From IMG/VR virus record IMGVR_UViG_3300010157_000074, positions 1-56,956 of that record: DNA of 56,956 nt, one strand, 5' to 3'. Position numbers and translations under genes: made by a program. Origin of the DNA: a virus. Shown here piece by piece: positions 1 to 56,956 of the stretch; within the stretch, counting starts at the first letter, position 1, and every line of letters begins with the position of its first letter. A model generated the notes under the pieces. The model was not told the DNA's origin, did not search any database, and saw nothing but the letters and a program-made list of their open reading frames with translations.

Positions 1-3000
1 AAATGGTGTTGTTAATACTCCTAACTTACCAAGCTCTATCGAGCCGTTTGCATCTCCACCAAATAAAGCAACGCGAACAGCACCAGTTTGCACTTCAAAT
101 TGCCCATTTACCGTCAGTCCTGTGCTAGTTGCAGTTCCCGTAAATGCAGGATCAGTAAACATAGTTGCTTTAGATTCATTAGTTACGTTACCGAGTCCGA
201 CATCAGTTTTGGTGACAGTATCCCAAGCAGGAGCAGCCGAGTTAGTACCATCACCAGTTTGACGTAGGAATTTCTTAGTACTAGTAGTATTTCCAAGTAA
301 TTTAGTAGCTGCTCCAGATGCTCCGCCGTAAATAATGTCGCCCAAAGCGGTCATTAGTGTAGAAGAAATATATGCGTTAGTTGCTGTAAACGCCGCACTT
401 CCTAATGTTCCACCACCACCAATGTTAAGACCGCTATTGCTGTCATTAGTAGCACTTATTGCAATTGTGTTATTTACGCTAAGAGTCTTACTATTAGCAA
501 TTGTCAAAACACCTGTGCTAGTTGTAATTGTTAGGCCATTGTAAGTTTTACCTGTAAGAGCTGATGCAATTTTTCCATCAGCAATTGCAGTGGCATTCCA
601 AGTTCCTGTGCCAATTGACCCAACTGTAGTGATACTAGTAGAACCTCCCCATGTAGAGAGGGCAGTATTCTCTACGTTGCCAAGGCCAACCACAGATTTA
701 GGAATGCTTGTAGTAGTCCCTAAAGTTCCATCAGCAGCATTAGTTACATATCCCGCTACAGTCAATTTTTTGATAAGTACGTCAGACGAAGTGCTTCCAA
801 TATTGACAGTTCCACCTAAATTATTTAGGCTTAGTGTACTAGGAGTATTAAATGTAAAAGCACCAATTTCATTAGAATCTATACGTAAGTTAGATGTTCC
901 GCTAGTAGCTTCACCAATCTGGAAAGCATGAGCAGTTGAGGTAGTTGTAACATCTGTAGTAGATGTAAGACGAATAGTGTCTCCAGTAAATCCTCCAGAA
1001 GATGTGTAGATATTTCCAGAAGATGTGTAGATATTTCCATTAAGAGTTCTAATATTTCCAGTGGATGTATAAATTGCACCACCAGCACTAACATGCCCGG
1101 CAGTATCAACATTTGCAAAAGATGTAGTGCCAGGAATAGAAACTGTAGAAGTTGAAGAGCCGATGGTGACATCCCCGCCAAGTGAGTTTACACCTATGGC
1201 AGATTTATTACTACCAGTACCACTATAAACTTGAATACTATTACGGTCCATTTGTAGGTTTACATCGCCATTAGCCCCCAATTGAAACCCTTGAGTACCA
1301 GTGCCGACACCACTGGTAGCGGTAGCTCTTAGTCTTGCATATGTTCCAGTTCCAGCATAGCTAACTCCACCATCATAGACAGCGGCACCATTTACTTTCA
1401 AATCACCTACAACTGTAATAGTAGATGCACTATTTCCAATTGTTACGTCTCCACCAAAAGTATTTACATTTAGTGTTCCACTTGCGACGGGGCCAGATAA
1501 CGCTTGAATTCCATTGTTATCCATACGAACGTTAGAACTATTGGTCATTCCAATTTGAAGTGGGTGGGTATTTGAATCTAAAGTGTATTGAGTAGTGGAT
1601 GCAAGGTAAAGTCTCAAGGTATCAGGCATCTCTATACCGGATGCAGCATTTATAGTTATGGTTTTATTATTAGTTGTTTCGGTAATAACCATTGGTAGGT
1701 TATTAAATTTAAAACCCTCAATATTAAAAACAACACGTTCTAAAGTTGTAATTTGGTCCGAGAATTCAGACCATACAAATTTAGTGCTAGCTATTCGAAT
1801 GGTTGAAGGACTAACCGAGTCAGCAGCCTCATCAAAAATACCCGAAATTACTGCTCCATACTGCGGAGTTATCTCACCATCTGTAGCATCAATATTTGAT
1901 GCATTGGCAGATAGTTCAAACCCAGAAGCTCTATCGCCAGTAGTGAGTTTTAAAGTAGAACTTACATTCCTATAAGTATCTGTAATATATTTATATTGGT
2001 ACTGCCCACTAGATAGAGTAGTTGTATCGCGATCAGCATCCGGGAAAGGCACATAAGTTTCTGTAGAGTCATACATCCCAAGCGATGGACGAGTTAGCAT
2101 AGTTTTGCTAAAAGTATTATTTCTAAACCCAATGTTGTCAAAATAATCTAAGTGAGCAGACTGACTTGTTAGATTTATATCTAACCAAGTTTTAGTACCT
2201 TCGATTGACGCCTGAGCAGGATCATAACTGATAAGATCATCAGTGCTACCATACCAACGATTAGTGGGTAGGTATGTGCCATAGAAAAAGTTAGATGCAG
2301 TAGACAGATAAGCATTATCAGCAATGTAACCAATTGAAACAGAATCAGTAAGTTTTGTAGCAGAAACTACACCATTACCGTCATGCTTTAATAGCCAACC
2401 CGGAATATCAAGATAGATATCGGCACTAGTTGCAAAGTTAGTAGGGTCTGCTGCTTCGTAAGCAGCTTTTATGCTTTCACCATCAATAATGATTAAATCT
2501 GTTTTATACATAGCTGGAATATCTACTCCAGTCTGTTCATTGTCTAGATATGCCAGCATATAAGTATTAGCATTACTTAGAAGGTATTTATTTATTCCAG
2601 CATCCCACTGAGCTTTTGTTGCAGTAGACAAAACATTAGATATAGCAGTAGTAGACCCATTACCGTATCTAAGTCTTATAGCAGATAAATCTAGTGCAGC
2701 TTCATATACTTTATATACGGAATTAGACCTAGCTTGATGAGAAGTTAGAGTTAAAACTTGATCCGCTGGAGTAGAAGTTCCATTAGCAGTTATATAAAAA
2801 TAGTTAGTAGACGGTGCAGGGCTAGTTAAAACAGTAAAAGTATATCCGGACGTGCCGTCTGCTATTGTATGAGGAGAGTGTGTAGTAGTGCTGTATGTTG
2901 CATCAACATCTAGAAATACTGTATCTCCAGCAGAAAATCCGTGTGATGTACTATTTACTTTTAAGTAATACCCCCCGGTGGTATAACTTTCTATCGAAGT

Positions 3001-4065
3001 TATAGTTTTTGCCACTGGAACATAATAAGGGAATAGGCTTATACCAAAATATAGACTTCTACCAATATCAAAAATTCCGTAGTCGTCACCCGCGGCATAG
3101 TCAATTGTTGCAGTCAAATATGTAGATAATCCACTGCTAGACCAAGTAAGTTTTCCACCATAAACACTATCACTTTGATAAGGAGTTGCTATATCTAAGG
3201 TAGCTAAAGTTAACCCAGTGCCAGCAGACCAAGAAGTTGTAGCGGTTTGTAGTACATCGTCAACATCTTTATACTCAAAGCTTGGATTTTCAATTATATT
3301 TATATCTTCTGCTGAAACATAAGTAACACCTTGATTAGAAAAATATCCATAATCAAATTCAGACCTTGAGTAATCTCGAAGATAAAGACCGGCAATATCT
3401 TTTATAGCAAGAATAGAATAGCCAGAGATTTGATCAACCGTTACGTCAGATCCGGCACTATAATATTTATAAGTTGTATCACTTACGTCTACAATTATTG
3501 AAGAGTTGGTGTTAAAACTAGAATCTTCAACAACCCTAACTTTAATGTAATCCCCTACAGAATAATTGTGCGCCGCAACAGTTATTGTTGCAATTTCAGA
3601 ATCTCTAGATGCAGACAGTACGCTAATTTGTTCATCTATATAAGATTTAAAAAGACCGACGTAAGTACCGGAGGTAACTCCGTCGTCTGTTAACCCTAGA
3701 TCAGAACTTTCAAGAAGAGTTCCATAAATTACATAATCTCCAAAAGTTCTTTTGACTAAAGGTTGGCTAATATTCCAATAACCAATAGTGCCAGAGTAAG
3801 CATTAATATCCCCACGAACGTAGACGTTAGCAAACTCAGAGTTTCCGTAACCATCAATTCTCCAACCAGATACTCCTGGAAGATAATTTAAACTGGAAAT
3901 AGATTTATTATCTAAAATTACATCTTCACCAATTTCACTAGATCCAATAGCATTTGCGGCAATAGAAGTGACGTAGTTTCTATTATTTAATTTAGTAACA
4001 TCTTCATTCATAGCTCTTAAATAATCAGAGAGCTCTTTACTCCTCTGTATGCGTCTATTTGCCAA
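1..4065 (-). CDS. Tail fibre / receptor-binding tail-tip protein, 3'-truncated by window edge
   Basis: An open frame of 1355 codons runs from a TTG at 4065 to the window edge without a stop, so the C-terminus lies outside. I chose TTG because GGAGGTGG lies 6 nt upstream; an in-frame ATG at 4011 is the alternative. The start overlaps the end of the tail hub gene by 11 nt. The protein opens with a short helical segment (SKELSDYLRAMNEDVTKLN), then beta-rich, Ser/Thr/Gly-rich sequence with two HGF/HNY...GD repeats like those of the hub. The far part contains typical fibre motifs: VGLGNV (twice), GTWNATAIADGKIASALTG, and LGDIIYGGASGAATKLLGN. Similar motifs are common in fibres of environmental phages. 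It probably sits at the tail tip and contacts the host surface. Position after Dit and hub supports this. The exact receptor role is inferred. Confidence 0.9.
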   Translation of the reverse strand, partial: MANRRIQRSKELSDYLRAMNEDVTKLNNRNYVTSIAANAIGSSEIGEDVILDNKSISSLNYLPGVSGWRIDGYGNSEFANVYVRGDINAYSGTIGYWNISQPLVKRTFGDYVIYGTLLESSDLGLTDDGVTSGTYVGLFKSYIDEQISVLSASRDSEIATITVAAHNYSVGDYIKVRVVEDSSFNTNSSIIVDVSDTTYKYYSAGSDVTVDQISGYSILAIKDIAGLYLRDYSRSEFDYGYFSNQGVTYVSAEDINIIENPSFEYKDVDDVLQTATTSWSAGTGLTLATLDIATPYQSDSVYGGKLTWSSSGLSTYLTATIDYAAGDDYGIFDIGRSLYFGISLFPYYVPVAKTITSIESYTTGGYYLKVNSTSHGFSAGDTVFLDVDATYSTTTHSPHTIADGTSGYTFTVLTSPAPSTNYFYITANGTSTPADQVLTLTSHQARSNSVYKVYEAALDLSAIRLRYGNGSTTAISNVLSTATKAQWDAGINKYLLSNANTYMLAYLDNEQTGVDIPAMYKTDLIIIDGESIKAAYEAADPTNFATSADIYLDIPGWLLKHDGNGVVSATKLTDSVSIGYIADNAYLSTASNFFYGTYLPTNRWYGSTDDLISYDPAQASIEGTKTWLDINLTSQSAHLDYFDNIGFRNNTFSKTMLTRPSLGMYDSTETYVPFPDADRDTTTLSSGQYQYKYITDTYRNVSSTLKLTTGDRASGFELSANASNIDATDGEITPQYGAVISGIFDEAADSVSPSTIRIASTKFVWSEFSDQITTLERVVFNIEGFKFNNLPMVITETTNNKTITINAASGIEMPDTLRLYLASTTQYTLDSNTHPLQIGMTNSSNVRMDNNGIQALSGPVASGTLNVNTFGGDVTIGNSASTITVVGDLKVNGAAVYDGGVSYAGTGTYARLRATATSGVGTGTQGFQLGANGDVNLQMDRNSIQVYSGTGSNKSAIGVNSLGGDVTIGSSTSTVSIPGTTSFANVDTAGHVSAGGAIYTSTGNIRTLNGNIYTSSGNIYTSSGGFTGDTIRLTSTTDVTTTSTAHAFQIGEATSGTSNLRIDSNEIGAFTFNTPSTLSLNNLGGTVNIGSTSSDVLIKKLTVAGYVTNAADGTLGTTTSIPKSVVGLGNVENTALSTWGGSTSITTVGSIGTGTWNATAIADGKIASALTGKTYNGLTITTSTGVLTIANSKTLSVNNTIAISATNDSNSGLNIGGGGTLGSAAFTATNAYISSTLMTALGDIIYGGASGAATKLLGNTTSTKKFLRQTGDGTNSAAPAWDTVTKTDVGLGNVTNESKATMFTDPAFTGTATSTGLTVNGQFEVQTGAVRVALFGGDANGSIELGKLGVLTTPF
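994..1077 (-). repeat. Four 7-residue (21-bp) tandem repeats within the tail fibre
   Basis: Four consecutive heptapeptides, AIYTSTG, NIRTLNG, NIYTSSG and NIYTSSG, are encoded here. The last two are near-identical at DNA level with a 21-bp period. They look like a short beta-strand stalk repeat that changes length by slippage. Confidence 0.8.
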
Positions 4066-7000
4066 CTTTATCCACCTCCCAGTCTGTAACTAGGGTCAAA
4101 TCAATTTCTTCCGGAAACGCAGGACTATTTGGAACTGAAACCTTGATATTGTCAATCCTTCTAAGGATAACGTCTTTTCTAGGTTCTAGTACGCTAGCTA
4201 ATCTACTATTAATGAATCCAGACTCGTCGTCAACTATAAGCTGACACCAGTCTCCAGGATTATAAGATCCAATAACTGGAGGCAAAGATCCATTAACTCT
4301 AATTATAAAGTCACCCTGAGGAGGCCTAGATTGATATAAAAATCTTTTAGCAGTTAGATAGAAATCTGCTTCTGAATCATAGTTACCCCAGTTATCTTTA
4401 TTAACAGTTATAACTAAAGGATTATATTGAGTAGGCCAGTCAATTTTTTCAGCTCTATCTAGGATAGGCCAGCCAGCCTCAAGAAGACCACCATCCGCGG
4501 CTCCAGAAAATCGCGCCATAGAGTTTGGATCTCCGGCACCATTATTACCGGAAACAAACATTCTTGTAGCAGCGTTTTCAGCACTCTCACTCAAGCTAAC
4601 ATTCTCTACGTTTCCAGGATGCTCAAATGTAATTTTATCAGCACCAAAAGCATAAGGAGGAGCAACTTCACCTATAGGAAGAACGCCGTTTGCTTTTGTA
4701 GCTAAATACTCTTTAAGTGTTACAGGAGTTATAGGTATTAAAACAAATTTACGTTTAAAAGTACTTACACCGCTTGAAGCATCTAAAGTACAATCTATTC
4801 GATAATTAAAGCCATTTACTGAGTTGCTGTACTGCTCCATATGAGCATCAAGAGTGACCATATCGCTACCACGAACAATGGTGTTTGGGTAGAAATTACC
4901 GGTATAAGTAGTGCCATCAAAATCTAATCCACCAATATTTGCATTGTTGGGAAACTCTCCATAGCTTCTAGAAAATACAACTGGGGTTATAGATACATAA
5001 GGAGCATTTATTGCTGTACCGTTAGGACTCAAAGCTTGCATAGCAATACCGCTTGAAGCTACGTAAGCAGAAGTTTCTGCACTTGAGATATCAAAATAAC
5101 TATTAGTTCTAGCAGTTACAGTTGCAGCATTTAAATTATAAACTGCAGGGAGTACACCTTTTATAGTTATTCTATCATTTGTAGAAAAACTATTGGTAGC
5201 CATAAATCTTACAGTTCCGGAAGTTGGAAAAGTAATATTTGTAATAGTTCCAGATGTAGGAATGCTAGAGATAGCGTTAGCTACTGTATAACTAAAAGTA
5301 TCAGCATCTATTTTTGTAATTAAAACTGGGGAACTGTCAGTTGGATAATATTTGGAGTATGCTGTACCTGGAAGTACAAGTTTTACTAAATCTTGATTAG
5401 AAAAACCATGCCCTGGAGAGTATAGAGTGATAGTTTTTGTACCAGAAACAGCAGAAATACCGTAAACAGTCTGAGCGGTAATTGATTCAGAATAGTCTAG
5501 ATAAGCATATGCATACAATCTAACGTAAGCAAATGGAGCCCCGGTTGAAGTGCTGGATGCGGTTGCCCCGTCTATATCAACTTTTACTTGACTATTTGAT
5601 GCAACACTTATTTTACCTTTGTCATTTAATCTAGCAGCGTTTCCCCCGGTAAATCCAACAACGGTAAGCATTTGTCCTGTAGAAAAAGGTAAGCTAGTTC
5701 CATTGTAAGTTAGTTGAGTCGTAGTTGCAGATCCAGAAGTAAGAGCTTTAGCATCTGAAACCAGCATTGCAGTAGAAACTGCCTTACCATAGTTCGGGCT
5801 GCTCAAAGTTTGCACCCCTATGGTTGATGCATTAGTTAGACCTTCAACATAAACTTCAAACCATTTAACAGTTGAACCTGGATTGCTAACTTCAGTAATA
5901 GTGTAAACATTGCTCCACGCAAGACTTTTAGCAAAAACATTACCGGCATTAAGTTTTTTAATTTTTGTAACAGTAACTTTAGACCCAACTGTATAGTAAT
6001 GCTCAGCAACTGTTGTAAATCTTATAGTTCCAGATTTCTTATTTGAAGTATTTTTTGTAAACTGATATTTAGATATCTGAGCAACTCCTGATGTTGGTGC
6101 AGTAGTTACTCCAGTTCTAAAATTAGTAAGAGTATAAGTAAAACTATTATTATCTACAGATTGAATAGTGGCTCTATACCCATTGTTGTCATAATCTTGA
6201 AAAGCCGTAGGAAATATTAAATCAATAGAATCTTCAACACTAAATTGATGATTATCTTTTCTAACTGTAACCACATTGTTTTCACAGCTTACGCCAGAAA
6301 TAGTTACCATGTATTTTAAACTTTGTTGATCTAACTGAGCACTAGTTCTTGTAACCGTTCCACTAGTAGTTTTATATTTTTCATCTCCAGCTGCATACTT
6401 AGCTGAATTAATTGCTAAAGCTCTATAGGTAAACGAGTCTCTTGTTGGAGAAATAGTTCCAACCTTGTGAGTACCATCAGCAGCAGTAACTCCAATAGCT
6501 ACATATACAGAATCTCCAACGTTAAATTTAACTGGGACTTGAGTTTTTATTCTTACTGTAGATCTTTTATCAGTTGCATCGGCGGCATACCCAAATACTT
6601 TGTAGTCAGTTACAGTGTAAACTCCGTCTGGCTCTCCTACAGGTCCATATTCTGGAAGATCGTATCTAAATATATTCTGACCTTTAACTCTACCCGTTAC
6701 ACCAGCGGCTGTTGCTGTTTTAGCCCTAGTAATATTGTCATCTATGGAGTAAGTAACATAACTTGAACCATCTAAACGTCCTTGTATTGAATCAATTATT
6801 TTAAATGAACCATTTAAAAAAGTAAGTGAGCCAGTGAATCCGGCTACAGTAAGCATATTGTCATTAACAAAACTATTATTTTTACTAGTGTATAAAGTAG
6901 CTACTCCGGCAAGTGTAGAGTAGTGAGTAATTTTTGTACTAACTACGTTGGTATCAGGATCAGTATTAGAGACAGCACTTACTTTATGGAATCCGTTATA

Positions 7001-8947
7001 AAGTGGTTGGCTCCAACCAGCTCCGTCTACACCAGTAACATACACATACATATCAGTTCTAAGGGGAGTTTCCTCTGAGATACCTAACTCTATTTCAGTT
7101 AGTGCACTTGCATAATTTATGGTATTTGTGCCAGCTAGCGTAGTAAAAGTCGTTTGCTCTGCTAGATAAGTGGTACCATCTTCTTTTGTAGTAGACACCC
7201 CAGTAAGCTCATATGAAACAGTTTTTTTAGCGGCATCCACGGATGTGAGAACAACTCCTCCCCCATCTCCATTTGTTAAAGCAGTGTACATATAACTATC
7301 ATTAACATCTTTTTTAGTGTCACCGGCAAGGCTAGTGGTTATAGTATCTCCTTTAACAAAAGGAAAAGTTCTACTCTTACTTAAAGATAATTGAAGAGTG
7401 ACTATGAAAAGACTTTTATCAGCATTATAAGATCTCTTAGCCGAAGTCACGCCATATGGTTTAGTAGTTTTTAAAGCCCTAGTAGCTACTTCATATTTAT
7501 TGGTGTATATATTAGTAGATGCAATAGCTACCTGAGAAACAACTCCTGGAGATCCTGAAGCAGTGTTCACTCCCGCGTAAGCAGTAGCTGAGTTTGATTT
7601 ATACCCACCGGCAATAACCGATCCATAAGGATTAGCCACTTTAAATGTAGTTCCGTTTGCAAACGTTACAATGCTATTTATTACGTTTAATTTATCCTTA
7701 TTTGCATTTTTTACAGTTACATAATCTCCTTCAGAAAAAGTATTTGCTCCAGTGTATGTGATTAAAGAAGAAGTTGATGTGGCATTTGTAATAGTAACAG
7801 ATCCACGAGGATTAGTTATTGCATAAGTAAATGTATTATTGTTAGTTACGCTAAGTATTTTAACATTTGAAAAATTAAAATAGTTGTATCCACCAAAAGT
7901 TGGAACACCGGTAATAGTCACCCTACTACCCACTTTTAATTTAAATAAGCCATTTGTGTCTACTACGTCAACAACTACAGTTGCAGTAGTTGCACTAGCA
8001 GATACTTTAGTTATATTGTAGGCAGGAACAGTTACACTAAAAGTATTACTGCTAGGAGTATCAAAAATTAAACGATTACCATCTACGCTCTCGTCTACAT
8101 TTCGTATATCTACGTTTTGACCCGGCACCAAATCATGGTTAGTAGACGTAGTTAGGGTTACAACCCCCCCACTAGAAACTTTATTAGTAATTTCATATGG
8201 AATCTTAACTCCTGGAGTAATAATCTCATTAGCAAATTGAGTGTCAATAAAGTCTTGAGCAGCCTCCTTCATCAACTCTTTTAGATATTCGTAGGTATCA
8301 ACTCGTACAGAAATACTCACGTCTGTATAAGTTCCAGACGGAATATTTGGAATAGTTATGGCAAATTTAGTTGTTGTTGGGGTAGTAGAAGAAGACAGCG
8401 GATAGTATCCGTTGTATTGAATCAAATCAGACCTAGTAAAGCTAACATATACTCGATTTAGATTTCCATAGTCATCTAAAACTTTAATAGGAATTTTTAA
8501 GTTTATATTGCTAGTATTTTGCAAAGAAACTATAGCTGGAAGATCTTTTGTTTGTTTAAATACATTAGCCGTAAATTGATAAGAATATGTTTTCCAGATA
8601 ATACGATGCTTTAGATAACTAGTAAACTCTGAAGCAGTGACGTTTAAAGATCTCCCAAAAAGATCATAAGTTCTACCCCAAATAATGCCGCCCCACATAC
8701 AGACGTCATCACGAACAACGTAAAGAGCAGACTTTCCCGGAAGTAAGGAGTTATATAAATCAAGATCTTTAGTCTGTTTATTGATAGAAATCTTTCCATC
8801 AAAACTTCCTGAACCTTTTAAAGTTCTTTCATAGACAACGTCTTCAAAAGGGATCTGAGCAAGAATTTTATTAGACACAATATCAACGGCATAGTAGGTG
8901 TACTTAGCTGCTGTAGCAGACGTACCTATTGGATATGCTTCTGTCAT
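4055..8947 (-). CDS. Tail hub / minor tail protein (Gp37-like) with giant beta-repeat insertion
   Basis: 1630 residues, ATG start with GAGGT upstream. The N-terminal part (about 1-145, with ERTLKGSGSFDGKISI and VRDDVCMWGGIIWGR) and the C-terminal part (about 1330-1630, with NGFNYRIDCTLDASSG and GDWCQLIVDDESG) resemble the siphovirus hub/minor tail proteins often labelled ReqiPepy6 Gp37-like, which cap the tube at the baseplate. Between them, about residues 250-1305 hold roughly a dozen degenerate beta repeats (pattern T-L-T-T...H-x-L...G-D/Q-x-V-x-I...NTFTYT). These resemble repeats often called E1 FCCH-like in phages. The usual hub is far shorter, so the array is an insertion that probably projects from the baseplate. 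It is preceded by the Dit-like gene (32-nt gap) and followed by the fibre. Hub assignment is good; the role of the array (adhesion or spacer) is inference. Confidence 0.82.
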   Translation of the reverse strand: MTEAYPIGTSATAAKYTYYAVDIVSNKILAQIPFEDVVYERTLKGSGSFDGKISINKQTKDLDLYNSLLPGKSALYVVRDDVCMWGGIIWGRTYDLFGRSLNVTASEFTSYLKHRIIWKTYSYQFTANVFKQTKDLPAIVSLQNTSNINLKIPIKVLDDYGNLNRVYVSFTRSDLIQYNGYYPLSSSTTPTTTKFAITIPNIPSGTYTDVSISVRVDTYEYLKELMKEAAQDFIDTQFANEIITPGVKIPYEITNKVSSGGVVTLTTSTNHDLVPGQNVDIRNVDESVDGNRLIFDTPSSNTFSVTVPAYNITKVSASATTATVVVDVVDTNGLFKLKVGSRVTITGVPTFGGYNYFNFSNVKILSVTNNNTFTYAITNPRGSVTITNATSTSSLITYTGANTFSEGDYVTVKNANKDKLNVINSIVTFANGTTFKVANPYGSVIAGGYKSNSATAYAGVNTASGSPGVVSQVAIASTNIYTNKYEVATRALKTTKPYGVTSAKRSYNADKSLFIVTLQLSLSKSRTFPFVKGDTITTSLAGDTKKDVNDSYMYTALTNGDGGGVVLTSVDAAKKTVSYELTGVSTTKEDGTTYLAEQTTFTTLAGTNTINYASALTEIELGISEETPLRTDMYVYVTGVDGAGWSQPLYNGFHKVSAVSNTDPDTNVVSTKITHYSTLAGVATLYTSKNNSFVNDNMLTVAGFTGSLTFLNGSFKIIDSIQGRLDGSSYVTYSIDDNITRAKTATAAGVTGRVKGQNIFRYDLPEYGPVGEPDGVYTVTDYKVFGYAADATDKRSTVRIKTQVPVKFNVGDSVYVAIGVTAADGTHKVGTISPTRDSFTYRALAINSAKYAAGDEKYKTTSGTVTRTSAQLDQQSLKYMVTISGVSCENNVVTVRKDNHQFSVEDSIDLIFPTAFQDYDNNGYRATIQSVDNNSFTYTLTNFRTGVTTAPTSGVAQISKYQFTKNTSNKKSGTIRFTTVAEHYYTVGSKVTVTKIKKLNAGNVFAKSLAWSNVYTITEVSNPGSTVKWFEVYVEGLTNASTIGVQTLSSPNYGKAVSTAMLVSDAKALTSGSATTTQLTYNGTSLPFSTGQMLTVVGFTGGNAARLNDKGKISVASNSQVKVDIDGATASSTSTGAPFAYVRLYAYAYLDYSESITAQTVYGISAVSGTKTITLYSPGHGFSNQDLVKLVLPGTAYSKYYPTDSSPVLITKIDADTFSYTVANAISSIPTSGTITNITFPTSGTVRFMATNSFSTNDRITIKGVLPAVYNLNAATVTARTNSYFDISSAETSAYVASSGIAMQALSPNGTAINAPYVSITPVVFSRSYGEFPNNANIGGLDFDGTTYTGNFYPNTIVRGSDMVTLDAHMEQYSNSVNGFNYRIDCTLDASSGVSTFKRKFVLIPITPVTLKEYLATKANGVLPIGEVAPPYAFGADKITFEHPGNVENVSLSESAENAATRMFVSGNNGAGDPNSMARFSGAADGGLLEAGWPILDRAEKIDWPTQYNPLVITVNKDNWGNYDSEADFYLTAKRFLYQSRPPQGDFIIRVNGSLPPVIGSYNPGDWCQLIVDDESGFINSRLASVLEPRKDVILRRIDNIKVSVPNSPAFPEEIDLTLVTDWEVDKVGK
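4072..4079 (-). promoter_or_regulatory. Shine-Dalgarno deciding the TTG start of the tail fibre
   Basis: GGAGGTGG on the minus strand, 6 nt before TTG at 4065 and lying inside the last codons of the tail hub gene. It is the strongest reason to use the rare TTG rather than the later ATG, and indicates translational coupling of hub and fibre. Confidence 0.75.
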
Positions 8948-8979
8948 CTAGACCTCACGTAATTGTCGTTGTATCTATT

Positions 8980-10935
8980 CTAACCGATCCAGCCGGAACG
9001 GTATTGGACTACTACTTTAGTTGGAGCAGTTGTAGATACTGAAGTGTCACCAGTTTGAACTTGTATTGTATTAGCTCCTGGAACTAGCCTTAACCAATCT
9101 ATATTTGCATCTAAAATAGAACGCCCGGCATCAGCTATATCTCGATATTTGACAGTCTGATTGTAAGTATCAATTACAGCAGTATCAGCATTTAATAGAT
9201 TAGCCGTAGAGCTAGACACACTGGTAGCCGACAAATCAGCACCGGACGATGCGTATGTAAAAGTATTTGTAGTAACTGAAGTAACAGTTGCTGAATTATA
9301 ATCAAAAGATCCGTAACCGCTAATAGAAATGCTGACAGTATCTCCTACAAATAACCCGTGACCAGTTGAGTTTGAGGTAGTTAAAGTTGCCACATTGCTA
9401 AATCTAGATACATAGCTAATAGGCACAGAATAACCCGCCGCTCTTAACCGTTTAACTAACTTTATAGAAGTTGAATTAGTGAGATTTTTTATATAACTTC
9501 CACTAGCCATCGGGCCAGTTAAAGTTATAACTGTAGGTACAGAAGTGTTACCTAAGTTAGTTATGCTTGCGCTTGAGTAAGCTAATTTTGCAGAACTACC
9601 CGTTCCAGAAACGTAAGCACCGGAATAGCTCCCGGCTACTTCAAACCAAGTACCACTTGGATCTACGTTAGTAACAGCTACTGGAGAAGTGGAAGTTGTA
9701 TTATATCCTGATGGACTTACTCCTGAAATAGTCACATAATCTCCTGCTACAAATGTATTTATAGCGGTGTATCTTCTAATTCCAGCTCCCTGGGAGACGT
9801 TTGATATAGACTCAGAAACTTTAAACTGAAAAGGAGTAGCTGAGTAATAGCCATCAGTTGCTTCATAGTTCCACCCATATTTAACTGGATCTCCAGCACG
9901 AAGTTGAATGCTGAAATCTATACGTCCACGAGCATTTTTAACATCCATGGTTGGCTGACCGACCATAAAGACTTTAGAGATCTTTACAGGTCCTTCATCT
10001 ACAGCTAGAGTTCCACCTAGATAAACTAAAGGAGAAAGCGCAGATATTAGTTTAGATCTTGCAGCAGCTATATAGTCTGGATGTGGAGGAAGAATAGATC
10101 CTTCAAGAGTTATAACCCTAGCTTTCCAACGTCCACGAACGTCATATGAACCATCGTCTAAACCACGTGCGATATCTGGAACGTCAGTATCAGGAAGAGT
10201 CCACCAACCTTTAATATCGGTGCAAACCCAAACAACGTTATTTTCATCAATAGTGTTAAGAACAAGACCGTTAATGTTAATATCTGCGTTTAACTTAAGT
10301 CCGCTAATATACGGAGTAGGCATTTTACGTAGAGCTGCATTGACAATATTATTTTCAAGTGCTTGTTTAGATGCAGCAAGAATTGTAGAATCTTTAGTTT
10401 CTACCTGACTTTGAATGGTGCTCGGAACTTGATCAAAGTTTTCATAAAATTCTTCAATATACGAGTCTTGTTCAAAAAGAATAGCATCTAGGCTAAATTT
10501 AGTTATCGTGCTAGACGTTGTAGGGGTAAACTGAACTTTAGCTTTTACAGCAGTTCCAGGAATAGTTGCAGCAAGAACCGTGGCTCCGATTCTATACCAA
10601 ACCCCGTCTGCTGGAACATTTAGAGCTGTAGTTGAAGATAAAACAGAAGAGTTACTTGAGTCATACCAAGTAGTAGTCATAGTAATAGATCCAGCAGTAG
10701 ATCCAGAAGCTATTTTTAAATAAGCAGAAATAGAGTAGTCTTTGGATTCATCTATAGTTACGTAGTCTGTAAGGATTACACCAGTTGACGTCGACGTTAC
10801 GGAAGATACTTGTAAGCAAGAAGTTCCAATAAATCCATCAGTAGTGATTCTTGCAATAGATGCGGTGGATAGGGCTGACCAGCCGGTAGAATTTGTTCTA
10901 AACGAGGCATTAGGAATTAAATTTGTACGTGTCAT
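8980..10935 (-). CDS. Distal tail (Dit-like) minor tail protein with N-terminal carbohydrate-binding-like domain
   Basis: 651 residues. ATG overlaps the tape measure stop (TAATG). Residues 1-165 (NLIPNASFRTNSTGWS, then GTSCLQVSS and YSISAYLKIA) look like a jelly-roll carbohydrate-binding module of the CBM4/9/22 type. Residues about 205-365 (GLKLNADININGLVLNTIDE, IKGWWTLPDTDVPDIARGLD, GRWKARVITLEGSI) match the Dit-like minor tail proteins of actinophages, which form the ring at the distal end of the tail tube. Two HGL/GD...ISG beta repeats are inserted at about 385-455 and 495-560, before a C-terminal strand ending RLVPGANTIQVQTG. Order after tape measure and before hub is the canonical one. 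Glycan binding is inferred from fold resemblance only. Confidence 0.8.
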   Translation of the reverse strand: MTRTNLIPNASFRTNSTGWSALSTASIARITTDGFIGTSCLQVSSVTSTSTGVILTDYVTIDESKDYSISAYLKIASGSTAGSITMTTTWYDSSNSSVLSSTTALNVPADGVWYRIGATVLAATIPGTAVKAKVQFTPTTSSTITKFSLDAILFEQDSYIEEFYENFDQVPSTIQSQVETKDSTILAASKQALENNIVNAALRKMPTPYISGLKLNADININGLVLNTIDENNVVWVCTDIKGWWTLPDTDVPDIARGLDDGSYDVRGRWKARVITLEGSILPPHPDYIAAARSKLISALSPLVYLGGTLAVDEGPVKISKVFMVGQPTMDVKNARGRIDFSIQLRAGDPVKYGWNYEATDGYYSATPFQFKVSESISNVSQGAGIRRYTAINTFVAGDYVTISGVSPSGYNTTSTSPVAVTNVDPSGTWFEVAGSYSGAYVSGTGSSAKLAYSSASITNLGNTSVPTVITLTGPMASGSYIKNLTNSTSIKLVKRLRAAGYSVPISYVSRFSNVATLTTSNSTGHGLFVGDTVSISISGYGSFDYNSATVTSVTTNTFTYASSGADLSATSVSSSTANLLNADTAVIDTYNQTVKYRDIADAGRSILDANIDWLRLVPGANTIQVQTGDTSVSTTAPTKVVVQYRSGWIG

Positions 10936-13900
10936 TATTTGGTACTCAGCCCTAGTTTTTTAATTTCAGTCAGTATTAGATTATTTATTTTTCCAGTATC
11001 GCCAGCAGCTATTGCTTTCTTTCCTTCAGTGGAAGCAGCAATTACAGCAAACGCTATTGCTTTATTTGTCTCACCTTTAATAAGATCTCCATAGCCTTCA
11101 AATTTGGCAGCAGCCTTACCCCAATTTGCAGCACTAGTCTTCATCGTATCACTGGCTGTCGTAAAAGTTTTTAATTGCTCTGAATCAGTTTTATTTGCCG
11201 CTTCAAGGATAGGATTTCCAGTTTTTCCGGTGCTAGTCAATTCTCCAATTTTACCGATATTAACTAGGGTAGTAGTTCCAGCTAATGCATCAAAAGCATT
11301 TAGATCTTTTCCATTGATTTTAACTTTAATTGACTTTAAAGCACTATTAAATAATTCTGTTGAGAAAAACTTACCGGATACGTTATATCCCTCTTCTTGT
11401 TTAAACGCATTAGGATCTTTTTTTATAGCGTTGTATCTATTTGGATTTTTTGTTTTTAGTTTTTCTAACTCAGACGGACTATAAATATTTCCAGCATACT
11501 TATAATAACCCCTTGATTCATTAGTTATACTGCCTCTTCTTCCAGTAAGAGCATAAGATAAGTCAGAAATAGCATTTGTAACTTGATTCTGTCCTTCTTG
11601 AGTCTTAAAACCAGTGACATTTTTATTAGCATCTAGTTTAAAGAAGTTTTGAGTAGACAAATCTCCAATGGCGTTAGGCAATAGTCCTGAAGTATTTGGA
11701 GCTAATTTAAAGTTTCTAGCCGCTTGAGACTGAGCCGCAGTATACCCATTTGTTCCATATATAGTTTTATAATCATAAATATTTGGATTAGGTTGAACTG
11801 ACCCTAAAGGTATAAATTTATTTGGAGCAACTGCAGTAGGGAGACCACCAGGGGGAGGAGTTACTCCAGGCGTAGTAGGCGTAGATTTGTTAATATTTTT
11901 TATATCTGTTAAAAGTTTATTAAATGATTCATTAGTCAATACACCTTTATCAGTATATCCAAGATCTTTTTTAAGATCTGTAAGATTACTTTTACCAACT
12001 AGTCCAGCACCAACTAATCCTTGTAGAACACTGTCCTTAGTATCTTTGGTTATGCCGGATAAAGACCCTAAAGCTCCTGCAATGTCAGTAGTACCTAAAG
12101 TACTATTTTGCGCAATACTTCCAACTGTATTTAAAATATTTTCTTGATTTGCATTTCTTAGAGATAGTTGAAAAGCTCTTTTATTAGTTAAAGAAAATGC
12201 TGCTAATGCCTCATCCATGGCTGCAGTTTGCTTAGTTGCATCTTTACTATACGTTGCTCTAATTTCGTGGGTAGTGGCAGGAATAACCCTACTTGCAGTT
12301 GCATCAAACTTTGAAGCTAAAGCAGATCCTTCTGCTTTAGTTCCTACATATCCAGCAGCTACAGCTTTTTCAGCAAATCCTTGAACTTGATTTAAGCTTT
12401 CAACCGACATATTTGCAACGGCAATTCTAAATTCTTTAATACCTTTTTGACGTTCAGCTTCCGCAGCTATAATTCCGTCAACAATAGTCCCACCGACAGA
12501 TAATAAACCACCAACAACCATACCGCCAGGTCCAAACATGGAAGCAATTCCACCAATAGCCTGAGTAGCCATACCAACGGGACCCATGGTACCAGTACCC
12601 ATGCCAACTAAACCGCTCACTGCCATGGCTCCCATACCTAAGCCACCAGCAACACCTCCACCGCCCATGCCGCTAAACAAACCTTTTATACCGGCTCCAG
12701 CAGCTTTAAATCCAGACTTACCTCCAGTAAGAACTAAATTAGGATTACCTCCTTTAGTACCAGGTTGACCATAGTAAGCAGCTTCATTTGCGTTTACAAA
12801 TGGAGCTTTATATGCACCATTTGCAAGCTCGGTACCCCTAAGTAGCCCTTGATTGGTTATATTTTCTTGTCCAGCAAGTGTAATATTTTCTAACATTTGC
12901 GTATTTAATTTATCTAATGCAACGGAATCCATGCCCTGAGCTTTTGCAAGTTGTTCAATTCTTAAAGCCAACTCTAATGCTTGATTAGCATCCATCTCCA
13001 TTAGGTTAGTGCTTTTTTGGGTGGTTTCATCAAATAGGGTTGCAGTTCTAGAGTTAGAAATCATTTGAAGTTCTAGCTGAGCTAAACGATCTTTAGCAAA
13101 ACCAGCTTCTCTACCCATTGCCAAAAGCTTTTGATTATTAGCTGTTGCAGAAGCTCTTCTAAGTTTTTGCCAGAATGTCTCACCTGCTAGTCCAGCAAGT
13201 TTCATTTCTCTACCGAATGCTTGATGAGCTTGTTGGGCAGCCCTAGCCTTCATAGTGGTATTTCCCATTATATTAGCAGCTTTAGCTAAATAACCTAGAA
13301 ATATTTCAAGAGCTTTTTTACCTAATATAAAAACTGCACCGAGAGCAAGCATAGGCCCATGTAAAGCTCCAAGGAATCCTAATATTGTTTTTACAATAGG
13401 AGAGTTTACAAAGTTAGCAAATGCATCAAAAATTACTTTAAGAGAGTTGAAGAATGTAACAAGCGTACCTTGATCAGCAAAAGCAGCTAAAATCTTAGCC
13501 ACGTCAACTAAAATACCTGCAATTTGCACACCTACTGCTTGACCGTTTTCAAGTATAGTTTTTACGTAAGGAATTGCTTGTTGTATAGTATCCCAAAATG
13601 CTTTTGTATCTTTACTTCCAGCTAGATCAACAAAAATACCAAGAAATTTACCAATAGTAGTTAAAGCAGCTACAGCACCTTTAGTAGAATTTTCAAGCCA
13701 CGAAGCAAATGATTTACTTCCAGTAAATTTTTCAAACCCCTGTGTTACCTTATCAATAAAATCAAGTAAAACTCCACCAGCACCACTCTTAGGGCCGCTA
13801 GGGAAAGTTGCTTTAATGATATTTTTTATTCCATCAAATACCGTGCTAAATGCTTTTCCAAGACGTGCAGACACGTCTCCAGCAAGAGCAAACATTCTCT

Positions 13901-15161
13901 GAAGGCTACCGGTAAAACTACCTACTTTAACTTTTTTATCAAGACCTGCAAGGTATTTATCTACCCAATCAGCAAAACGTTTTGTAATAGGTTCAGCAGC
14001 ATGAAGAAGAGTTATTAAAATACCAAATGAAGATTTAGTAGCACTTCCAAAACTATGAATAATTCCAGTAGAACTTTTAAAGAAACCAGCTAGTTGCTGT
14101 AGATTTTGAGGATTTTTAAATGCACTTGCAAAAGTCTTAGTTGCATCTCCCATTGCAGATGCAACCTGCTTTAATCCAGTTTTAAATATAGGAAAGCCAT
14201 ACTTCATAATAGTATTTATTGACTCTGTAAGTTTAGGTATAAAACCTGCAGCAACTTCTTTTTTAAGTGTTTGCATTTGCGGTCTAAGGGCAACTACAAA
14301 CTTTACAAATTCTAGTTGTACATCAGACAAAGCTGCTAAAGGTTGATACGCACTTGTAGCAGTAATACCCTTTTTAACGGCTCGGAAAGCTTCTTCACTT
14401 TTGTGCTTAGTTTCACGAAGATTTAATTCTGCATTTTTAAAAGCAAGTTCTGTTTGACGACGTAGTCGGTTATCTGGTGGGAGATCTTGAACACGTGCCA
14501 ATGCTTCACGAGCAACTTCAAGTTTGAGTGCAGCATCTTCCTGGGATAAAGCGGCTTCTTCAGCAGCAAATTTTAATCCAATATATTCTTGAGTGGCAGC
14601 TCTAAATGTATCATTTAAAGCAGTTTGAGATTGCCAAACTGCACCAATAGCGTTTGACACACCTGACATAGCAACTTTGACGCCAACAAATCCAACTCCT
14701 ACAGATGCCATAGCACCACCGAGTGCTACAGCTGCAGGAGCTGCGGCTCCAAGTACTCCTACAACAGATAAAAGACCTCCAGCTAGATCTCCAATGGTTC
14801 CGGCTATAGTTCCAAAAGCTGCTTGCATTTTAAGCCCAGTACGCTGCAGTTTCATAAAACGATCTGCTGCCATTTCAGCAGGACCTTTAATTTTTTGCAG
14901 AGAGGTGGCAGCAACGTTTATGGCTCGGTTAAGTTGATAAAACTGATTCTCGCCTTTTTGAACTCCACGAAGAACTCCTTGTTCAAAACCTTTTCTAAAG
15001 TTTTCAGAAAATTTTCTAGTTATGTCTTCTTTAAAAAGTTTGTCATAACCACGACCAGTTTGCTCTAGCCTTTTTCTAAATCTCTCAATATCGATTTCAG
15101 CTTTTTTAGTATCAGCTCCTACAACAACATTGGCTTTACCAACTTCATTTATACCAGCCAT
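10935..15161 (-). CDS. Tape measure protein
   Basis: 1408 residues, preceded by a near-perfect Shine-Dalgarno (GGAGGTGA). The N-terminal 110 residues are basic and coiled-coil-like (KKAEIDIERFRKRLEQTGRG, FRKGFEQGVLRGVQKGENQF). A long hydrophobic Ala/Gly/Val stretch follows at about 125-165, another at about 590-625, and a very Gly/Met-rich hydrophobic stretch at about 825-905. The rest is helical with Lys/Gln/Asn-rich C-terminal sequence. Length, hydrophobic helices, alternation of helical and Gly-rich parts, and position directly after the two chaperone frames identify the protein that sets tail length and is ejected into the host envelope. I saw no obvious lysozyme or peptidase domain. Confidence 0.93.
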   Translation of the reverse strand: MAGINEVGKANVVVGADTKKAEIDIERFRKRLEQTGRGYDKLFKEDITRKFSENFRKGFEQGVLRGVQKGENQFYQLNRAINVAATSLQKIKGPAEMAADRFMKLQRTGLKMQAAFGTIAGTIGDLAGGLLSVVGVLGAAAPAAVALGGAMASVGVGFVGVKVAMSGVSNAIGAVWQSQTALNDTFRAATQEYIGLKFAAEEAALSQEDAALKLEVAREALARVQDLPPDNRLRRQTELAFKNAELNLRETKHKSEEAFRAVKKGITATSAYQPLAALSDVQLEFVKFVVALRPQMQTLKKEVAAGFIPKLTESINTIMKYGFPIFKTGLKQVASAMGDATKTFASAFKNPQNLQQLAGFFKSSTGIIHSFGSATKSSFGILITLLHAAEPITKRFADWVDKYLAGLDKKVKVGSFTGSLQRMFALAGDVSARLGKAFSTVFDGIKNIIKATFPSGPKSGAGGVLLDFIDKVTQGFEKFTGSKSFASWLENSTKGAVAALTTIGKFLGIFVDLAGSKDTKAFWDTIQQAIPYVKTILENGQAVGVQIAGILVDVAKILAAFADQGTLVTFFNSLKVIFDAFANFVNSPIVKTILGFLGALHGPMLALGAVFILGKKALEIFLGYLAKAANIMGNTTMKARAAQQAHQAFGREMKLAGLAGETFWQKLRRASATANNQKLLAMGREAGFAKDRLAQLELQMISNSRTATLFDETTQKSTNLMEMDANQALELALRIEQLAKAQGMDSVALDKLNTQMLENITLAGQENITNQGLLRGTELANGAYKAPFVNANEAAYYGQPGTKGGNPNLVLTGGKSGFKAAGAGIKGLFSGMGGGGVAGGLGMGAMAVSGLVGMGTGTMGPVGMATQAIGGIASMFGPGGMVVGGLLSVGGTIVDGIIAAEAERQKGIKEFRIAVANMSVESLNQVQGFAEKAVAAGYVGTKAEGSALASKFDATASRVIPATTHEIRATYSKDATKQTAAMDEALAAFSLTNKRAFQLSLRNANQENILNTVGSIAQNSTLGTTDIAGALGSLSGITKDTKDSVLQGLVGAGLVGKSNLTDLKKDLGYTDKGVLTNESFNKLLTDIKNINKSTPTTPGVTPPPGGLPTAVAPNKFIPLGSVQPNPNIYDYKTIYGTNGYTAAQSQAARNFKLAPNTSGLLPNAIGDLSTQNFFKLDANKNVTGFKTQEGQNQVTNAISDLSYALTGRRGSITNESRGYYKYAGNIYSPSELEKLKTKNPNRYNAIKKDPNAFKQEEGYNVSGKFFSTELFNSALKSIKVKINGKDLNAFDALAGTTTLVNIGKIGELTSTGKTGNPILEAANKTDSEQLKTFTTASDTMKTSAANWGKAAAKFEGYGDLIKGETNKAIAFAVIAASTEGKKAIAAGDTGKINNLILTEIKKLGLSTK

Positions 15162-15187
15162 GGGTATGACTCACCTCCTTCTTACAA

Positions 15188-15646
15188 TTAACCCATCGGT
15201 TGATCTAGAATGCCGCCAAAAGGAAGCATTCCATCAAAAACCGGGGTAGGTTCAATATATGGTTTTACTGAGGCCTGTCTTGGATTGAAAGGCTCAATAA
15301 TCTCTTCGGGCTCTAGAGGTTCTTCTGGAGCTCCTAATGTACTTATGTCATCGAAATCAGGACTAATTTCATCTTGACTTAGATACTTATACTCAGATCC
15401 ATACAAAGAATCATAAATATTCTTTCTAAAGTTATCCTTGTAAATTGGCTCATATTCGCCAGAGTATCTGAAGTCTTCTTCGAGGAAATAGTGAAGGACG
15501 TCAAGCATGTCACATGCTTCCATACTTGCAAGTTGTAGACCGCTCACTAATGCCTTTCCGTTGACGTACGGCCAGAGATCAATCCCCCAACTTAGGAGAC
15601 TGATGGCCGCTCTGTAGGGCGGCTTGAATACTCCTCGATGAGCCAC
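15188..15646 (-). CDS. Tail assembly chaperone, downstream frame (probably made by -1 frameshift)
   Basis: 152 codons from a GTG at 15646. It overlaps the upstream chaperone frame by 55 nt and lies in the -1 frame relative to it. The start (RAAISLLSWGIDLWPYVNG, then GLQLASMEACDMLDVLHYFL) resembles the second, T-type frame of siphovirus tail assembly chaperones, which act on the tape measure during tail assembly. The C-terminal half is acidic and proline-rich (PEEPLEPEEIIEPFNPRQAS). No good Shine-Dalgarno precedes the GTG, so fusion to the upstream product by frameshifting is more likely than independent initiation. It ends 26 nt before the tape measure start. Confidence 0.75.
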   Translation of the reverse strand: MAHRGVFKPPYRAAISLLSWGIDLWPYVNGKALVSGLQLASMEACDMLDVLHYFLEEDFRYSGEYEPIYKDNFRKNIYDSLYGSEYKYLSQDEISPDFDDISTLGAPEEPLEPEEIIEPFNPRQASVKPYIEPTPVFDGMLPFGGILDQPMG

Positions 15647-15659
15647 GAAGTGATCTCGG
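15592..15659 (-). promoter_or_regulatory. Candidate programmed -1 frameshift window between chaperone frames
   Basis: The -1 frame is open from just after a TGA upstream of the GTG to beyond the TAA of the first frame, giving about 80 nt in which ribosomes could slip. I found no canonical X-XXY-YYZ heptamer read in the zero frame. The nearest candidate is a weak CCGCCCT at the CGC-CCT codons. The site is therefore unassigned. Confidence 0.4.
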
Positions 15660-15930
15660 ATAGAGTTTCAACTGAAACAATTTTTTCTGGATCTTCTTGT
15701 AGAGCTACAAACTTTTCGTAGCTATCCTTCAAAAGAACTTTAGCGAAAAATAAAGTAACCGCATCTGCATTTCGAGTAGCATCGTCAGAAGAGCTAGCCG
15801 AAATAAGCTCTAGCATGGTTTTACCTTGAATCTGCTTTACGCATTGAAATTCTTGGCCGTGTAGTTTAAATGAGATTGGTTCAGCATTTGGGTCCTGATC
15901 ACCAGTACCAAAGTCTTTAAATCGAGTCAT
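15592..15930 (-). CDS. Tail assembly chaperone, upstream frame (G-type)
   Basis: 112 residues, AAGGAT Shine-Dalgarno. The sequence (ISFKLHGQEFQCVKQIQGKT, then VTLFFAKVLLKDSYEKFVAL and LSEITSWLIEEYSSRPT) has the features of the first chaperone of actinophages: a short beta N-terminus, then helices, directly upstream of the tape measure. Proteins of this family are non-structural, binding the tape measure and recruiting tail tube subunits. It ends at TAA 15592 inside the overlap with the -1 frame. Confidence 0.8.
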   Translation of the reverse strand: MTRFKDFGTGDQDPNAEPISFKLHGQEFQCVKQIQGKTMLELISASSSDDATRNADAVTLFFAKVLLKDSYEKFVALQEDPEKIVSVETLSEITSWLIEEYSSRPTERPSVS

Positions 15931-15975
15931 TTGTTATCCTTAGTTTGTATTGAATACTTGCGTATTTATAGCTAT

Positions 15976-16374
15976 TTAGCTATAGAATAAGTATAAATTA
16001 TCTGTTAAATACCTATTTGCCTTGGTACCAGGATGATTGACTTTTTTTCTATAAATAAAGACTGCTCCTTGTCTAAACTTCAAATAAGACTTTCTTTTTG
16101 GAGTAGTAGTATGTTTTCTAGTACCCTCATGGTGCATAAGAGCATAAGGAACAGACGATCCTATATACATGTGTTGACCGTTGGCAGTTCTGCTATGGCC
16201 GTAAACTCTTATAGAGTTTCTAAGCCTCCCAGTTCTAACTCCCACCTGCCTTTTAGCTGCAACTTGAACTTTTTTAGCCCTTCTTGAAAGTTCTCTGCCA
16301 ACATCTCCCCTAGGAGAATTTAAAAGATTTTGTATTTTTTCGTGGTATAAAGTAATTTTTATTTTTGCAGCCAT
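15976..16374 (-). CDS. HK97 gp10-like neck / tail completion protein
   Basis: 132 residues; its ATG shares one base with the stop of the upstream gene (TAATG). The pattern GVRTGRLRNSIRVYG, IGSSVPYALMHHEGTRKH, LKFRQG and VNHPGTKANRYL is the signature of HK97 gp10-type proteins: TGxLRxSI, then YAxxxHxGT, then HPGT. These join the head connector to the tail or complete the tail top. The N-terminus is basic and helical. The 45-nt gap downstream holds a short A+T-rich inverted repeat (around 15969-15986) of unclear use. Confidence 0.8.
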   Translation of the reverse strand: MAAKIKITLYHEKIQNLLNSPRGDVGRELSRRAKKVQVAAKRQVGVRTGRLRNSIRVYGHSRTANGQHMYIGSSVPYALMHHEGTRKHTTTPKRKSYLKFRQGAVFIYRKKVNHPGTKANRYLTDNLYLFYS

Positions 16375-16877
16375 TATGGAACCGCCAAAGTTAGCTCCAT
16401 AGTTACAACTTGAAAGCCACCTTCCATATCGCCAGCTTCAACAGTTGCCATAACTCCTAAACCAAATATGCCATCCCACATGTCAAAAGACTTCATAGAA
16501 GACATTAAAACCCAAGCATCTACGGCTGATAAAGCAGCTCCTTGTTGGATTTTCTCCCCCGTTGGCGGGCGTCCATTCATTCCAACAGTAGGAATCTCAC
16601 GGGCAATGCTGATATTAACAATAGCTGTGCGTGGAACATTACAACGCTGAGGAGTGCTTACCTGATCTCCTGGAGCTCCTAAGTACATTTGACTAAAAGA
16701 AACTACAACCTGATCACAGTCAATAGCTGGGGTACCCATTGTCCAATACCTACGCTGAGGCAGAGGAACATTGTATGACTGAAAAACGGTTTCTACTTTT
16801 TCAAGTATTCCGTCCATCATATCCTTGAGGTTTAAAGCATCCTCAGAAAAGTCACCAATATTCCCCGCCACAGACAT
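16374..16877 (-). CDS. Probable tail terminator / minor head-tail protein
   Basis: 167 residues between connector-type genes and a gp10-like gene. It has an N-terminal helix (NLKDMMDGILEKVETVFQSY), then beta strands (CDQVVVSFSQMYLG, PRTAIVNISIAREI), a mid helix (LSAVDAWVLMSSMKSFDMW) and a closing strand (GGFQVVTMELTLAVP). A helix-then-strands layout with this position is typical of the tail terminator, which caps the growing tail tube. No single motif proves it, so the call rests on order and secondary-structure pattern. Confidence 0.5.
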   Translation of the reverse strand: MSVAGNIGDFSEDALNLKDMMDGILEKVETVFQSYNVPLPQRRYWTMGTPAIDCDQVVVSFSQMYLGAPGDQVSTPQRCNVPRTAIVNISIAREIPTVGMNGRPPTGEKIQQGAALSAVDAWVLMSSMKSFDMWDGIFGLGVMATVEAGDMEGGFQVVTMELTLAVP

Positions 16878-16879
16878 AA

Positions 16880-17122
16880 CTACTTAACCTCTGGGGTTTC
16901 TTCTGCAACAACTTCAACTACAGGTTCGACAACAATTTCAGGTTGAACTTCTTCAACCTTAGCTTCTACCTTCTTTGCAACTGGTTTTGCAGTAACTTTC
17001 TTTTCTTCTACTACTTCTACAACAGAATCTGAATCTGCAACAGTAGTTTTAGAAAGTAAAACACCGTCTTCACTATATACAGACATATCAGCAGCAGTGA
17101 AATTAGTTTGAGAAATATACAT
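16880..17122 (-). CDS. Small Lys/Glu/Val-repeat protein of the head-tail region, unknown function
   Basis: 80 residues with a GAAGGT Shine-Dalgarno. A short ordered N-terminus (SQTNFTAADMSVYSEDGVLL) is followed by about 45 residues of low-complexity K/E/V/P/A sequence ending VVAEETPEVK, probably disordered. It sits tightly between the connector and the presumed tail terminator, so it is expressed with them. I do not recognise it. A disordered linker or decoration peptide is possible. Confidence 0.7.
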   Translation of the reverse strand: MYISQTNFTAADMSVYSEDGVLLSKTTVADSDSVVEVVEEKKVTAKPVAKKVEAKVEEVQPEIVVEPVVEVVAEETPEVK

Positions 17123-17136
17123 AAGTACCTTCTTTC

Positions 17137-18249
17137 TTAGCTATTTAACTTGATCTGGAGGTTTCCAGTTTCAAGCTCAGATACGGTCGTAATACCGGAT
17201 ACGGTCTTAGTTGCGTACAGAGTCCATGTTCCTGGGTCAACAAACCCCAGCACTGATTTTGCATCGTTATATGTAATTGTAAAAGATACAGAACTATTTG
17301 TATTATTTACAACTATATTGCTAGCTGCAATATCTAAACTTTTGGTAGACCCACCGCTGCGTATAGTGACTACTGGAGTCCAACCACCACCACTAAAAAA
17401 CACCGATACATCTGCTCCAGTTTTTCCAACAGATGTCCAAGTAGCTGGAGTATTCTGAACTACAGCAATATCAAAGTTAGTGTTTGCAGTTAAAACAGCT
17501 TCCTTAGGAGTGTAGCGTCTAGCTCTAGGAGCATCTGGACTGAATACACGAGCACGAGCACGAGCTTTATCTGGGTTTACAGATTTTAAAAATAGGTCAA
17601 TGACGTACACACCGGTACGAAGATCGTCAATAAAGTCTTGCGAGTCTAGAAGTGTATAAGAAACACCTTGACGAGAGATAGATGTAATACGCTGTGGAAG
17701 CATACAGTCATCGTCTCCAGCCCAAAGTTTAGCAAACTCCATAGCTAAAGTACGAGCAGCCATTTTACCGGCCATAGGAATTGGTGAGCCATAGGTATAG
17801 GTTACTTCAACGTTACAAGGAGTCCACGGAATACCAGCGGCTGCTTGGATTGTAGAGTGATCTACAAGATAGTAAAGATCTGGGCTAATTATGTCACCAT
17901 TCATGTTCCTAATGGTGTGAATTTTAGTTACAGGACGTCCGCGTAGTTTAATTCTTGATTCGGGAGAAAGACCGTCGGATACAAGCTCTGTATATTCATC
18001 AAAATCAGCTACAGGAATATTGTAGAGCTGACCGCTAATTAAAGTTCCATAATAGTTTCTAGAAGATGGGCCAAGGCGATAAGCTCGTTTAGCACAAACG
18101 TAACGCTCAGTTACAGTTGTTTCACCAGTAAACTTACGGCCAGACATAGTCCACATTAGGTATGACGCAGTTTGGCAAGCCTCCTGAGCGAACTCAGTGT
18201 TTGCATATGATCCAAGCTCTTCTGGTTGGACCCATAGTGAAGTTCCCAT
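17137..18249 (-). CDS. Head-to-tail connector (adaptor) with C-terminal Ig-like domain
   Basis: 370 residues, AGGAG Shine-Dalgarno. Residues 1-245 (TASYLMWTMSGRKFTGETTV, VTYTYGSPIPMAGKMAARTL, EFAKLWAGDDDCMLPQRITS, SISRQGVSYTLLD, DLRTGVYVIDLFLKSVNPDK) match the actinophage head-to-tail adaptor type: a helical protein that docks under the portal. From about 250 there is a beta-sandwich-like extension (FDIAVVQNTPATWTS, VVTIRSGGSTKSLDI, VDPGTWTLYAT), probably an Ig-like decoration. A strong hairpin lies just upstream between it and the major tail protein gene. Confidence 0.75.
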   Translation of the reverse strand: MGTSLWVQPEELGSYANTEFAQEACQTASYLMWTMSGRKFTGETTVTERYVCAKRAYRLGPSSRNYYGTLISGQLYNIPVADFDEYTELVSDGLSPESRIKLRGRPVTKIHTIRNMNGDIISPDLYYLVDHSTIQAAAGIPWTPCNVEVTYTYGSPIPMAGKMAARTLAMEFAKLWAGDDDCMLPQRITSISRQGVSYTLLDSQDFIDDLRTGVYVIDLFLKSVNPDKARARARVFSPDAPRARRYTPKEAVLTANTNFDIAVVQNTPATWTSVGKTGADVSVFFSGGGWTPVVTIRSGGSTKSLDIAASNIVVNNTNSSVSFTITYNDAKSVLGFVDPGTWTLYATKTVSGITTVSELETGNLQIKLNS

Positions 18250-18274
18250 AGTATATCTCCTAGATATGAATTAA

Positions 18275-18313
18275 GCGGCGTGCTGGCATGTCTCGCACAC
18301 CAAGGCACGCCGC
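18275..18313 (-). terminator. GC-rich hairpin between major tail protein and connector genes
   Basis: Nine perfectly paired bases (GCGGCGTGC at 18275-18283 with GCACGCCGC at 18305-18313), extended past a one-base bulge by two A/T pairs, and with a second partly G-U-paired inner stem. On the minus strand it follows the major tail protein stop by about 20 nt and is trailed by TTAATTC rather than a clean T-run. A partial terminator or mRNA 3'-end stabiliser is likely: it would let the highly needed upstream products outnumber the downstream ones. Confidence 0.6.
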
Positions 18314-18332
18314 CTTCATCATTTAGTGGTTA

Positions 18333-20222
18333 TTAAGAGGTTGGGTCCTCGTTTGACTTGATTACGCGGTCGACTGGCTGATCAGCGTTGAACGCTAGGT
18401 TACCAGGAACGTTGTATCCACTTGTGGATGCAGTACCTGCAACAGCTGATGAAGCAGAAGCACCTGAGGTAGTAGAGACGTTGGTAGTAGTGAGTGCAGT
18501 ACCGGTACTAAGACCACGGGTTACCTTAGCACGACCATTAGTCCAGCTACCACCTGAAACAGTACCTGCTGTAACAGTCTCGGTTTGTAGGCTAGTAAGT
18601 GTAACGTTACCAGTTGCTACTCTAAAGTTGTTAGCGTCTATAACGCTTACTGGTACTGCACTAGTAAAGTTAAATCCAGCTGTAGAGAATCCAGCAATAG
18701 CCACTGCCTGACCATCAACTAAACCATGTGCGGTAGCGGTATATTTTACAATAGCAGGAAGAGTTGTAACAGCACCACTTTGGGAAGTTGCAATAGTTAC
18801 TGGAACCGCTTTTTCGTAGACAATTGCAGAACCTGTAGTACCTGTAAGAGCAGTATAAGAACCGTTAAAGATAGCTCTAGTTACTACAGCAGAAGGACTA
18901 TTTACAGCTACAGAGGATACTGTAGTAGCAGTAGCCTTAAAGTACTTAATAGTAGTTCCTGTAGTGTTCTGTTCTGCGGCATACGTACCATCAAATGCAG
19001 GATCATTAATTGAAACAATAATCTTGTCTCCTCTAACAATAAGATGAGATGCACTGGTAGTAAGAGTAACAATAGAGTTAGTTATAGTTCCATCTGTGAT
19101 AGTACCGAGGTCCTTACCAGTTATAAATGTAAGAGAAGTTGTTCCAGATGAAGCAGTCGCTACCCAGGTACCGTTGTACGCTGTATTGCTAGAACCGCTA
19201 ATCGTAAACCTATCACCATCAACAAGACCGTGGTTTGCAGTAGTAGTAAGAGTTGTAATACCGGTTCCAGTTCCGTATACCACAGCCGTGCTGCTTGACG
19301 CAGTGGTAGTAGTCACGGCAATCGCCTTGTTTGTAACTGAATACGTTAGATCCGTATTTGCAACTGTAATAGAGTCACCAACGCTATAAGTGTGGCTTGC
19401 TGTAGTGTTAGCTGATGCAGATCCAGTGTTTAGAGTGATTGCACCTGCACCTGTAATTGCAAAGTCTTTAATTGTGTAGTTAAGACCATCAAGTGAGTTA
19501 ACAGCTGCGTACTCTGGAGTACCAAGTTCTGAAGCACCTTCACCAGTGTAGTTCCAGGTGTAGAAACCGTTTAGACCAACTGGAGCCCAAGTAGCACGTG
19601 AGTAAGCATATGGACGTTCAGCAGCGGTTGGGAATTCCCAACGACCATCAATACCAGACTGGAAGTTAGTGTTTCCTAGACCGTAACCCTGGAATGTGTT
19701 AGCAAGAACACCATTTTCAATTACACGGTCACCTGACTGACGTAGCTTAACGAATGGGAATACCCAGTGGAAGTAAGGACGTGTACCAGCACGCTTACCA
19801 TCCTTGACAGCCCATGACCAAGCTTCGATAGCAACACCAAAACCAGCTGGGTCATCGCCAACTGCAGGTGAAGCCCAACCTACTGATAGGTTGGTAGCTG
19901 AAGCAAAGGTTCCTACGTTCTTGCGAAGCAATAGACCACCTGAAAGAAGTGCAGAAAGTTCAGGGTCTGGCTCACAAATTGCAAGTTCCATGGTGATACG
20001 CTTCAAAGTGTCTGGAGACTTAAAAGTCACACAAACAGCTCCGTTAGCACCCTTTTCGGTGATCTCGTCGCCTTCTTCGTATTCTGGGGTAAATGACAGA
20101 CGCATGAAAGCTGACGTAGTGTAGCTATCACCCGGACCTGTTTGTAGCTTGCCAGCGGCGTCCAAGCGAGTGACACGGATCGACACACCTTGGATGCTGG
20201 CTGCATATTCTTGAGTAGCCAT
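18333..20222 (-). CDS. Probable major tail protein with inserted beta repeats
   Basis: 629 residues, AAGGAG Shine-Dalgarno. The N-terminal 235 residues (QGVSIRVTRLDAAGKLQTGP, then LRITMELA-type strands, ICEPDPELSALLSGG, FGVAIEAWSWAVKDGKRAGT) match the actinophage tail tube family whose members begin with a xRVTRLD...G motif. From about 255 to 590 come about four beta repeats (TTTANHGLVDGDRFTISG, then TATAHGLVDGQAVAIAGF). The conserved C-terminus resumes near NVPGNLAFNADQPVDRVI. Proteins of this family polymerise into the tail tube; the repeats would decorate its outside. The position next to capsid genes and before the connector is unusual but occurs in some actinophages. Confidence 0.65.
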   Translation of the reverse strand: MATQEYAASIQGVSIRVTRLDAAGKLQTGPGDSYTTSAFMRLSFTPEYEEGDEITEKGANGAVCVTFKSPDTLKRITMELAICEPDPELSALLSGGLLLRKNVGTFASATNLSVGWASPAVGDDPAGFGVAIEAWSWAVKDGKRAGTRPYFHWVFPFVKLRQSGDRVIENGVLANTFQGYGLGNTNFQSGIDGRWEFPTAAERPYAYSRATWAPVGLNGFYTWNYTGEGASELGTPEYAAVNSLDGLNYTIKDFAITGAGAITLNTGSASANTTASHTYSVGDSITVANTDLTYSVTNKAIAVTTTTASSSTAVVYGTGTGITTLTTTANHGLVDGDRFTISGSSNTAYNGTWVATASSGTTSLTFITGKDLGTITDGTITNSIVTLTTSASHLIVRGDKIIVSINDPAFDGTYAAEQNTTGTTIKYFKATATTVSSVAVNSPSAVVTRAIFNGSYTALTGTTGSAIVYEKAVPVTIATSQSGAVTTLPAIVKYTATAHGLVDGQAVAIAGFSTAGFNFTSAVPVSVIDANNFRVATGNVTLTSLQTETVTAGTVSGGSWTNGRAKVTRGLSTGTALTTTNVSTTSGASASSAVAGTASTSGYNVPGNLAFNADQPVDRVIKSNEDPTS

Positions 20223-20238
20223 TAGCTATTCTCCTTAG

Positions 20239-21396
20239 TTAGTTAGTTAGAGTCAAGTCAACCTTGACACCTAGGTGGATGGATGTATCAAAGTAAACCG
20301 CAGCAGGGCGGGTAGCCTTGATTCTCATGTCATTTTGGTTTGAGCTGACAGAAAGGCCTTGACCTAAACTATCATTTACAAGATCAGAGTCGCCGAGATA
20401 GACTCGTACTTCACCTGACGCGTAAATCCATTTGTAGCGGGTATCCGCTTTCATTTGAGCAGTTGCTCCAGTAGGGTTGCTTGTCGCAATGTCTGCGTTA
20501 GTGACAGTATATTTGATAGTTTTATCCGCAGTGTTAGCTAGGGCTTTCCAAGTTCCATCAAAAGGTGCACCTAGACCAGTGACAATTACAGAATCGTCTT
20601 GAGCAATTCCGTGGCTGTTAGAAGTAGTTAGAGTAACTGTGTTGCTAGCTAGGACTCTGGTTGCTATGTTTACAACTGGTCCGTTACCTGAATAGCCAGA
20701 ACCGACTACTAGCGGAGTTCCACCAAAAGTTTGTAGGTGTTGGCGAGAATTTTTATTAGGGTCATAGTAGTCAACCACCATTTGATTATATGAGCTAAGA
20801 ATAGCGGCAGTGTCGCGAGTCATGTGAATCCAACCCTGCTCACCGGCAGAAGAGTACTGACCGATTTGGTACTCAAGAACAGATACTCCGTGTTTAACTG
20901 AAATTGCACCGCCAGTTGCAGAAGTGTCTACCACCGAGCCATCTGATGACTTACGTCCTGGAAGAATAGTTACGCTAGAACCTTTTGAGAGGTAAGGATT
21001 TACAAGGTCTGTGCCTGTCCCTTGCAAAGTAACGGATCCGTCCCAAAGCTCAAGTTCACAGGCTTTTTGAGAACAGCCCTCTAGCTGACGTAGAACACGA
21101 GCCATACGTTCTTCACCAAGGAGACCTAGAGTAGATCTATCATCTTGAACTTCAATAAAGAATGGGATATGGTGGCTATATAGAGCTACATTAGGGTTAG
21201 AGTCTACTGTAGCAACTGTATATGATGTGTAGTTAGCGTCTAGTACTCTGACGTAACTAGGAGTGGTGTCCCACCACTGGTCAAATCCTCTAACCCATTT
21301 TTCTCCTGAAGTAGGGTTAGTTGGGGGGAATATAGAAAATAGGCCGAACGCAGAGGGTACAATAGCGGGGGCCCCGAAAGCTCCATCAAAAGCCAT
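20239..21396 (-). CDS. Virion structural protein downstream of the major capsid protein
   Basis: 385 residues, AAGGA Shine-Dalgarno. It contains WVRGFDQWWDTTPSYVRVLD, EERMARVLRQLEGCSQKACE and a cysteine pair (CSQKAC). One beta repeat (TVTLTTSNSHGIAQDDSVIV, then FDGTWKAL) is inserted at about 250-315, related to those in the tail genes. The C-terminus (RIKATRPAAVYFDTSIHLGV) is beta-rich. Conserved position right after the capsid gene suggests a minor capsid, decoration or tail-tube-related protein. I cannot choose between these from sequence alone. Confidence 0.6.
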   Translation of the reverse strand: MAFDGAFGAPAIVPSAFGLFSIFPPTNPTSGEKWVRGFDQWWDTTPSYVRVLDANYTSYTVATVDSNPNVALYSHHIPFFIEVQDDRSTLGLLGEERMARVLRQLEGCSQKACELELWDGSVTLQGTGTDLVNPYLSKGSSVTILPGRKSSDGSVVDTSATGGAISVKHGVSVLEYQIGQYSSAGEQGWIHMTRDTAAILSSYNQMVVDYYDPNKNSRQHLQTFGGTPLVVGSGYSGNGPVVNIATRVLASNTVTLTTSNSHGIAQDDSVIVTGLGAPFDGTWKALANTADKTIKYTVTNADIATSNPTGATAQMKADTRYKWIYASGEVRVYLGDSDLVNDSLGQGLSVSSNQNDMRIKATRPAAVYFDTSIHLGVKVDLTLTN

Positions 21397-21434
21397 TTAT
21401 TTTCCTTAAAGTCTATAAGTTTTTAGTTGGAGTA

Positions 21435-21454
21435 CCCGGGGCCGAAGCCCCGGG
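21435..21454 (-). terminator. Extra-stable UUCG tetraloop hairpin after the major capsid gene
   Basis: On the minus strand the RNA reads CCCGGGGC-UUCG-GCCCCGGG: 8 perfect base pairs closing a C(UUCG)G tetraloop, 13 nt after the capsid stop. No U-tract follows, so it may act as a leaky terminator or as a 3' stabiliser that boosts capsid mRNA. Confidence 0.7.
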
Positions 21455-21467
21455 CACACCAGGATTT

Positions 21468-23516
21468 TTAGTACTCGATTGTTGCAGCAGTAACGCCACC
21501 AAGGACGTCACGTAGAGCTGCAGCAGCACCGTTGACGTTGATGGTAGAGGTGATCTTGAGAGACTCAATACCAACCTTTGCAACGTTCTCAAATGTTTCT
21601 AGGAACATGATGTAGTCGTTTGTACCGACAAGGGTGCTGTCACGAACGATACCTAGATCTAGAGTACCGCCATCAAGGAAGATAAATGTACCTTCAGCGA
21701 ATAGGTACCAAACTAGAGTGTTTGGGAATCCGGATAGAGCAGCATCCTTAGTCTGAGTTGTGATCAGAGTGGCTCCAGATGTGTCTGAATCCATGTAAGG
21801 AACGATTGTTACGTTGATGTGTGATAAGTAGCCATCAATCTCAGCTTTCGAGATGTCCAAACTGCCATCGCCTGGCATTGCTAGAGTCAAGTCAGCTGCC
21901 ATTGCATCATAGAACCAGACAGGAACAACAGCATTTAACTGAGCATCTGAAGCAATGCGGTGACGCTGACGATAAGCAACAGCTGCACGACGAACCTGAA
22001 CTAGGAAGTCACGGCCAAAGCCTAGCAAGCTAGTAGTGGTTACAGAAGTAGACTCTGCTGCAATACCTGCAACAAGGTTCTGCTCAGCTTCACGAGCGTG
22101 CTGTACTAGAGCAAGTTCGTTGTGACGAGCAATCAACTCTGGGTAAGCACGAGACATCAAGTTACCGAACTTCAACTGTAGAGTTTGAGCATATGTAGCT
22201 ACTGTGTTCTCATAAGATGAAGTGATCTGCAAGCTAGTCTTTGTTGAAGTGCTAGGAGTTAGATCGGTAGCAGCAGTCCACTGTCCTACAGCATTGTCGT
22301 AGGCTAGTCTAGATGTAGCAATTGTAGTGTTGTTGCTAAAACCTAGAGCTAGGCTCGGTGGAGTGATGAAACGGATACCACCACGGTCAGCCTGGAAACG
22401 TGGCAAAGAGTCACGAACTGGACGCATATTGGTTGAACCGATTGAGTAGATGTCATACTTTACTTCGAATGGAGCAGCGTGACCACCAGAAGCAACAAGG
22501 GCTTGTGGGCCCGCAACAGCTGCAATTTTAAGTGAGTTTTCTTCTGCGTTCGATGTTAGAGTACGTGACTCTGGGAAAGAGGTTGAAAAAGATGCAACGA
22601 TGTGCTGCTCTCCATCTCCTCCGTTAACACGACGAAGAGAGTGTAGTCTCTTCTCCATAGCTACTGCTACCTCGTGCATATCTTTAATTTCGCTGCCGGC
22701 TGTGTAGCCAGGAATGTCAGCACCAGCGGTAATCGCTACCGGTGCTGGCTCTGAAACCTGAACTACAGGCTGACGGTCAGCTGGGGCCTCGAAAGGCTGT
22801 TCTGCTGTGGCGGTCACTGGGGCCTGCCCTTCCTGCTCTTCTGGAGCAATAGTGTTTGTTTGTGGTTCTTCAGTAGAAAACGCTGTGTATTCTGCTGGGA
22901 CTTCTGCTGGGACGTCTTCGACGACCTCAACTGGAGCCTCTTCTGGTTCTTGTGCTGGGACGTCTTCGACGACCTCAACGGTTGGATTTTCATCGGTTGA
23001 AAGTTCAGAACCTTCTACCGCACTAGCAGACGCATCGACAGATTCGGTGGAGTAAGTAGATTCAGTTGCCTTCTTCTTCTTCTCGTCATCCTCTTCCTCA
23101 GGAGTCTCGCCCTTTTCTTCTTCAGGAGTACCTTCAACAGGTTCTCCCTCTACGGGGGCTTCTTCTGGAGCTGCTGGAACTTCCTCTGCAGGAACTTCCT
23201 CAACTGGCATATCCTCTACAGGCATATCCTCAGCTGGCATTGCACCATCCATATTCTCCTCGTCACTACCCTTAACGCGCATAGCAGCCTCGGCAGCTTG
23301 CTGTGCAAGCTCCTGGGCGGCCATCTCGCGACGCTTTGATTCGCCTCTGCAGGCATCAAGCATATCGGCAAGTGACGTCATAGCGTCAACTGATTCAGCG
23401 GTAGGCTCTTGGCCTTCGACCGTCTCAAATTCACCAATGATCTGATCCTGAAGAGCTGATAGTTGTTCATTATCTAGCTCTGACAGGCGATCTACCTGTG
23501 ATTTAATGTGGTCCAC
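21468..23516 (-). CDS. Major capsid protein, HK97 fold, with long acidic N-terminal extension
   Basis: 682 residues from a GTG with a perfect AAGGAGG 4 nt upstream. Residues about 270-682 form the capsid subunit: DIPGYTAGSEIKDMHEVAVA, PLRF-like SLPRFQADRGGIRFITPPS, SRAYPELIARHNELALVQH, VWFYDAMAADLTLAMPGDGS and FLETFENVAKVGIESLKITS, characteristic of actinophage HK97-fold capsid proteins. Residues 1-80 are helical (scaffold-like). Residues 80-265 are a Pro/Glu/Ala low-complexity region with repeats such as VEVVEDVPAE. The N-terminal part probably acts as a built-in scaffold (delta domain) and is removed by the maturation protease encoded upstream. A promoter could lie in the 143-nt gap before it. 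Confidence 0.93.
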   Translation of the reverse strand: MDHIKSQVDRLSELDNEQLSALQDQIIGEFETVEGQEPTAESVDAMTSLADMLDACRGESKRREMAAQELAQQAAEAAMRVKGSDEENMDGAMPAEDMPVEDMPVEEVPAEEVPAAPEEAPVEGEPVEGTPEEEKGETPEEEDDEKKKKATESTYSTESVDASASAVEGSELSTDENPTVEVVEDVPAQEPEEAPVEVVEDVPAEVPAEYTAFSTEEPQTNTIAPEEQEGQAPVTATAEQPFEAPADRQPVVQVSEPAPVAITAGADIPGYTAGSEIKDMHEVAVAMEKRLHSLRRVNGGDGEQHIVASFSTSFPESRTLTSNAEENSLKIAAVAGPQALVASGGHAAPFEVKYDIYSIGSTNMRPVRDSLPRFQADRGGIRFITPPSLALGFSNNTTIATSRLAYDNAVGQWTAATDLTPSTSTKTSLQITSSYENTVATYAQTLQLKFGNLMSRAYPELIARHNELALVQHAREAEQNLVAGIAAESTSVTTTSLLGFGRDFLVQVRRAAVAYRQRHRIASDAQLNAVVPVWFYDAMAADLTLAMPGDGSLDISKAEIDGYLSHINVTIVPYMDSDTSGATLITTQTKDAALSGFPNTLVWYLFAEGTFIFLDGGTLDLGIVRDSTLVGTNDYIMFLETFENVAKVGIESLKITSTINVNGAAAALRDVLGGVTAATIEY
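22905..22979 (-). repeat. 27-bp direct repeats in the acidic capsid extension
   Basis: An exact 27-bp sequence occurs at 22905-22931 and 22953-22979 (48-bp spacing), encoding the duplicated VEVVEDVPA segment. More diverged PVEDMPVEEVPAEE repeats lie at about 23150-23240. The repeats mark recent expansion of the disordered extension. Confidence 0.75.
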
Positions 23517-23659
23517 TGTTCCTCCTTAATAGGACAGTTGATGATGTCATATTTTGAGCATCATGCTAATCGGTTCAAGGTAAAGGGACTATCACGCATA
23601 GAAACGTGAAGGCACTCCACCTAGTTATTATTTTACATTAGTTTTTACTTGTTTATTAT
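23517..23659 (-). other. 143-nt intergenic region upstream of the capsid gene
   Basis: The longest gene-free stretch in the window. On the minus strand it holds a small hairpin (TCACG-TTTCTATG-CGTGA), a palindrome AGCATGATGCT, a weak promoter-like pair (TTGAAC, with TATGAC or AAATAT about 18-21 nt on), and the AAGGAGG ribosome site at 23521-23527. A local promoter or RNA processing signal for capsid expression is plausible but unproven. Confidence 0.35.
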
Positions 23660-26600
23660 TTAAGTTAGTAGTCTGAGCATTCTAGCCATGACAGACGAGA
23701 TATCTGCCTGACTAAACAAGTCTCCACCACGCATAAATTCTGCAATGTCAGAGGTAGCTTGCTTGCCATCTTTTTCACCTAATTTTTTACCTACTCTATC
23801 GACCATATTTGTCATAAGGTTTTTTAGGGCAGGAGGTAAGTCGCTAAACCTAAGTTTGGCGTTTTCGTCTCCAAAAGGAAGAGGTAGATTTCCAATAACC
23901 TCTCCCAATTCCTTTGACGCTGCACGAACATTCTCTAAAGAAGGTCCGGTCAGAGATTTACTATCAATTCGATCAAGCAAGTCTAGAAGACCCTGACCAG
24001 CTTTAGCTGCTTCAGAGTAATCTCCAGTCTTATATACTTTTTCTACTTTGCTTACTTCGTTAACTACATTTTGAAGACCGGATGTTCCAAGATCTTGTTT
24101 TAGTCGAGCTAGAACGTCTTGAAATCGTCCAGTGTAGTCACGCGGCTGATTGATTCCAGGTGTGAACTTAAAACCCTCTTCTTCAGGATTTCCAATAATT
24201 TCCTTGCTGCCTTCAGTTGGCACAGGTACGTTATCTTCACTTACTGGGGCTGGAGCTTCCTCCGGCACAGATCCATCAGCCGCTAATGCTTTTCCCAGGC
24301 TCTCCTTAATAGCAAGTACACGAGACTGTAGCTCGTTGGCACTGGCTAGAAGAGTCTTAGCGGCAATTCGATTACGTAGCTCATCTGCGCTAGCAGTCAC
24401 TGCGTCTTCCGATTGATGCTTCCAGTTTTCTGGAATAAGGTGACGAACGTTTAGCTTTCCAGCCATTTTGGTAATGTGCTTGCGGACATCAGACTTGTGG
24501 CTGTCTTTTGCACGACCATAAGCGTGGATTGCAGCACGAAGATCTTCTACGTTCTGAATAGGAAACGAGCCATCTTTAAGAGCTTTACCTTCTTTAGCTA
24601 ATTTTTGACGTTCATCACGAGGAATATAAGTTAGTTCACCATCACGTACTCTTGCGGATAGCTCTGCAATTTTTGCTACAAAGTCTTCATTAGAAGTAGA
24701 TGCTGGTTTATTTGATTGAATAAAGTTTAGGTTCTGTAGTCTCTCAATGCGAGCACTAAGGTCAGCGGTTGGATCTGCTTTCATTCTAGCTAAAGGCAGA
24801 GCACCTGCTGCAACTAGAGCCATAATAGCACCTGAAGCAACACGAGCACGAGCGACTGGGAATCCAGGAACGTTTACTTGGCAAACAGCGACAAGTTCTA
24901 GAGCACCACGAATAGGTCTCCAGTCGCCTGAAGGAGCTGAAGCACGAAGTGCACGAATCTGTTCTGGTTGTGCGCTAGGACGTAATCCACCAGCTACCCA
25001 GATGCCGTAAGCATCTTCGCCAGCATGAACGTCTGCGATTGCAGACGCGGTATCGTCATAGTGCCTAACTGCTTCAGATGCACTAGCCTCTAAAGAAGCG
25101 TGTCCACCAGCAAGGGTAAGCTGCCCGACCGGGACATCCTTGCCTGAGTCGGTTCTAATTACTCCGGTGTGGAAGTAAGCGTAGCCACTCTTGCTACGCG
25201 GTGGTTTAGTTCCATATGCCAAACCAATGTGGTCAACGTGCCAAGCTGCAATGTGACCAAAAACTCTACCGTTGTCGTCGACAGTGATAGGGGTGGCCTT
25301 ATCTAGCTTAGGATCGTTAAACCATTCGTTTGGCGGAACGACCGGGATCGCACCAGCAATAATACCGCAAGCAACTAGTGCTTGAGCATTAGCGGTGTCC
25401 GGGTCATCCTGATAGATGCCATCGGCAATCATGCTGTCCTCCTGAGGGGTATTGGTGTTTTTTTCTATAATAATTTTGCATTCTTGAAATGCTGGCTTAG
25501 GTACAATTGTAACAGCCATTACACGTGCTTTATTTATAGAAAGTTTGCTCTTTCCTAGATCTTCTTCACCTTCAGCGGCTTCAGACTTGATCTCTTTTGC
25601 TTCAAACCGATCTAGATCAGCCGATACACCTTTTATAAATCCATTTTCAATAAGCCTTTGAGCCTCTTTACCGAACTCACTAGTATCAAAAACACCATAA
25701 GCATTTCCAATACCCTGAGAGGTACGCTCCATATGGTCAATACGTCCAACTACCACGGATCCCATGTGGCCTTCAGCAGTTTTCATTTGCCATAGTAGCG
25801 GGAGAGGCAGTTCACGAATAGTCAAAGCACCCTTAACAAAACATCTACCATCGCCAGACTCAAGCTCTTCCGGGATAACTAGAGGAATCTTAAACTTAAG
25901 GCCTTCGGTAATAAGTCCGGAAGCGGCAACAAGTCCAACTCTAAACTTTGCATCAGCCGCTCTAGCCGCAACTTCTGATTTAACAATGATGTTATCTGTT
26001 GATTCAATTAATTCAGTGCTAAAAACACTTCTTCCGCCACGCTTGTGGCTATACATTTGACGATGCTTTTTATCGCCTGTCCACATTCCAGTAGTCTCTT
26101 TATGACGTAGAGCACAGTAGCCTTTAGCGCGTGGACCTAGGTACTTACCTAAGTGACGTACACAGCGTGTCCAGTCTCCTGCTGTACCCCAACGAATTTT
26201 TAACCCACCTTTACCGCGGGTCCAATAGTGACGAAGTTCTTCAGCTTTACCTTTATTACGATCCAGTCCACCTGCAGATACTAGAGGGTTAGGTCCCCAA
26301 AGAACGGTAAGTAAAAGATCAACGTCAAAAAGTATTGAAGCAGTTATCGGCTTAGATGACTCATCTACCTGAAGTAAGACGTCATTTAGAGTCGACTTAT
26401 CTAAAGGAACTACAGGAGGAGGAGTTGCTGATTTAAAATCATTTAGAACGCTAGGGTCACGAACCCACTTACCTTCTTTACGAATGTAAGTCATAGGCTT
26501 AGGTGATGTAGAGCTTTCTGGAACTATTGCAACTAAATTTAATACTGCACGTGGGTCATCTTGGGCTACAACAGCTAAGTAAATAGGCTTTACGTCAGAT

Positions 26601-28180
26601 GTCTTTGGAGTCATCTCTACGCCTTTTCCCTTAGGTGCAGCTTCAGTAGCAGCAACTACAGGTTTAGCCCAGGAATCGTCTTCGCTTTCTGATTGAGTTT
26701 TCTTAGGCTCATTTACAGACTTGATCCACTTTTGTAGGAGCGGATGGTCGTAAGACGCTACATCGCTAGTCTCTTCTTGCTCGGCAGCAGAGCTTTGAAT
26801 GCCGTGAGCAGGGCCTTCTCCTGCAGCAGAACGCTGTGAGTCGACCCAACCAGTCCAGTCGTAAAGTAGGTTATGTAGATCATTAGAAGTCATTGCAGGG
26901 AGGTCACCCTTGATGTGAGCCTGAGGCTTATCAATTGGGGAGCGTGGACGTCCAAGAATACCTGAAGTATCTAAAGGATGAGAAAAATCTCCTAAAGGTG
27001 GAGTTTTGTATTTAGTTCTCTCCGCAACGGGAATAGCTCCAGGAGCATTTCCACCCTGAGGAGCAAATTTGCCGCCTCGGTCTCTAGATTGACGTTCGGC
27101 ATTAGCGGCTCGCTCGGCGTCAGTATAGCCATCGGATCCAATAGGATCTTCGCCAGCAGCCGTCAGAGATCTGTCAATTGTAACTAAATCAAGTTCTTGA
27201 TAGGCTTCCGATGCAAGCATTGCTTCATCGGCATCGATATCTGATACAGATACGCATTTGTAAGGATTCTGTTGAAGTCTGGCTGATATAATAATTGCAG
27301 AATCTGGGTCAATAGAAATGTGAGTTTTACTTGTTTCGTCATAATCAGCGTCAAGTTCTGCATCGTAATCCCAGATAAGTCCATTTACATTTCCAAGATC
27401 ATCCCACTGGCCATCATCCCAAACATAGACATCTCCGTTAGAGTCAATTTTGTATAGACGATCAATTCCCGAGCCATCCATTCGAACTCTGGCAATAAAA
27501 TCTGGAGCTGTAGATGGATCTAGATAAACTGATTTAGTAAAATCTTCTAGGTCTGCATCATAGTCACGTTCTGGTAGATATGAAGTATATTCAGACTCGG
27601 TATAACCATCAGCAGTTAAAGCTTTATTCTCACGTTCAACGATAGCTCGTGCCCAGCTCCAAGCGGTGTCTCCGCCCCACAAGGCCCACGCGATTCGTCC
27701 GTTGCTTGGGAAGTTATCTTCGCCCGGTCTCCAACCTTTGCCTTTTTTATCCACTTCGTGACGAGGAAAATATTTAGCAATGTGGCGAACTTTATGTAGA
27801 CCAATTTGGCCACCTTTAGCAAGAATACGAGCACTGTTTAGACCTACAGGAGTCCCGCCACGGTGGTGCTCTTTATGCCATTCAAGAGCTTTTTTAGCTT
27901 CAGCCTGAGCACCTTTAGGGATAGTATAAAGTCTGTTAGCGGAAGCCAAGATCTTCATATCTAGATCAGAGAAAGCTCCGCTTACTAGCTCTAAAACATT
28001 TGAAGAAAACTCTTCTGTAGATGACTGCCAGTCTTTAGAAGATGAAATGCTATCTGAGGAGCCAGTTTGGACTACGAGATTGACATCTGTATCAATTACA
28101 ACACCGCGGTTCTCGTAGGTAAATAGAGCCAATGACCCGTCCCTACCAGAGAATGTGGGGGTGTTTTCCGATTCAAACAT
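23660..28180 (-). CDS. Multidomain capsid maturation protease
   Basis: 1506 residues, GGAGG Shine-Dalgarno. Domains in order: about 85-182, a conserved phage-head domain (IPKGAQAEAKKALEW, GGTPVGLNSARILAKGGQI, YFPRHEVD, GRIAWALWGGDTAWSWARAI); about 375, an RDRGGKFAPQG motif; about 640-700, a basic domain (HYWTRGKGGLKIRWGTAGDW, GPRAKGYCALRHKETTG); about 740-930, the prohead serine protease, with GHMGSVVVG (H805) and GVSADLD (S853) as probable catalytic residues and closing with VMAVTIVPKPAFQECKI; about 935-1150, the companion domain of actinophage proteases (VFGHIAAWHVDHIG, GEDAYGIWVAGGLRP); about 1180-1260, a DUF6582-like domain (GSFPIQNVEDLRAAIHAYGR); then RDYTGRF and a helical tail. Such proteases cleave capsid and internal proteins in the prohead. 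This one is much longer than usual. It is my candidate enzyme for the PSQNRE sites of the polyproteins upstream. Confidence 0.85.
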   Translation of the reverse strand: MFESENTPTFSGRDGSLALFTYENRGVVIDTDVNLVVQTGSSDSISSSKDWQSSTEEFSSNVLELVSGAFSDLDMKILASANRLYTIPKGAQAEAKKALEWHKEHHRGGTPVGLNSARILAKGGQIGLHKVRHIAKYFPRHEVDKKGKGWRPGEDNFPSNGRIAWALWGGDTAWSWARAIVERENKALTADGYTESEYTSYLPERDYDADLEDFTKSVYLDPSTAPDFIARVRMDGSGIDRLYKIDSNGDVYVWDDGQWDDLGNVNGLIWDYDAELDADYDETSKTHISIDPDSAIIISARLQQNPYKCVSVSDIDADEAMLASEAYQELDLVTIDRSLTAAGEDPIGSDGYTDAERAANAERQSRDRGGKFAPQGGNAPGAIPVAERTKYKTPPLGDFSHPLDTSGILGRPRSPIDKPQAHIKGDLPAMTSNDLHNLLYDWTGWVDSQRSAAGEGPAHGIQSSAAEQEETSDVASYDHPLLQKWIKSVNEPKKTQSESEDDSWAKPVVAATEAAPKGKGVEMTPKTSDVKPIYLAVVAQDDPRAVLNLVAIVPESSTSPKPMTYIRKEGKWVRDPSVLNDFKSATPPPVVPLDKSTLNDVLLQVDESSKPITASILFDVDLLLTVLWGPNPLVSAGGLDRNKGKAEELRHYWTRGKGGLKIRWGTAGDWTRCVRHLGKYLGPRAKGYCALRHKETTGMWTGDKKHRQMYSHKRGGRSVFSTELIESTDNIIVKSEVAARAADAKFRVGLVAASGLITEGLKFKIPLVIPEELESGDGRCFVKGALTIRELPLPLLWQMKTAEGHMGSVVVGRIDHMERTSQGIGNAYGVFDTSEFGKEAQRLIENGFIKGVSADLDRFEAKEIKSEAAEGEEDLGKSKLSINKARVMAVTIVPKPAFQECKIIIEKNTNTPQEDSMIADGIYQDDPDTANAQALVACGIIAGAIPVVPPNEWFNDPKLDKATPITVDDNGRVFGHIAAWHVDHIGLAYGTKPPRSKSGYAYFHTGVIRTDSGKDVPVGQLTLAGGHASLEASASEAVRHYDDTASAIADVHAGEDAYGIWVAGGLRPSAQPEQIRALRASAPSGDWRPIRGALELVAVCQVNVPGFPVARARVASGAIMALVAAGALPLARMKADPTADLSARIERLQNLNFIQSNKPASTSNEDFVAKIAELSARVRDGELTYIPRDERQKLAKEGKALKDGSFPIQNVEDLRAAIHAYGRAKDSHKSDVRKHITKMAGKLNVRHLIPENWKHQSEDAVTASADELRNRIAAKTLLASANELQSRVLAIKESLGKALAADGSVPEEAPAPVSEDNVPVPTEGSKEIIGNPEEEGFKFTPGINQPRDYTGRFQDVLARLKQDLGTSGLQNVVNEVSKVEKVYKTGDYSEAAKAGQGLLDLLDRIDSKSLTGPSLENVRAASKELGEVIGNLPLPFGDENAKLRFSDLPPALKNLMTNMVDRVGKKLGEKDGKQATSDIAEFMRGGDLFSQADISSVMARMLRLLT

Positions 28181-28241
28181 CTAAGTAAAATCCTCCATAA
28201 TGGATGGTAACGTCAGCGTAGGCAAATATAACGCTTATACG

Positions 28242-28265
28242 CAGTACTATTCTATCAGTACTATT
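28242..28265 (-). repeat. 10-bp direct repeat in the gap before the protease gene
   Basis: AATAGTACTG (minus strand) occurs twice with a 14-nt period in the 83-nt gap before the protease gene. Each copy carries the palindrome AGTACT, so the pair can also fold as a small hairpin. It could be a regulator or processing site; nothing else supports this. Confidence 0.4.
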
Positions 28266-28458
28266 ATTTAGTGTCTTTTTTTCTGTTCATTTCTTCAATG
28301 AACTTTCTGCCGTAAGCATCCCTAACTCGGTCATCTATCCCAATGTAAGGCTTAAGCTCTTCTAGGGTTGCTGTATTTAAATTAATATAGACAGTCTTAG
28401 GTTTATCTTTAGGATCAAATGTATCCACAGATATTTGCACAATATTATCAATACTCAT
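28264..28458 (-). CDS. Small hypothetical protein
   Basis: 64 residues, ATG with GAAGGT upstream. A strand-rich start (VQISVDTF, KTVYINLNTATLEELKPYIG) is followed by a basic helix (GRKFIEEMNRKKDTK). The INLNTATLEELKPYIG stretch is reminiscent of a helix-hairpin-helix motif (NxATxEEL...I), a DNA-binding element, but the match is short. It lies between polyprotein 2 and the protease gene and is presumably co-transcribed. I do not recognise a family. Confidence 0.65.
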   Translation of the reverse strand: MSIDNIVQISVDTFDPKDKPKTVYINLNTATLEELKPYIGIDDRVRDAYGRKFIEEMNRKKDTK

Positions 28459-28493
28459 TAGTTACCTTCTATTCCAAATATTATTATAATCTA

Positions 28494-28868
28494 TTAATTA
28501 ACTGAAGAGTCTTTTTCATCTTCACTATCTTTTGGATCTAGATCCGACCACTTAGGGGCATTATCAGAAAAAGATACTATTTTTGGGTCTAGCCCATAGA
28601 TAGAAGCTATAGCAAAAAGAACTGTATAAGCCGAACTTATACTTTTAAGTAAGGCTGGCCCGGAGGGAGGAATAAGAAAAGTTCCGTCTGGCTTAGATCT
28701 TATAGAGTCTATAAACTGCTCTATTTGAGAAATTATGTGATACCCATCATCTGACCCATCCCCTTTAAGGTAGGGAGATCTAGGAATCCAAGTAAGTTCT
28801 ACTCCTTCTATAATAAAATTCCAAATCTCAGACCAATCATCATACGGATATTCTAGTTCTTCATCCAT
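28494..28868 (-). CDS. Small acidic hypothetical protein
   Basis: 124 residues, ATG only 2 nt after the polyprotein 2 stop, with GGGAG inside the upstream coding end, so translation is probably coupled. It contains DWSEIWNFIIEGVELTWIPR, a Pro/Gly-rich middle and a hydrophobic helix (LKSISSAYTVLFAIASIYGL). The tail (DPKDSEDEKDSSVN) is strongly acidic. No family recognised. Its fixed place between polyprotein 2 and the protease suggests a partner in loading or processing, which is speculation. Confidence 0.7.
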   Translation of the reverse strand: MDEELEYPYDDWSEIWNFIIEGVELTWIPRSPYLKGDGSDDGYHIISQIEQFIDSIRSKPDGTFLIPPSGPALLKSISSAYTVLFAIASIYGLDPKIVSFSDNAPKWSDLDPKDSEDEKDSSVN

Positions 28869-28870
28869 TA

Positions 28871-30655
28871 TTACTTATTCTCCCAGTTCAATAGTGACAT
28901 CAGCAGACCGATTCCAAAAGCTTTTAGATCCCAGTCGGTGTCATTGGAAGGATCTAGTCCTTCAATTCCAGTGATCAGCTTAGGATCGATTTTAGTTGTC
29001 ATAGTGGCATTAGTGTACCAAACGCCAGTTGCTATATCCATGTGAGCATCGCTGAATCTAGTAGTTTTTTTGCCTTTTCCAGTTTTCACGGTTACACCAT
29101 TTGGAGTAGAGAATCTACCGGGATCGGTAAATAGATCTTGCATCGTAGTAGTTATAACTTCAGCACTGTGGTTATTAGGACTAAAAGTAGCAAACTTACT
29201 GGTAGAACGAGGGTATACTTTCACAGTATAAGGATCTGCCACTTTTGCTCCAGAAAAAGATTCTTCCATCCATTTTTCATAAACTTCCATTGAAGGAATA
29301 ATGTTGCTGCTATCAGCTGTTTTTATTCTGTCATAAGAAAAAGCGTGTTCTAAAGCTGCAATGTCATGGTTGATCATCTGGAAGAAATGCCAAACTTCAT
29401 GTAAGTAGTCATCAGTCGAGTCTCCACGGAAGAATCCTCCGTCACCCTGCTCTTTTTTCCATCTCAATGAATTTATTAAATTTTTATTTTTCCAGTGTTG
29501 TTTAAATTGCGCACGTGCATCGGAAATTTGAACTCCAAGTTTTCCACCAGTATGAGCTAGATATTCCATTCCAGCTAGAATAATATCCTTAGGAACAAAA
29601 CTAAGAGTTTCTTCTAGATTTTTAATAAGTTTCTTATTTCTATCTATTCTAATATCCTGGAATTTTTCATTACTATTAACATATTTGTAGTCTTTATATT
29701 GATTAAAGAACTGATGTGCAGGCACCGAGTCAAATTCAACTCCAGCCTTTTCCATCTGAGATTTAATATTTTTACCAATTATAGAATGATATTTATTAGT
29801 AAAATCTTCTGCTTTTGGAGAAGCTCTAAGCCGATCTCTTACTTCCTTTATTTCAGTTGCTTTCTTGGCAAGGTCTGATGTGTCAATTTTACCTGTTCGA
29901 ATAGCCCATTTGGTAAGCAGACTTAGGATAGTTTCTCCGCCCTCGTGTGCTCCCGTAACATCTATTAAAGCTCTTACTTCTTCTACATCTTTAGTTAATC
30001 TTAAAGTTTTTTTATTTCTAACTCTTTGTAGCACAGTTTTACCAGTATCAAAAATAAACTCTGAATATGGGGTAGCATAATCATAAGCAAGTTTATGGGA
30101 AAGGTCATCCCCGTACTCAACTAGAAGCATATTAAAAGTTTCTTCTGCACTAAAAACATTTACATCTTTACCAGATAATTCTTTAGCAGCCTCTTGTTTT
30201 AAACTTTGGAATATCTCTTCTTTATCTTCATAAGAAAGTCTATTGAAAGCATTTCTCATAAGATCTTGAGACATAGCTCTAAACTTACTGTCTCCCCTAA
30301 GTATTTCTCCGTTTAAGGATTTAGCATCATTCTCTAGCTTTTTTCTATATTCTTCAGCAGTAAATCCTTCAGGAATAAGACCTTCAGCTCTAGCTTGCTC
30401 ATCTGAGATAGCTCTAGCATCATCTAGAATCATATGTCCTAGGCCGATTATTTCATTTTTAATAGCGGTAGCCTGATCAGATGGGGCTACTGCATCTTTT
30501 TTAGGAGATCCTTCAATCTGTACTACAGGACCATCAATCGCTATGCTTATGTCATTTTTAATTTTTCCAGGAGTAAACCCGATACCACTAGAAGCAATGT
30601 CCTTAGCCGCAGATGCAATAATTTGTTCTCTAGAACCTTCCCTGTTTTGGCTAGG
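28871..30655 (-). other. Polyprotein 2 segment 10: HEVWH zincin, C-terminal
   Basis: Residues 5425-6018. Mostly helical, with HEVWH at 5843-5847 (YLHEVWHFFQMINHDIAALE) and a later E in NHSAEVITTTMQDLF as possible third ligand. It ends with an Asp/Trp-rich segment (DPSNDTDWDLKAFGIGLLMS). It is the only segment carrying the natural C-terminus. Confidence 0.6.
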
Positions 30656-33600
30656 TTTATTATTATTTTGAATACCAAGTTTTTCTAGCATACCCTTTAG
30701 AAGATCAATAGCAGCTTTTTCTTTTCTTTCATCAACAGTAGCAATCTGATCATTGATCCAGTCCGCAACTTCTTTATGCCTTCCAATACCATCTTCGGAT
30801 ATTATCATTCCAGCATATGCTTCCGCTAGATATTCTCCTTCATCAGTAGCTGCATAGTCACTTAGAGGATATTCAGTCATAAATCTACGAAGCGTATCTT
30901 TCGTAGCCTGATCGCTAAAATTAATGATACCTTTTTGTTCAAGAACGTGTGCTATTTCGTGAGCAATTGTAGACTCTAGCTCTGTAGCATCTGCCCTAGG
31001 ATTTTCAGTTAGTTTAGGGTTAGGTTTATTATCTTCTTCGTTCAAAATTTGACCATTAACAAACATGTGAGGAAAAGACAACCCAGCTAAGTTTCGGCCA
31101 CGAGTACCATCATCTCTAGTAAATGGCTTGAAAAAATCCTCTATATTAGGATGAGTAACAATAACTTGAAGCTCTTTTACAGGGAACTTAAATTTAACTC
31201 TAGATAATACATCCGAAAGTTTATTTGCAAATTTAGCCACTCCAGCAGCTGTAGCAGCTCTGTATTCGGTATTTACATTTGTTTTACCATTTTTCTTAGT
31301 TGGATTAGTTATAAATCTAACAACTTTAATAGTCACATTATTATCTTTATTTATATAGATATCGTGATGAGGAAGCAACATATGCTCCTCATCATGCCTA
31401 TTAATTAAAGGAATTATATGCTTAGTAAGATAGACCTGAGCATTAATAGATAGATTGTCACTACTAGCTCCATCTCCCTTAACAACACCCATGTACCACG
31501 TGTAAATAGCATTTTTTTCAGCCATCGTTAAGTTATCAGTTTCTACATCTGCTGCTAACCACTCTGGCTTTGCATCAGGAAGAGGTCTAGTTCTCTGATC
31601 TCCGGCACCAGATAAAAGTGCTGTAATAAATGTTCTGTGTAGCTCGTTTAAGGAAATAGGTTCCTCGACTGGATTAGTTTGACCAGATCCTTCAGGAAGT
31701 TCATTTTCTTTAGCATCTAGTTTTTTCTTTTTTGCAAACTCGGAGATAACCCAGTCAGAGTTTTCTACACTATCATCAACGTTGATAGACGGAATCTCTC
31801 TATTTTGTGATGGGCCAGTGACATTAGGAGTACTCCTGTTAAATTCAATAAGATTATCAAAAGCGTTTTTATCTTTAGGAAGCTGGTCCACTAAATAGGA
31901 GATTACTTTATCTGCGTTCTCAGCGATAAAAGTTTTTTGATCAAGTACTTTATGAGAATCATCACTAGTAGCAGCCCTTACTAGTCTATTTTTTCCTGCC
32001 AGTAGAACTACTTCAGCTTCTTCAAAGCAACCAAAACCTGTGCCGGGAATAGAAAGTACCTGCTCAACAGGAATAATAGTTCCCATAAACATTCCGGCTC
32101 TTTCTTGCAACCTACTAGTAGCAAAGTTGAAAGCATCACCGTGAAGCCAGGCCCAAGCTGACATAGGTCTTTGCAATATTTCAGCATCTCCTATGCCATT
32201 ATACTCAATACCGGTATCTATTTTAAAAGCTTCTTCGTCTACTCCAGTACCTCTGTAAAGAGTTAAGTATTTTATTCCATAGTTTTTAAATCGATCCTGG
32301 GTAAGATCGTACATAGTTTTTAAGAAATCTTTAAGAACAGAACTGTGGATTCCATAGTAGTATTCTGCATTTTCTAAAATATCTTTTGTATACTGGGCGT
32401 TTTTACTTTGAACTTTCCATGGGGCCCACGAACCAGCAGGCATTTTAAATGTCTCAGCAGCAGCAATCTGTAAAGCGTGAGATAGCATATCACTACCATT
32501 AGATGTCTCTGCCCACTGCGCAACAAGTATTGAAGCGGCTTTTTCTTTAAATGCCTCTATGTCTTCCGGATTGTCAAAGAAAATTGGTTTTTTATTTTCA
32601 TTTGCATAGTAATCGTCAAAAAGAGTTTTATAGTCAATAGTTTTTTCATCGTAAGGGTTTCCGTACAGTTCTTCATCGTAAGGATCCATGAAATCTAGTA
32701 CTTCCCTTAGAGTTTCTACATGTAATCCTTCATATGGAGAGTGCTCAGAGTCATCAATAAATAATATAATAGAATTTCCATTTAAATTATCCGATTTACT
32801 ATCTAAAGCTTTTAGAGCCATCTTTTGACTATCTAGATAACTCAACCTAGATCTGACTACCTGACTGATAGATATGGCATGATCCAATGCTCCCAAAATA
32901 TCTTTGGGAGAGGATAACATATTATTACCTATATTTTTAGCGGCAATCTCTTTTAATTGCTCAGAGGCTCCGCCCATATGTCCAATTGAGCTATCTATAT
33001 CAAAAGCATCCGGATCGTACCACGTAGCAATCTCATTAAGTCCAGTCTCTTCATTCTCAGCCATAAGCTCATTTAAAAGATCAGACTGTATTTTAAGTAC
33101 GTCTGTAAATCCAGGTACATCCTTTGGATCCAAATTGATTCTAGGGTATAAAAGATCTTCGTCATTAAATAGGTGGTATGGATTTATAAGTGATCCATCC
33201 TTAACATTCTTGAAGTTTTCTAGACTTCCATCCTTATTTAGAACTACATCTCCGACTCCTCCGGATCTTTCCATTGTAGTTGGATTTTTAAAGTCCACAG
33301 TGCTAACGCCAACTACAACAGGCACATACTCTCTTCCAGCTATACGTGCAGCTTCAACCCTATGATTTCCTTCTGCAATAAAAGCTCTTCCAGTAAGAGG
33401 GTTGTACCAAACTAGTACCGGCTCTAAGTAGCCAGTTCCGTCTTCGAGGTCATGGGCTATAGAAGATGTACTGCTCTCCATATCTGCAAGATTGCCTTTC
33501 ATTGTGGCAAGCTTTTCAGTTCTAACATAACCCAGTGGATTACCGCCATTACCTATTCCATATATTTTTACACCTTTGCCAGTCCATTCAGTAAGGTCTA

Positions 33601-36600
33601 GGTCTGGGTCATTCTTGTCTCTATAGGAGTTATTTAGAGGAATTACTTCAAGATATTTATTAAGAATAGTAGGCTCTTCAACATTTTCTCTATTTTGATT
33701 AGGTCCATAGTCAATTTCATCGCCATCAAGCTTAGGCTCTTCTACAGGAAGACCCTTCTCCTTAAGAAGATCAATCTGTAGTTGCTTAGATTCTAAAGAA
33801 TCGTGTACGTCTGGTTTTCCAGCATCCACCGAGTTAGAAAAAGCTTTACCGTACATGGTAAGAGTGCTTGAGTGGTTAACAGGTTTACTGTAGTGCTTAC
33901 GAGCTACATACAACATTGCTGTTGCAAGACCGCGGCGTCTATATTCATCATTGGTAAGTACTAAACCAATTTTAGCAGCAGCATTAGGATCTTTTTTGTC
34001 ATCATCATCTACTCTTAATGAAGCTATATGAAGAAATTTTCCACCAAATGTATCTACATTTTCCATACCCTCAGGTGTAAAGTTGGGTGCTAAGAATCTA
34101 CCTTCAAGATCATGTACGGTTACCAGTACACTTTTATCGCTACTGCTGTCAGTGTTTATGTCAGTAAGGATCATATATTTTCTACCGTACTTATCAATAA
34201 ATTTATCTGTGTAACGGACAAACCCAGTAAACTTTTTAGGTTTAGATTTACCTAGAGTAACTTGATCAGCGATGGTTTCCATATTTGTTTTAGAATCTGG
34301 GTTAGCTACAGTTGTGAATTTAGTGTACTCAAATCTCCTAGAAATTTTAGCTGCACGTATTTTTGAGTCATCTCCCGAAGCTATGGCATCTTCTACATTT
34401 TTATTTTCCCAGTCCATGATTTTTTGCTGTTTTGCATTAAATGGAGTGCCGTCGGGCAGCTGAGTGTAATCATAATTATAGATAGTATCTAGATCAAGAG
34501 TACGATCATTAGGATCAAAAGGCTCAGGCGGATACTGGTTCTCACGGTTTTGAGAAGGTTGATTATTAGATAGAGTAACCTTTGATTCATCATTTCTATG
34601 AAGATCAGGGTTAGGGTCAACTGAAAGAGAGAATGCTCTACCAAAAGAGGTTAACATTTCTGAGTGCTGGACTTCTTTTCCAGAACGCTCTCTTGCTAAG
34701 TGAAGAGCTGCAGTAGCTAGACCTCTTCTTACATATCTATCTGAAGTGTAGACCATGCTAATTTTGTTATTAAAGACATCTAATGAAGACACAGGAGTTC
34801 TATCTTCTGAATTATCTTGAAGATCTTGTAGGGAGTTTTTACTCTTATCGTAAAGCTTTACGTTTGACATGCCGAGGCCGTTTACTACCTTGGTAACTAC
34901 CCAGTACTGTCTGCCGTACTTGTCAGTAAACTCATCAATATACTGAGTACTCTGCTTGTACTCTGGTGGTAGATCTGCATAAGGTTTACCGGCACCGCTG
35001 TAGTTCATTCTAGAAGTATTGTCATCTAGAAGTCCCACCTGATCTTTAATACTTTCAAGATTAGTGCCAGACTTTAAGTTTGGTTTAGCGGTGTATCCCT
35101 GATAGATACGTCTTCTTTCAGCAATACGCAGTTTTCTTTCAAAATCATCAGGTTCATTGTCAATCGCATCTTTAAGAATATCCATTTGTTGCTGTTGATA
35201 AACATTGAATGGGGTACCATCAGGCATTTGAGTATAATCGTAGTTGTAATACTTCTCTAAATCAATAGTGGGATCTGTAGGATCAAAAGGTTCTTTCTTG
35301 GCTTTGTTTCTCTTGAAAAATCCTTCACGGTTTTGAGATGGTGCATTGTCTTCCTGTAGTTTTATAGACTTCTCGTTATTGTGCAGATCAGGCTTACCAG
35401 GGTCAATGCTGTTAGAGAAAGCAAATCCCATGCTAGAAAGATTATCTGAGTGAATTACTGGAAGTCCTAATCTCTTTTCTAGAACAGCAACCAATGCTGT
35501 TGCTATGCCTCTTCTTTGGTATCTATCGGTAACCATTACACTTTGGATTTCAGACACAGATGGGTCTCTAAATATGTAGGAATCGAGTCCTCCGACATCA
35601 TTAATTCCAGACACAGGTTGATCTTTTCTTACATAATCTTCAGGTAGAGGCATACCTTCAAAGTTTTTTTGGTCGTAGGCTACTACAGTCTGACGTCCAG
35701 AGCTTTCGTCTATGTTAGTAACTATGTAGTATTTTCTACCATATTTATCGGTAAACTTATCCACATATCTTGTGTAAGTTAGTCCACGAGCTTCATCAAA
35801 ATACTTTACAGCTGGCTTATCGCTAAACTCTACCTGTTTAAGAATGCTATCTCTTGTAGTAGAAGAGCCTTTGGTAGGCTTAGCAATTATTTGCTGATAT
35901 AAAGTTCTTCTAAAGTTTTTTAAATTCTTTACAGCAAAAGAGTTAGCATCTTCATCATTATTTTTAAGAATGTTTTCTAATCTTTTAGCTATTGCATCCA
36001 TCTGCTGCTGCTGATCACTATTAAAAGGAGTGCCATCAGGCATCTTGGTATAGTCATAGTTGTAATACTCATCTAAATCTGCTTTTTTATCTCTAGGATC
36101 AAAAGGCTCTGGAAGGTACTTAGACTCTTCTTCCTTAGGAGCAGACTCTATTTTTTCAAAGTGCTTGTCAGCAGCTGGCCATAGATTGCGTAGCATTTCT
36201 TCAGGCATACCTTGAGCAGTAGGCTTAGTCATAAAGTCTGAGAGCTGGTCTCTACTAGTGAACATTCTCAAGAAATCGTCAACGTTGGTAGAAAGATCCC
36301 AGCTGCTCTGTTTAATCCAATCTGCATTTTCATCGCTGTTATCGATGTTTATAGGTTTTTCAGCACGTTCTCTATTTTGAGAAGGCTTGCTTTGTTCTTG
36401 AATTACTGTCTGTCCGCTTACTGGATCGTTAGATACAATTTGATTTCTTTCGGCTTCTTCTTTAATTGCCGCTTCTAGATCGCTATTATCTCTATTTCCA
36501 GGATATGAGTGATATGAGAACAAAGCTTCTTTTATGTCCCCGCCTAAAACAACAACTTCACGTTCATCCATAGATCCAAACCCAGATCCAGAAAATGATA

Positions 36601-39600
36601 TAACTTTATCGGCCGGAACTATTGTAGCCATAACTACTGCATTTTTACCTGGCGAGTTCATTGCAAAACTCTCTGCTTTATATCTATTAGTTGACCATGA
36701 AGATAGTGGCCTCTGCTGTACAGTGCCTGAAAATACTCCAGTAGACCCTAAATTATTATAAATTTCATTTAGTTCTGTAGAGTCAGATCCCCTATACACA
36801 ATAAACCCATCAATACCCTGATCCTTCAGCAGATCTTGAGTAGCGTTATACATTGCATGTAAGAACTGTGTATAAATAAGTCTGTGATCTTTAACTTCTT
36901 GATCAACCTGATCTTCATAGTGGTTATTTAAATCTATTAAATCTTTTACTTCATTAGGAACGGTTCCCTGCTCCCTATAGATATCTACATTGTATTGATT
37001 CATGCCTCTAACAAAGCTCCACTCGGATGTGGCTTTAGGGTCCATAGCAAATATATCTTTAGCTACTTTTTGCATAGCATGAGATTTTATGTTTTTATCA
37101 TTAGAAGACAGTGCCCATGAGTGAATTAAATTAGAAATCATTATTTTCTTCAGATCATTTACATCTTCCTGATTAAAACTTGAATGTACTCTTAAAAACA
37201 ATTGATCATTTATAAACTTTATAATACTGTTTGAATCTGTATTGCCCATTTTTTCTAGAACAGAATTCATAAGTTCTTTATTTACAGTCAATATAGATAT
37301 AGTTGACAGACTCTTAACTTCATTAACATTAGTGACTAAAAGTTCTGTATCTTCTTTTATATCGGATAGATCTGCATTAAAAGCGTTGTATATTGATGAA
37401 GATGCAGGGCCTGAAAGACGAGAAAAAAAGGCCTCTTTTGCTATACCGTTGTAGTTCATGTAATGCACATCCATGCGGCTAGATGCATTAAATAGTGGAG
37501 AATATCCACCGCTCATAGCAGCTTTAAGCAAATCATCAAATCTAGCATCTGGCATATACCTAAGAAGTCTTGCAGCTGCAACTTGCTTAAGCAGGATAGA
37601 TTGAGAAAACTCAGACGTTGAGCTAAACAGATCGGATATAGAGTCGCTTGCGCTCAGATCGTCTATTTCGCCATTTCTTACAGCATCTTCTACAGCTGAA
37701 ATATTTGTCTTTTGAGTAGCTGTAGTGATATTTCTTTCAGCACCCTCACGGTTTTGGTTAGGGTTAGACTTTTCTTTAGCTGATTGAACGTCACCTAGAT
37801 CACGGATCTTGTCGTCATAAACGTTACGGATTTGCTCTAGGTCATTGCCACTTGTAGCGGAATCTTCGTAAAGTGAGTTTAGCTTCTTAAGCTCATTGTA
37901 AAGTTCTTTAGCTGCAGCTTTGTAGACGTTCTTGTCTGCACCAGGCTGGTTTCTAAAGTTTTCAATTGCATTTTCAAGATTGTTTTTAAAGGCACTTAGA
38001 TCATTCTCTAGATTTCCATTGTAAGAAGCATTTTCTATAGCTTCAGGAGCTACCGAAGTTTTAGGTAAAGCTTTACTTCTATTAGAAATAATATTTCTGA
38101 TCTCATACTCATTTTGAGTGTGGAATACATTATCTAAGGAATATGACTCTTTAGAGTCGTTGATGTTTACAATTTCAGGATTTTTATTTCCATCAAGCCT
38201 GAGTTGATATCCCCACTCAATAAAGTCTGTTTTATCCCTAAAAGCTGTAGGATTAGGCTTTTTAAATACTTGTAGCGTTATCTTTTTAAGATTTCCATCA
38301 CTATCAACAACAACTAGATCATCTCCCTTGTTGATTATTTTACCGTCGGCACCCCTGTGTATAGGGTTAACCTCGGCACCATTACCTGAAGAGTAATTAT
38401 CTATATATTTTTCAAAATTATCTAAATAATCTGTACTAGACATTATCTTTTTAAAAGCTATTTCTAGATCTACATAACGAATAAAGTCATCTATATCTTC
38501 AGGGTTTAAAATCTTTGCTAGCTGATTAACCTTATCGTTTGCATCTTTTTTAGCAGCATCAGGATCTTCAGTTCTTTTACTTCTGTGGATGAAATCATAG
38601 ACTTTTTTAATAGCATTGAACAGTCTGTAACCGTCTTCACGAGAGATCTTGTCTGGAGTCTCTTCCGAGGTAGGCTCTTTTACAACTTCTGGCTTAGGCT
38701 CAACCGGTTTAGCCTTAATAGCTTTTTCAATATCTTTTTTGTCTTTAGGGCTAAAAGCATTGAGCTTAGTAAGCATATTGAAGTTATATGTAGTTTCTTT
38801 CCCGTTAGGACCTCTTACGGTTAGCTGAACAACTCTACCTAGAGTATCTTTCTTAACTACAACTCCAAGAGCATAACCATCTGGACCATAGATAGTCCAC
38901 CCAACGTCTACTTTTTCTGCTAGATATTGCTTAGCTGTTTCCTTGGTTATTTGAGTTGGGCCAAGATCTTTAGGAGTTTCTACTGAAGTTACAGGAGTCG
39001 CGACAGGTTTTTCCGGCTTCTCTTCAACGGGCTCTTCTGGCTTTTCTTCAGCAGATTTAGCAGTTTCTGCCTCTGCCTTAGCTTTCTCATCCCACTTTCT
39101 CTGTACTTCAGCCATCTTAGCTTCTTGAACTGGAGCAGTAGCGTCTTCATCCATTTTTGGATCAGTGCTGGTTGGCTTGAAAGCATCGTAGATCATTTTA
39201 GGGACGTCAATCATGCCGCCTTTTTCATCTACGTAAAGGAAGTACTTAATAGGCCCCCAGATATTTTCTGATTGACCTTTGACAAAGTCGACGTCTTTAA
39301 GATTTTGACTCTTGCGCCTACCAATAGCAAATCTGCTGTAAAGTTCACGGTAGGTCATTACTTCGCCATTCCAGCGAACTTTTTTGTCTAGGTGGGCTTT
39401 AATTTTACCTAATTGCATTGGAGATAGAGCATCAAAGTCTAGAACTCCGCCAGCGGTCTCAATAACATTTTTCTTAGGCTCTTCTGTAGGCTCAGCTGCT
39501 GGCTCTTCTACAACTTCAGGCTCATTTACAACTTCTTCAACGTCAGACTCAGAGATGCCATCTTCTACTTCTATATCCCTAAAGAGGTTGTCAAAGTTGA

Positions 39601-42600
39601 AGTCTAGAGGATCGGTTGGTTTGCCGGCACCTTCCTTCATACCCTTATTAGTTAGTACATTGAGCTGCTTCATTGCATCGACAAGTTCAGCTATTCTCTT
39701 AGCAATAGCTTTTTTCTCATTTTCATCTGTTGAAGAACTTCTAGTGTTGTTTAAAATATCCTTATAATCGCTAAGTTTTTCATGCAACATTACAACAGGA
39801 TACGGGCTAAGCTCTTGCTTCAAACGCTTAGCTTCGCGTTTCATGTTCTTGCCTCGTTTAGCGGCTAGATACTTTCTGTAAAGCTGGCCAACTTCAGTCC
39901 AAGCATCTATATTAGCCTGACGTTCTTCCTCGGTAAGTTCCTTAGGTTCTTCTTCTACCTTAGTTTCGGCTACAGGTTCAGTAGCAGGCTTAACGTTCTG
40001 GTTCTCGTCAGAGTAGCGAGCTAGGCCGGTTATTCCACCAAACTTAGCCAAAAACTCTTCATCATTAACAAAGACATTATCGTAATACCCGCCCTGTGCA
40101 CGGTTAGGTTCTTTAATTTCAAAAACTCTATTTCCGTTTTCATCGGTCTTAACGGATACAACTTGTGCATAGAAGTTAGGACTAGTTTCTTCGCTTTTAG
40201 TTCCCTTCCATCTAGTAGTTGGAGGGAAGTGCCCACCATACATTAGGTAGTCGCCAGATTGAATTTGATCTAAAGATTCTAAAGGAATGTATTCGGATGT
40301 GTAAGGGTTGTTATTTCCACCATTTTCAGCTATTGCATTAGCCACCATTTTTCTGGCTTCTTCTACAGCTTTTTTCCAAACTTCCGGATCATTAATATCT
40401 CCTGGAACCTCGGCATTTCTATAGTCAATAAGTCTACGTCTAGACATATCTTCTCGCCATTTGTTATTTAATAAGCTTATTCTCCAACCAGCAACTCTTC
40501 CCTTTTTGTTGTAGCTATTAGGCTCGATCGCTTCTTCGTAATAGATCTCTGCTCCATAGCGAAGTCCATCTTTTGCACGAACGTCGGGATAGTCTGCTTC
40601 GTGCTGGAATCCTTCTCCATTTATTACATATTTAGCGTAAGGTTCTCCCGCACCTGCGGGGAACATTTGAACATCATCCGGTAGAGGGAAGTTATGCTCG
40701 CCAGTTATTTCTTTTGATTCGGTTGTAGGAGTGGTTTCTTCTTCAACAGGCTGTTCTTTTTCATCCTCATCATTTAATTTAAAGAATTTAAAACCATACT
40801 TATTTTCTAGTTCTTTTTCATTATCAAGTCTTCTTTGAAGTTCTTCTTTAGCTAGATTTTCATCTTTATAAGCATCTATCATATCCCCAATGTGCGCTGC
40901 ACTTCTTTCAGATGACCCTAGCATAATTTCATATTCGCCCCAGTTAGTTTGCTTAACAAAGTATTTTCCAACTAGATCTTTAAACTCAGGATCCATATCA
41001 CCCTCTAGACCAACATCTAGAGTTACTTTTTCTATTTTTCCGCGATTAATTAGATATATAGTATCTCCACGCTTTGGCTTATGGCCATCAGCTGTAACAC
41101 CTTCAGTAGCATCTCTACGTGCAGGATCTTTCCAAATCTGATATTGCTGAGCTAACCACTGCTTAGCTTTTGCTATAAGTTCAGGATCTTTATAGTACCC
41201 ATAAAGATCTGCCCCTCTCCAATAACCGTCTTTGTCTTGGAATTTTACAGAGATGTGATCTCTAGGGTAGTCAGTACTTCCCCAGTATCTAATCTCTCCC
41301 CAGAATTCAGCACCTTTCTTTGGAACTGCCATATTTCCGCTACCATTGCGAGGCCTAGCCATATTCCAACCAAGAGCAATTTGACCATACTTATCTTTTT
41401 CCCAGTCAGCTGCAACATCTTGTAGATCTACAAAACTGTCATCAATTTTTTCTGGCTCGTTGGCAGGAGTAGGTGCGGCAGCTGGAGCATTTATGTTTCT
41501 ATATCTCTTAGCAAGTTCAACGTAAGATTGATTTATAAGATTCTCTAGAGCTGACTTGTCATTCTCATCGCCATCAACTTCAAAAGTTGCAACTACGTTA
41601 CCCTTTGGATCTAGAATGGTGGCGGTCCACTTACCATCCTTGTTAGATATGACAGCTCCAAATGGAGGTTTTTTCAGCCGATCTATTTTTTCAGTTTTAG
41701 CTGCTTTCCATTTTCCAGTCTTAGGATCTTTTAGAGCTCTCCAAATGTAGTCATCTCCAACTTTTCTAAAGAAGTGCGGGAATGTGCCTGGAAGTTCACC
41801 GTTGTTATATTCTTCATTTCTTCTTGCAAGAGCTTTTGTAGCGAACTCAAATGCTTTTCTAAAAGTTTCTTCCTCGCTACGTTCTAATTCAAAATCTAAT
41901 AATTCTGCAGGACCGTAACCATCTCCATCGATGGTGCCGTCCCAGTTTCGCCACTGAATTTCTGTGTATTTTTGATCTAGAGATCCATCAGCTTTTCTTG
42001 TAAAAGTAATCTTTATACGAGCCCCTGGAGCGCTAAAGTCTTTGTTGTGCCAAATAACTACTGCTTTTTTACCAGCAGCAAATTTTGAAGGATCTTCGTA
42101 AGGTAATGCACCTTCTTCTCCTTCTTCGCCATCCTCTTCGCGGTTTTGAGAAGGCTTGTCGCGGTTGTCTTGCTCTTCGATCTCAAAGCCCTTTTCAATA
42201 AGCTTTTTCTCGTCGATTTCAGCAGGGAATTCTGGCTTAGGATGTACCATCGGCACATAGCCTTTTTCTGCATAGCCCTTAGGGTCAATCTTTCCCTTGC
42301 CGATAGGGTCTTCTCTTGTTACTTCTGGTTCTGGAGTTTCGGTAGATTCTTTTTTACCAAGGTTAGCGTCAATAATGTCTTGTACAGCTTTAACAACTTC
42401 ATCCCAGTTTCCTCTTAGGCTACTTCCTTCACGTTTTTCGACATGCTTGATTTCACCAGGTTTTAGATTTTTATCTAAAAGGTCTAGAAGTTCTTCGTAA
42501 TCAATACCTTCTTTTCTTCCATAACCATGCACATCCAGGTATGGAGCTAAGATATCTTTTATAAGACCTCCCACTACATCGGTTTTTTCACCTAGTGGGT

Positions 42601-45600
42601 CTACAGCTTCAATTCTTTCTTTTAAAAGTTCTTTTATGCGATCAAGAGCATCGAGTTGTCTTTTCCTGTAACCTGGATCTAAGAATTCTTTTACTTCATC
42701 TAAAACTTGCTTTAATTTATCTGAATACATGCCTTCATGTACTGCTCCAAGGTTTTCTTTTAGATGCCTAATTAGTCCTTTATAATCTTTAATGTCTAGC
42801 TTTATAATTTCTTGTACAATTTCATACGCCTCTTGAGCGATTTGATCAGCCCTTTGCTTTGGATCCTGATTAGGATCAATTCTTTTGCCAAGGTTTATTG
42901 CTATCCTAAGGACAGCTTCAATGATTGATTCATAAAGAAGTTTTCTTTCTGGACCGTATATTTCAGTAGTAGATTCAGCTGGGGTCTTGACTCCATTTAA
43001 GAAGTCTTTTGCATGAGCAATTATGGAATACTGGTCACCGTTTCCAGGCAAAATCTTCTCATTTAAATACTCCGCTAATCTCTGATATTTAGATACAGGT
43101 ACGCCTAAATTATGAATTTCTTCAATAATTTCATCAACTTCAAGTCGTATTTTATCCTCAAGTTCAAGGTCAAAATCCTCCCAGCGGCCACTAGATTTAT
43201 ATAAAGCATTACGGATCGCGGCCCTCAATAAAATAATAAAAACTTCATCAAATGAATCGTTATTTCTGCGTCTACCTCCACCACCACCGCCGCCATTACC
43301 GCCACGTCCACCTCTACCGCCGCCGTTACCTTCTCCGCCTCTGTTGTTACCATTGCCACTACCCTCTCCACCCTGATTCTCATTTTCAGGTGTAGGTGCA
43401 GGAACGTTTGACTTAGAAGAAGTTAGTACTTTTTTGAAGGTTCCAACTGGAACAACTTCGTGCTTGACTTCACCGTCTTTGCCTACATAAACAACAACTC
43501 GGTCACTAGACTTTTTAACATCAGGAACGCCGATGCCATGCTCAAAAACGTTTACAACGTTAGCTGGGCCATCCGGACTTTCGTAAACCATTCCAGGTTT
43601 GAGATCTTCAGCCTTTACTGCATCTGCGTTAGAAGAATCAAGTTTTCCTGGCAAAGGATAAATAAAGTCTGGACCGTCGCCAGGTACAAAGTTAGCTCCT
43701 GCTTTAGTAACATAAATTATTCCATTTTTGTGTACAACATACTCATCTAAACCTTTTGGAAATACATCTCCAGGTTTATAATCTTTACCTTCTACCCAGT
43801 AGTGCCAGTTCCCGTGTCTATCTTGACGTATTACTACAACTTTACCGTGAAGATTTCCATCCTTGTCATATACAATATCTCCAGGTTTGACATCTTCAGG
43901 CTTCTTTACATCTGGAGTTCTAGCTTTTCCGCCTCGTGGAGTAGTAGTTTTTTTACCTTTACCTTTTTCTTCTTTTTTAGGGGGGTTTACTCTTTCAGAG
44001 TTTGCAGTCCAATGGATCGGTTCTCCGTGGATGTAAGGCTCAATTGCAACTTTCCAGAATTGGCCAATATTAGGTAGAATGCTATCCTCTCTATTGTGAA
44101 ATGCAATAAGAGCTGCTGCAAATAATTCAGCCATTCTTTCATCAAATGCATTAGGATTTATTTTTGGATCTAAATCTGCATTTGGGGTAACTGCAAATCT
44201 CTTGAATGGTTTAGCATCTGTACCCCAGAACATCTTTTTAAGGTCTCCCCAAAGAGGAGAGTTAACCAGTTTTCCATGCTTTTCTCTATTCCAGAGGTGA
44301 CCTAGCTCGTGAAAGAATACGTGCTGAAGTGCAGGAACAAATCCTCCAGGATTTTGACCGTAATATTCTTCTTGTCCCTGCTCATTTATTCCTTTGAAGA
44401 GTCTTCTTTTGTCAGCTTTATCCAGATTATGCAATTGATCCCAAAGAATCAAGTGCATAGTACCATCAGGTTCGGTGTGAGACTCCCCGGTTAAGCATCC
44501 AAGCTCGGGGTGGTCCTTATCAAAACCAATGACTTCACCCTCAGTAAAAGCTGGATCTCCTTGCTTAGCAATTTTAATTCTTACAGGGAGTTTAAATCCA
44601 AGCTTTCTTGCAGTATCTAGGTATCCTTTAAGTTCATCTAGAAGTTGACCATTTATGTCAGACTGCTTGTCAAATTCAATAGTAAATTCTCCATAGCGAA
44701 GTATGACTTTTTCACCGATACCCTGTAAATTCTTATAAGTAGCAGCTGCAATAGCATATTCTTTTTCATTTATATCGGTTCTGCCTTCTGGATCTTTAAG
44801 ACGTGTACCTTTACGAGACTCTCTAAGAGCTTTCCAAAATAGTTTTACAAAATCGTCTAAGTTCCCAGCAGACTCGTACATATCTTTATACCAGGAAGGG
44901 TATCTCTCCCAAGAATCGATACGATCGTAGCCAACCGGAATATATTGCTTAGGCTTTTTTGTAAACTTTTTCTTTAAAAAGTACCCTCCAGCTTTAAGTT
45001 TAGCTAAAAATTCCAATTCTTTTTTGTTAGGTACGCCATTGCCCTCACCTAGCTCACCGCCACCGCCTCCACCACCGATTCTAAATTGGTTAGGAGTGTT
45101 GTTAGTTCTATCTTTATTGGTGTTTAGCCGAGCTAGAACCTCTGCAGCTTTACCTCTGGTAGTTGCTTCATTAACAGCTTTTTTAGCTTCGGCAGCAATC
45201 TCTTGATTTTCTGAGCCAGCAAGTTCATTGAGAGCATTTAGTTGGGCTTCAGTAACTGGATTATTTCCAGATATAGAGTTTTTAAACGCAGCCATACGTT
45301 CTTGGTAAAGCTTTTGCATTTCCGGAAAATTCAATAGACGCATATCTTGATTGTCTTCAGCAGCAGCTCTATCGACAATCTTTGAGACTAGGTTGAATGA
45401 ATCTTCCGCATCTCCATCAGCTGAGTGCCAGTTAGCAGGTTCAAAACCTAAGAAGTTTGCAACTGGGCCAAGGCTGGAGCTGGCTCTTACTTCGCCAGTC
45501 TTGCGATCTGGAGCCTTAGGACCGTCAGTGCCTTTTTCTGGATCGTACTTAGGCAGAAGTGAGGCAAGATCTTTTGAGTCAACGGTTCCGGCAATGTTTA

Positions 45601-46927
45601 ACTTGATACCTGAATCATCAGCCATACGCTGTAAAATCTCTAGATCAAATGGAACGTTCTGTCCACCAAGAATAGCATTAGGACCTATAAACTCTAAGAA
45701 CTGTTTAAGAGCTTCTTCAGGACTCATTTGCTCTTGAAGCCATTCTGGAGTTACAGCAGTGGTTACAGGCTTTCCGTTTTCATCTCTAACAATATTGCCA
45801 TCCCCATCTACAACATCTCTCTTTAAGTTATTTGCAGACCATTCGGAAAGTTTGCTTCCAGGATTGATGTAAACGTTAAAACGCTTTATAACTTTTCCAT
45901 TCTTAACTTGAACTGCTCCAAGTTGAATAGGATCATTTTTGATACCCTGGCCGTCATAATCAGAGATACCAGTAGTCTCAAAATCAAAGTATGTTATTAC
46001 CTGAGATTTTAGACGTTCTGCAACTTGCTTCCAGTTCTTTGCACCAGCAAGAATTTTTTGCAAAACTCCAGTGAAAGCACCGGGGGTAGGTAGGCGTGCA
46101 CCATTAGCGTCCATAGTTGCTGATTGTAGATCAATTCCCAAATCAGCAATTGAAGATCCTTCTCTATTTTGAGCAGGCGCAGCTTCAGGAGTAGGCTTAG
46201 CTTCATCTTTGCCGATCCATGCTTGAATAGGGTGGTCAGCGGGGACGTTCATAATTGCACGACGTCCATTTTGGAACTGAATAAATATTTGCTTAGTGCC
46301 GTCAGCTAAAGTCTTAACATTGGTAATTTTTCCATACTGATCAGAACCTTGATCGTAAACAATATTTCCAGCAGCTAGATCTTTACCAGTAAGCGCAGTT
46401 GCGGTTTTCTTAGCAGCTTCTTCCTTGTAGTTTTCTGGATCTGGAAGATCGGCTTCGGCATCTTTAAGATCTTGTGGAGTCGGATCTTCTATCTTAAGAG
46501 TGTCTTCATCTTGAATGCCACCGTCTCCAACTTCATACCCTTCAGTATTTTTCCCTAACTCAATTCCACGCTTTTTTAAATATTCAGGGTCTAGTGTTGC
46601 AAGTACTTCTTCAGCATTATTGTATTTAATGTATAGAACTTTGCCAGCAAAATTAGGATCGCTAGGGTCAACTAAAACTCTTGCAAATTTACCATCTGGA
46701 GTTGCACCAATAAATTTACCAATAACGCGGGCAGTTCTACCTGCATCATTTCCTCTTTTTTTACCTAAACGAACTTTAGCTTTAATACCGCGACCCATTT
46801 CAACCCAGCGACCAAATTTGTCACGGAACTGAGTTAGAACCTCGGCACGGCGTTCGGCAGAGGTATACTCACCGTCTCCGTCTCCGAAGCCGTCAGCTAC
46901 TATAGGTTTTAGGTAGTCAAAATCCAC
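28871..46927 (-). CDS. Giant head-associated polyprotein 2: exonuclease, zincins, ADP-ribosyltransferases, GNATs, ParB-like
   Basis: 6018 residues in one unbroken frame from a GTG that overlaps the preceding stop (TAGTG), with GGAG 4 nt upstream. Nine P-(S/A/N)-Q-N-R-E hexapeptides split it into ten segments of 250, 1341, 1464, 459, 348, 261, 285, 630, 386 and 594 residues. Contents: RDKFGRWVEMG plus SH3-like barrel (1-250); DnaQ-like exonuclease and HELGH zincin (251-1591); mixed small beta/helical domains (1592-3055); ADP-ribosyltransferase 1; three GNAT-like modules; ParB-like plus ADP-ribosyltransferase 2; HEIAH zincin; HEVWH zincin. The domain set is that of phage 'polyvalent proteins' delivered into hosts to counter defences. 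Its place between another such protein and the maturation protease fits packaging in the head. That the hexapeptides are cleavage sites is inference. A single intact 18-kb gene argues against decay. Confidence 0.9.
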   Translation of the reverse strand: MDFDYLKPIVADGFGDGDGEYTSAERRAEVLTQFRDKFGRWVEMGRGIKAKVRLGKKRGNDAGRTARVIGKFIGATPDGKFARVLVDPSDPNFAGKVLYIKYNNAEEVLATLDPEYLKKRGIELGKNTEGYEVGDGGIQDEDTLKIEDPTPQDLKDAEADLPDPENYKEEAAKKTATALTGKDLAAGNIVYDQGSDQYGKITNVKTLADGTKQIFIQFQNGRRAIMNVPADHPIQAWIGKDEAKPTPEAAPAQNREGSSIADLGIDLQSATMDANGARLPTPGAFTGVLQKILAGAKNWKQVAERLKSQVITYFDFETTGISDYDGQGIKNDPIQLGAVQVKNGKVIKRFNVYINPGSKLSEWSANNLKRDVVDGDGNIVRDENGKPVTTAVTPEWLQEQMSPEEALKQFLEFIGPNAILGGQNVPFDLEILQRMADDSGIKLNIAGTVDSKDLASLLPKYDPEKGTDGPKAPDRKTGEVRASSSLGPVANFLGFEPANWHSADGDAEDSFNLVSKIVDRAAAEDNQDMRLLNFPEMQKLYQERMAAFKNSISGNNPVTEAQLNALNELAGSENQEIAAEAKKAVNEATTRGKAAEVLARLNTNKDRTNNTPNQFRIGGGGGGGELGEGNGVPNKKELEFLAKLKAGGYFLKKKFTKKPKQYIPVGYDRIDSWERYPSWYKDMYESAGNLDDFVKLFWKALRESRKGTRLKDPEGRTDINEKEYAIAAATYKNLQGIGEKVILRYGEFTIEFDKQSDINGQLLDELKGYLDTARKLGFKLPVRIKIAKQGDPAFTEGEVIGFDKDHPELGCLTGESHTEPDGTMHLILWDQLHNLDKADKRRLFKGINEQGQEEYYGQNPGGFVPALQHVFFHELGHLWNREKHGKLVNSPLWGDLKKMFWGTDAKPFKRFAVTPNADLDPKINPNAFDERMAELFAAALIAFHNREDSILPNIGQFWKVAIEPYIHGEPIHWTANSERVNPPKKEEKGKGKKTTTPRGGKARTPDVKKPEDVKPGDIVYDKDGNLHGKVVVIRQDRHGNWHYWVEGKDYKPGDVFPKGLDEYVVHKNGIIYVTKAGANFVPGDGPDFIYPLPGKLDSSNADAVKAEDLKPGMVYESPDGPANVVNVFEHGIGVPDVKKSSDRVVVYVGKDGEVKHEVVPVGTFKKVLTSSKSNVPAPTPENENQGGEGSGNGNNRGGEGNGGGRGGRGGNGGGGGGGRRRNNDSFDEVFIILLRAAIRNALYKSSGRWEDFDLELEDKIRLEVDEIIEEIHNLGVPVSKYQRLAEYLNEKILPGNGDQYSIIAHAKDFLNGVKTPAESTTEIYGPERKLLYESIIEAVLRIAINLGKRIDPNQDPKQRADQIAQEAYEIVQEIIKLDIKDYKGLIRHLKENLGAVHEGMYSDKLKQVLDEVKEFLDPGYRKRQLDALDRIKELLKERIEAVDPLGEKTDVVGGLIKDILAPYLDVHGYGRKEGIDYEELLDLLDKNLKPGEIKHVEKREGSSLRGNWDEVVKAVQDIIDANLGKKESTETPEPEVTREDPIGKGKIDPKGYAEKGYVPMVHPKPEFPAEIDEKKLIEKGFEIEEQDNRDKPSQNREEDGEEGEEGALPYEDPSKFAAGKKAVVIWHNKDFSAPGARIKITFTRKADGSLDQKYTEIQWRNWDGTIDGDGYGPAELLDFELERSEEETFRKAFEFATKALARRNEEYNNGELPGTFPHFFRKVGDDYIWRALKDPKTGKWKAAKTEKIDRLKKPPFGAVISNKDGKWTATILDPKGNVVATFEVDGDENDKSALENLINQSYVELAKRYRNINAPAAAPTPANEPEKIDDSFVDLQDVAADWEKDKYGQIALGWNMARPRNGSGNMAVPKKGAEFWGEIRYWGSTDYPRDHISVKFQDKDGYWRGADLYGYYKDPELIAKAKQWLAQQYQIWKDPARRDATEGVTADGHKPKRGDTIYLINRGKIEKVTLDVGLEGDMDPEFKDLVGKYFVKQTNWGEYEIMLGSSERSAAHIGDMIDAYKDENLAKEELQRRLDNEKELENKYGFKFFKLNDEDEKEQPVEEETTPTTESKEITGEHNFPLPDDVQMFPAGAGEPYAKYVINGEGFQHEADYPDVRAKDGLRYGAEIYYEEAIEPNSYNKKGRVAGWRISLLNNKWREDMSRRRLIDYRNAEVPGDINDPEVWKKAVEEARKMVANAIAENGGNNNPYTSEYIPLESLDQIQSGDYLMYGGHFPPTTRWKGTKSEETSPNFYAQVVSVKTDENGNRVFEIKEPNRAQGGYYDNVFVNDEEFLAKFGGITGLARYSDENQNVKPATEPVAETKVEEEPKELTEEERQANIDAWTEVGQLYRKYLAAKRGKNMKREAKRLKQELSPYPVVMLHEKLSDYKDILNNTRSSSTDENEKKAIAKRIAELVDAMKQLNVLTNKGMKEGAGKPTDPLDFNFDNLFRDIEVEDGISESDVEEVVNEPEVVEEPAAEPTEEPKKNVIETAGGVLDFDALSPMQLGKIKAHLDKKVRWNGEVMTYRELYSRFAIGRRKSQNLKDVDFVKGQSENIWGPIKYFLYVDEKGGMIDVPKMIYDAFKPTSTDPKMDEDATAPVQEAKMAEVQRKWDEKAKAEAETAKSAEEKPEEPVEEKPEKPVATPVTSVETPKDLGPTQITKETAKQYLAEKVDVGWTIYGPDGYALGVVVKKDTLGRVVQLTVRGPNGKETTYNFNMLTKLNAFSPKDKKDIEKAIKAKPVEPKPEVVKEPTSEETPDKISREDGYRLFNAIKKVYDFIHRSKRTEDPDAAKKDANDKVNQLAKILNPEDIDDFIRYVDLEIAFKKIMSSTDYLDNFEKYIDNYSSGNGAEVNPIHRGADGKIINKGDDLVVVDSDGNLKKITLQVFKKPNPTAFRDKTDFIEWGYQLRLDGNKNPEIVNINDSKESYSLDNVFHTQNEYEIRNIISNRSKALPKTSVAPEAIENASYNGNLENDLSAFKNNLENAIENFRNQPGADKNVYKAAAKELYNELKKLNSLYEDSATSGNDLEQIRNVYDDKIRDLGDVQSAKEKSNPNQNREGAERNITTATQKTNISAVEDAVRNGEIDDLSASDSISDLFSSTSEFSQSILLKQVAAARLLRYMPDARFDDLLKAAMSGGYSPLFNASSRMDVHYMNYNGIAKEAFFSRLSGPASSSIYNAFNADLSDIKEDTELLVTNVNEVKSLSTISILTVNKELMNSVLEKMGNTDSNSIIKFINDQLFLRVHSSFNQEDVNDLKKIMISNLIHSWALSSNDKNIKSHAMQKVAKDIFAMDPKATSEWSFVRGMNQYNVDIYREQGTVPNEVKDLIDLNNHYEDQVDQEVKDHRLIYTQFLHAMYNATQDLLKDQGIDGFIVYRGSDSTELNEIYNNLGSTGVFSGTVQQRPLSSWSTNRYKAESFAMNSPGKNAVVMATIVPADKVISFSGSGFGSMDEREVVVLGGDIKEALFSYHSYPGNRDNSDLEAAIKEEAERNQIVSNDPVSGQTVIQEQSKPSQNRERAEKPINIDNSDENADWIKQSSWDLSTNVDDFLRMFTSRDQLSDFMTKPTAQGMPEEMLRNLWPAADKHFEKIESAPKEEESKYLPEPFDPRDKKADLDEYYNYDYTKMPDGTPFNSDQQQQMDAIAKRLENILKNNDEDANSFAVKNLKNFRRTLYQQIIAKPTKGSSTTRDSILKQVEFSDKPAVKYFDEARGLTYTRYVDKFTDKYGRKYYIVTNIDESSGRQTVVAYDQKNFEGMPLPEDYVRKDQPVSGINDVGGLDSYIFRDPSVSEIQSVMVTDRYQRRGIATALVAVLEKRLGLPVIHSDNLSSMGFAFSNSIDPGKPDLHNNEKSIKLQEDNAPSQNREGFFKRNKAKKEPFDPTDPTIDLEKYYNYDYTQMPDGTPFNVYQQQQMDILKDAIDNEPDDFERKLRIAERRRIYQGYTAKPNLKSGTNLESIKDQVGLLDDNTSRMNYSGAGKPYADLPPEYKQSTQYIDEFTDKYGRQYWVVTKVVNGLGMSNVKLYDKSKNSLQDLQDNSEDRTPVSSLDVFNNKISMVYTSDRYVRRGLATAALHLARERSGKEVQHSEMLTSFGRAFSLSVDPNPDLHRNDESKVTLSNNQPSQNRENQYPPEPFDPNDRTLDLDTIYNYDYTQLPDGTPFNAKQQKIMDWENKNVEDAIASGDDSKIRAAKISRRFEYTKFTTVANPDSKTNMETIADQVTLGKSKPKKFTGFVRYTDKFIDKYGRKYMILTDINTDSSSDKSVLVTVHDLEGRFLAPNFTPEGMENVDTFGGKFLHIASLRVDDDDKKDPNAAAKIGLVLTNDEYRRRGLATAMLYVARKHYSKPVNHSSTLTMYGKAFSNSVDAGKPDVHDSLESKQLQIDLLKEKGLPVEEPKLDGDEIDYGPNQNRENVEEPTILNKYLEVIPLNNSYRDKNDPDLDLTEWTGKGVKIYGIGNGGNPLGYVRTEKLATMKGNLADMESSTSSIAHDLEDGTGYLEPVLVWYNPLTGRAFIAEGNHRVEAARIAGREYVPVVVGVSTVDFKNPTTMERSGGVGDVVLNKDGSLENFKNVKDGSLINPYHLFNDEDLLYPRINLDPKDVPGFTDVLKIQSDLLNELMAENEETGLNEIATWYDPDAFDIDSSIGHMGGASEQLKEIAAKNIGNNMLSSPKDILGALDHAISISQVVRSRLSYLDSQKMALKALDSKSDNLNGNSIILFIDDSEHSPYEGLHVETLREVLDFMDPYDEELYGNPYDEKTIDYKTLFDDYYANENKKPIFFDNPEDIEAFKEKAASILVAQWAETSNGSDMLSHALQIAAAETFKMPAGSWAPWKVQSKNAQYTKDILENAEYYYGIHSSVLKDFLKTMYDLTQDRFKNYGIKYLTLYRGTGVDEEAFKIDTGIEYNGIGDAEILQRPMSAWAWLHGDAFNFATSRLQERAGMFMGTIIPVEQVLSIPGTGFGCFEEAEVVLLAGKNRLVRAATSDDSHKVLDQKTFIAENADKVISYLVDQLPKDKNAFDNLIEFNRSTPNVTGPSQNREIPSINVDDSVENSDWVISEFAKKKKLDAKENELPEGSGQTNPVEEPISLNELHRTFITALLSGAGDQRTRPLPDAKPEWLAADVETDNLTMAEKNAIYTWYMGVVKGDGASSDNLSINAQVYLTKHIIPLINRHDEEHMLLPHHDIYINKDNNVTIKVVRFITNPTKKNGKTNVNTEYRAATAAGVAKFANKLSDVLSRVKFKFPVKELQVIVTHPNIEDFFKPFTRDDGTRGRNLAGLSFPHMFVNGQILNEEDNKPNPKLTENPRADATELESTIAHEIAHVLEQKGIINFSDQATKDTLRRFMTEYPLSDYAATDEGEYLAEAYAGMIISEDGIGRHKEVADWINDQIATVDERKEKAAIDLLKGMLEKLGIQNNNKPSQNREGSREQIIASAAKDIASSGIGFTPGKIKNDISIAIDGPVVQIEGSPKKDAVAPSDQATAIKNEIIGLGHMILDDARAISDEQARAEGLIPEGFTAEEYRKKLENDAKSLNGEILRGDSKFRAMSQDLMRNAFNRLSYEDKEEIFQSLKQEAAKELSGKDVNVFSAEETFNMLLVEYGDDLSHKLAYDYATPYSEFIFDTGKTVLQRVRNKKTLRLTKDVEEVRALIDVTGAHEGGETILSLLTKWAIRTGKIDTSDLAKKATEIKEVRDRLRASPKAEDFTNKYHSIIGKNIKSQMEKAGVEFDSVPAHQFFNQYKDYKYVNSNEKFQDIRIDRNKKLIKNLEETLSFVPKDIILAGMEYLAHTGGKLGVQISDARAQFKQHWKNKNLINSLRWKKEQGDGGFFRGDSTDDYLHEVWHFFQMINHDIAALEHAFSYDRIKTADSSNIIPSMEVYEKWMEESFSGAKVADPYTVKVYPRSTSKFATFSPNNHSAEVITTTMQDLFTDPGRFSTPNGVTVKTGKGKKTTRFSDAHMDIATGVWYTNATMTTKIDPKLITGIEGLDPSNDTDWDLKAFGIGLLMSLLNWENK
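30656..31813 (-). other. Polyprotein 2 segment 9: HEIAH zincin
   Basis: Residues 5039-5424. INVDDSVENSDWV just after the site mirrors the linker after transferase 1. The zinc motif is HEIAH (5323-5327) in ELESTIAHEIAHVLEQKGI, with a third ligand probably E in DEGEYLAEAYAGMII. The domain is probably a metallopeptidase of the phage polyvalent-protein type; substrate unknown. Confidence 0.7.
31814..33703 (-). other. Polyprotein 2 segment 8: ParB-like domain and ADP-ribosyltransferase 2
   Basis: Residues 4409-5038. First a ParB/Srx-like nuclease-type domain: VLVWYNPLTGRAFIAEGNHR (GNHR at 4520-4523), then EAARIAGREYVPVVVG. Then a second ADP-ribosyltransferase: LYRGTG with R4892, RPMSAWAW with S4923, and CFEEAEVVLLAG with E4970 and E4972 (ExE). 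The helices ahead of it (ASILVAQWAETSNGSDMLSH) are related to those before transferase 1. Confidence 0.75.
33704..34558 (-). other. Polyprotein 2 segment 7: GNAT-like module 3
   Basis: Residues 4124-4408, third paralogue: YNYDYTQLPDGTPFN, TDKFIDKYGRKYMILTDINT, IGLVLTNDEYRRRGLATAML (RRG at 4331-4333) and HSSTLTMYGKAFSNSVDAGK. The conserved His-Ser after motif A in all three copies suggests a retained active or substrate site. Confidence 0.7.
34559..35341 (-). other. Polyprotein 2 segment 6: GNAT-like module 2
   Basis: Residues 3863-4123, a paralogue of the neighbouring modules: YNYDYTQMPDGTPFN, IDEFTDKYGRQYWVVTKVVN, MVYTSDRYVRRGLATAALHL (RRG at 4067-4069) and HSEMLTSFGRAFSLSVDPN. It is the shortest of the three and lacks the INIDN linker. 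Confidence 0.7.
35342..36385 (-). other. Polyprotein 2 segment 5: GNAT-like module 1
   Basis: Residues 3515-3862. After an INIDNSDENADW linker it carries YNYDYTKMPDGTPF, a helical stretch, VDKFTDKYGRKYYIVTNIDE and the acetyl-CoA loop-like SVMVTDRYQRRGIATALVAV (RRG at 3805-3807), then a conserved HSDNLSSMGFAFSNSIDPGK tail. The V-x-x-x-x-R-R-x-G-I/L-A pattern is GNAT motif A. Confidence 0.7.
36386..37762 (-). other. Polyprotein 2 segment 4: ADP-ribosyltransferase 1
   Basis: Residues 3056-3514. The C-terminal half has the R-S-E layout of arginine-type ADP-ribosyltransferases: VYRGSD with R3379, PLSSWSTNRY (3407-3416), and SMDEREVVVLGG with E3455 and E3457 (ExE). All key residues are present, so it should be active. 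The helical N-terminal half (LIHSWALSSNDKNIKSHAMQ) also recurs ahead of transferase 2. Such toxins modify host proteins after injection; the target is unknown. Confidence 0.8.
37763..42154 (-). other. Polyprotein 2 segment 3: small beta modules and charged linkers, function unknown
   Basis: Residues 1592-3055, the longest segment without an enzyme I recognise. It alternates small strand-rich domains (RIKITFTRKADGSLDQKYTE, GWTIYGPDGYALGVVVKKDT, DDLVVVDSDGNLKKITLQVF) with Glu/Pro/Lys-rich linkers and helical stretches (ANIDAWTEVGQLYRKYLAAK, NDLSAFKNNLENAIENFRNQ). The DG-turn barrels resemble SH3/KOW modules found elsewhere in the protein. A DNA- or protein-binding scaffold is possible. Confidence 0.5.
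42155..46177 (-). other. Polyprotein 2 segment 2: DnaQ-like exonuclease, HELGH zincin, RGG region, helical repeats
   Basis: Residues 251-1591. A DEDD exonuclease spans about 310-520: ExoI FDFETTG (D315, E317), ExoII GGQNVPFDLEIL (about 421), ExoIII SADGDAEDSFNLV (about 504). About 650-960 is a metallopeptidase-like domain with HELGH at 873-877 and a downstream E in FDERMAELFAAAL (about 930) as third zinc ligand. SH3-like barrels follow (DVKPGDIVYDKDGNLHGKVV, about 1015), then a Gly/Arg-rich RGG stretch (about 1182-1222) and about three all-helical repeats up to 1560. No internal hexapeptide separates these domains. Confidence 0.75.
46178..46927 (-). other. Polyprotein 2 segment 1: RDxxGRWxEMG motif and SH3-like barrel
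   Basis: Residues 1-250. TQFRDKFGRWVEMGRGIKAK leads into a strand-rich region (ARVIGKFIGATPDGKFARVL, KVLYIKYNNAEEVLATL), then DLAAGNIVYDQGSDQYGKIT, an SH3/KOW-like barrel pattern. The same motif plus barrel occurs near the start of polyprotein 1, so this segment may be a shared targeting or capsid-docking leader (inference). Confidence 0.6.
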
Positions 46928-47130
46928 TATTCTCCGCCATCCTTAAGGATGTCTACCCCGATTAAACGTTGCAGCTCCTCATTGGCGGCTTTAGAGCCTT
47001 CTAAAGTTAGGTTTACTAGTTGCTCGATTGAAAGAGATGAGTATGGCACTTTTTTAACAACGTGCTCATCATTTCTATAAGACTCTACGGTAAGCATAGG
47101 CTCGGCCTTAGACTTTTTATTTTCGTCCAT
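46927..47130 (-). CDS. Small hypothetical protein between the polyproteins
   Basis: 67 residues, ATG with TAGGA upstream. It has a charged N-terminus (DENKKSKAEP), then VESYRNDEHVVKKVPYSSLS and an amphipathic helix (IEQLVNLTLEGSKAANEELQ). Its stop overlaps the GTG of polyprotein 2 (TAGTG), so it may translationally couple that giant gene. No family recognised. Confidence 0.7.
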   Translation of the reverse strand: MDENKKSKAEPMLTVESYRNDEHVVKKVPYSSLSIEQLVNLTLEGSKAANEELQRLIGVDILKDGGE

Positions 47131-47147
47131 TTATATATCCTACGTAG

Positions 47148-47300
47148 TTATTCTGACGGAGTGTTTTTAGGAGTAGGCTCTGCTACATCCTCTTCACCAC
47201 TATCATATAGGAAATCTGGATCGGGGTTTGGGAAAGAGATAGCAGTCCAATACTCTTCATCTTCAGGAGTATAGTGATCAGGGTTTAAATAATTTTCCAT
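47148..47300 (-). CDS. Small acidic hypothetical protein (50 residues)
   Basis: ATG at 47300 preceded by AGGAG with 7-nt spacing; 50 codons and TAA. The product starts MENYLNPDHYTPEDEEYW and is very acidic, with Pro/Asp/Glu-rich sequence (PNPDPDFLYDSGEEDVAEPT) and few Lys or Arg. It fills most of the gap between polyprotein 1 and the next small gene. The good ribosome site and tight spacing make it credible. No function recognised. Confidence 0.65.
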   Translation of the reverse strand: MENYLNPDHYTPEDEEYWTAISFPNPDPDFLYDSGEEDVAEPTPKNTPSE

Positions 47301-47368
47301 GTAAATACTCCTCGAAATAGTTAATAAGTCTGTAAATAGTATACCAAAGTATCTGAATAAAGACTTAA
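47301..47368 (-). other. 68-nt gap after polyprotein 1
   Basis: Contains the AGGAG ribosome site of the 50-residue gene and a loose TAAGTC/GACTTA inverted repeat with a long loop. No convincing terminator. Confidence 0.4.
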
Positions 47369-48628
47369 TTAACCACCAAGAAGTGCTTTAAGTTGATTAA
47401 GAATATTGACTCTATCCTCAGGATCAGCTAGACTAATGCTCCAGTTGTTTGCTTTTCTATCCCAGAAGAATGAGAATGGGATCTTCTTATCTTTAGGTAC
47501 TAGTGAAACACTCTTGATTAGATCTTTAGCAGCCATAGTATCACCCATCAGGAAGATTCTATTACCTTCGATTCGATAGTTGACACCGCCTCCAAGACCT
47601 CCAGAAGATCCATCTTCACCAGTTACTGGCTCAATTGGCATGGAGGTAGCTCCAGGCTGATTAGTTGGATCATACTCTTCATCTGGGTTATCTTCATAGT
47701 AGCCAGCTAGGATGTAGTCAACTGCCTTGCTTGCCATAGAAGCGGCCTCAAACAAAGCGTTTGGCTCTGTTTCCAAGAATCTCTTCCAAGACTGAACATA
47801 AGCAGCCACGTTTTCAATACTGGTGTTGATCCCAAACATAGAAGCTAAAATAGCTGCTCCAATTTCTGCAATAAGTTCTTCACGAGCACGGACATCCTTG
47901 TGCTTACCGTAGTTATCTAGAAGATCTTTACGATCTAGACGCTGAGGGTCTCCAGTACTGTGGACCAGCTCGTGGAACAAAGTATCTAGGTGCTCTTCAG
48001 TGCTATTGAACTGTTCTCTTAGAGGCAAGCTGACTGTGTCCGTCTGAGGTGACCAGAAAGCTGAGTCTCCAGGGGCATATTGGATGTTAGGCCCGCCTGT
48101 GTAGGAAGCAAGGATGATATCCTCTACCTCGTGCATAGGAGGTGGGTCTTTTCTAGGAAGTGGTGGAATAGTAATACCCTTAACCACATCTTCGTTATAG
48201 ACAACATCAATGTCGAGTCTAGTCTTGGTTCTAGAACCATCATCCGGCTTCTGGTCACCAGTCTTTGGGTCAATGATAGTTTTGGTCTCATCTGGCTTTA
48301 CAGTGTACTTACTCTTCACAACCTTGGTTATAAGCACGCCATCGTTTTCGTCTACGTAGCCACCAAGCTTAGCAATAGCGTTCTTTGTATACCAGCGAGT
48401 ACCTTTGTAGCCTCTGAATTGGCTTAGAACTTCTAGAATAACTAGGTTTCCACCCTTGTAGTTCTTACCAGTAGCGCCTGATGTAGGTAGGTAAGATCCA
48501 CCGCCAGTCCAAGGCTTCTTCCAAGGAATAATTCCCTTATCCATAGCCTCGGTAATTTGAGCCATAACCTGATCTACAGCATCTTTATTGCTCTTTATAG
48601 GTTTGCTATTTTCGCGGTTTTGAGAAGG
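47369..48628 (-). other. Polyprotein 1 segment 8: ArdC-like antirestriction protein
   Basis: Residues 2759-3177. N-terminal ArdC single-strand-binding domain: QITEAMDKGIIPWKKPWTGG, then ATGKNYKGGNLVILEVL and RWYTKNAIAKLGGYV. Then the zincin domain with HELVHSTGD (HELVH at 2977-2981) and AREELIAEIGAAILASMFG supplying the third ligand. ArdC proteins protect incoming DNA from restriction, and the first PSQNRE of this segment would free an ordinary-sized ArdC. Confidence 0.88.
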
Positions 48629-51600
48629 ACCGTTGTCTTCTAGGTCTTTCCAACCAAAAATTGCCTCGGAAGCTCCAAAGATTCCAGATTTATTTGCCAC
48701 TTCAGAGACCTTCACGAACTTGTCACCATTTTCGTCAGTGTAAAGTTCTACTCTCTTATTTGGCAAAGCTGATCTGAGTTGAGCCACGTACTCTTCCGGA
48801 TCTAGTCCATTAGGAATAGGGTCAAGAACAGGAGTCTCGATCTCGGCTGTCATTCTTTCAGCAGCGTGAACTGCCTCTGTGAGTTCCTTTAGACCGCGTT
48901 CTCCGCCAGGATATTGAGGATCTCTAGAGATAGGCTCAAGAGACATCTGGTAATCGTACTCAGCTTGAATAGCTTCGTCATAGGCTGCATTAATCTCTTC
49001 TTCAGACATTACTGGCTGCTCAGATGCAGATTTATTAGGAGTTGAATCTGAATCTGATTCAATAGCTTTTGCAACTATATCTAAGCTAGACTCTTTGACG
49101 TTTTCTGGATCTGACTTAGCATCTATGCTATTATCCCCTTGGAAAATAGTAGTTCCGTTTTTACGAACTTGGATAGCATCATTAGAGATAGTAGCTTCAT
49201 ACTTGCCATCAGGAGAACTCCAAGTGTGCTTGTAGTCATTTCCTTCAGGTCCACCTAGATATTCGGTATTCCAGTTAGCAGTGTAGTCATACTTACTGTC
49301 AGGGTTGGTAGCACCTTCACGGTTTTGAGACGGGCCTCCGATAACCTTTTTAGCCTGCTGGCCATTAACATATGATGCACCGCCACCGCCATCAATAGCT
49401 TCAAAGAATACGCTAACTTCATCGGAATCGTGACGACTTATCATCTTGATTCTCTTGTTTCCCTTAGCAGTAACTACAGTGTCACCCTTTTGTAGAGTAT
49501 TAGGGTCTACTTCTACAATTTCAGGTCCTGAGCTTTCAGTATTCTGTGAAGTAGGTTGATCAGGGCTCTTATCAGACCTAGCTTCTAGCTGGCGTAGGTA
49601 ATCCTTACGCTTTGACTTGAATTCTTCTATCTTACCATCTAGCCAATCCAACATTCCAGGATCTAATTCATCCATAGTTCTAGTTACAGCAACGTACATA
49701 AGGTTCAATGCTTCTGTAGTAAGAGATCTAGGCATATTGCCCTTCTCGATAGCGTCAGCATCTTTTTGTGGGTTAGGCTTGAACCATGTTCCTGAAAGTT
49801 TAACTTGTTTAGCTTCTAGTCCCTTGGCTCGGTGAGCAGTTAGAACTACGCTGTCGACATCTGCACCACTTAGAGCGTCTACAAGAGCGCTTAGTTGCTC
49901 AGATCCATTTCCTTGAACAGGAGTGGTCCAGTCCCAAGTCTTACCTGTATCCCATGTGTATCCCATTGAAGATAGAGTGTCAGAGTTATTCTTAGTTCCA
50001 TTATTTGGATTCTTTAGCTCAGGTGTCCAAGGCTTTGCATCACCAGTATTGTAGAGACGGATAGCCCCATTTTCAATCTTGTAGCTAATGAAGTTTCCAA
50101 GATCTCCTTCGTCGCCCCAGTTGCCATCCGAAGGCTTTTTGAATCCTTGAATACCAATGATTCTTGCACCATCTACTGTCCGCTTTAGTTCAGCAAATAC
50201 TGCCTTGCCATCGTTATCTCTTTCTTGCTCTTCTAGACGAGCTTGAGTCAGCTCCATAATGCCTAGCAATCTTCCTACTGCTGGATCAGAATCTTCTTGG
50301 TGAAGTTCAAGCATTTGCTTCCAGCTGTCGTAGGAGTCTAAGTCCTCATGCGCATTTGATGGGCGATACTTAGGATTAGCACCAAAAAATAGCCACTTAG
50401 CTGTAGCCAAGAAACTATTCATTTCAGCTTTAAATTCCCTAATAACACCAGCACGTTGACCTCTACCAACCATAGTCATAATTTCTAGTAGAGCATCAGC
50501 GTTGGTTGTGGTAAGAATCATGTCTGCATCTGTCATACTTCCAGGAGTTGCAAGACTTGAAGTCTTATTTGGATTTCCGACTAGACGTTCGTCATCCTCG
50601 TCCTTAATCTCCAAAACCTGGTTAGCAAAATCAGCAACATCCTGTCCGGCACGGAACATCATGGTTAGAGGTAGGGTTACCATTCTTCTAAACATATTTA
50701 GGCTGTTGACGGCTCCACGGAACTGATAGATAGATTGGTGAGGATCTCCAACAACAACAAGCTGTATGCCATTGTTGTGTAGAGTCTCTTGCTCATCCAT
50801 AAGTCTAAAGAATACTCCGTTAACGTCCTGAGCCTCATCAATCAGAATAATGTCTGGGATTGCACCAAGACCGTGGGCGCTTTCTCCCTTAGAGTTAACT
50901 TCTTTTAGATTAGGGTGGCTAAGAGCAAAGTTCTTCATCATATCGTTGAAAGTTACAGGAATCTGACGAACGCTGTCATCGTGCGGCTCTAGTTTTTCTT
51001 TCCATATTTTCTGAGCTAGCTCTAGGAAGAATGGGGTATAAGCCTCAGGGCCTCCTATTTTTTCTCCAATTGCATCGTCGAAGTGTTTTCTTTCAATCAT
51101 GTCATCTGCACTAATAGTCCAGTTGTTTAGACCCTTAAGTGTAATTTTTACTGCTAAGAACTTAGAAATTCTTTTTCCATTACCTAGCTCTACTTCGTTT
51201 GGAATCTTGAAGTAATCAGCTATATCTAAAAAGCCATTGATCGGTCTATTTTTTGCATCCGACTGCTTCTTCATAGCAATAAACTTCTTAGAAAGTTTGC
51301 TATTTACAGGAGCTTTGAAAGATACAGAGTCCATAGTTCTAATTTCAGTATTTCCAGGGAACTTAAGTCTGTTCTCATCTGCAATAGCTTTGTTGAAAGC
51401 CATAGCAAGAATTCTCTTCTTAGGGAAGTAGTGAAGTATTGCCTTTGCAAGACCGATCAAGGTAGTAGTTTTACCTGTACCGGCTAGAGCCTTGATAACA
51501 ACTGACCATCCACGAATACCAGCTTCAATAGCGTCTTTCTGCTGATCGGTGTACTCTTTATCCAAGAATCCAATATCGTGTCTACCTGTAGCCAGCTCAG

Positions 51601-54600
51601 CCTTGTTCTTGGTATCTTCAGGACGTTCTCTATTTTGAGATGGGGCATCGATAACATCTTGAGCTGCTTGCTCTAGTTTCTTAATAGCAGAGTTGATAGC
51701 ACGCTTTTCTGCTGGACTACTAGTAGAGCTTAAAGCATCTTGCAAATTAGTCATAGCATATGAGAGCCGAGACAAAGTACTCTGCTGATTCACGCCTTCG
51801 CGAAGTTGACTAGGGCCACTCTTTTTGTGACGGTCAGGATATTTCTCATCTAGGTAAGCATTTAACTTATCTAGGTCATATCCAGTAGGGACTCGTAAGC
51901 CATCAACGTCTAGGTTGTTAGCAATGGCGTAGTCAAGTTCTAGACCGTCCATTTCCTTAACTAGATCACCGATTTCGTTAGAGTTGACATTTGGAAGCAA
52001 CTTCCAGATCTCTTCTCTACGTTCCGCAGATACTATGTCTCTAGGATCCAATAGACGTCTTTCAACGCTCTTCAACTGCTTAGGGCTTGGTTTTCTGATC
52101 TTATTTAGTGGATCATCAATAACGTTGCTTTCAGTAAGAGGTTGTTCACCATCGTCTGGCTTTGGAGGAAATAAGCTTGAGAAAGTAGGACGATCGTTTG
52201 TAGGAGTTCCTTCTGGAGATGTAGAGTTAAGAGCATTTCTTGCTTCTTGCTCTAGATCCTTAGGATCTGGTTCGTCTCCTCTAGCAGCTCTTTCAACAGC
52301 TCTATCAGCTATAAATTTTAAAGCACGTTCGACAAATGCTTCGTATCCTGGAATATACTTAGCAAGTTTTGCATCATAGTCATTATCTGAAGCATCGAGA
52401 TCAAAGATATTGTCTTTAATCAAATCGGTTCCAGACTTAGCTCTCTTAAGCATCTGCCCTAGAAGTTTGACGTTAAGTTCTAGATCATTAGCTGCATTAT
52501 GTAATGAATTACTAGGAATACCTTCGTATCTTCCTAAAGCTTCTAGAGCGGTAGAACCATGTATACCAAAGTCTCCTACCTTATATGGACCACCAAGGTT
52601 AGTTTTTTTGTTAAATACATTGTAAATGTGATCAGCTAGTCCAAGCGTGTCAATCATTCCAGCAGGAGAATATTCTGCTAGTCCAGCTTCTTTAAGAGTT
52701 CTATTTAGGACTTCTAAATCGTAATCAGCAACGTTGTGACCAGCTAAAACTGCGTCTGGTCCTAGAAATTCTAAAGCCTTAGCAATAACTTCACTCTTGG
52801 TTGGGAGACTTGCAATCCACTCAGGAGTTACTCGATTGCCTTTGTCATCCTTTATATTTGCCATAGACCATGAACTTAAAGGAGATCCAGGATTCATGTA
52901 GCTTATAAACTTATCAACGATTTCTCCGTTTACAACTTTATATATAGCAATCTGAATTGGATCGTTTTTAACATGAGGCTGTAAAGGGTCAAAGATACCG
53001 GTAGTTTCAAAATCAATAAAGTGTAGAACTTTATCTCTCAAAGCTTCAGTTACATCATCCCAGTTCTTTGCTCCAGCCATCCAGTCGCGAACAACGCCCC
53101 AGAAAGCCTTAGGTTTAACTCTTGCAGGAGGTCTAGGCTTATTTGGGTGGTTAGAGTAGTCAATGATTCCAGGAACTGGATCGGTGTCAACTGGGATCTC
53201 TGGAGATTCAACAGGATTTGGCTCAAATACCTCTGCTGATGTGCTGTGGTCTACTTCATCTTCTAGAGATGGGTCGTAATCATTTTCGAATGGACTATTG
53301 TGGTATCCATCTCTACCCATAACAGAGCCGACTTCAGCTGCAAGTTTTTCAAGAGTCTCTACGGTCTTAGGCTTTTTATTCTTAAGACGTCCGTAGGTGT
53401 GAGCATTATCTGAGTCAGTTAGACCCTTCTTAATAGTCTCTAGACGTTCCATAACCTTAGCAGGTTTGATTACGTACTTTCTACGTAGGTCAAGCATACG
53501 CTTAAGATCCCTGATGTCGTCGACTGCTCCGTCGATGATTCTTCTACCATCGGCATTTACAAGATCTCTGTGATTAGCAACAAAAGCTGCTAAACGAGTC
53601 AGAGCGTAGCGAGATCTACGAGCAGCATTCTTACGAGCTTGTCTATTAACATATTGCTTTACTTCTTCTTGATCTTTTTCTTCAGCAAGAATCTCTTTAC
53701 GAGCTTCATCGGTTGGCTTGTAGTCTTCCCAGCCTTCAGGGGCATTAGGTCTGCCAATAAGATCCATCAGGTTTAGGTCATTAATAGACGCTCCGCCTTC
53801 AATGGCTTTCTTTATTAGAATACTGTCGTGAGCATCTTCACGAGCTTTAAGTTCAGAGATGATTTGAGTACTTACCTCGTATACGTTCATCCTAGGAACG
53901 GCTTTGACAATTGCAGCAATTTCTCTGTCGCTTGCTAATCCCTTGTCAAAGATACGTTCGATGCTGGCAAGCATTCTGTCAGATGCACCGTCAAAATCTC
54001 TAGCAACTAGCCCGTACTTGTTCTTAGGCTTGTACTGCTCTTTGAATGGATGCTCCTTGAATGTGTAATACCATTCACGGATCTCGCGAGCATTCATGTC
54101 TTTGTAGTTGTCCATAAACTCTTGGACTAAATCTTGAGGAATATCTCTATCCTCTAAGAATCTTTCAATACCAACAAGTTGGCCATCGCTAGGGCCCATA
54201 GCTTCTTGAGGAACGTTGCTGCTAAGGTACTTAGGACTTTCAGTAGGCTGATCTGCTAGCCAGTAGTCAGGCTTACCGTTTACAGTGTTCTCGGCTGCTC
54301 TAAGTTTTTCTAATTCAGCTATTTCTTCTGGAGTAGGTTCTGGAGCCTGAGGTGGTTTAAAAGGTAGACTATAAGCTTTTTCGTGAAGTTGATCGTACTC
54401 TGCCCTGGTTAGGGTGTTGTCATCGATCTTTTTTCTGATCTCTTCTGCTTCTTGTTTACTCCAGTTTTTGTTATCTAAAGCCCAATTTAGGAATGATTTT
54501 TGAAGCCATGAAGCCATGCCTTTTTCAGGTGAGGTAAGTTCACGGAAGTTCTTTTCAATATACGCTGCAAGATCATTTACTTCTTTTACAGTGTGCTCTT

Positions 54601-56956
54601 CAGGATTCTTTCTGATCGCTCTAACTTTATCCCAAAGCTCTGGCTCATCTTGAACGTATCTAGAGTTTAGGATTGCAACTAGACGACGGACCTGACCCTC
54701 GTTAGGAATGAAGTCATCATTAACTCTGTTTTGAGAAGGACCTAAATCTGTATTCTTTGCTTCTTTAGAATTTACATATTTTGTTAAAGCTGAGTGCAGT
54801 CTAGATACATAGTAGGTGTCATCGTTAAACTTGTTTGGCTCATCTTCGGATGCAACATGCATCTCGTAGTATATTTCTGCAACAGCTTTTCGAGTTTTTT
54901 CTGCACTTCTACCGTTAGTAATATCGAAATCTTTAAACTCCGAGTACAAACTGAATCTATGTAGATTATCTGGAAGTTTAAACCAGTCTCTAAGAGCTTG
55001 AGTAAGAACCTCATTTTCATCTTCACCAGGATAGATAGGGTGTGTCTTTAGAGGACCCATGCGTTTATCTACAATTTGAACGCTTCTTAGGTTATCTCCA
55101 GAATCAACAATTCTGGCAGAAATATCAGATCTTGAACCCTGTCCAGCCCAAAAACCATTGTCATTAAACTTTGGAGTGGTAAAGTCTCCAGGATAAGTGT
55201 CCTGTAGGAACTGTGCAATGATTGCATCAGCTTTCTTGATCATGTCAGAACCTGGGCCGAAGTAATCGTACTGGAAACGTTCTGATGGGTCTAGCTTAGA
55301 ATACATCTCTCTTTGGTAGTCCGGAACGTTGGCAATGTTAGGGTTAAACAGCGGGTCTAAAGCTTCTAGATATTTAATAGCATGGACCTGGTCTTCAACC
55401 TGCTCCCAGTTAAAGAATGGAACCTGAGTGTCCATAGTGAAGTCACTATTGCCGTCACGTTCGGTTAGGGTATACACACCGTCAGACATAATTGGTTGGA
55501 ATGAAACGTCTCCAGTTCTTTGGTCATACACCAAAGCAACGTCTGATTGACCATATCCGTAAGTTACGCGGAATCTGCGATCTTTAGATAAGTATGTGTT
55601 GTCTCCAATTTTGTTCCAGCCTTCTGGCATGGAACCATCTGGATCATTTTCGTTTTTGCCAGTAGATTCTGGCTTAGGCTCTTCTTCTGGAGTTTCTCGG
55701 TTTTGACTAGGAACAACTGCTTCTACAGCAGGTTTTTCTTCAGGAGTTAGATCCTGGTTATCTTTATCTCCGAAACGATCATCTTCATCTCCAGCAATCT
55801 TCTGTACGCCAGCCCAGTCTTGTGCAAAACCAATAGGGCTTTTATTTCCCTTAGCACGCTTTGAACCCCAAACAGTAATAACTGGCTTAGTCATGTCTAG
55901 GTTTTCAGTACCATCGGTGCCTACTATTTCTAGGCTATCGCCATACGCTTCTTTAGCTTTTTCTACAAAACTTTCAGTAACTTTATTAGGCTTATTTACC
56001 ACAGAAGCGGTGTAGCCATCAGCTGAATCGTAGACTGCGTCAGAGTGAAGTTCATTACCGGTAAAAGTTGAACTAGTCGGAGTATACGGACTCTTTACCC
56101 AGCCTTCTGGCATATCAGCAACAACAAGATCTTTAATATCAACAATGTCGTTATCATTTGGAACCGCTTTTCCAACTGGAAGATCTTTAACTGCTTCGGC
56201 AGGTAGAATAGCTGCAACGGCTTCAAAAGCTGACGCTGGAATTTTGTAAAGTCCATTTTTTAAACCCGGAATATCTGTAATTTCAAAGTCTATGTAGCCA
56301 CCATTTTCAGAGTAACCTGCAACTTTACCTGTAACGCTTCTAACGTCTCCTTTAGGAAAACGTACGTTTACTTTTCCACCGCCACCCATTTCGATCCATC
56401 GACCCTTAGAGTCACGGAGCTGACGCTTGGCACGAAGTGAACGCCAGAAGCTCGAGTTCTTACCTTTGAAAACATTCATTGCTGAGTGGTAAGCACTCTT
56501 TACTTTACTTAAGAGACCGGCTGTAAGAGGGCTAACAAGTACGTCAATTGGCAGACTTCCAGCTGGAAGAGCTAGTAGACGTGTGTATGCGTGTTGAAAT
56601 TGTACGTCCATTGGGTGGGCACCGTAAACAGATGCAACTAGTGAACGAACTTCTTCATCTTCAATACGTGGATCTGCTGAGTACCAAGCACCACGTCGAG
56701 TACGAAACGTAATTGGATCAAGTGACAACTCAGCTGTAGAACTTGGGTGGTATTCAGGTAGTAGATCGGTGTTACGGTCTTGACCGTTAGGACGTGGGCC
56801 TTCTGTAGCCAAACTAAGGAAATGCGAAAGCTCACGAAGAACGTTGAAGTAACGTACGTCGGTAGTAAGATTTTCTGCTGCAGAAGCAGTGAGTGATCTC
56901 AATGCAACAGTTTCTAATTGCTGTTCGGTGACTCTACGAATCTCTTCAACTCGAGC
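47369..56956 (-). CDS. Giant head-associated polyprotein 1: exonuclease, UvrD-like helicase, ArdC; 5'-incomplete
   Basis: The frame is open to the right edge (18 extra codons, beginning ARVEEIRRVTEQQ); the TTG at 56902 has no Shine-Dalgarno, so the true start lies outside. Residues here are numbered from 56902 (1-3177). Seven PSQNRE-type sites define segments of at least 397, 324, 975, 57, 696, 74, 235 and 419 residues: leader with RDSKGRWIEMG and SH3-like barrel; unknown; helical repeats with DnaQ-like exonuclease; a 57-residue spacer; UvrD/Fbh1-like helicase; a small barrel; unknown; and ArdC antirestriction protein. It shares leader and exonuclease types with polyprotein 2. Known families suggest injected proteins that repair or protect incoming DNA and defeat restriction. 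The upstream neighbour is probably a portal gene (inference from usual order). Confidence 0.9.
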   Translation of the reverse strand, partial: ARVEEIRRVTEQQLETVALRSLTASAAENLTTDVRYFNVLRELSHFLSLATEGPRPNGQDRNTDLLPEYHPSSTAELSLDPITFRTRRGAWYSADPRIEDEEVRSLVASVYGAHPMDVQFQHAYTRLLALPAGSLPIDVLVSPLTAGLLSKVKSAYHSAMNVFKGKNSSFWRSLRAKRQLRDSKGRWIEMGGGGKVNVRFPKGDVRSVTGKVAGYSENGGYIDFEITDIPGLKNGLYKIPASAFEAVAAILPAEAVKDLPVGKAVPNDNDIVDIKDLVVADMPEGWVKSPYTPTSSTFTGNELHSDAVYDSADGYTASVVNKPNKVTESFVEKAKEAYGDSLEIVGTDGTENLDMTKPVITVWGSKRAKGNKSPIGFAQDWAGVQKIAGDEDDRFGDKDNQDLTPEEKPAVEAVVPSQNRETPEEEPKPESTGKNENDPDGSMPEGWNKIGDNTYLSKDRRFRVTYGYGQSDVALVYDQRTGDVSFQPIMSDGVYTLTERDGNSDFTMDTQVPFFNWEQVEDQVHAIKYLEALDPLFNPNIANVPDYQREMYSKLDPSERFQYDYFGPGSDMIKKADAIIAQFLQDTYPGDFTTPKFNDNGFWAGQGSRSDISARIVDSGDNLRSVQIVDKRMGPLKTHPIYPGEDENEVLTQALRDWFKLPDNLHRFSLYSEFKDFDITNGRSAEKTRKAVAEIYYEMHVASEDEPNKFNDDTYYVSRLHSALTKYVNSKEAKNTDLGPSQNRVNDDFIPNEGQVRRLVAILNSRYVQDEPELWDKVRAIRKNPEEHTVKEVNDLAAYIEKNFRELTSPEKGMASWLQKSFLNWALDNKNWSKQEAEEIRKKIDDNTLTRAEYDQLHEKAYSLPFKPPQAPEPTPEEIAELEKLRAAENTVNGKPDYWLADQPTESPKYLSSNVPQEAMGPSDGQLVGIERFLEDRDIPQDLVQEFMDNYKDMNAREIREWYYTFKEHPFKEQYKPKNKYGLVARDFDGASDRMLASIERIFDKGLASDREIAAIVKAVPRMNVYEVSTQIISELKAREDAHDSILIKKAIEGGASINDLNLMDLIGRPNAPEGWEDYKPTDEARKEILAEEKDQEEVKQYVNRQARKNAARRSRYALTRLAAFVANHRDLVNADGRRIIDGAVDDIRDLKRMLDLRRKYVIKPAKVMERLETIKKGLTDSDNAHTYGRLKNKKPKTVETLEKLAAEVGSVMGRDGYHNSPFENDYDPSLEDEVDHSTSAEVFEPNPVESPEIPVDTDPVPGIIDYSNHPNKPRPPARVKPKAFWGVVRDWMAGAKNWDDVTEALRDKVLHFIDFETTGIFDPLQPHVKNDPIQIAIYKVVNGEIVDKFISYMNPGSPLSSWSMANIKDDKGNRVTPEWIASLPTKSEVIAKALEFLGPDAVLAGHNVADYDLEVLNRTLKEAGLAEYSPAGMIDTLGLADHIYNVFNKKTNLGGPYKVGDFGIHGSTALEALGRYEGIPSNSLHNAANDLELNVKLLGQMLKRAKSGTDLIKDNIFDLDASDNDYDAKLAKYIPGYEAFVERALKFIADRAVERAARGDEPDPKDLEQEARNALNSTSPEGTPTNDRPTFSSLFPPKPDDGEQPLTESNVIDDPLNKIRKPSPKQLKSVERRLLDPRDIVSAERREEIWKLLPNVNSNEIGDLVKEMDGLELDYAIANNLDVDGLRVPTGYDLDKLNAYLDEKYPDRHKKSGPSQLREGVNQQSTLSRLSYAMTNLQDALSSTSSPAEKRAINSAIKKLEQAAQDVIDAPSQNRERPEDTKNKAELATGRHDIGFLDKEYTDQQKDAIEAGIRGWSVVIKALAGTGKTTTLIGLAKAILHYFPKKRILAMAFNKAIADENRLKFPGNTEIRTMDSVSFKAPVNSKLSKKFIAMKKQSDAKNRPINGFLDIADYFKIPNEVELGNGKRISKFLAVKITLKGLNNWTISADDMIERKHFDDAIGEKIGGPEAYTPFFLELAQKIWKEKLEPHDDSVRQIPVTFNDMMKNFALSHPNLKEVNSKGESAHGLGAIPDIILIDEAQDVNGVFFRLMDEQETLHNNGIQLVVVGDPHQSIYQFRGAVNSLNMFRRMVTLPLTMMFRAGQDVADFANQVLEIKDEDDERLVGNPNKTSSLATPGSMTDADMILTTTNADALLEIMTMVGRGQRAGVIREFKAEMNSFLATAKWLFFGANPKYRPSNAHEDLDSYDSWKQMLELHQEDSDPAVGRLLGIMELTQARLEEQERDNDGKAVFAELKRTVDGARIIGIQGFKKPSDGNWGDEGDLGNFISYKIENGAIRLYNTGDAKPWTPELKNPNNGTKNNSDTLSSMGYTWDTGKTWDWTTPVQGNGSEQLSALVDALSGADVDSVVLTAHRAKGLEAKQVKLSGTWFKPNPQKDADAIEKGNMPRSLTTEALNLMYVAVTRTMDELDPGMLDWLDGKIEEFKSKRKDYLRQLEARSDKSPDQPTSQNTESSGPEIVEVDPNTLQKGDTVVTAKGNKRIKMISRHDSDEVSVFFEAIDGGGGASYVNGQQAKKVIGGPSQNREGATNPDSKYDYTANWNTEYLGGPEGNDYKHTWSSPDGKYEATISNDAIQVRKNGTTIFQGDNSIDAKSDPENVKESSLDIVAKAIESDSDSTPNKSASEQPVMSEEEINAAYDEAIQAEYDYQMSLEPISRDPQYPGGERGLKELTEAVHAAERMTAEIETPVLDPIPNGLDPEEYVAQLRSALPNKRVELYTDENGDKFVKVSEVANKSGIFGASEAIFGWKDLEDNGPSQNRENSKPIKSNKDAVDQVMAQITEAMDKGIIPWKKPWTGGGSYLPTSGATGKNYKGGNLVILEVLSQFRGYKGTRWYTKNAIAKLGGYVDENDGVLITKVVKSKYTVKPDETKTIIDPKTGDQKPDDGSRTKTRLDIDVVYNEDVVKGITIPPLPRKDPPPMHEVEDIILASYTGGPNIQYAPGDSAFWSPQTDTVSLPLREQFNSTEEHLDTLFHELVHSTGDPQRLDRKDLLDNYGKHKDVRAREELIAEIGAAILASMFGINTSIENVAAYVQSWKRFLETEPNALFEAASMASKAVDYILAGYYEDNPDEEYDPTNQPGATSMPIEPVTGEDGSSGGLGGGVNYRIEGNRIFLMGDTMAAKDLIKSVSLVPKDKKIPFSFFWDRKANNWSISLADPEDRVNILNQLKALLGG
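49334..49555 (-). other. Polyprotein 1 segment 6: 74-residue mini-domain
   Basis: Residues 2450-2523, flanked by hexapeptide sites. The core LQKGDTVVTAKGNKRIKMIS, then EVSVFFEAIDGGGGASYVNG, is a small SH3/KOW-like barrel. If both sites are cut it would be a free nucleic-acid- or protein-binding peptide; the left site is the degenerate TSQNTE, so it may stay fused to the helicase. Confidence 0.5.
49556..51643 (-). other. Polyprotein 1 segment 5: UvrD/Fbh1-like SF1 helicase
   Basis: Residues 1754-2449. Motif Q YTDQQKDAI; Walker A LAGTGKTT (about 1806-1813); Ia MAFNKAIADE; Walker B LIDEAQD (DEAQD 2022-2026); III VVVGDPHQSIYQFRGA; IV-like TMMFRAGQDVADFAN; V VVLTAHRAKGLEAKQV; VI LMYVAVTRTMDE. All helicase motifs appear intact. 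The AFNKA and ...GTGKTT context resembles Fbh1-type 3'-5' helicases. Cleavage at the two flanking sites would release a 696-residue enzyme, a normal size. Confidence 0.9.
51815..54739 (-). other. Polyprotein 1 segment 3: helical repeats and DnaQ-like exonuclease
   Basis: Residues 722-1696. DEDD exonuclease at about 1290-1480: ExoI HFIDFETTG (D1297, E1299), ExoII AGHNVADYDLEVL (about 1388), ExoIII HNAANDLELNVKLL (about 1467). Four helical modules of about 45 residues (near 735, 903, 975 and 1608) share a Q/M-L-x-x-I-E-R-x-L pattern, for example DGQLVGIERFLEDRDI and PKQLKSVERRLLDPRD. The AGAKNWDDVTEALRDKV lead-in matches the one before the exonuclease of polyprotein 2, so the two enzymes are paralogues. 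Confidence 0.8.
55712..56956 (-). other. Polyprotein 1 segment 1 (partial): leader with RDxxGRWxEMG motif
   Basis: Residues up to 397. A helical N-terminus (YFNVLRELSHFLSLATEGPR, YGAHPMDVQFQHAYTRLLAL) is followed by RQLRDSKGRWIEMGGGGKVN and a strand-rich SH3-like stretch (SVTGKVAGYSENGGYIDFEI). The motif parallels polyprotein 2 segment 1. The helical part could be the end of a longer head protein that starts outside the window. Confidence 0.55.

Follow-up and report, generated by a model that had tools for sequence, protein, structure and literature searches.

How would a phage make use of a short peptide that recurs between the enzymatic modules of two giant proteins, and what might read it? 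We addressed this question for 56,956 nucleotides of viral DNA (IMG/VR record IMGVR_UViG_3300010157_000074, hereafter the window), in which two giant frames sit upstream of a head-protease protein and the capsid protein. The capsid, tail and protease genes are closest to those of actinobacteriophages of Microbacterium, Arthrobacter and Gordonia and of the metagenome-assembled Actinomycetia phage DSL-LC01.

The repeated hexapeptide and its place in the chains

The hexapeptide PSQNRE occurs in ten exact and five one-substitution copies (PSQNRV, PSQLRE and PAQNRE once each, PNQNRE twice), giving 15 sites, all on the minus strand, six in chain 1 and nine in chain 2 (Table 1). From composition 2e-4 exact copies were expected. 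The motif was absent from the other proteins of the window, in agreement with an earlier claim, and from the rest of the near-complete contigs G002, G004 and G008 (113-137 kb). An earlier note on this DNA had counted 16 copies, 10 exact and 6 variants. The exact ones stand, but only five variants do: the sixteenth copy, TSQNTE (about 49535-49552), was left out because it is not conserved in the closest relatives, which have TPQKTE or TSKNVE there, while true sites stay PSQNRE. The 696-residue helicase of that note depends on TSQNTE, and the segment without this site measures about 764 aa. The sizes given for ArdC (about 413-419 aa) and for the GNAT modules (261-348 aa) between sites are correct.

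Chain 1 is open at the window edge with at least 3195 aa, its true start lying beyond; in the near-identical contig G004 it measures 3239 aa from stop to stop. In the part compared, the window differs from the 113,694-base IMG/VR record behind G004 by 1 mismatch in 10,956 bases. Pfam places two or more conflict-related domains within one phage chain (ArdC-N, MPTase, UvrD, RNase_T, GNAT).

Table 1. Features of the window discussed in the text
Feature	Position	Strand	Remarks
Giant chain 1	47372..56956	-	N-domain, RNase_T exonuclease, UvrD-type helicase, ArdC-N + MPTase zincin
N-terminal domain of chain 1	55712..56956	-	common to tagged and tag-less giants
Tag PSQNRE	55694..55711	-	chain 1, immediately after N-domain
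Tag PSQNRV	54722..54739	-	chain 1
Tag PSQLRE	51797..51814	-	chain 1
Tag PSQNRE	51626..51643	-	chain 1, before helicase
Tag PSQNRE	49316..49333	-	chain 1
Tag PSQNRE	48611..48628	-	chain 1, before ArdC-MPTase
MPTase-PolyVal zincin domain	47738..48088	-	HELVH site intact; candidate tag reader
Giant chain 2	28871..46927	-	6018 aa: N-domain, RNase_T, zincin modules, several GNAT acetyltransferase modules
N-terminal domain of chain 2	46178..46927	-	26% identical to part of chain 1 N-domain
Tag PAQNRE	46160..46177	-	chain 2, immediately after N-domain
Tag PSQNRE	42137..42154	-	chain 2
Tag PNQNRE	37745..37762	-	chain 2
Tag PSQNRE	36368..36385	-	chain 2
Tag PSQNRE	35324..35341	-	chain 2
Tag PSQNRE	34541..34558	-	chain 2
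Tag PNQNRE	33686..33703	-	chain 2
Tag PSQNRE	31796..31813	-	chain 2
HEIAH zincin site in chain 2	30947..30961	-	same family as HEYGH modules of other tagged phages
Tag PSQNRE	30638..30655	-	chain 2
124-aa protein between chain 2 and protease protein	28494..28868	-	fast evolving
Head maturation protease domain	25451..25903	-	in 1506-aa protein 23660-28180; rival tag reader
Major capsid protein	21468..23516	-	acidic N-terminal region, no tag

The first tag follows directly on the N-terminal domain in both chains, no tag lies within a Pfam domain match, and the stretches from tag to tag can be aligned over their whole length among G002, G008, G007, G003, G009 and G005, with modules gained or lost between phages as tag-bounded units. 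A conserved peptide is thus present at the module junctions of the window's chains, and the earlier view that the peptides separate self-contained modules holds. Judged by alignment and Pfam limits, which are the basis of this statement, the tags lie in flexible joints between modules; a structural model of three joined GNAT modules reached a mean pLDDT of 31 and did not resolve the linkers. In G003 (L053, L054), G009 (L055-L057) and also G011, neighbouring tags are sometimes separated by only 9 to 31 residues, which would suit a lost module or a doubled site. The 624-aa module at 31814-33685 has no Pfam match; within it are an ART-like RG...EExE pattern and a stretch, EGNHRVEAAR, that looks ParB-like by eye.

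Both N-domains also carry an RDxxG[RK][FW] stretch on the minus strand (56396-56416 and 46805-46825, RDxxGRW in each). The stretch is found twice on the same strand in the 1506-aa head-protease protein (27065-27085 and 24122-24142) and in several relatives. It may be a shared head-targeting or assembly signal, and together with the position in the head gene block it would liken the giants to packaged proteins. The loading of each chain as a single unit, as proposed earlier, would fit one shared N-domain bearing such a stretch.

Selection on the peptide and its replacement in relatives

Between the window and G002, synonymous and non-synonymous differences numbered 18:1 in tag codons and 54:66 in the flanks (Fisher p = 3e-5), and between the window and G008 27:7 and 94:109 (p = 4e-4). 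Flanks are 15 codons on each side; for these counts the sites of a gene were pooled and codons were taken to be independent. The 10 exact copies of the window phage have 9 DNA forms, with a nucleotide identity of 0.788 compared with 0.753 ± 0.023 expected from the codon usage of the genes. In four of seven phages (window, G002, G008, G011) the DNA likeness of the copies stays within about 1.5 s.d. of this expectation. It exceeds it in G003 (0.845 vs 0.779), G009 (0.836 vs 0.775) and slightly G013, so that some recent copying is possible in these three. The tags might thus be recombination seams or neutral linkers that were copied with the modules and have no reader, an idea that draws on this excess as well as on the gain and loss of modules between tags. 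We consider it highly improbable and disfavoured by both tests, since most phages show no likeness beyond codon usage, the window phage spells its peptide in so many ways and purifying selection on the peptide is strong beside free flanks. These comparisons indicate that selection acts on the tag at the peptide level and that the copies are not duplicated DNA. The tags look like sites that are read by something, as the earlier note supposed.

Relatives carry other tags. PSPKEE stands at 19 of 19 sites in G003, PSPK[QEK]E at 18 sites in G009 and a mixture of PSQKEE and PSPKEE in G005. GFxQxPG is found in G011, G013, G023 and G025 (21-24 copies), with a GFDQxxG form in G026, and [IL]D[KR]M[AS] in G032 and G033 (16 IDKM in G032). 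Tags of distant relatives were found by enrichment within each phage's own giants. For the window, exact four-letter enrichment was used because a PWM tag finder that included tail proteins was noisy there, its shuffled control scoring above the real sequence. The weaker classes VEESS (G021, G031), P[QM][FL]M (G029, G030), PI.KK (G028), PIVDRK (G012) and IEDM (L097) are less sure than PSQNRE, PSPKEE, GFxQxPG and IDKM, because their patterns were set after the sequences had been inspected.

The different peptides occupy the same places. At the junction before the helicase, where the window has PSQNRE, relatives carry PSPKEE, PIVDA, IEEMA, IDKMA, PIIKK or IEDMA. Among 12 aligned chain-1 proteins, tags of different classes coincided 120 times compared with 14.4 ± 4.0 at random, or 20.5 ± 4.8 when random sites were restricted to poorly conserved columns. 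With one phage for each of eight classes there were 55 coincidences vs 9.3 ± 3.2 (largest of 2000 randomisations: 23). The alignments indicate that the junctions are kept across relatives while each lineage replaces its peptide at all sites together. The separator code is thus more striking than first reported, because the peptide is exchangeable and the positions are not.

The situation that the earlier note held to speak against processing, relatives with the same domains and no hexapeptide, was found in part: some relatives with the same N-domain and some shared modules have no detectable tag. No convincing tag was seen in the giants of G015, G018, G020, G024, G027, DSL-LC01, A3Wally, Pumpernickel and Sixama, and none among the N-domain-bearing isolates of the phage collection. 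The search would miss cut sites of two or three residues, so the lack of tags in these relatives is not proof of a lack of cutting. Most proteins returned by a wider ArdC-MPTase search were short and free-standing, and no additional clear tag class came to light beyond this phage group.

Candidate readers of the tag

We propose that PSQNRE is one lineage's separator tag in the flexible joints of giant polyvalent chains and that a lineage-specific factor reads it in trans as a peptide, which would explain why the copies in one phage stay alike and change together. From the sequences, recognition by such a factor carried in the giant cassette itself appears to be the most economical mechanism. 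Reading would be proteolysis, in which one loaded chain is cut into separate effectors, and the cutters would be the zincin metallopeptidase modules (MPTase-PolyVal and the HEYGH family). As these candidates are embedded in the same chains, the chains would be self-processing. We give this reading, our first choice ahead of docking, a probability of roughly 0.4.

An MPTase is present in the giants of the PSQNRE, PSPKEE, GF, IDKM and P[QM]FM classes, with two in those of G026, and a HEYGH-type zincin in those of PIVD, VEES and other classes. One or the other occurs in each of the six tag classes with both chains covered and in no tag-less relative examined; in the tag-less G020 and G027, a third HExxH family is the only one present. 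No zincin was seen in the sequence available for L097 and G028, where the second chain is absent or incomplete. Both active sites of the window's chains, HELVH and HEIAH, are intact, and the HEIAH region gives a weak M78 match under the cut-off. Iyer et al. (2017, PMC5512222) propose that MPTases process polyvalent proteins; there, P1 DdrB is cut, whereas N4 vRNAP is packaged whole despite its MPTase. Against zincins as readers, no one family of them is common to all classes: PIVD and VEES are without MPTase and have the distant HEYGH family alone, and MPTase was rejected as a universal reader. The fit of the MPTase tree to tag class is also no closer than expected from common descent. The co-occurrence is partly confounded by length, as most tagged giants exceed tag-less ones and hold more modules of any kind, though GF giants, at 4801-5120 aa, scarcely exceed those of tag-less G018 or G027. 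One could go further and suppose a lineage-private processing code, in which each lineage gives its self-cutting effector polyproteins a 'password' of their own as cut site, and the in-chain protease changes along with it. This extension is tentative and we would not count on it. Such a code would perhaps stop relatives in the same cell from processing each other's cargo.

According to the earlier note, the adjoining head maturation protease cuts the tags inside the prohead. A head protease of the assemblin/gp21 type is indeed encoded beside the chains. The 1506-aa neighbour has PHROG matches to head protease, and a predicted model of the protease, fairly confident in its first 150 residues, matched herpesvirus assemblins and T4 gp21 in Foldseek (best E 3e-3; target-normalised TM-score to gp21 about 0.5 from this partly confident model). 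Giants and protease protein may both be directed into the prohead by the RDxxGRF-like stretch that they have in common. The last residue of the PSQNRE and PSPKEE tags is glutamate, which stands at P1 for the T4, phiKZ and SPN3US proteases (PMC5694885), and P1 DarA is cut by the head protease (PMC12810830). We nevertheless regard cutting by this protease as quite unlikely. The same motif was not found in capsid protein and cargo, as the capsid proteins of aligned relatives are without the tag, and the likely cut region of the capsid protein, before its conserved core, is constant across tag classes. Few conservative class-linked residues distinguish the protease domains of PSQNRE and PSPKEE phages, and identity remains about 67-75% even to P[QM]FM or GFxQxPG phages. 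IDKM, PIVDRK, P[QM]FM and GFxQxPG have no conserved glutamate. Finally, G026 parts tag class from protease clade: it has GF tags and giants closest to those of G011 and G013, whereas its protease groups with tag-less phages (clade support 100/98). As G026 pairs GF-type giants with head genes of the tag-less clade, the tag travels with the giants and not with the head genes. G026 (L079, L080) is either a natural recombinant or its neighbours have had their giants replaced.

The main alternative to cutting is that the tags stay uncut and act as docking peptides that tie stretches of the chain to a lineage-specific partner, for example a factor for loading or ejection, or the inner face of the capsid. 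Encapsulin cargo-loading peptides bind the shell and mark single cargos; the tags would by analogy resemble them as short lineage-specific peptides in disordered stretches, and differ in that they stand solely between modules. Docking would suit short peptides in poorly conserved joints, several per chain, that change together, and a tag chemistry that differs wholly between classes, as that of binding peptides can. We judge it rather unlikely, however, because no single-module protein of these genomes has a tag, PSQNRE and PSPKEE phages differ little in their capsid protein and the separate shared N-domain already looks like a loading signal. Nor was a partner gene that switches with the tag found among capsid, protease, portal-region and tail genes. 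The 124-aa gene was rejected as a partner, as it differs between classes only as fast genes do, and so was a 385-aa gene, which is mosaic, its G011 copy being nearer to the window than its G003 copy. A host protease or other host factor might instead read the tags after injection, so that tag class follows the host, which would explain constant head genes beside changing tags. The switch of class between phages with 87% identical capsid protein would then need frequent changes of host, and we think this very improbable.

Comparison with known systems

The self-cutting reading by in-chain zincins has a parallel outside phages. Eukaryotic RNA virus polyproteins combine one chain, in-chain proteases and a conserved junction peptide, with likely coevolution of site and reader. 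The giants share with them the single chain, the in-chain protease modules and the conserved junction peptide, but belong to a DNA phage and hold a catalogue of effectors instead of replication proteins, and their cutting is putative.

Among phage proteins, the giants are like polyvalent proteins in being long chains of anti-defence and nucleic-acid enzymes; the domains of the latter (ArdC-N, MPTase, RNase_T, helicases, GNAT, ART, primase) are listed in the available part of Iyer et al. (PMC5512222). Unlike polyvalent proteins as described in that part, where no repeated separator peptide appears, they have a lineage's own tag at homologous joints and reach 6000 aa. P1 DarA and DdrB are processed, head-carried anti-restriction proteins, DdrB with an MPTase; in contrast to the cutting proposed for the giants, they yield few pieces, and the available parts of PMC12810830 and PMC5512222 report no repeated junction tag. 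With the substrates of prohead proteases (T4 gp21, phiKZ, SPN3US gp245; PMC5694885) the giants have in common a short repeated peptide in injected head cargo, here putative, a protease encoded alongside and, in the PS tags, a terminal glutamate. Unlike in those substrates, the motif is longer, stricter and absent from the capsid protein, other tag classes are without glutamate and tag class parts from protease phylogeny (PMC5694885). No description of such tags was found in the literature searched, the coverage of which excluded most subscription journals.

The cutting of polyvalent phage proteins, and the positions at which it would occur, have been a matter of prediction since 2017. Our analysis supplies exact candidate sites, a series of natural alternatives to them at homologous junctions and in-chain candidate enzymes, and in G026 a natural recombinant separates candidate enzymes and tags from the head genes. 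Tags that are cut sites would mean polyprotein maturation in tailed phages, at as many as about 24 sites, together with a new set of sequence-specific metalloproteases; docking tags would represent a cargo code for phage heads.

The neighbouring head and tail genes showed some further features. The counterpart of the N-terminal half of the head-protease protein stands on its own in the relatives L036 (2894-6700), L018 (3212-6715) and L033 (945-4127), and has LysM-like stretches together with repeats, for example KRNADAKAYG or KPSSDERRDSLKP. Following the capsid gene, the 385-aa protein (20239-21396) is 68% identical to that of the distant G011 and 42% to that of the close G003. The first 180 residues of the major tail protein (18333-20222, 629 aa) match a tail-protein family and are followed by a long Thr/Ser/Ala-rich extension.
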